Shown here: one piece after another, positions 1 through 20,090 of the stretch
Layout: each line of letters starts with the position of its first letter
Numbering within the stretch: the first letter of the stretch is position 1
Virus record (IMG/VR): IMGVR_UViG_3300011430_000048
Location: 1-20,090 of that record
Source: a virus
Reading direction: 5' to 3' (one strand)
Length of the DNA: 20,090 bases
Program-made: the position numbers and the translations under genes
Notes under the pieces: generated by a model
Seen by the model: only the letters and a program-made list of their open reading frames with translations
Told to the model about the DNA's origin: nothing
Database searches by the model: none

Positions 1-735
1 CCACCAGACGATGGCGGCCATCCCCACTATGGCGAGGGCGGCCCCGATGTTGAAGTAGGCCTGCCCGTCCAGGGCCTGGGTCGAGCCGAACCAGGTCGCC
101 ACGGTGCCAATGGTCGTCTGGGCCCCCGTCTTCACCCGGTCGAGGAGGACCAGCTTGGTGCTCTGTTCGCGGACAGTGGTCTCGCCCGCCAGCTCGATGA
201 GGCGGAGGTAGACGGGGAGGCAGCCAACCTGCTGGTCGACGTGGTTGGGGTCGTAGTTGTGGTCGGAGACGTACTTCCCCTGGACGTAGATGTTAGTCCC
301 GCTCCATACATAGGGGGAGGGGCGGCCCATCTGCGCATACCCGTACCCGTTGAAGGCCTCCCACTTGTAACACATCATCTCGATGGTCCAGGTGAGCTTC
401 CCCCAGCCCATCATCGCGATGGCGTCTAGGGCGCTCTCCTCCCAGGTCGCGAAGGGGCCTCGGCCTACGGGGACGATGGTCGTCCTCCGGCCTGTCCCGA
501 CGATGAGCTGCCCGTTGTGGAGGACGCCCTTGAAGTTCCCGTTACACTCGCGGAAGTGGGCGACGGCGATCCACGCCCAGGGGACGCCGGTTTGGCGCTC
601 GATCCCCTGGTAGCGCTCTTTTCCCGCTAGGAGGGCCCTAGCGGCGCGGTCAATCGCGCCCTGCCACTCCGGCTTGACCTGAGCCAGCTTCAGCCAGCTC
701 GTGTAGCGGGGGCCCATATACGCGAAGGTAGCCAT
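1..735 (-). CDS. Endolysin (lysozyme-like muramidase) with C-terminal membrane segment, partial
   Basis: The gene starts at ATG 735 after a strong AAGGAGACGG site and stays open for 245 codons to the window edge, so the C-terminus is missing. Residues about 40-150 (ERQTGVPWAWIAVAHFRE, later KWEAFNGYGY and SPYVWSGTN) match a lysozyme-like family common in phages and prophages of Alphaproteobacteria. E63 in the HFRE motif is the likely catalytic glutamate for cleaving peptidoglycan glycan strands. The last visible residues (about 223-245, NIGAALAIVGMAAIVWW) form a hydrophobic segment that looks like a membrane anchor, so the enzyme may be membrane-tethered or supply part of the holin function. 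No cleavable N-terminal signal peptide is visible. It is the last gene seen in the leftward late block, 24 nt after the fibre gene. The family call is from remembered motifs, not a search. Confidence 0.85.
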   Translation of the reverse strand, partial: MATFAYMGPRYTSWLKLAQVKPEWQGAIDRAARALLAGKERYQGIERQTGVPWAWIAVAHFRECNGNFKGVLHNGQLIVGTGRRTTIVPVGRGPFATWEESALDAIAMMGWGKLTWTIEMMCYKWEAFNGYGYAQMGRPSPYVWSGTNIYVQGKYVSDHNYDPNHVDQQVGCLPVYLRLIELAGETTVREQSTKLVLLDRVKTGAQTTIGTVATWFGSTQALDGQAYFNIGAALAIVGMAAIVWW

Positions 736-759
736 ATTCCGTCTCCTTACCGTCTTTCA

Positions 760-2220
760 TCACCACACTCTTCTCGCCGCTATGTAGCCCGTTCCACGAA
801 TTGTGCTTGCCGAGAAGCCCGACTCCATCACGAGGTAAATTGTGGTGGCCGCCGCCAGCTTCATAGACAAGGGGCCGACAGGGAAAATCTGGAACTGGGC
901 AGTACCCGGCGTGTATCCGGTAGGATATTGCTGCGAGAGTGCGGCACCAACAGGGTCGGGAGCCGTCGCAGCTGATGTTTTCCTGATCGCGCCCAGAAAG
1001 TTGTCAACCACGGTCGTACCTGACCCGAAGAACAGCGCGGCGGCACTTAGCGACCAACTGCCCGCAGTCAACCGAAGCGCAGCGATATTTTGCCTTGTGG
1101 CGGAAACGAAGAAGACACGAGAGTCGGCCGTGTGCGTCCCAGACTGCGACCCACCAGCGGTACTTATGAACGTGCCGGCGATTGCGTTGTCAACCGTCGT
1201 CGCTAGATTGAAGGTGTTCGCGTCGATGGCCTTGAGATAGTAGGTGATGTCGGCGACGATGGTTGTCGTCCCGCCGTTTGGCAGCGTGCCGGTTGTGGTG
1301 AATTTGACGGCAGTGACCGCCCCGACCGCAAACCCGTGCGCCACCCACGTCCCAACGCACGGGTTCGCAATAGTCAGCGTAGCCGTGGCGTTGGCGTTGT
1401 TGACCGCGTCCTCTAACCGAGACGCGATAAGCTCCCCGATGGTGCCTGCCGCCGCGCTATCATTCGTTCCTGTTCCTGTGAAGAAGCCGCGGGCGGGTGT
1501 CACGTCACCGATGGCGCCGGGTGACGAGAAGCGGGCCGCCTTGACGACGGCGGAGAGCGCGGGCGTGCCGTCGACGTAGGTCCAATCGAGGTCGCCCGTC
1601 GCCTCAGTGGCGACCAGCAGCGCGGCGATGGCGTCCTCGGCAGCCTCGGTGAAGTCGGTGATCGCCGTCGAGGCGTGCGTGTGCCCGACAGCGGACTTTT
1701 CACCGTCTAGCTCGTTAATGGCCGCTTGCACTGTGGTGGCGGCGATGTTGCCTGCTGGGGTGTTCGTGATCGCTGACCCGGCGTGGGCGTCGGCCGCGTC
1801 CGCGAGGTGGGCGGCAAGGTCGCCCGCGTCCTCCACAATAGCGGCTTGAACTTCTGTCGCGGCAATACCGGCGGCTGGGGTGAAGGCGATGGCCGATGCC
1901 GCGTGCGCTGCCGAGGTGTCCGCGATGTGTGCGGCGAGCGCCGCATCGTCTGTGGCGGCATCGCCAGCCAGCTCATCAATGGCCGCCTGCACCGTTGTCG
2001 CCGCTATAGTGCCGGCCGGGACGTTGGAGATAGCACTCGCGTCGTGGGCGTCGACGGTGTCCGCGAGGTGCGCTGTTACATCGCCCGCAACCTCCTCAAT
2101 GGCGGTTTGGACATTAGTCGCAGCCACTCCAGCAGCCGGAACGAAAGGAAGCTCAGACGCGGTAGCGGCTCCGGCGTCGGCAATGTCGTCAGGGTATCGG
2201 GCGAAGAGATACTCGGTCAT
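760..2220 (-). CDS. Repeat-containing tail fibre protein
   Basis: 486 aa. Residues 28-190 carry four degenerate repeats with the core AATxVQxAI at about 37-41, 77-81, 124-128 and 164-168. They alternate with AHLAD-xx-DAH segments, a pattern seen in trimeric phage fibre shafts. A GHTHAS motif follows at about 179-184. The middle (about 280-370) resembles a beta-domain found in many phage and bacterial surface proteins (VGTWVAHGF, TYYLKAIDANTFNLA). The C-terminal 120 residues look beta-rich and may be the receptor-binding tip. The start overlaps the preceding stop as ATGA, so translation is probably coupled. Its position directly before the endolysin is typical of the distal tail fibre. Fibre identity rests on repeat architecture and context. 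The host receptor cannot be told. Confidence 0.75.
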   Translation of the reverse strand: MTEYLFARYPDDIADAGAATASELPFVPAAGVAATNVQTAIEEVAGDVTAHLADTVDAHDASAISNVPAGTIAATTVQAAIDELAGDAATDDAALAAHIADTSAAHAASAIAFTPAAGIAATEVQAAIVEDAGDLAAHLADAADAHAGSAITNTPAGNIAATTVQAAINELDGEKSAVGHTHASTAITDFTEAAEDAIAALLVATEATGDLDWTYVDGTPALSAVVKAARFSSPGAIGDVTPARGFFTGTGTNDSAAAGTIGELIASRLEDAVNNANATATLTIANPCVGTWVAHGFAVGAVTAVKFTTTGTLPNGGTTTIVADITYYLKAIDANTFNLATTVDNAIAGTFISTAGGSQSGTHTADSRVFFVSATRQNIAALRLTAGSWSLSAAALFFGSGTTVVDNFLGAIRKTSAATAPDPVGAALSQQYPTGYTPGTAQFQIFPVGPLSMKLAAATTIYLVMESGFSASTIRGTGYIAARRVW

Positions 2221-2612
2221 GGGAAGTCCACTGTAGAGTAGCCGATGCGGTCCCCATCGGAGACCCAGGTTAGCGGCAGTATTTCCAGCGCAAAGTTGGC
2301 AAAGCTGCGCCGGGTCAGGATGCGGGCGTTGTCTCGATCAGTAACGCCCTGCCCCAAGTCTATCACCTCATAGCCGATCCGACCACCCCTGATTAGCAGC
2401 CGTATTTTGGGCTTCCCCCCTAGGACCGGGCCGTCATAGGCGGAGTAGTGGGTAACTTGGCCGCGGAGCATGATCGGGACTACGTCGTCCCGGATAGCGA
2501 CACGGTTGTCACTGGCGCGGTGGGTCAGTTGCCAGACCGTACTGTCCGCCCGATCCTCAATGGTGATGATCTGCGGCAGGGGCGGAACCCTAATTTGCCT
2601 CGTTTGTGGCAT
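2217..2612 (-). CDS. Hypothetical protein in tail-fibre operon
   Basis: 131 aa from ATG 2612. A GTG one codon earlier (2615) is an alternative. The ATG overlaps the upstream stop as TGATG and the gene ends in an ATGA overlap with the repeat fibre, so it lies inside a coupled chain. The protein is rich in beta-strand-like alternations (TVWQLTHRASDNRVAIRDD, PKIRLLIRGGRIGYEVID) and has no cysteine cluster, signal peptide or membrane segment. I do not recognise a family. The location between a C1q-type fibre and a long fibre suggests a small virion or fibre-attachment protein, which is inference from position only. Confidence 0.7.
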   Translation of the reverse strand: MPQTRQIRVPPLPQIITIEDRADSTVWQLTHRASDNRVAIRDDVVPIMLRGQVTHYSAYDGPVLGGKPKIRLLIRGGRIGYEVIDLGQGVTDRDNARILTRRSFANFALEILPLTWVSDGDRIGYSTVDFP

Positions 2613-2848
2613 CACAACCCCATCTTCGCGAGAAACGCCGCTTCAGTAGCGGCTTCGGATTGGGCCCGCGATGTCCCTACCACAGCAACCCACACCCCAT
2701 TTGACCAGAATTGGGGAAGGTGCCGCAGTAGCTTCGCGTGGAGCATGGCTTGCGCGATTGTCTCCCCGTAGAGCGCGACAACGTTGTCCCACCACGCTTC
2801 AGGATCGACAACCAGCTTTCCAAGTAAAATATTCTCATCGCCGGTCAT
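2612..2848 (-). CDS. Small hypothetical protein
   Basis: 78 aa. The ATG shares its A with the stop of the preceding C1q fibre gene (TAATG), and the gene ends 1 nt into the next start, so it is tightly coupled on both sides. The sequence looks helical and tryptophan-rich (DPEAWWDNVVALYGE, LPQFWSNGVWVAVVG) with a C-terminal alanine-rich helix. No known domain is recognised. It could be a fibre chaperone or a small virion component, since chaperones often follow a fibre gene directly, but nothing in the sequence proves this. Confidence 0.65.
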   Translation of the reverse strand: MTGDENILLGKLVVDPEAWWDNVVALYGETIAQAMLHAKLLRHLPQFWSNGVWVAVVGTSRAQSEAATEAAFLAKMGL

Positions 2849-3591
2849 TACCGCACCCTCTTGCCGGAGAAGTATGTCAACTGGTTGGTTGGGCTCCCCG
2901 ACTCGAAAATATCCACCACCTTCGTCCCAAAGTAGACAGTAACCTGGACCTCCGCCGTGTCTCCCGCGTCCATATCGACACCTGGGCAGTTCCAGTTGAG
3001 ACTCAACATGCCACCTATGAGGAGTGGGGCGGGGTTCTGGAATTGGAGTAGGAAAGTCCTATTCGAGGTGACGAGGCGGACGCGGACCGCCGTGTGCCCC
3101 GCCAAAAGGCCATCGAGAAACACGATCCCACCGAAGTCGTAGGTCCCCGTCGTTACGGTGGTGAACTTCCCCGTCGTGGTGTTGAACTCCCCGAGAAGAT
3201 CATAGAGGATGGTGTTGAAGATGATGCTGTAGTCTGTGTTGTCTCCCGTTACGTTTAGGATGGCTGCGCTATTGTAGGCGAAGAAGGCGGATGGCGTGAC
3301 GGAGGCAGGGAGCCACGCCACCCCGTTGGACCAGACGATGGTTTGCAGGGTGGTGTCGTAAAGAAGACCCCCCTCTCTATCGGCCGCGGGCGGCAGCTCC
3401 GCCGTAGTGACATGCTGCAAGTGGAGCGGCCCCTGCATATGCTCTGTCCCGTCGAGTGGGAAGGCGAGGTTGAGGCGGGTGGCGTGGTCGGTCTGCGTCC
3501 GTTGGTTGGCAAGCGCGCTGGCGGCCATCGTCTTGGATAGGTCAGAGCCGGGCCGCCCCTGGCTGGGGGAGATGAAGACTTTATTTGCCAT
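2848..3591 (-). CDS. Fibre protein with C-terminal C1q/TNF-like domain
   Basis: 247 aa. Residues 40-97 have the linker seen in many fibres, with MQGPLHLQHVTT followed by GGLLYDTTLQTIVWSNGVAWLP. Residues about 101-247 follow the order of a C1q-type jelly-roll. It begins with AFFAYNSAAI and has central FNTTTGKFTTVTTGTYDFGGIVF, equivalent to the 'F...tG.ft.p..G.Y.F' core of the family. It then has a DMDAGDTAEVQV strand and ends with TYFSGKRV, like the terminal 'FSG' strand. C1q domains trimerise and bind sugars or proteins, so a receptor-binding tip is likely. The gene starts 11 nt inside the preceding zinc-finger gene, preceded by GAGGGAGAGG. The domain call is from pattern recognition and no alignment was run. 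Confidence 0.7.
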   Translation of the reverse strand: MANKVFISPSQGRPGSDLSKTMAASALANQRTQTDHATRLNLAFPLDGTEHMQGPLHLQHVTTAELPPAADREGGLLYDTTLQTIVWSNGVAWLPASVTPSAFFAYNSAAILNVTGDNTDYSIIFNTILYDLLGEFNTTTGKFTTVTTGTYDFGGIVFLDGLLAGHTAVRVRLVTSNRTFLLQFQNPAPLLIGGMLSLNWNCPGVDMDAGDTAEVQVTVYFGTKVVDIFESGSPTNQLTYFSGKRVR

Positions 3592-3775
3592 CCTCTCCCT
3601 CGCAGACGTGGGCCCGCAGCTTGGCTGGGGTCCCCTTAACTGTCGCCTTGCAAAGGCGACAGTGGCCCACCCAGGTCAGGCGGGAGTTCTCATCGATGAT
3701 CCTGGCGCGAGCCTGGGGGCTCGCGCCGTAGCGGCGCCCGACAGCGATGGCGGCCCTCTTCATCTCCCTCGTCAT
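3581..3775 (-). CDS. Small CCHC zinc-finger protein
   Basis: 64 aa, starting at ATG 3775 in an ATGA overlap with the stop of the nozzle-like gene, with GGGAGGG just upstream. The frame stays open upstream to 4210, but that part only shadows the nozzle gene. The N-terminal half is basic and helical (TREMKRAAIAVGRRYG). The C-terminal half has C39-x2-C42-x13-H56-x-C58, a plausible zinc-binding knuckle of BED-like spacing, so a nucleic-acid-binding role is possible. Two perfect hairpins (3639-3663 and 3704-3727) lie inside this 195-bp gene. An RNA- or DNA-binding protein among tail genes is unusual. It may be regulatory, but the function is unknown. Confidence 0.7.
   Translation of the reverse strand: MTREMKRAAIAVGRRYGASPQARARIIDENSRLTWVGHCRLCKATVKGTPAKLRAHVCEGEDGK
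3639..3663. repeat. 11-bp perfect hairpin inside 64-aa gene
   Basis: ACTGTCGCCTT and AAGGCGACAGT flank GCA. The stem covers the zinc-finger codons of the small CCHC gene. Confidence 0.65.
3704..3727. repeat. 10-bp perfect hairpin inside 64-aa gene
   Basis: GGCGCGAGCC and GGCTCGCGCC flank TGGG. It is the second strong hairpin in the same 195-bp gene. Confidence 0.65.
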
Positions 3776-5598
3776 CTCATCCCTCCCTGCGTCACATCGT
3801 TGTCCCACCCGCTCAGCTGCCAGGGCTCCCCATCGGTCCCGAACTGGTTCTCGAAGAAGCGCCCGCGTCGGTAGTGGACGGTGAAGTGACCGCCCTCGGG
3901 CAGGGAGGTGTCGAAGACCTGGGTGTCGATGATGGTGGCGGGCCCCGATGCGTGGTCCATCATCCTCACCGTCACATTGAGGACAGAGTTGAGCTTTTCT
4001 GCGAAGGCATAGACGCGCTTGAGGAGGCTGCGGATGCGCCCGTCGCCAGTGGCGCGTCGGCCTGACCTGATGAAGGACGGGAGGAAGGCGCCGGCGCCCG
4101 TCTGGATCGTATTGATCTTCCACAGCGTCCCAGCCTCGTCCCCAACCAGGTTGAGAGGGAAAGCGGAGAAGAGCTGGGAGTCGTTCCACCGAATGACCAT
4201 CTGGTCCCACGTCTCGGTAATGTCGTCCCAGGTCAGGGCAGAGCCCACGACGCCGAGGCCGGGGGTGAGGAAGGGGAAGTCGCGGCGTGAGAAGGGAGTG
4301 GGCGTCTTGTCACCGACCTCCTCCAGGTAGTGCTCGACGAAGGCCTGCTCTGGCGGCTCCAGCTCGTCCCCCACCCCCGCGTCGGAGGTGAGAGGGATGC
4401 CCCAGATCAGCTCGCCGTTCTCCTCATCGAAGTGGTGGAAGCCGAAGTGCTGTCGAGCCGCGTCCCTGGTCCGGAGGACCTCCCGCCAGAGTTGCTGGTT
4501 GATCGTCGAGAGGGTCACCCCGTCGAAGAGATACTGCGCGTCGGCGCCGATGAACTCGTGGTAGTCCCCGAAGTCGGCCACGAGCCGGCCCGCCAGGGGG
4601 CCCACGCCCTCGCCCGCCTCGCGGAAGATGAAGATGAGGGGGTCGCCCACGAACTGGCATAGCGTAACGTGGTCGCGGGAGTAGAAGACAAGGCTGTCCC
4701 CCATGTCCTCGACCTCAGTGATATCAAACACGCCATCGTTCACCCTGAACTGCTCGCTGAGGCCCGTCCCGGTGTCGCCCGCGTTGAGGGGGAGCCCGAT
4801 GTCGCTGTTAATCATCCCGGTCGGCAGCAGCTCACCCCCATAGGTGAGGGTGGCGTAGATCATCATGTTCTTGTAGACGAAGAGCTGCTTGCAGCGGAAG
4901 TTCATCGCCGCCTGCTCGACCAGCTGGGTGGCGCTGCCGTCCCAGGTGTGGACGAACTCGGCCCCGTTGGTGAGGAAGAAGAGATCGGGGTCGACCCCGC
5001 CCGCCCCGTCGTCGGGAGCGGCGAAGGTCGCGCTGTCCCAGAACGTGGTTATGTCGCCGGTGAAGGTGCGGCTTATCGTGTAGACGGCGCCCGCCCCTAC
5101 GGTGCCGCCCGTGGTGGCGAGGGTCAGCTGGAGGCCGCCCGCATCGACGGCGGTGATCCTGATCCAGCCGGTGCCGGGCCAGGTTCGGTAGTCAGCCGTG
5201 CTGACTTTGAAGTAGTCTCCAACCTTCACCCCGGCCGCGAACCACCCCGTCCCTGTCCCCGTCACTGTCGTCCCCGATACAGCGACGGTCCCTGTCCCGT
5301 ATCGGCGGTTCAGGAGGAGCGCGACGTCGGTCTCCGGGTCATACTCGAAGACATTCTTGGTGGTGGCGATGATCTGCTTCTGGGTCCCCGCCCGGAGGTA
5401 GAAGGTTTCGATCAACATGATGGGGTCGACAAAGTCAATCGCGCTGTGCTCCTGCCACCCCAGGTTCACATTCCCCACCTTACCCTGCTTGATACGGAAG
5501 TTACGGCCGTCCTGCAGGCCCCGCGCGGGGACCATCAAGGCGTCCAACCCGTAGTAGAGGCCCAGGTTAGGGCTGATTACTGCGCTGCTCTTCGCCAT
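3772..5598 (-). CDS. Large tail protein, nozzle-like (beta-propeller type)
   Basis: 608 aa from ATG 5598. A TTG six codons upstream (5616) is less likely. The N-terminus (GLYYGLDALMVPARGLQDGRNFRIKQGKVGNV) is typical of large tail proteins of short-tailed phages that start by defining a hub and then fold as beta-propeller-like repeats, functionally comparable to T7 gp12. Around residues 295-365 it has VFDITEVEDMGDSLVFYSRDHV and GADAQYLFDG, recurring blade-like units. It follows the adaptor and precedes the fibres, which suits the tubular tail tip or nozzle. The start lies 32 nt inside the preceding Cys-rich gene. The propeller assignment is inferred from length, order and repeat texture. Confidence 0.7.
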   Translation of the reverse strand: MAKSSAVISPNLGLYYGLDALMVPARGLQDGRNFRIKQGKVGNVNLGWQEHSAIDFVDPIMLIETFYLRAGTQKQIIATTKNVFEYDPETDVALLLNRRYGTGTVAVSGTTVTGTGTGWFAAGVKVGDYFKVSTADYRTWPGTGWIRITAVDAGGLQLTLATTGGTVGAGAVYTISRTFTGDITTFWDSATFAAPDDGAGGVDPDLFFLTNGAEFVHTWDGSATQLVEQAAMNFRCKQLFVYKNMMIYATLTYGGELLPTGMINSDIGLPLNAGDTGTGLSEQFRVNDGVFDITEVEDMGDSLVFYSRDHVTLCQFVGDPLIFIFREAGEGVGPLAGRLVADFGDYHEFIGADAQYLFDGVTLSTINQQLWREVLRTRDAARQHFGFHHFDEENGELIWGIPLTSDAGVGDELEPPEQAFVEHYLEEVGDKTPTPFSRRDFPFLTPGLGVVGSALTWDDITETWDQMVIRWNDSQLFSAFPLNLVGDEAGTLWKINTIQTGAGAFLPSFIRSGRRATGDGRIRSLLKRVYAFAEKLNSVLNVTVRMMDHASGPATIIDTQVFDTSLPEGGHFTVHYRRGRFFENQFGTDGEPWQLSGWDNDVTQGGMR

Positions 5599-5944
5599 CT
5601 TCTGCCTGTAGCGCAATCGTCCGTTGCGGCGGTGGCGGAGCCATCGCCAGCTGCCTTGCCATCGCGATCTTCGCGATCAGCTGCCCCATCGTCTCCTTCA
5701 TCTCCGCGAACTGGTTCCGCATCTGTTGGGTCGACTGCGCCACGACGTCGAGGCGCTGGTTCATAATGCCCTGCGTCATGATGGGCCAGGCGAAGGCGCA
5801 GTCCCACTCTGGTCCGGTCTCCGCGCCCCGGGTCACCTGCAGGGGGCGCCAGAACATGCAGCTCTGGCAGGCCTTGGGGTGGCTGCAATCTCGCTTCACA
5901 AGTGGGCAGTATTGGCCCTTCGGCCCTGCTATCTTTCCCGTCAT
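5567..5944 (-). CDS. Conserved phage Cys-rich protein of unknown role
   Basis: 125 aa with five cysteines in the first 50 residues: C13, C20, C26, C29 and C49 in the context CPLVKRDC, ACQSCMFW and EWDCAFAWP. I recognise this arrangement from a recurrent small phage protein family (CPLxKxxC...CxxC...WxCAxxW) usually encoded near virion genes. Its role has not been established to my knowledge. The cysteines could bind zinc or an Fe-S cluster. Residues about 60-100 (NQRLDVVAQSTQQMRNQFAEMKETMGQLIAKI) form a likely coiled coil, followed by a proline-rich acidic tail. It begins 4 nt after the collar fibre stop, with AAAGGA about 10 nt upstream. Confidence 0.75.
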   Translation of the reverse strand: MTGKIAGPKGQYCPLVKRDCSHPKACQSCMFWRPLQVTRGAETGPEWDCAFAWPIMTQGIMNQRLDVVAQSTQQMRNQFAEMKETMGQLIAKIAMARQLAMAPPPPQRTIALQAEDGEEQRSNQP

Positions 5945-5948
5945 GGCA

Positions 5949-6695
5949 TCAGTCCTTTATCCCGATCACGACAATACGGCGCTTGATGTTGAAGTCCATT
6001 GCCACCCCAACGAAGGGATGGTCGTGGGTTGCGCCGCCGCCCTTCTCCGAGGATAGGCCGATGGTTGCGGCGGTGTCGCTGCCGGTTAGGATGTAGGAGT
6101 TATCTCCTAGGGAGCCGACGCTGCTGGCCAGCTGCCGGGAGGCGGTCAACCCTGGGGAGGTGTCGCCCGTGGCGCCAGCGACGACAAAGTGCTTATGCGC
6201 GGGCATCTGGGCTTCGGTAATAGCGTGGCCCGTAATGGTGCCGGTGGGGATCCGCGAGGCCCAGAGGGCGGTCATCAGCCCGGTCCCGCCGTTGAAACCG
6301 ACGCTGCTGGTCCCGAGGCCCAGGGCGACATCGTTGAAGGCGGCGTCAGTCTCTTTCGTCCAACCGACGGGCGGCACCGTCATATCGAAGAGGAGGCGGT
6401 CGCCGGAGGTGAACTCGGGGCCGATTGAGCGCCAGACATCCGGGTCAATCGAGGTCGTCATCTGAACACGGCCGAGGGTCGTGTTATAGACGAGGGAGCC
6501 GATCTCCCATGTGGTGTCGGCGTCTCGGACGGCGGTACTGTTCTGGGGCAGCTTGTGATGGCCCGAGGCGCCGTGCTCGTAGAGGAGCCAGCTCTCGATC
6601 ACCTCACGGAAGGTGCGGGCCTGTCCGGGGTAAATAGAGACGACCCCGGTATCTTCGGGGAGGGCCTCGTTAGGGGTGAAGGGTGGGCTGGACAT
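5949..6695 (-). CDS. Tail fibre with collar-type domain and HxH metal motifs
   Basis: 248 aa. Residues 62-95 (TWEIGSLVYNTTLGRVQMTT) are a typical fibre linker. Residues about 105-150 (VPPVGWTKETDAAFNDVALGL) match the start of phage tail-collar domains, where 'PxGW' is the hallmark. The C-terminus has PAHKHF (HKH at 167-169) and GATHDHPF (HDH at 224-226), followed by DFNIKRRIVVIGIKD. Paired HxH motifs of this kind bind metal ions in trimeric fibres such as T4 gp37. The likely role is a short tail fibre or collar protein involved in host attachment. Start ATG 6695 has GGAG 7-10 nt upstream. It lies between the adaptor and the Cys-rich gene, so it may insert at the tail collar. Confidence 0.8.
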   Translation of the reverse strand: MSSPPFTPNEALPEDTGVVSIYPGQARTFREVIESWLLYEHGASGHHKLPQNSTAVRDADTTWEIGSLVYNTTLGRVQMTTSIDPDVWRSIGPEFTSGDRLLFDMTVPPVGWTKETDAAFNDVALGLGTSSVGFNGGTGLMTALWASRIPTGTITGHAITEAQMPAHKHFVVAGATGDTSPGLTASRQLASSVGSLGDNSYILTGSDTAATIGLSSEKGGGATHDHPFVGVAMDFNIKRRIVVIGIKD

Positions 6696-6736
6696 GGTGG
6701 CTCCGAGATGGCGGGGCCCTAGTCTAGCAGGTCAGC

Positions 6737-7504
6737 TCACCGGAGCCAAGGGTCCCGGCGGTGGGTGTGGCGGGCCCCAAAGGCGTCCTTGTGGGGGACG
6801 AGGGTCTGGATACGGCTGACCTGGAGGCGCTTGTCGCGATTTATCGCCTCCTGCAGCTTCTCGGCCGCCCGCTGGGTCCACATCGTTGCCCGCTCCTCAT
6901 CCTCGTTGGTGAAGAACCCATAGGCGGTCGCCTGGAGGAGGAGCCACTCCTCCGCATTGGTGGTGAACCAGTTGGTGTCGCCCCCTGCGGAGAGGGCGGT
7001 GAGGTACTTCCAGTAGGGGACCCGGATGCGGTACTCGCCGTCGGCGTAGAGGGAGAGGCTGTCCGAGAGGGGCCACACCTCCAGGTTGGAGGCGCCTGCC
7101 TCGGAGGTGGGCTCGCTGCGGAGGACCATCTGGGGTGGCCCAATCGTCAGGGCGGAGTCGGCCTCCCCGCCGGCATCGGTGGTGACGTCAAACTCGACGG
7201 CCGCGCGGCTCTGGCCGATCTGCAGCTCTTGGATGTCGCCCGAGGCGTGGATCACGTATGGGCCGACCCCGGTGACGGGGTCAAGGCGGAACTCTTTGAA
7301 GTCGGCTGGGGTAGCGACCAGCACCCGCGTAGCGGGTGCTGTGACAAGGACGGCGGTGGCCGCCTTCATCACCTCGAAGTTGTGCCGCGTCTGCAGCGTC
7401 TTCATCGCCCGGTTGAGATAGGTGGGGATGAGCGCGGAGACGGCGGTGGGGACATCGATGAGGTTGGTGGCGACCTCGGTCTGCAGCTCGGTGAAAGTGG
7501 CCAT
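6737..7504 (-). CDS. Head-to-tail adaptor (neck) protein
   Basis: 255 aa. The N-terminus (FTELQTEVATNLIDVP..LIPTYLNRAMKTLQTRHNFEVMKA) has the helical pattern of podovirus adaptor proteins, in which a 'NRA...RHN/W' helix packs against the portal. The middle is beta-rich and the C-terminal 70 residues are helical (AEEWLLLQATAYGFFTNEDEERATMWTQRAAEKLQEAI), the usual end of the family. It should form a ring under the portal, connecting head to nozzle. Start ATG 7504 follows the preceding gene by a few nucleotides, with AAGGGG upstream. A perfect 10-bp hairpin (7319-7341) lies in the coding sequence. The assignment is from pattern and gene order. Confidence 0.7.
   Translation of the reverse strand: MATFTELQTEVATNLIDVPTAVSALIPTYLNRAMKTLQTRHNFEVMKAATAVLVTAPATRVLVATPADFKEFRLDPVTGVGPYVIHASGDIQELQIGQSRAAVEFDVTTDAGGEADSALTIGPPQMVLRSEPTSEAGASNLEVWPLSDSLSLYADGEYRIRVPYWKYLTALSAGGDTNWFTTNAEEWLLLQATAYGFFTNEDEERATMWTQRAAEKLQEAINRDKRLQVSRIQTLVPHKDAFGARHTHRRDPWLR
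7319..7341. repeat. 10-bp perfect hairpin inside adaptor gene
   Basis: CAGCACCCGC and GCGGGTGCTG flank GTA. Confidence 0.65.
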
Positions 7505-7514
7505 GGGCTACCCC

Positions 7515-8030
7515 TTAGTTGGTCCGAAGAGGGGTAGCTCCTCCAGCTCGAATTCCGGATCGAATTCCAGCTCCAGAAGGGGTCTCGGGCTTGGCCTCGG
7601 CCTGGGCACGCTGCGTCTCCGACGTGACAATGCTATCGAGGACCTTTTCGGCCATTTCGAGTGTGAGAACGACGCCTTGTGTGAGAACATTGCCTTCTGG
7701 GTCCTTCACCTGATGCCGCCCGGAGGTCAGCGCCACGATAGAATACCCATTCTTCACCTTGACGACGGTCTTGTGCTCAATCGCCTCAGTGGCCAGGAGT
7801 TCGGCGTCCACTGCCCTGGCTGCGGCCGACATCGCCTCTTTGCGACGCCGTTGGATGGCGAACCTCACGGTATCGAAGCCGGCCATCTTCGCCAGCTCCT
7901 CGCCCACCTCATGCCCGTGGGCGTTGAGGTACTTGCCCGGCTCATCCCGGTACATGAAGATGTCCATCCCCAGGTCCGTTGCGGTCCTGATGAAGACACC
8001 CCTGTCGTAGTCGATCTTTCTTTCAGCCAT
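7515..8030 (-). CDS. Hypothetical phage protein, possible frameshifted C-terminus
   Basis: 171 aa, starting at ATG 8030 with GGAG upstream. Residues 1-60 are charged and include YLNAHGHEVGEELAKMAGFDTVRFAIQRRRKEAM. The centre is compact (TVVKVKNGYSIVALTSGRHQVKDPEGNVLTQGVVLTLEMAEKVLDSI). I do not recognise the family, but its position just before the adaptor suggests a neck or head-completion role. After about residue 148 third-codon positions lose their G/C bias and the peptide becomes glycine-rich. The +1 frame there has normal bias and gives an acidic tail (LELEFDPEFELEELPLFGPTKG) ending at 7508, 3 nt before the next ATG. A frameshift at the C run 7579-7582, programmed or due to sequence error, is possible. 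Confidence 0.75.
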   Translation of the reverse strand: MAERKIDYDRGVFIRTATDLGMDIFMYRDEPGKYLNAHGHEVGEELAKMAGFDTVRFAIQRRRKEAMSAAARAVDAELLATEAIEHKTVVKVKNGYSIVALTSGRHQVKDPEGNVLTQGVVLTLEMAEKVLDSIVTSETQRAQAEAKPETPSGAGIRSGIRAGGATPLRTN

Positions 8031-8047
8031 GGTTCCCGTCTCCGTAC

Positions 8048-8314
8048 TTACCTGCGCGGCCTCGTCACTACATCGAGCATGTCTGAGAGGATCGTCCCAA
8101 CTGTTGGGGGCGACTCGACCCCGTTCCCTTCATAGTACTCGTAGCCCTTCTCGTCGTCGACCTCTTCGGAGTCCCATCCGCAATGGTCGCACTCCCACGG
8201 GCCGGTGCGAACCTTGCTGTCGCCGTGGAGCATCACGTAGGGGGCCTCGCAGCCAGCGCGGCCGCAGGCGGGGCAATCCTTGTAGGTGTAACCGGGGCTG
8301 AGGTACTTGGCCAT
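8048..8314 (-). CDS. Small zinc-ribbon protein
   Basis: 88 aa. The N-terminal half carries C14-x2-C17-x4-C22 and C42-x2-C45 (KDCPACGRAGCE ... WECDHCGWD). Two CPxCG-like knuckles about 25 residues apart are a classical zinc ribbon. The C-terminal half is acidic (SEEVDDEKGYEYYEGNG) and ends in RPRR. It starts directly after the TAA of the 35-aa gene and ends 17 nt before the 171-aa gene. Zinc ribbons usually bind nucleic acid or protein, so a regulatory or assembly role is possible. The zinc-binding call is firm from motif spacing, but the function is not known. Confidence 0.8.
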   Translation of the reverse strand: MAKYLSPGYTYKDCPACGRAGCEAPYVMLHGDSKVRTGPWECDHCGWDSEEVDDEKGYEYYEGNGVESPPTVGTILSDMLDVVTRPRR

Positions 8315-8422
8315 TTACTTACTCCATCGGTCTTGGCTGTCCCAAAACCGCTTGACATCGAAGTCGGCCGAAGCCGGGGCGGCGGAAAGGGTGAGGAGAA
8401 GGACGATCAGAAGGGTCTTCAT
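8315..8422 (-). CDS. 35-aa secreted peptide with signal sequence
   Basis: A 35-residue frame runs from ATG 8422 to TAA 8315. It overlaps the previous stop as ATGA, and its own stop abuts the next ATG, so it fills the gap exactly. The peptide begins MKTLLIVLLLTLSAAPASA and continues DFDVKRFWDSQDRWSK. This is a textbook Sec signal: basic n-region, hydrophobic core, and a signal peptidase I site after ASA at residue 19. The mature part would be only 16 residues, with two tryptophans. There is no lipobox cysteine, so it is not a lipoprotein spanin. It could affect lysis, the envelope or superinfection. The function is unknown. The coupled position supports it being real despite its size. Confidence 0.65.
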   Translation of the reverse strand: MKTLLIVLLLTLSAAPASADFDVKRFWDSQDRWSK

Positions 8423-8595
8423 TGGGTAGGCTCACTTTCGTTCTTCGGGTCCGGCTTCGCCGCCTCTTTCTCAAACTCCTCGATCCAGTTCATCGTCTCC
8501 TGCAACGCGCCATCGACTGCGTGAACTAGACAGACGGCCTTCTCTTTCTGAACCATCAACTCTTCAAGCCGCAGCTTCAATCTCTCAAGCGTCAT
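8419..8595 (-). CDS. 58-aa coiled-coil protein
   Basis: The frame runs from ATG 8595 to TGA 8419, preceded by AAAGGAGACGACGGG, a strong ribosome site. The protein starts MTLERLKLRLEELMVQKEKAV and is a long heptad-like helix up to about residue 45 (LQETMNWIEEFEKEAAK), then a short polar tail. I recognise the general type from small coiled-coil proteins encoded among phage virion genes, where the role is mostly unknown. It begins 14 nt after the preceding beta-rich gene and is coupled by ATGA to the secreted 35-aa peptide. The pair may act together, which is speculative. Confidence 0.75.
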   Translation of the reverse strand: MTLERLKLRLEELMVQKEKAVCLVHAVDGALQETMNWIEEFEKEAAKPDPKNESEPTQ

Positions 8596-8609
8596 CCCGT
8601 CGTCTCCTT

Positions 8610-9356
8610 TTAGTCGGCCGTGGCACCCACCGCGTAGAGGCGGATGTACTTGTCGACACCGTTGATAAGGACCTTGATGTACCCCTGGAGGGCGCCATCA
8701 TTCTCGGTCGTCGGATCGTTGTTCCAAGCGCCACCGCCCGCACCCGGCAGCTCGAAGAGATGGGTCCAAGACTGCGAGCCGGTCTGGGCCTCCATCCGCT
8801 CGATGGAGAAGGGGACGATGACGCCGGAGGTGACGGTCGTGGCGGAGAAGGCTGCGCGCATCCTCAGTCCGACCACCTTGCCGGTGATCGTCCTAGTACC
8901 CGCGTCATCCGTAACCAGCTCGATCTGATGTCCGCGCACGTCGCCGGCGATGGTCCCCGCGGCGGTGCCGCGGAGATAGACGTCGGAGTGGAGGCCGATG
9001 ATAGAGCCGGAGCCGGTGAGCGCGACACCGTCGCTGATCGAAGCACCAACCTCGGCACCGATGACGTTGTTCGCCATCGAGACGCCCTGCCGCGGCTTCG
9101 ACTGGAAGCCGATGAAGGAGTTGGCCGTGCCGGTATTTGTGATGGAGTTGAGACGGACGGTCCGTCCCGCGTTGTCGGTCGAGGTCGGGCTGGAATTGAT
9201 GGTGAAGTTGCCGCCGGTGAGGGAGGCGTTCAGACCGAGGTAGAAGAGGGCACGCGCCTTCCGCTGGGCCGGGGTCAGCACCCCCTCTGCGGTCGGCAGC
9301 GGAGTGTCCAGCTCAGAGAAGTGCTTGTCGCGGGCGAAACTGCCGTAGAGGCTCAT
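8610..9356 (-). CDS. Beta-rich virion protein candidate
   Basis: 248 aa. After a short helical N-terminus (SLYGSFARDKHFSELDTPLPTAEGVLTPAQRKARALFYLGL) the protein is a continuous array of short strands rich in G, T, S and V (VRLNSITNTGTANSFIGFQSKP, GSGSIIGLHSDVYLRGTAAGTIAGDVRGHQIEL). That texture suits a beta-helix or stacked beta-structure. It ends GYIKVLINGVDKYIRLYAV, a strand pair common at the C-termini of phage structural proteins. Start ATG 9356 has AGGAG 9 nt upstream, just after a GC hairpin (9374-9393). A decoration protein, head fibre or spike is likely. The family is not identified. Confidence 0.65.
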   Translation of the reverse strand: MSLYGSFARDKHFSELDTPLPTAEGVLTPAQRKARALFYLGLNASLTGGNFTINSSPTSTDNAGRTVRLNSITNTGTANSFIGFQSKPRQGVSMANNVIGAEVGASISDGVALTGSGSIIGLHSDVYLRGTAAGTIAGDVRGHQIELVTDDAGTRTITGKVVGLRMRAAFSATTVTSGVIVPFSIERMEAQTGSQSWTHLFELPGAGGGAWNNDPTTENDGALQGYIKVLINGVDKYIRLYAVGATAD

Positions 9357-9373
9357 TCTTGTTCTCCTAATGA

Positions 9374-9393
9374 GGGGCCCCTTGCGGGGCCCC
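9374..9393 (-). terminator. GC hairpin with GCAA loop downstream of capsid unit
   Basis: Two GGGGCCCC arms flank a TTGC loop, read GCAA (a GNRA tetraloop) on the minus-strand transcript. It lies between the 190-aa and 248-aa genes. There is no U-run, so attenuation, processing or mRNA protection is more likely than full termination. Confidence 0.45.
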
Positions 9394-9399
9394 CATCAG

Positions 9400-9972
9400 T
9401 TATGCGGCTGCAGTGACGGTCTTCTGCGTTACGTTGGCCTGGTCAATGAAAGTGGCATTGAACGGCAGCTCGATGTACTCGACCCAGGCGCGCCCGGCGC
9501 CGGAGTCTCCCTCGGCGTTGGTATCGAGGGTCATCGCGAAGCTCTGGCCCGGGTAGATCGCCCAGGGATTGGCGCCTACCTCGATCACGACGATGTTCGA
9601 GTTCGGAGCCTCATTCCTGGAGGCACGGCCCTGGACCGCGCTGTAGTCCTCGGGCTGCTCGCCGTCGAGGTCCGGGATGTTAGTGGGCGCCCAGATAACC
9701 GCACCGGCGGCGGGATCGACGCCGGCTGCGATCATGTTGAAGACGCCGAGAGAGACCGCGCCCGCGGTCGAGCCCACGATGGGACGACGGGACAGGGTGG
9801 CGGACATCGCCACCGAGTTGTCGGTCACGATGGCGGTCGTAACCAGCAAACCCACCTTCGTGATAATGACGGGGCCGGGGAAGACGAACTCCGCCACGGC
9901 ACCGGCACTGTCGACGTTCGGTGTATCGGCCGCAGCCATCGAGAAGCGCTTCTGGATCAGATCATGAGACAT
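9400..9972 (-). CDS. Probable virion protein next to capsid gene
   Basis: 190 aa, starting 24 nt after the capsid stop at ATG 9972 with AAGGAG upstream. It is beta-rich (AEFVFPGPVIITKVGLLVTTAIV, NSNIVVIEVGANPWAIYPGQSFAMTLDTNAEGDSGAGRAWVEYIEL) and free of cysteine. It has no signal peptide or membrane segment. The immediate position after the major capsid gene is typical of decoration or minor head proteins. I do not recognise a named family, so the call is by texture and location. It may be co-transcribed with the capsid gene from the promoter at 10967-10996. Confidence 0.65.
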   Translation of the reverse strand: MSHDLIQKRFSMAAADTPNVDSAGAVAEFVFPGPVIITKVGLLVTTAIVTDNSVAMSATLSRRPIVGSTAGAVSLGVFNMIAAGVDPAAGAVIWAPTNIPDLDGEQPEDYSAVQGRASRNEAPNSNIVVIEVGANPWAIYPGQSFAMTLDTNAEGDSGAGRAWVEYIELPFNATFIDQANVTQKTVTAAA

Positions 9973-9996
9973 AGTAAGCTACTCCTTCTGGCCGGC

Positions 9997-10923
9997 TTAG
10001 GTCGAGGCCAAGTGAACAACGCGGGCCATCGTCGGACGCTCCCAGACGAGGAAGGCCTCGATGGTCCCAACCCAACCCACCTCCCGGAAGGTGCCCAGCT
10101 CCTCGGGCAGTCCGGTGCGGATTTCCGGGTCCATGATTTTGATGAGCCCGCCTGCGTCGGCGCCGAAGAAGACGCCGTCGCCAGTGGTCGTGCTAGAGCC
10201 GATCAGGTCCGCAAGGGCGTCGGTGTGGTTTGACTCGTAAAGGTCGAAGCCTTCGAGGCCGGTCGCTAGTTTGCCAGACACGAGGGGGTCCTTCGTGTGC
10301 GGGGCGAACCAGTCCTTGTAGGTCTCATCGTTCTTCAACCCGCGCGCAGCGCGGGTAGAGAGGATGCCGATGTAGCGGCCGTTCTTGAACTTCGGGGCCT
10401 TGAGGTCGCCGTGGAGCCTGTCGTGGATACGGCGAAGGTCCTGCACCTCCAGGTTGCGGTTCGAGAGGGAGTCGGCGCTGCCGTCCGTCACGAACTCGCC
10501 GCCGGTGGATAGCGGGGTGTACTTCAGCGGGGTCAGCTTCAGGGCGGACGCGCACATCGCGTCCATCGTCAGCGTGATCTGGTCGCGGAGGACCTGCTGG
10601 ATCGGGTCCATCAGGTTGAAGTGGGTGAGGTGGGTCTCGAACTCGGTGACCGGCACCTTGTAGCCCCACTGGCTGACGGAGACCGACTTGGTCTCGATGG
10701 CGGGGCGGCCGCTGGGCAGACGATCGGTCTCAGAGACGCGGCTCGCAATCGGCAGCTTCATGATGCGGGTGATGGTGACAGTATCGCCCTTCTTCTTGCC
10801 GAAACCGGGCTCGGCTCGGAAGAACTTCATGAACTGCGTGTCGGCAATCGCCTCACGCCGGATGTCCGAGGACAGGGCGTGGTTGCGGTAGGTGCCGGTC
10901 GGGGCGTCGAAAGTCCAAGACAT
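9997..10923 (-). CDS. Major capsid protein, N4gp56-type
   Basis: 308 aa. The protein reads as a HK97-fold capsid of the N4gp56 family. It has an N-terminal helix (DIRREAIADTQFMKFFRAEPGFGKKKGDTVTITRI), an E-loop/spine transition (LPSGRPAIETKSVSVSQWGYKVPVTEFETHL), then the spine helix (MDPIQQVLRDQITLTMDAMCASAL). The A-domain region carries GRYIGILSTRAARGLKNDETYKDW and the end GTIEAFLVWERPTMARVVHLAS. The length is usual for the family. Start ATG 10923 has AGGAG upstream, and a strong promoter lies about 45-75 bp upstream, which fits the demand for capsid protein. It is preceded by scaffold and followed by probable decoration genes. The subfamily is less certain than the capsid role. Confidence 0.85.
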   Translation of the reverse strand: MSWTFDAPTGTYRNHALSSDIRREAIADTQFMKFFRAEPGFGKKKGDTVTITRIMKLPIASRVSETDRLPSGRPAIETKSVSVSQWGYKVPVTEFETHLTHFNLMDPIQQVLRDQITLTMDAMCASALKLTPLKYTPLSTGGEFVTDGSADSLSNRNLEVQDLRRIHDRLHGDLKAPKFKNGRYIGILSTRAARGLKNDETYKDWFAPHTKDPLVSGKLATGLEGFDLYESNHTDALADLIGSSTTTGDGVFFGADAGGLIKIMDPEIRTGLPEELGTFREVGWVGTIEAFLVWERPTMARVVHLAST

Positions 10924-10937
10924 TGTGTCTAGCTCCT

Positions 10938-10987
10938 GTTATCGGGTCCCGCCAGACCTAGCTTCAGTTATCGCAGTATCCCGCCAG
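10938..10987. repeat. Two-part direct repeat at capsid promoter
   Basis: On the + strand GTTATCG occurs at 10938-10944 and 10967-10973, and TCCCGCCAG at 10947-10955 and 10979-10987. The same two elements thus recur in the same order, 29-32 bp apart, around the capsid promoter. They could be binding sites for a regulator or the remains of a promoter duplication. Confidence 0.55.
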
Positions 10988-10996
10988 TACTGTCAA
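10967..10996 (-). promoter_or_regulatory. Sigma70-like promoter for major capsid gene
   Basis: On the minus strand TTGACA (10996-10991) is followed after 18 nt by GATAAC (10972-10967), with TGC directly before it as an extended -10. The start site would be near 10960, leaving a leader of about 37 nt with AGGAG before the capsid ATG 10923. A second GATAAC lies at 10943-10938. It is the only good consensus promoter found in the late block. Confidence 0.65.
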
Positions 10997-11001
10997 TAGG
11001 G

Positions 11002-11229
11002 TCAGTTGGCCCATCCCATCGTGTGGCTGGGCCGTTCCACCCACGCCCTGGGCTGGTTTCCGCCCTGGATGAGGAAAGGGACGTTGCTCTCGAACCAGTT
11101 CGAGGAGAATGAGTCGGGGTTGACGTGGAGGTTGACGAGGCCACCCCCAAAGGAGGCGGTCACCCGGGCCGGGTGCTGTGCACCGCCCAGTAGGAAGATG
11201 ACGTCTTGACCAACTTCTGCGTCTGCCAT
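11002..11229 (-). CDS. Small hypothetical protein between scaffold and capsid
   Basis: 75 aa from ATG 11229, placed about 9 nt after AGAGGAG. A GTG three codons upstream (11238) is too close to that site. The sequence (ADAEVGQDVIFLLGGAQHPARVTASFGGGLVNLHVNPDSF...VPFLIQGGNQPRAWVERPSH) alternates short strands, suggesting a small beta-barrel. I do not recognise a family. It sits between the scaffold and the capsid gene. A strong hairpin (11253-11284) lies upstream, and the capsid promoter begins just after its stop. A small head protein is plausible by position only. Confidence 0.65.
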   Translation of the reverse strand: MADAEVGQDVIFLLGGAQHPARVTASFGGGLVNLHVNPDSFSSNWFESNVPFLIQGGNQPRAWVERPSHTMGWAN

Positions 11230-11252
11230 TTTTCTCACTCCTCTGAAGGGGT

Positions 11253-11284
11253 GCCGGAGGCGGCGACGGGGGACCGCCTCCGGC
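11253..11284 (-). terminator. GC hairpin after scaffold gene
   Basis: GCCGGAGGCGG and CCGCCTCCGGC form a perfect 11-bp stem with a 10-nt loop in the 95-nt gap after the scaffold gene. No U-run follows on the minus-strand transcript, so it is either a weak terminator, an RNA-processing site or a 3'-end stabiliser. The capsid promoter lies 260 bp downstream, which suits separate control. Confidence 0.45.
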
Positions 11285-11324
11285 GCGGGTCAGCCCAGCT
11301 TGCGCCTGGGCATCCCCGATCTCG

Positions 11325-12131
11325 TTAGAACAGGCCCATCTTGCGTTGGATTGCGTGGAGGTCCTCGATCATGCCGGGGCCCTCGTTTTCGGCGGAGCGC
11401 CGCTGGGCGGGGCGGCCGCCGCTCTCCTGGCCGCCAAAGGTGGCCACGGCACGGCCGTCGTCCTCGTTGGGGTCGCGGGGCTCTGCCCTGCGACGGGGGC
11501 TCTCGCCATCGGACTCGATGACAGCCCCATAGCGGTCATTCAGCTGCTTCGCCACGTCGGCGTAGAAGGCGGAGGTGTTTTGGAACATATACTTCTGGGG
11601 GTCGATCCCTTTGGCGATGGCCTCCTGGGTCACCCTCACCGCAACGGTCTCGACCAGCTCTGGATACTCGGCCCACTCTGAGTGCTCTTTGGTGAAGCCG
11701 TTCCAGAGGCGCTCGGAAGCGCCCTCGCCCTGGAACTTGGAGGTGACCTCTTCCCGCACCGCCTGGGCCTGGGCCTGCATAGCGGCGTTAATGCGGAGGG
11801 CCAGCTCCGTATTGTACTTGTCTTTGTCTTCGAGGGGGTCTGGGAGCCCGGTGGGGTCGAATTTGACGTCTTTCGCCGCGACTCGGGCCACAGGCCGCTC
11901 CGCGGCCTGTGGTGCGGCCCACTGGCGACTGGCGCGGGCCTCCTCCAGGGAGCCCTCCAGCTTGGAAATTCGCTCAAGAAGGGCAGTCTGTCCCGCGTCA
12001 GGCGCCTCTTTCCTGGTTTGTGTGGCGTCCTCGTTCAAGCTACGGCCGTGGCGCTCGAAGTGGGCGAATATGTCGTCGTTTTGGGGCTGTTCGGCGGGCT
12101 GTTGGCGCCGCCTAGTCGTCACTTTGGCCAT
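11325..12131 (-). CDS. Capsid scaffolding protein
   Basis: 268 aa, almost wholly polar and helical, as scaffolds are. It has a basic N-terminus (AKVTTRRRQQPAEQPQ), a short coiled coil (TALLERISKLEGSLEEARASR), a helical middle with PEDKD-like turns (PDPLEDKDKYNTELALRINAAMQAQAQAVREEV), and a charged C-terminal tail (PRRRAEPRDPNEDDGR) ending in a small helix (MIEDLHAIQRKMGLF) that could bind capsid. Its location between portal and capsid genes is the canonical scaffold slot. It would guide procapsid assembly and leave before or during packaging. Start ATG 12131 has GGAG about 13 nt upstream, and the 100-nt leader is highly structured. No protease motif is seen in it or nearby. Confidence 0.8.
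   Translation of the reverse strand: MAKVTTRRRQQPAEQPQNDDIFAHFERHGRSLNEDATQTRKEAPDAGQTALLERISKLEGSLEEARASRQWAAPQAAERPVARVAAKDVKFDPTGLPDPLEDKDKYNTELALRINAAMQAQAQAVREEVTSKFQGEGASERLWNGFTKEHSEWAEYPELVETVAVRVTQEAIAKGIDPQKYMFQNTSAFYADVAKQLNDRYGAVIESDGESPRRRAEPRDPNEDDGRAVATFGGQESGGRPAQRRSAENEGPGMIEDLHAIQRKMGLF
11888..11912. repeat. 11-bp perfect hairpin inside scaffold gene
   Basis: CCACAGGCCGC and GCGGCCTGTGG flank TCC. Confidence 0.65.
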
Positions 12132-12157
12132 TATCTCGTCTCTCCGTCAGAGGAAGT

Positions 12158-12224
12158 GCTGCGGCGGACTCGGCGAGGCACGGAGGCCCGGGCCCTCGGC
12201 CTATATTGCCACGCCCGCCGCAGC
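12158..12224 (-). other. Structured leader of scaffold gene
   Basis: GCTGCGGCGG (12158-12167) pairs perfectly with CCGCCGCAGC (12215-12224), enclosing 47 nt that include the palindrome GGCCCGGGCC. The 102-nt gap before the scaffold gene could therefore fold into one large stem-loop. It has no U-tract. It could tune scaffold expression relative to portal. Confidence 0.45.
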
Positions 12225-12233
12225 CCAGGGAGC

Positions 12234-12518
12234 TTACGCCGCCGTGGTAGGGGGTGTCAATAGCGGGGCATAGCGGGCGGCGCTTCCCTGGGCGCCCCTT
12301 TCCCGGGCCCCCATGCGGGCGAGGAGCCGCTCATTCGCCAGGAACTCCATCCAAAGGGCGAGAGCGAGGTCGGAAGTGAGGGTTCCCTGGGTCTGGGCGG
12401 CCTTCGCGCGGTTCACGACCGCTAGCTGCATCTTCGCGATGGCGTCCTCCAGGTAGGGGAGGAAGCCCTGGAGGCGCGCTAGCTGCGAAACCTCGCCCAT
12501 TTCCTGTGCTTCGTTCAC
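12234..12518 (-). CDS. Small helical protein between portal and scaffold
   Basis: 94 aa, starting at GTG 12518 in a GTGA overlap with the portal stop, with GGGGTGG about 9 nt upstream. The body is helical (EVSQLARLQGFLPYLEDAIAKMQLAVVNRAKAAQTQGTLTSDLALALWMEFLANERLLARM), with a short disordered C-terminus. Small helical proteins in this slot are frequent in short-tailed phages, but I cannot name the family. Coupling to the portal gene suggests a head-assembly role. An internal ATG at codon 7 is a possible alternative start. Confidence 0.7.
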   Translation of the reverse strand: MNEAQEMGEVSQLARLQGFLPYLEDAIAKMQLAVVNRAKAAQTQGTLTSDLALALWMEFLANERLLARMGARERGAQGSAARYAPLLTPPTTAA

Positions 12519-14359
12519 TGTTTGGCCACCCCGAGGGCTTGAACCATCTGCTGCATCTCCGGCCCGGCCCCACCTGGGGCCTCGGGCGCGCCCTGTCCGG
12601 GCGGAACCCCCTGCGCGCCCAGCGCCTGCTGTTGCGCAGCCTGGAAGGCCTGCGCGGTTTGCTGCATCATCTGCTCACGTTGCGACATAGTCACCTTGGA
12701 GATGTCGACATCGCTCAGCTTGAAGAGGAGTTTGATGAACTTCCCGAGGTCAACCTGCCTCATGAACTCCCCGAGCAGCTCGGGCGACTGGGAGAGGAAG
12801 GACATCAGCTGGAGGAGGGACTTCAGCATCCGGCTCTTTTGGATCATCGAGCTGATGCCGTGCGCCTGGAACGTCAATGGGCGCGAGGCCAGCTCTTTGC
12901 GCCGCGCCATGAGCGGCCCGAAGAGGTCCTCCCCACAGGCCGCCTTGAGGACGGGATCATTCACCGACATATGCTGGAGGCCGGTCTTCCAGACGAGGTC
13001 GAGTTGGGGGTTGAGGACCCTGGTCTCGACCGTCTGGGCGATGCTGCGGATGACGGCGCTGCTCGACTCCTGGGTCTGACTGATCTCGGTCGCGGAGGTC
13101 CGCCCCTTCGGGGCGAAGCCGCCGAGGCCGATCTCGTTCTGGTTCGCCGCCTCGGTCAGCTCCTTCTTGATCGCCTGCCAGACAGCCATCGCGTCGGGGC
13201 CCATATTGCCCAGGTCGATGGCCTTCATGAAGTCCTCGGCCCGGGTCCCGTCCTCCAGCTGGAAGAGCTTGTTCGGCGTCAACCCGCCGGCCATTTGCGA
13301 GGGGTCGGAGAGCATCGACGGGACGCAGACGAAGGCCTTCATCGTGCTCACCTGGACGGCGTCCAGGATGAGGTTGGTCAGCATGTTGAAGGTTTGGGCG
13401 AGGGAGCCGAAGTCCTCCATGTAGGTTCGGCCGTAGACGGAGAGCGGGGTGATGATGAGGGGCGAGTAGGTCAGCCAGTCGCGCCCGTGCCAGTAGGGGT
13501 TCTTCTCGGGCCCGCGGATGAGGAACTGCCCGTTGCCGAGCACCATCAGCGCGTCCTTCGCGAGGACTTTCCCGGAGCTGTCGACCACGGTGGCGAGGTA
13601 TTCGTCCATCGTGATAGGGGTCCGGGTGCTGGATTGCGCGGCGCCGTGCCCGGTCAGGTCCTCCTTCTGGCGCTCGCTGTCCAGCTCAATGTGGGAAACC
13701 ATCTGATCGATGGCTTCCATGTTGTAGATGGGTGAGCCCGCCTTGTCCTTCTGCAGGGCCATCGCCCGCAGCTCGTGCTTGTCCAGCTCGATCCGGCGGA
13801 TACGGTACAAGTTCCGGTAGGTGGGGTCGAGCCAGACGTTGCGGGGATCGGTCGTCTCGATGGCGACCCGCCCGTACTTGCCATAACTGTCGTCCCAGCG
13901 GGTGACCGAGCTGCACGCCATCAGCGCGCCGAGCTTGATCTGTTCCTCGAAGACGGCGGGGAAGCCCAGACAGGTGCCCATCTGGTTGCGGCCCGTCATG
14001 GAGAGCCAGCAGTCATTCATCCGCTTAACGGCGGAGGTCAGGTCCCCCTCCACATCGGCCGGATCGTCGACGGTGTAGAAGCCATCGGGCCCCGTGACCA
14101 GGGCCTCTTTCAGGGCGGCGGCGAAGCGGTCCACAAAAGCTGGCACTTCGGGCAGGTGCTCCTTCGCCTGCCAGCTAGCCTTCGTGGTGTAATCCTGGCG
14201 GCCCCAGTAGAGGTGGAGGTTGGAGGTCCACTTAGCGTCCCTTGGGTTGAGGCCGCCCTTGCGTGCGTTATCGGCCTCCTGGAAGTATCCAGTCAGGACC
14301 GGGACGATCTTGTCCGCATTCTCAGTGGAGGGCCCTTTTAGGGCCACGTCATCCGCCAT
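12515..14359 (-). CDS. Portal protein
   Basis: 614 aa, the right size for podovirus portals. The N-terminal third (VLTGYFQEADNARKGGLNPRDAKWTSNLHLYWGRQDYTTKASWQAKEHLPEVPAFVDRFAAALKEAL) and the following blocks (MTGRNQMGTCLGFPAVFEEQIKLGAL, TTDPRNVWLDPTYRNLYRIRRIELDKHELRAM) match the clip/wing pattern of portals. DPRNVWLDP is particularly typical. Residues about 390-450 contain helices and RTSATEISQTQESSSAVIRS. The C-terminus is Q/A/G-rich. It forms the dodecameric DNA gateway to which terminase and the adaptor bind. The ATG has no Shine-Dalgarno in the usual window. AGGGAG lies upstream of a hairpin that would bring it to 9 nt when folded. Confidence 0.85.
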   Translation of the reverse strand: MADDVALKGPSTENADKIVPVLTGYFQEADNARKGGLNPRDAKWTSNLHLYWGRQDYTTKASWQAKEHLPEVPAFVDRFAAALKEALVTGPDGFYTVDDPADVEGDLTSAVKRMNDCWLSMTGRNQMGTCLGFPAVFEEQIKLGALMACSSVTRWDDSYGKYGRVAIETTDPRNVWLDPTYRNLYRIRRIELDKHELRAMALQKDKAGSPIYNMEAIDQMVSHIELDSERQKEDLTGHGAAQSSTRTPITMDEYLATVVDSSGKVLAKDALMVLGNGQFLIRGPEKNPYWHGRDWLTYSPLIITPLSVYGRTYMEDFGSLAQTFNMLTNLILDAVQVSTMKAFVCVPSMLSDPSQMAGGLTPNKLFQLEDGTRAEDFMKAIDLGNMGPDAMAVWQAIKKELTEAANQNEIGLGGFAPKGRTSATEISQTQESSSAVIRSIAQTVETRVLNPQLDLVWKTGLQHMSVNDPVLKAACGEDLFGPLMARRKELASRPLTFQAHGISSMIQKSRMLKSLLQLMSFLSQSPELLGEFMRQVDLGKFIKLLFKLSDVDISKVTMSQREQMMQQTAQAFQAAQQQALGAQGVPPGQGAPEAPGGAGPEMQQMVQALGVAKQ

Positions 14360-14367
14360 GGGCGTAG

Positions 14368-14388
14368 GGCGGGGACAGAGTCCCCGCC
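14368..14388 (-). promoter_or_regulatory. Hairpin between Shine-Dalgarno and portal start
   Basis: GGCGGGGAC and GTCCCCGCC form a perfect 9-bp stem with a 3-nt loop. AGGGAG lies at 14395-14390 and the ATG at 14359. Unfolded, the distance is 30 nt. With the hairpin excluded it is 9 nt, normal spacing. No other ribosome site is visible before the ATG. Confidence 0.6.
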
Positions 14389-14395
14389 ACTCCCT

Positions 14396-14746
14396 TTACG
14401 CCGGCTTCTCGACCGTGGAAACAGCCACAGAAACGGCAGCAGCCACTCGGGCCTTGACAGCCGCCTCAACGGCCGGCTTGACCTGGGCCTCGATCTCGGC
14501 CGCGATCATCGCATCCAGCTCTACCTGCGAGGGAAGGGCGAGCTTGACGGCGTCGGTCACCTTCTCCTCGATGGACTTCGGCGGGACGGCCGGGCCAGCG
14601 GGGACCGGGAGCATCGCATCCGGGTAGTTCACGCCGTCAGTGAGCAGCTGGGCGTCGGCAATCTTCTTGTCGACGACGGCTACATCGGCCTCCTGCACGG
14701 TCTTCTCGGCGGCAAGGGCGTCTAGAATTTGAGTCTTCGTGGCCAT
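14396..14746 (-). CDS. Small helical hypothetical protein
   Basis: 116 aa, starting at ATG 14746 with GGAG 9 nt upstream. It has two helical blocks (TQILDALAAEKTVQEADVAVVDKKIADAQLL and about residues 58-110, KSIEEKVTDAVKLALPSQVELDAMIAAEIEAQVKPAVEAAVKARVAAAV) separated by a proline-rich linker. The second is alanine/valine-rich and could form a coiled coil. No family is recognised. It is the gene directly before the portal, and its stop overlaps the AGGGAG that probably serves the portal. Confidence 0.7.
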   Translation of the reverse strand: MATKTQILDALAAEKTVQEADVAVVDKKIADAQLLTDGVNYPDAMLPVPAGPAVPPKSIEEKVTDAVKLALPSQVELDAMIAAEIEAQVKPAVEAAVKARVAAAVSVAVSTVEKPA

Positions 14747-14808
14747 AGTGGTCTCCGGGTTCGGGTAGGCGATAGGAGTAGCATGGGCGAGGCGGGAAGG
14801 GAAGGCCC

Positions 14809-15195
14809 TCAGTCGCGTTTGGCGACTAGAGTGGCGATGACCGCCGAGCCGGTGCCGCCTGAGCTAGTCATACGGTAGTAGCGGAAAGCGTCATCGAGGA
14901 CCTTTCCCGCGTCGGCGGCCGTCACTGAGACCGCGTCCTGCGTCCCCGCCACGGCGACCGATCTCGCGTATCGGCAGGTGACGAAATTAACCCCGTCGTT
15001 GCTTCCACCAAACACATAAGTGCCGCCCCCGAAGGTGCCGGTGAACTGGACGGACATCGAGCCCGGCTTGATCCGGGGCAGCGAGACGATCCCGCCAGTG
15101 GCGACGCCGTTGAGGGCGCCGGCCCAGGTGACAACGATGAGGCCATCGTTTGTGACGACGTGGGTGCCTGCTGGGGTGGAAGCTGCATCAGCCAT
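14809..15195 (-). CDS. Small beta-rich virion protein candidate
   Basis: 128 aa. The ATG at 15195 sits in an 8-nt overlap with the end of the large terminase, with GGAG about 10 nt upstream. The protein is beta-rich with evenly spaced strands (GLIVVTWAGALNGVATGGIVSLPRIKPGSMSVQFTGTFGGGTYVFGGSNDG, GKVLDDAFRYYRMTSSGGTGSAVIATLVAKRD). The 'F....GSNDG..f' stretch recurs in small phage structural proteins I have seen near head genes. A decoration or fibre-base protein is likely. The exact family is not known. Confidence 0.65.
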   Translation of the reverse strand: MADAASTPAGTHVVTNDGLIVVTWAGALNGVATGGIVSLPRIKPGSMSVQFTGTFGGGTYVFGGSNDGVNFVTCRYARSVAVAGTQDAVSVTAADAGKVLDDAFRYYRMTSSGGTGSAVIATLVAKRD

Positions 15196-16630
15196 TTAGG
15201 GGTGCTCCGTGAGCCGGCGGTGTCCAGAGGGCCGGCACCTTCTTGCCGATGATCGGCTGTGGGATGTCTCGGCTAAAGTACCCCCCAGGCGCCCCTTTGT
15301 CCAGCCCCGGCTTCTTGTCGCCCGTCGCCCTGCCCATCGGGTAGAGGATGGCGGCCCCGTAGCCGCAGGCGTCGCCCGGGTGGGAGTGGATGTTCTTCAC
15401 CGGATCGCCGGAGGTGATGCCGCCCCGGGAGACGTGGAAGTAGTAACCGCCCCGCAGGGCGTGCCAGACGGAGGCGCAACGCTCTCTGTCCACCTGGACG
15501 AGGCCGCGGCCGCCCACCGTCCGAGTGAGGACGGACTGAAGGGGGTTCAACCGCTCGGCCAACTTGACGGGGCCGCTCCTCCAGCTCCCGCCCAGCATCA
15601 GCTTCACGGCGCGAACGGCGGAGCGGGACGTGCTGGTCTGTTCCCGGGTGAGGCCGGCCGGGTCGCCGATGTGCTTCAGCTCGCAGCGGAGCCCCTTGTA
15701 GCGCTCGGTCCAGAGGGGCTTGACCCAGTTGAGGATCAGCTCCTCGACCCCGATCCCATCTCCGACCATACAGTCGAGGAAATTCCAGTGGCCAAGCGGA
15801 GTGCGCTGGGTAAGGATACAAGTCGGGTTGTGGCCGAAGTCCCACAGCGCGTAGACATCGAGGCGAGGAAGTGGAGTAAGGCCGAGAGAGAGGTGAAGCT
15901 TGTCGGCCCACTGCGGCGTACACGCCTTGCCAATCTGCTGGAAGCCGAACTCCCCTTCGACGAACCGGCGGACGAGGTCGGGGCGGTGGGACCAGAGCTT
16001 GCGCAGCTCGGCGTAGTAGGAGGCGGGGAGGTGGAGGGAGTTCTCGGGCAGCTGGGGCTGCCAGACTTTGAACTGGGGGTCGCCGGGCTGGACGAAACGG
16101 CGATAGGTCCAATGCGCCTCATCTGGGTTGTTCTCCGCTAGTTTCGCGCTGTACCACTTCATCCCGGGCTGTCGCAGCCGCGACATGCCAATGTCGAAGA
16201 TCATCTCGTCGACGCCGGCCGAGCCCACCGCGGGGGCGGGCTCGTCGATGCCGAAGCCGGCGAACTCGCGGCTCATCAGCTTGCTCGCGTCCTGCTGGTC
16301 GTCCATCCCCATGAAGACGACCTCGCCGTCGGCGACGCCCGAGGCCCACTTGAAGGTCTTGCGGCTAGCGTTGTAAGAGCCGAAAATGCCAGGCGGGAAC
16401 CAGGTGAAGAAGGTCTTCTGCGTCGTCCCGATGATGTTCTCGTAGGTGTCGCGGATGAGGGCCCAGCTCGCGCCGGGGTTATGGCGGGTGTGGAAGAGGG
16501 CGGTCCATGCGAGGGCCGTCGACTTGCCCTCGCCCATCCGCGAGGAGAAGAGGTCCGCCTTCGCCCGCGATTGGATGAAGTTGTTCTGGACGGGGTTGGG
16601 GATGAACTCAACCTTGTGGAGCGCGGCCAT
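15188..16630 (-). CDS. terL: Terminase large subunit
   Basis: 480 aa. The ATPase half has Walker A at 29-38 (SSRMGEGKST), then a motif-like WALIRDTYENIIGTT. Walker B lies at about 124-130 (AGFGIDE), with D129 and E130 as the likely Mg-binding and catalytic residues. The nuclease half has D264 (ALWDFGHNP), D323 (HIGDPAG) and D420 (HSHPGDACGYG) as the likely acidic triad of an RNase H-fold nuclease. It pumps DNA through the portal and cuts concatemers. The start overlaps the small terminase by 23 nt, has GGGGAG upstream, and lies next to the palindrome TGTAGCTACA at 16641-16650. The packaging type (cos or pac) cannot be told from the sequence. Confidence 0.9.
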   Translation of the reverse strand: MAALHKVEFIPNPVQNNFIQSRAKADLFSSRMGEGKSTALAWTALFHTRHNPGASWALIRDTYENIIGTTQKTFFTWFPPGIFGSYNASRKTFKWASGVADGEVVFMGMDDQQDASKLMSREFAGFGIDEPAPAVGSAGVDEMIFDIGMSRLRQPGMKWYSAKLAENNPDEAHWTYRRFVQPGDPQFKVWQPQLPENSLHLPASYYAELRKLWSHRPDLVRRFVEGEFGFQQIGKACTPQWADKLHLSLGLTPLPRLDVYALWDFGHNPTCILTQRTPLGHWNFLDCMVGDGIGVEELILNWVKPLWTERYKGLRCELKHIGDPAGLTREQTSTSRSAVRAVKLMLGGSWRSGPVKLAERLNPLQSVLTRTVGGRGLVQVDRERCASVWHALRGGYYFHVSRGGITSGDPVKNIHSHPGDACGYGAAILYPMGRATGDKKPGLDKGAPGGYFSRDIPQPIIGKKVPALWTPPAHGAPLNG

Positions 16631-17354
16631 CGGACTCCCCTGTAGCTACAACCGCGAGGGCGGCCCCGGTCGCGGTCTCCCTCGCGCTACGGGCGCGCTT
16701 TAGCGCGCCCCGGCGCTGGAGCACCTTCTCCCGGGCGGCCTTCTTTGTCTTGTACTCGATGCTCTCCCGCGGGGTGAGGACCCGCTTCTGAGGGCCCGCC
16801 TTCCGACGTTGCTTCCGCTCTGTGGCCTGTCCCTCGATGGCTTCCTCTGGAGAGGGCAACGTAGTTGCCCTCTCCACGTCGGCCTTCAGCTCGTATATGT
16901 TGGGGTGCTCGGCGGTCCCACCCGCTAGGTTGTCCCCGCCCATGGGGAGGGAGGTGTTGATCTGGATTGGGACGGTGACGTTGACGTTCGAGCGCTCGCT
17001 GAAGACTTGAGGGTTACGCTTGGCCGCAGACCAGCGCAGCTGCCCAACGTATGCCTCTAGCTTCCGGACGTCGACTTGGGTCATCCCAGTCTGGGTGAGC
17101 GACTTCCGCAGCCGAGTGAGGGCCTCATCCTCCTGTGCGTATGCGGACATCTCCCTCGCTTTGTTGTACAGCATCCCAACTTGCGGCTCCCGCATGACGA
17201 GGGAGAGGAATTGCTGGACGGTGGGCATCCCGGGGAGGTTGGCGATGTCCGAGAGGTCCATCCCGAAGGCGACTTGCTCGCAGAAGGAGAAGACGGCCTC
17301 GGGATCGACCAGCTCCCCCTCGCGGGGGCGTAGCATGGGGAGGATTTCACTCAC
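16608..17354 (-). CDS. terS: Terminase small subunit
   Basis: 248 aa from GTG 17354, which overlaps the ATPase stop (GTGA). A TTG at 17390 in the same frame is a weaker start. Residues about 33-80 (ICEQ-like FCEQVAFGMDLSDIANLPGMPTVQQFLSLVMREPQVGMLYNKAREM) form a helix-turn-helix of the type used by small terminases to bind packaging sites. Residues about 90-125 (MTQVDVRKLEAYVGQLRWSAAKRNPQVFSERSNVNV) match a common small-terminase segment ('R..A....WlaaKr.P..y..r'). The C-terminal 90 residues are basic. It recognises phage DNA and recruits the large subunit. A hairpin (17356-17378) covers the ribosome site. A 13-bp hairpin (16848-16876) lies inside. Confidence 0.8.
   Translation of the reverse strand: MSEILPMLRPREGELVDPEAVFSFCEQVAFGMDLSDIANLPGMPTVQQFLSLVMREPQVGMLYNKAREMSAYAQEDEALTRLRKSLTQTGMTQVDVRKLEAYVGQLRWSAAKRNPQVFSERSNVNVTVPIQINTSLPMGGDNLAGGTAEHPNIYELKADVERATTLPSPEEAIEGQATERKQRRKAGPQKRVLTPRESIEYKTKKAAREKVLQRRGALKRARSARETATGAALAVVATGESDGRAPQG
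16848..16876. repeat. 13-bp perfect hairpin inside terS
   Basis: TGGAGAGGGCAAC (16848-16860) and GTTGCCCTCTCCA (16864-16876) flank the loop GTA. This is the longest perfect short-loop stem seen in the window. It lies wholly in coding sequence. Confidence 0.7.
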
Positions 17355-18505
17355 CGCTGGCCACCCTCGGTGGCCAGCTGCCACACCCAATCGCTAGTTC
17401 CGTCCGGGTGTTCGAGCTGGATCGACTCGGCGAGGCCATCTTTCGCCCTTCGGAGGGTCCGCTCGCTGATGTTGAGTCGGTTTGCCTCGGAAAGGACGTC
17501 AATTGCGGCCCTTGGACCGTCTTTCAGGTAGCCGGAGAGCCACTCGACCGCGTTTTGGAGCGCTTTTGGCGTCCGCGAGATGGTCGTGGGCACCTTTTCG
17601 ACGTACTTTCCGGTCCAGCGGAGGCATCCGTGGTCATTCCCCACCTCCGCAACCGGCTCAATAGCGTAGGAGATGCCGTCTCCATCCGGTCCCACATTGC
17701 CTTTGGTACGCGCCAGGTAGCGACGCCCGTCTTTCCCGACGATAGCGCTGCTTTCGCAGCGCGCAAATCCGCTAATGTCAATGGAGCCGAGGCCTGAGTA
17801 GAGCTTATTGTCACCTGGTTGCCCTTTCCTTCTGTGACGGACGAAGACGACGGCGCAGCCAGTCTCCAGCGCGACCCTCCGGAGGATGCCGGCCCACTCC
17901 CGGGTCTCATTCGCCCGGTTCATGTCGACGTCGGAGCCCATCCAGGCCTGGAGCGGGTCGATGACGAGGAGCCTTATCTGCGCCTCCCTCACGGTTCGCT
18001 CGATCTCCCTCGCGAGGGCGATGTCAATCGTCGCCTGCTGGTCGGTGATGAGGACACGGTTGCGGTCGGCGCCCTGGTTGTCCAACCGCCACGCGATTGT
18101 GTCGTCCGCTGCGTCCTCCCCGTTCATGATCCAGGTGTTCATCGGCGGCCGCTTGAGGGAGACGGGGTCGCCCGGGAGGGGGCGCCCGGTGGAGAGGGCG
18201 GCCGCGATCTCGCAGGCGATGGTCGACTTCCCCGCGTTGGGGTCGCCCGTGAGCAGGTTGATGGCCCGACACTGGAGGAAGGGGCGCCAGAGCCAGTCTA
18301 TCGGCCGCTTCTTCACGTCCCTTAACCACACTGCCTCTAGCCTGTTCCGGGGTTTGGGCGGGGGGTTGCGGTTGGGGGTGGGAGCATCGTCTGGGGCGCC
18401 GCTTTGCGGCGCCCTCCGCTGAGTCGTCATCGCCCGCTCGGGCCCGCTGCGCCGAAGCGCCTGCTGACGCATGTTCTCGGTCATCTGCTCTTCTGGTGTC
18501 GTCAT
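17351..18505 (-). CDS. AAA_25/RepA-like ATPase, probable replicative helicase
   Basis: 384 aa. Walker A is at 87-95 (GDPNAGKST), Walker B at about 178-183 (RLLVID), and RHRRKG at 223-228 is followed by SGLGSIDISGFARC. This order is characteristic of AAA_25 RecA-fold ATPases related to RSF1010 RepA. The C-terminal 60 residues (GPRAAIDVLSEANRLNISERTLRRAKDGL) form a winged-helix-like DNA-binding domain. The first 50 residues are low-complexity and proline-rich. It probably assembles as a hexameric DNA helicase or replication initiator. It is the first gene of the leftward block, directly bordering the 843-bp non-coding region. Start ATG 18505 follows GGAGGGCGGG. Confidence 0.8.
   Translation of the reverse strand: MTTPEEQMTENMRQQALRRSGPERAMTTQRRAPQSGAPDDAPTPNRNPPPKPRNRLEAVWLRDVKKRPIDWLWRPFLQCRAINLLTGDPNAGKSTIACEIAAALSTGRPLPGDPVSLKRPPMNTWIMNGEDAADDTIAWRLDNQGADRNRVLITDQQATIDIALAREIERTVREAQIRLLVIDPLQAWMGSDVDMNRANETREWAGILRRVALETGCAVVFVRHRRKGQPGDNKLYSGLGSIDISGFARCESSAIVGKDGRRYLARTKGNVGPDGDGISYAIEPVAEVGNDHGCLRWTGKYVEKVPTTISRTPKALQNAVEWLSGYLKDGPRAAIDVLSEANRLNISERTLRRAKDGLAESIQLEHPDGTSDWVWQLATEGGQR
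17356..17378 (-). promoter_or_regulatory. Hairpin over terS ribosome site
   Basis: GCTGGCCACC and GGTGGCCAGC form a perfect 10-bp stem with a 3-nt loop, ending 1 nt before the GTG start at 17354. On the mRNA the loop is GAG, and it forms the GAGGGTGG ribosome site with the 3' arm. Ribosomes ending the ATPase gene would open the stem, coupling the two genes. Confidence 0.55.
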
Positions 18506-18616
18506 CCCGCCCTCCGTCTTGGGGCCAACAGCCCGTCACCGTCCGTAAGGGCACGACCCTATGCTGGGACGGCTGGGGCCGTTGGCTGAGCGGAAAGTAG
18601 CACGGCGGCGCCGGGC

Positions 18617-18656
18617 TTGGCAATGTGACGGGGTGTCGCAGGGGTCACACTGCCAA
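18617..18656. repeat. TTGGCA inverted repeat upstream of ATPase
   Basis: TTGGCAATGTGAC (18617-18629) and its near-complement GTCACACTGCCAA (18644-18656) differ at one position and are 14 bp apart. A further TTTGGCAGT lies at 18685-18693. The proximal arm overlaps a weak -35 candidate (TTGCCA at 18623-18618, with TACTTT 18 nt downstream on the minus strand), so it could be an operator for the ATPase-terminase operon. Confidence 0.5.
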
Positions 18657-18814
18657 AGTCCCCTCTCCCCTAAGTGAATTGCCGTTTGGCAGTCTAGAAG
18701 CAGAGCCGAGAGTTGCTGTACTGAAGATCGGCAGTAGAAACCCCTTCCAGGCTAGCGCCCGCGCCCTAGCGGGCGCAGCGCAGGCCGCCTGATATGGGGC
18801 GAGGGGCCACGTGG

Positions 18815-18855
18815 CCTATCCCCTATCACCACTGCCTCTTCCCCTATCCCCTATC
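18815..18855. repeat. Direct repeat of CCTATCCCCTATC
   Basis: The 13-bp sequence occurs at 18815-18827 and 18843-18855, and each copy holds two CCTATC units. Short direct repeats in a non-coding region next to a RepA-like gene could be initiator-binding iterons. Two copies are few for an origin. Confidence 0.5.
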
Positions 18856-18879
18856 GGCCGGGGGCGAGCGCAGCGAGCC

Positions 18880-18900
18880 CAACTTGCCGAAGGCAAGTTG
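18880..18900. repeat. 9-bp perfect hairpin in divergent region
   Basis: CAACTTGCC and GGCAAGTTG flank GAA. A second stem, CGGGGTTA with TAACCCCG, follows at 18904-18929 with a 10-nt loop. Confidence 0.6.
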
Positions 18901-19043
18901 TCGCGGGGTTATCAGTTTTGCTAACCCCGGGGGCCCTGGGTCCTCCGTGCACCCCGGAATGAATTTCCCGTTTCGCGAAAACCGTCTGGGGCCCCAAGAC
19001 ATGGTCCCGCCGGCCGGCGGCCGGCCTGGGGAAGTTGCTTCTG

Positions 19044-19068
19044 CAACGGGCCGCGGAGCGGCCCGTTG
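19044..19068. repeat. 11-bp perfect hairpin with competing stem
   Basis: CAACGGGCCGC and GCGGCCCGTTG flank GGA. GTTGC-TTCT-GCAAC at 19034-19047 shares the CAAC and would compete with it, an attenuator-like arrangement. Confidence 0.6.
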
Positions 19069-19251
19069 TATGTACACGCACCCTCCGCCCCCATCCTGTC
19101 GACAAAAGCACGCATAAAGTGACTGGCCCGGGCGGGCTTATGTGGGAGAACAAAACGGGGACAAGGTTGCCCTATACGTTAACCTGAGGGAACAAAAGGG
19201 CATCAGTCTTATATAAGACCAGGGCCGATGGGTGCGACACTCTGCCACACC

Positions 19252-19275
19252 AGCGAGGCACACTCGTGCCTCGCT
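19252..19275. repeat. 10-bp perfect hairpin upstream of rightward unit
   Basis: AGCGAGGCAC and GTGCCTCGCT flank ACTC, about 75 bp before the ATG at 19349. Confidence 0.6.
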
Positions 19276-19309
19276 TGCCGCCGCCTCCTCGTGTACACAA
19301 GGGAGGCCA

Positions 19310-19331
19310 GGGCCGCGCATTCGCGCGGCCC
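19310..19331. repeat. 9-bp perfect hairpin before 75-aa gene
   Basis: GGGCCGCGC and GCGCGGCCC flank ATTC, ending 17 nt before the ATG and just upstream of its ACGGGGAC site. It may influence translation initiation. Confidence 0.6.
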
Positions 19332-19348
19332 ATAGAACGGGGACTAGC

Positions 19349-19576
19349 ATGCGCAAAGCAAGACCATACTGGCACGTATTCACCCGGGCGCACGGCCTTG
19401 GTCAATACTGGCACCACGAAATCGGCTTCGACAATCGAGCCGACGCAATGGCTGAGGCGCAAGACTATAGCGACAGTGGGCGTCGAACCTTTGTCTGGCG
19501 CACCTTTTGGGGCGCCGATCCTGCGGACAAATGCCGCGCGCTCAATCACGAGCTAGTAATGAAAGGCAAGCCATGA
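19349..19576 (+). CDS. Small hypothetical protein, first rightward gene
   Basis: 75 aa from ATG 19349, preceded by ACGGGGAC. The open frame extends back to 19232, but that part overlaps two hairpins and has no ribosome site. The protein is aromatic and polar (ARPYWHVFTRAHGLGQYWHHEIGFDNRADAMAEAQDYSDSGRRTFVWRTFW) and ends HELVMKGKP. It has no cysteine cluster, signal or membrane segment. I do not recognise a family. It is coupled by an ATGA overlap to the metalloprotease gene, and a hairpin (19310-19331) sits 17 nt upstream of the ATG. Early-gene status is inferred from the divergent direction. Confidence 0.65.
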   Translation: MRKARPYWHVFTRAHGLGQYWHHEIGFDNRADAMAEAQDYSDSGRRTFVWRTFWGADPADKCRALNHELVMKGKP

Positions 19577-20090
19577 CCACGAAACGGAAGCCACGCACCC
19601 ATGACGCCTATGTGGCGGCCGTGGCGCGCCTAGCGGCGCGCCACACAGAGGCAAAGGCAGACGACAAAGCCACCATTCGAAAGGTGCGCCTAGTCTGGGG
19701 CGACGGGCCCGATAATACGTTGGGGATAACCCGCTATAACAAATGGCGCGGCGCGGATGGGGGCGTCTCGCATTGGTGCGCCGTCTGCGCGACCGCTCAC
19801 CCTTCGACTCCGCATCTAATCGCCGAGACCGTGCTGCATGAGTTAGGCCACGCGGTTGTCGGCCCCGGCTTCGGCCACGGGCCAGAGTGGAAGGCTGCAT
19901 GTGCGCGTCTCGGCTTGGTGGACGCAAAGGCCACCTATCAGCACGGCGACACGCCGACATTCTCCGCGTGGATGCTTGCCCAGCTGCAACGTCTTCCTGT
20001 CCCCAATGAAGGAGTGACCGTGGATCGCCCCATCATAACGGGCTTGCCTATTCCGCCAGCCGGCCCTATCCCCATCCGCCCATGCGGCGC
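19573..20090 (+). CDS. SprT-like zinc metalloprotease, partial
   Basis: The first 172 codons are seen and the frame runs off the right edge. HELGH at 89-93, with H102 in the following GFGHGPEWK, is the HExxH...H zinc-binding pattern of SprT/Spartan-like metalloproteases. E90 is the catalytic base. W68, C69 and C72 (HWCAVC) precede the active site, and TLGITRYNKW before it is also family-typical. SprT-like domains in eukaryotes cleave DNA-protein crosslinks. In phages the target is unknown, but DNA-metabolism or host takeover roles are usually assumed. A hairpin with 10-bp arms (19621-19644) lies inside. It starts in an ATGA overlap with the 75-aa gene. Confidence 0.85.
   Translation, partial: MTTKRKPRTHDAYVAAVARLAARHTEAKADDKATIRKVRLVWGDGPDNTLGITRYNKWRGADGGVSHWCAVCATAHPSTPHLIAETVLHELGHAVVGPGFGHGPEWKAACARLGLVDAKATYQHGDTPTFSAWMLAQLQRLPVPNEGVTVDRPIITGLPIPPAGPIPIRPCG
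19621..19644. repeat. 10-bp perfect hairpin inside SprT-like gene
   Basis: GTGGCGCGCC and GGCGCGCCAC flank TAGC, near the 5' end of the metalloprotease coding sequence. Confidence 0.65.

Follow-up and report, generated by a model that had tools for sequence, protein, structure and literature searches.

Perfect short-loop hairpins with a common tip and unrelated arms in a phage genome

Hairpins and genes of the window

The window, the whole stretch of 20,090 nt analysed here (64.0% GC), belongs to a phage known only from database contigs. Its genes include those for an SU10-type adaptor, a major head protein, a portal-like protein, a small terminase and a primase/helicase-like protein, and it holds 18 perfect stems of at least 8 bp, nine of 10-13 bp and nine of 8-9 bp (Table 1). 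All 17 hairpins listed in a preliminary description of the sequence were confirmed as perfect stems; the one at 18755-18776 had been missed. The − strand ORF that ends the window is 367 aa long in the second record described below, and gene 11325-12131 lies between the portal-like and head protein genes.

Table 1 Perfect hairpins with stems of at least 8 bp in the window
Position	Stem (bp)	Loop (nt)	Loop on + strand	Location
624-644	8	5		− strand ORF ending the window
3639-3663	11	3	GCA	possible small Cys/His-rich − strand reading frame after gene 3775-5616
3704-3727	10	4		same stretch as 3639-3663
7319-7341	10	3	GTA	SU10-type adaptor gene 6740-7504
9374-9393	8	4		gap between genes 9400-9972 and 8610-9356
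10338-10356	8	3		major head protein gene 9997-10923
11888-11912	11	3		gene 11325-12131
14368-14388	9	3		gap just before portal-like gene 12515-14359
16691-16710	8	4		late in small terminase gene
16848-16876	13	3	GTA	small terminase gene
17356-17378	10	3		end of primase/helicase-like gene 17351-18505, around small terminase start
18394-18414	9	3		early in primase/helicase-like gene
18755-18776	8	6		before primase/helicase-like gene
18880-18900	9	3	GAA	between divergent gene blocks
19044-19068	11	3	GGA	between divergent gene blocks
19252-19275	10	4		between divergent gene blocks
19310-19331	9	4		between divergent gene blocks
19621-19644	10	4		conserved + strand ORF 19507-20088

The second record, IMGVR_UViG_3300011440_000028 (45,577 bases; hereafter G001), represents the same phage and contains the window with 16 differences. 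Since two separate records that differ in this way share 17 of the 18 hairpins intact (19252-19275 has one mismatch in G001), an artefact of a single assembly is unlikely.

Excess over chance and codon use

With loops of 3-6 nt, the window has 18, 13 and 9 stems of at least 8, 9 and 10 bp, respectively, against means of 2.25, 0.8 and 0.2 in 20 dinucleotide shuffles; the preliminary expectation of fewer than 0.1 stems of 10 bp was thus of the right order. The corresponding counts for G001 are 32, 23 and 15 against 4.33, 0.90 and 0.20 expected. Codon-preserving shuffles were run on 34 G001 genes (33.3 kb) from a simple ORF caller, chosen as those of at least 600 nt plus some picked by hand, with one antisense frame swapped for the real gene. 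These genes contain 15, 12 and 10 stems at the three lengths against 3.27, 0.96 and 0.30 in the shuffles, and none of the 300 shuffles reached the observed count at any length. The outcome named beforehand as a refutation, similar counts in codon-matched shuffles, did not occur. The 15 stems correspond to 14 distinct coding hairpins, because one in a gene overlap was counted twice. Chance and base composition are therefore ruled out by the two kinds of shuffle, and the excess spans coding and non-coding DNA, as had been proposed: 14 of the 32 G001 hairpins are inside genes, and 11 lie in the 20-25 kb stretch between divergent gene blocks.

A common shape with unrelated arms

The hairpins are alike in shape, not in sequence: stems measure 9-11 bp and a C-G pair closes a loop of 3-4 nt; GNA loops are frequent and occur on either strand. 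The CGC-loop-GCG core noted earlier holds in reduced form: 16 of the 18 hairpins in the window have a C-loop-G closing pair. Among the triloops of the three contigs taken as the excess set, G001, L003 and L005, 22 of 25 are closed by a 5'-C and 13 of 25 read GNA on one strand, compared with 4 and 1, respectively, of 21 triloops in other contigs (neither set took in G006 or L004; the 21 were drawn in part from G004, itself enriched in 8-bp stems, and L013 yielded none).

Perfect stems exceed expectation about 30-fold (22 vs 0.73), whereas stems with one mismatch do so only about 2.5-fold (8 vs 3.15; 10 vs 3.85 with loops of 3-6 nt). Stem length is apparently capped at 11 bp: 11 stems have this length and 1 exceeds it (P 0.049 relative to a geometric fit). 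No motif was found in the flanks, where information did not exceed 0.09 bits; for both the stem-length and the flank-motif pools, stems that G006 has in common with L003 were removed first. The arms differ in sequence, as the preliminary description had observed, and together with the absence of a flank motif this rules out one repeat family.

Distribution among related contigs

The trait is restricted to a few of 42 contigs, a count in which some were covered in part only (e.g., L045, L054 and L055) and loci that duplicated a contig were merged or dropped. Four records from terminase matches served as control phages, two of which were covered for 50 of their 61 kb. No stem excess was found in G003. 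Of the five stems of L003, its close sister L004 has none, and of five mapped G001 stems L004 has one. One related species has a hairpin of its own at 6 of the 11 mapped G001 sites, a count that excludes 18394-18414, which did not map.

Site by site, the place of 11888-11912 carries a different 8-bp stem in L003 and G006, that of 16848-16876 a different 11-bp stem in L003, and that of 9374-9393 a different 8-bp stem in G006, with a GNRA-type loop in both. At 16691-16710, L003 has another 8-bp stem and L004 a 9-pair stem with one G-T. The stretch with 18394-18414 is absent from L003 and L004, and by eye an 8-bp stem of L003 lies across the same place. At 17356-17378, stems in L003 and L004 are of 3 bp at most, and at 3639-3663 no stem of at least 8 bp was found in G006 or G005. 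At 18755-18776, stem and loop are identical in L004. Shorter stems of 6-7 bp occur at 4 of 9 sites in G005 and 3 of 7 in L054, against about 5% at control places (a different 7-bp stem lies at 3704-3727 in both), which hints at older hairpins.

Arm covariation, proposed earlier as a check, came out mixed: a related species has other hairpins at the same places, but column by column covariation was almost absent. In relatives, pairing was barely higher than in slid controls (0.39 vs 0.30), and double changes at nine coding hairpins were 0.081 vs 0.067. The pairing-conservation test found almost no covariation save at 624-644 against G006, where 8 of 8 pairs are kept with one double change. Tolerated stretches of genes account weakly for the agreement in sites with the related species: the hairpin sites have a mean conservation percentile of 0.39, and 8 of the 13 fall below the median (P 0.047). 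The stem at 10338-10356, whose site has a conservation percentile of 0.88, is probably set by conserved codons.

Searches with the portal, head, primase, tail, small terminase and 367-aa proteins found no genome above about 87% DNA identity besides G001, which is no proof of absence because collections may leave out records very near the window.

RNA-level and insertional alternatives

Selection at the RNA level, for mRNA processing, stability, termination or translation control, would suit the hairpins in gene gaps at 9374-9393 and 14368-14388, and also the G006 counterpart of the former with its GNRA-type loop. We regard it as improbable, and the earlier suggestion of RNA processing or translation control was not supported. 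Sense-strand G-T stems do not outnumber A-C controls (34 vs 41 rows for six sequences, 45 vs 49 with G004, some stems being entered at two loop lengths), and a T-rich flank (at least 4 T within 8 nt beyond either foot) accompanies 4 of 32 hairpins. No Rfam family was found in the window, and covariation in relatives is scarce; one site, 624-644 against G006, shows a double change. As GNA loops occur on both strands and there is no sense-strand preference for G-U, the signal looks like DNA. Intrinsic terminators, which have a GC-rich stem and a short loop, resemble these hairpins in both respects and in the location of some in gene gaps; they were rejected since a T-rich flank occurs at only 4 of 32 and 14 of 32 lie within genes.

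Inserted palindromic elements, either REP-like or ultra-mobile hairpins as in some mitochondria, appear very improbable. They would agree with 18394-18414, which lies in the stretch absent from L003 and L004, and with 17356-17378, which spans a length difference. Yet the insertion of whole palindromes, another of the earlier proposals, is unsupported because 9 of 12 coding sites have a gap-free alignment with one or more relatives that lack the hairpin sequence. Furthermore, the arms are unrelated, the flanks show no foot motif, and the Y1 transposase of REP/RAYT or IS200-type elements was found in 0 of 6 contigs (control detected in 5 of 14 genomes), which leaves room for a transposase encoded elsewhere. 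The hairpins at targets of diversity-generating retroelements are likewise short DNA hairpins in phage genomes, but here there are many sites; they were rejected, as the reverse transcriptase PF00078 was found in 0 of 6 contigs (control detected in 3 of 14 genomes).

A possible replication-linked mutation process and a less likely DNA-level function

The earlier interpretation is partly supported: among its proposals, a feature of replication comes nearest to the reading that we favour, to which we give about even chances, namely that the hairpins are footprints of replication-linked mutation on hairpin-forming DNA. Observed are the excess, its confinement to a few related contigs, a common tip on unrelated arms, the rarity of imperfect stems and, in a related species, other hairpins at matching places; the template switch is our inference. 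In this reading, the tip, which is stable and self-complementary (C-loop-G, loop of 3-4 nt, on one strand often GNA), would fold in single-stranded or nascent DNA, and the polymerase would switch template inside the fold and copy one arm from the other. A single step could thereby turn an imperfect inverted repeat into a perfect stem of about 9-11 bp, stems could be re-perfected after later mutations, and many products would be purged by selection on the encoded proteins.

Several observations count for template switching: the tip is constant with the arms free, the signal looks like DNA, genes are rewritten at the same length (9 of 12 coding sites), and perfect stems are in excess over imperfect ones (22 vs 0.73 against 8 vs 3.15), as expected of template-switch footprints. 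At two sites, L005 2747-2771 and 7319-7341, the arm 5' of the GNA loop is common with a relative and the other arm is changed, as fold-back copying predicts, although one of the two is also explicable by a conserved peptide. By eye, 7319-7341 shares 9 of 10 bases of one arm and 4 of 10 of the other with G006, and about 8 of 10 in each arm with L064. Elsewhere in genes, arm divergence is too great to say which arm is new; 16848-16876 was dropped as a case of one old and one new arm, since a codon alignment shows both about equally unlike L003. No birth of a hairpin was caught among the 16 differences between the window and G001.

PMC8794818 and PMC6649704 argue for such a process in other genomes. 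Quasi-palindrome template-switch mutations (PMC8794818, PMC8604942) are similar in that they give perfect stems in one step with homogenised arms, favour stable tips and cause multi-base changes in coding DNA. They are single events over long histories there, whereas here about 30 stems occur in one 45-kb phage genome, close relatives are without stems and the switch event is itself inferred. The coding palindromes of nematomorph mitochondria (PMC6649704) are similarly numerous perfect inverted repeats within genes, with no imperfect excess and with gains and losses between species, but they reach 284 bp, whereas the phage stems, with their shared tip motif, end at 11-13 bp. No description of such hairpins in a phage was found in the open-access papers searched, which is not proof of absence. 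If the mutational reading is true, this lineage would have built up a record of a process mostly known from isolated events, and the related phages that are without the trait would let polymerase, repair enzyme and host be compared as causes. Same-place hairpins and double substitutions, usually taken as selected structure, could then arise without the structure being needed.

Several observations count against template switching: the agreement at 6 of 11 sites, the apparent cap at 11 bp, the 6-7 bp stems in G005 and L054, and column-by-column pairing close to that of controls. The narrow stem size, the common tip, the agreement in sites and the hairpins between divergent gene blocks would instead suit a selected function of the DNA, in which extruded hairpins, or ones folded in single strands, would be recognised by shape and act as promoters or as sites for priming or recombination. 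Arms may then change while tip, size and place stay. We consider this unlikely, with a small but real chance; if true, DNA hairpins would act as signals across the whole genome independently of their sequence. Slightly less likely still is its specific form, in which a protein reads about 30 extruded elements, each about one helical turn long and tipped by C-loop-G, regardless of their arms, with places kept and arms rewritten between species. The absence from L004 of all five L003 stems and of most mapped G001 stems, the lack of an excess in G003, the GNA loops on both strands and the want of an identified reader protein speak against it. A parallel is the promoters of the N4 virion RNA polymerase (PMC4496689), which are DNA hairpins with partly free arms; extrusion of the early promoters depends on the same C-G closing pair and on 5' G and 3' A loop bases. 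However, the three N4 promoters have stems of about 7 bp and conserved bases, and here the sites are many. A G..A loop on a consistent template strand was not found, the 13 GNA triloops of 25 lying on one strand or the other. PF00940, used to look for a virion RNA polymerase, was found in 0 of 6 contigs, but its control was detected nowhere and the ends of the G001 contig may be missing; family searches with the large proteins gave no family for G004 and tail fibre families for G002.

The family A polymerases of relatives that are without the excess are 51-56% identical to that of G001, which also counts against replication-linked mutation as the source. This variation of the trait between related phages with similar polymerases would fit a host genome that is itself stem-rich through its own repair or replication enzymes, the phage sharing that environment. 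In bacteria, inverted repeats with arms of at least 10 bp take up on average 3.14 bases per kb (PMC13155455), so hairpin-rich hosts are plausible. We nevertheless hold this to be quite improbable. The one match in the genome contigs searched, a Rhodothermales MAG contig with a terminase 67% identical, has 2 stems against 0.43 expected, none of at least 9 bp.

Excess of perfect hairpins in the phage genome

The preliminary description had claimed an excess of perfect short-loop hairpins and listed 17 of them; every one was exact on re-inspection, and an eighteenth was found (18755-18776). The excess is real, and is neither chance nor ordinary. The window contains 18 stems of at least 8 bp against 2.25 expected, and 9 against 0.2 at 10 bp or more. 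A longer contig of this phage, IMGVR_UViG_3300011440_000028 (45,577 bases; hereafter G001), contains the window sequence with 16 differences; 32 stems were counted in it against 4.33 expected from shuffles preserving local dinucleotide content (15 against 0.20 at ≥10 bp). Codon-preserving shuffles of 34 G001 genes left the claim standing, with 15 stems seen (14 distinct) against 3.27 expected and 10 against 0.30 at ≥10 bp; none of the 300 shuffles equalled the observed counts. The 12.3 kb outside those genes held 18 stems. Four named phages of 42-50 kb each had 0, 2, 4 and 0 stems of at least 10 bp. According to a survey of 118,019 genomes, bacteria average 3.14 inverted-repeat bases per kb (arms ≥10 bp), mostly intergenic (PMC13155455). 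By our own arithmetic the density in G001 is about 8 bases per kb (loops 3-6 nt), which is elevated, though not unheard of; the unusual points are the share of hairpins within genes, the tip they have in common and the difference from relatives.

Stem and loop architecture

With loops of 3-4 nt, G001 has 7, 6, 8, 0 and 1 stems at 9, 10, 11, 12 and 13 bp, where at most 0.3 is expected in each class. Loops of 5-10 nt showed a mild rise and those of 11-15 nt were near expectation. Perfect stems of at least 9 pairs with loops of 3-4 nt numbered 22 against 0.73 expected (shuffle maximum 3), and one-mismatch stems of the same class 8 against 3.15 (shuffle maximum 10), or 10 against 3.85 with loops of 3-6 nt. 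G-T-paired stems on the sense strand were no commoner than A-C-paired ones; a structure maintained as RNA would be expected to show both G-U pairs and near-perfect forms.

The hairpins most likely reflect a known mutation process that is unusually strong in one phage lineage. This process, best read as quasi-palindrome perfection, is inferred and has not been seen directly: a stable tip would fold, and the polymerase would switch onto the opposite arm, copy it and then return. Template switching has been argued to make perfect stems in a single event, and stable tips may prime it (PMC8794818); the same perfect-or-absent pattern is described in mitochondrial genes, with repeat conversion suggested (PMC6649704). 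The 11 bp ceiling fits this process less well, as does the positional agreement between species, for which tolerated stretches account only weakly.

In the 25 triloop hairpins of G001 and two other phage contigs, L003 and L005, the loop was closed by a 5'-C in 22 (P 2e-7 by composition) and read G-any-A (GNA) on one strand in 13 (P 9e-7); 21 control triloops gave 4 and 1, respectively. Shorter triloop stems of 4-7 bp in G001 had GNA in 9-18% and 5'-C in 28-56%, so the tip is a property of long stems. By our own reading of the nine G001 cases, the GNA strand was sense in 3, antisense in 4 and unassigned in 2. No sequence motif was found in the hairpin flanks. This tip also bears on the main rival explanation, that these are DNA hairpins under selection: N4 promoters require the same closing pair and loop bases for extrusion (PMC4496689), and GCGAAGC-type DNA mini-hairpins are described as extraordinarily stable (PMC10527192).

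The new arm was readable at two coding sites. At the L005 hairpin, one arm is common to contig G005, and the other shows three differences, each in the direction of pairing; one more lies in the loop. At 7319-7341, one arm, which encodes a conserved peptide, matches contig G006 at 9/10 bases and the other at 4/10; against L064 both arms are equally similar. The altered arm was the 3' arm on the GNA-loop strand in both cases, in line with the prediction of fold-back copying, though two sites are not proof. The general pairing test gave 0.39, close to the 0.30 of its controls, and double changes stood at 0.081 against 0.067.

Hairpins in related phages

All 188 fourfold sites of the terminase stretch shared by L003 and G006 are identical, and the two are a single species. 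Relative to G001, between 48% and 66% of fourfold sites are kept in the genes of L003, L004 and G006 (about 41% expected at saturation). For 6 of the 11 G001 hairpins that could be mapped, the L003/G006 species carries a perfect stem of its own (≥8 bp) whose centre lies no more than 12 nt away; at control places the figure is 0.3%. The arms are unrelated at most agreeing sites; the homologous arms at 624-644 differ by one double change. L004, whose terminase shares 71% of fourfold sites with L003 versus 54% with G001, has none of the five L003 stems; of five G001 stems that mapped it has one, in identical form; its second small-terminase site has 9 pairs including one G-T. Eight other contigs had no stem of at least 8 bp at 55 mapped sites. 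Stems of 6-7 bp occurred at 4/9 sites in G005 and 3/7 in L054 (control places about 5%), partly on the codon-bound head-protein site. Stems can thus persist, be rewritten or be lost at a place.

Among 42 contigs, the excess was clearest in G001, followed by L003 (5 against 0.77 expected), L005 (3 against 0.70), G006 (9 against 2.83), G004 (16 against 4.23, almost all 8 bp) and L013 (7 against 1.63, no triloops). G002 had 7 against 3.43, but 3 against 0.07 at ≥10 bp; G003 had 4 against 4.27. L004 (2 against 0.50), L010, L027, L053 and L067 were slightly raised, on contigs too short to judge, and the remainder were close to expectation; the strong trait is thus limited to a few related contigs. 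Relatives without it have family A polymerases 51-56% identical to that of G001. G004 (L039, L030, L040) had 13 stems of exactly 8 bp against 2.6 (loops 3-6 nt), longer ones being scarce, while in G003, where 2.3 would be expected at 8 bp, no stem with a 3-4 nt loop reached that length; the stem-length ceiling may be lineage-specific.

Gene content

The window, an entire 20,090-base record of a tailed phage, encodes matches to PHROG families of the small terminase, large terminase, portal-like connector and major head protein, and one protein matching the SU10 adaptor family. Neither tRNAs nor Rfam families at gathering score were found in it. Among named phages, the terminase matched 17 records at 23-28% identity, and no record was found for the head protein. 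Further products encoded by G001 are a DNA polymerase of family A, a member of the uracil-DNA glycosylase superfamily, two metallophosphoesterases, a PD-(D/E)XK nuclease and a Sak4-like ATPase. The Pfam match of the polymerase begins at residue 154, leaving scant space before it for an exonuclease domain. The hairpin-rich 20-25 kb stretch of G001 may carry early promoters or an origin.

Coordinates of hairpins and other features in the window and two further contigs
Sequence	Position	Feature
Window	624-644	Hairpin
Window	760-2220	ORF; protein built with repeated modules
Window	1709-1863, 1970-2124	Repeats within this ORF, 74% identical
Window	2848-3591	Protein with weak C1q-domain match (E 6e-5, just below Pfam cut-off)
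Window	3584-3772 (- strand)	Possible 63-aa protein, Cys-x2-Cys ... His-x-Cys pattern, no Pfam match; codons span the next two hairpins
Window	3639-3663	Hairpin
Window	3704-3727	Hairpin
Window	7319-7341	Hairpin, coding
Window	18755-18776	Hairpin
L005	2747-2771	Hairpin, coding
G001 (L032)	5337-6956	Family A polymerase, 539 aa; gene contains a hairpin
G001	20-25 kb (covers roughly 17,600-20,090 of the window and extends past it)	11 of 32 hairpins, between leftward and rightward gene blocks; small ORFs uncertain
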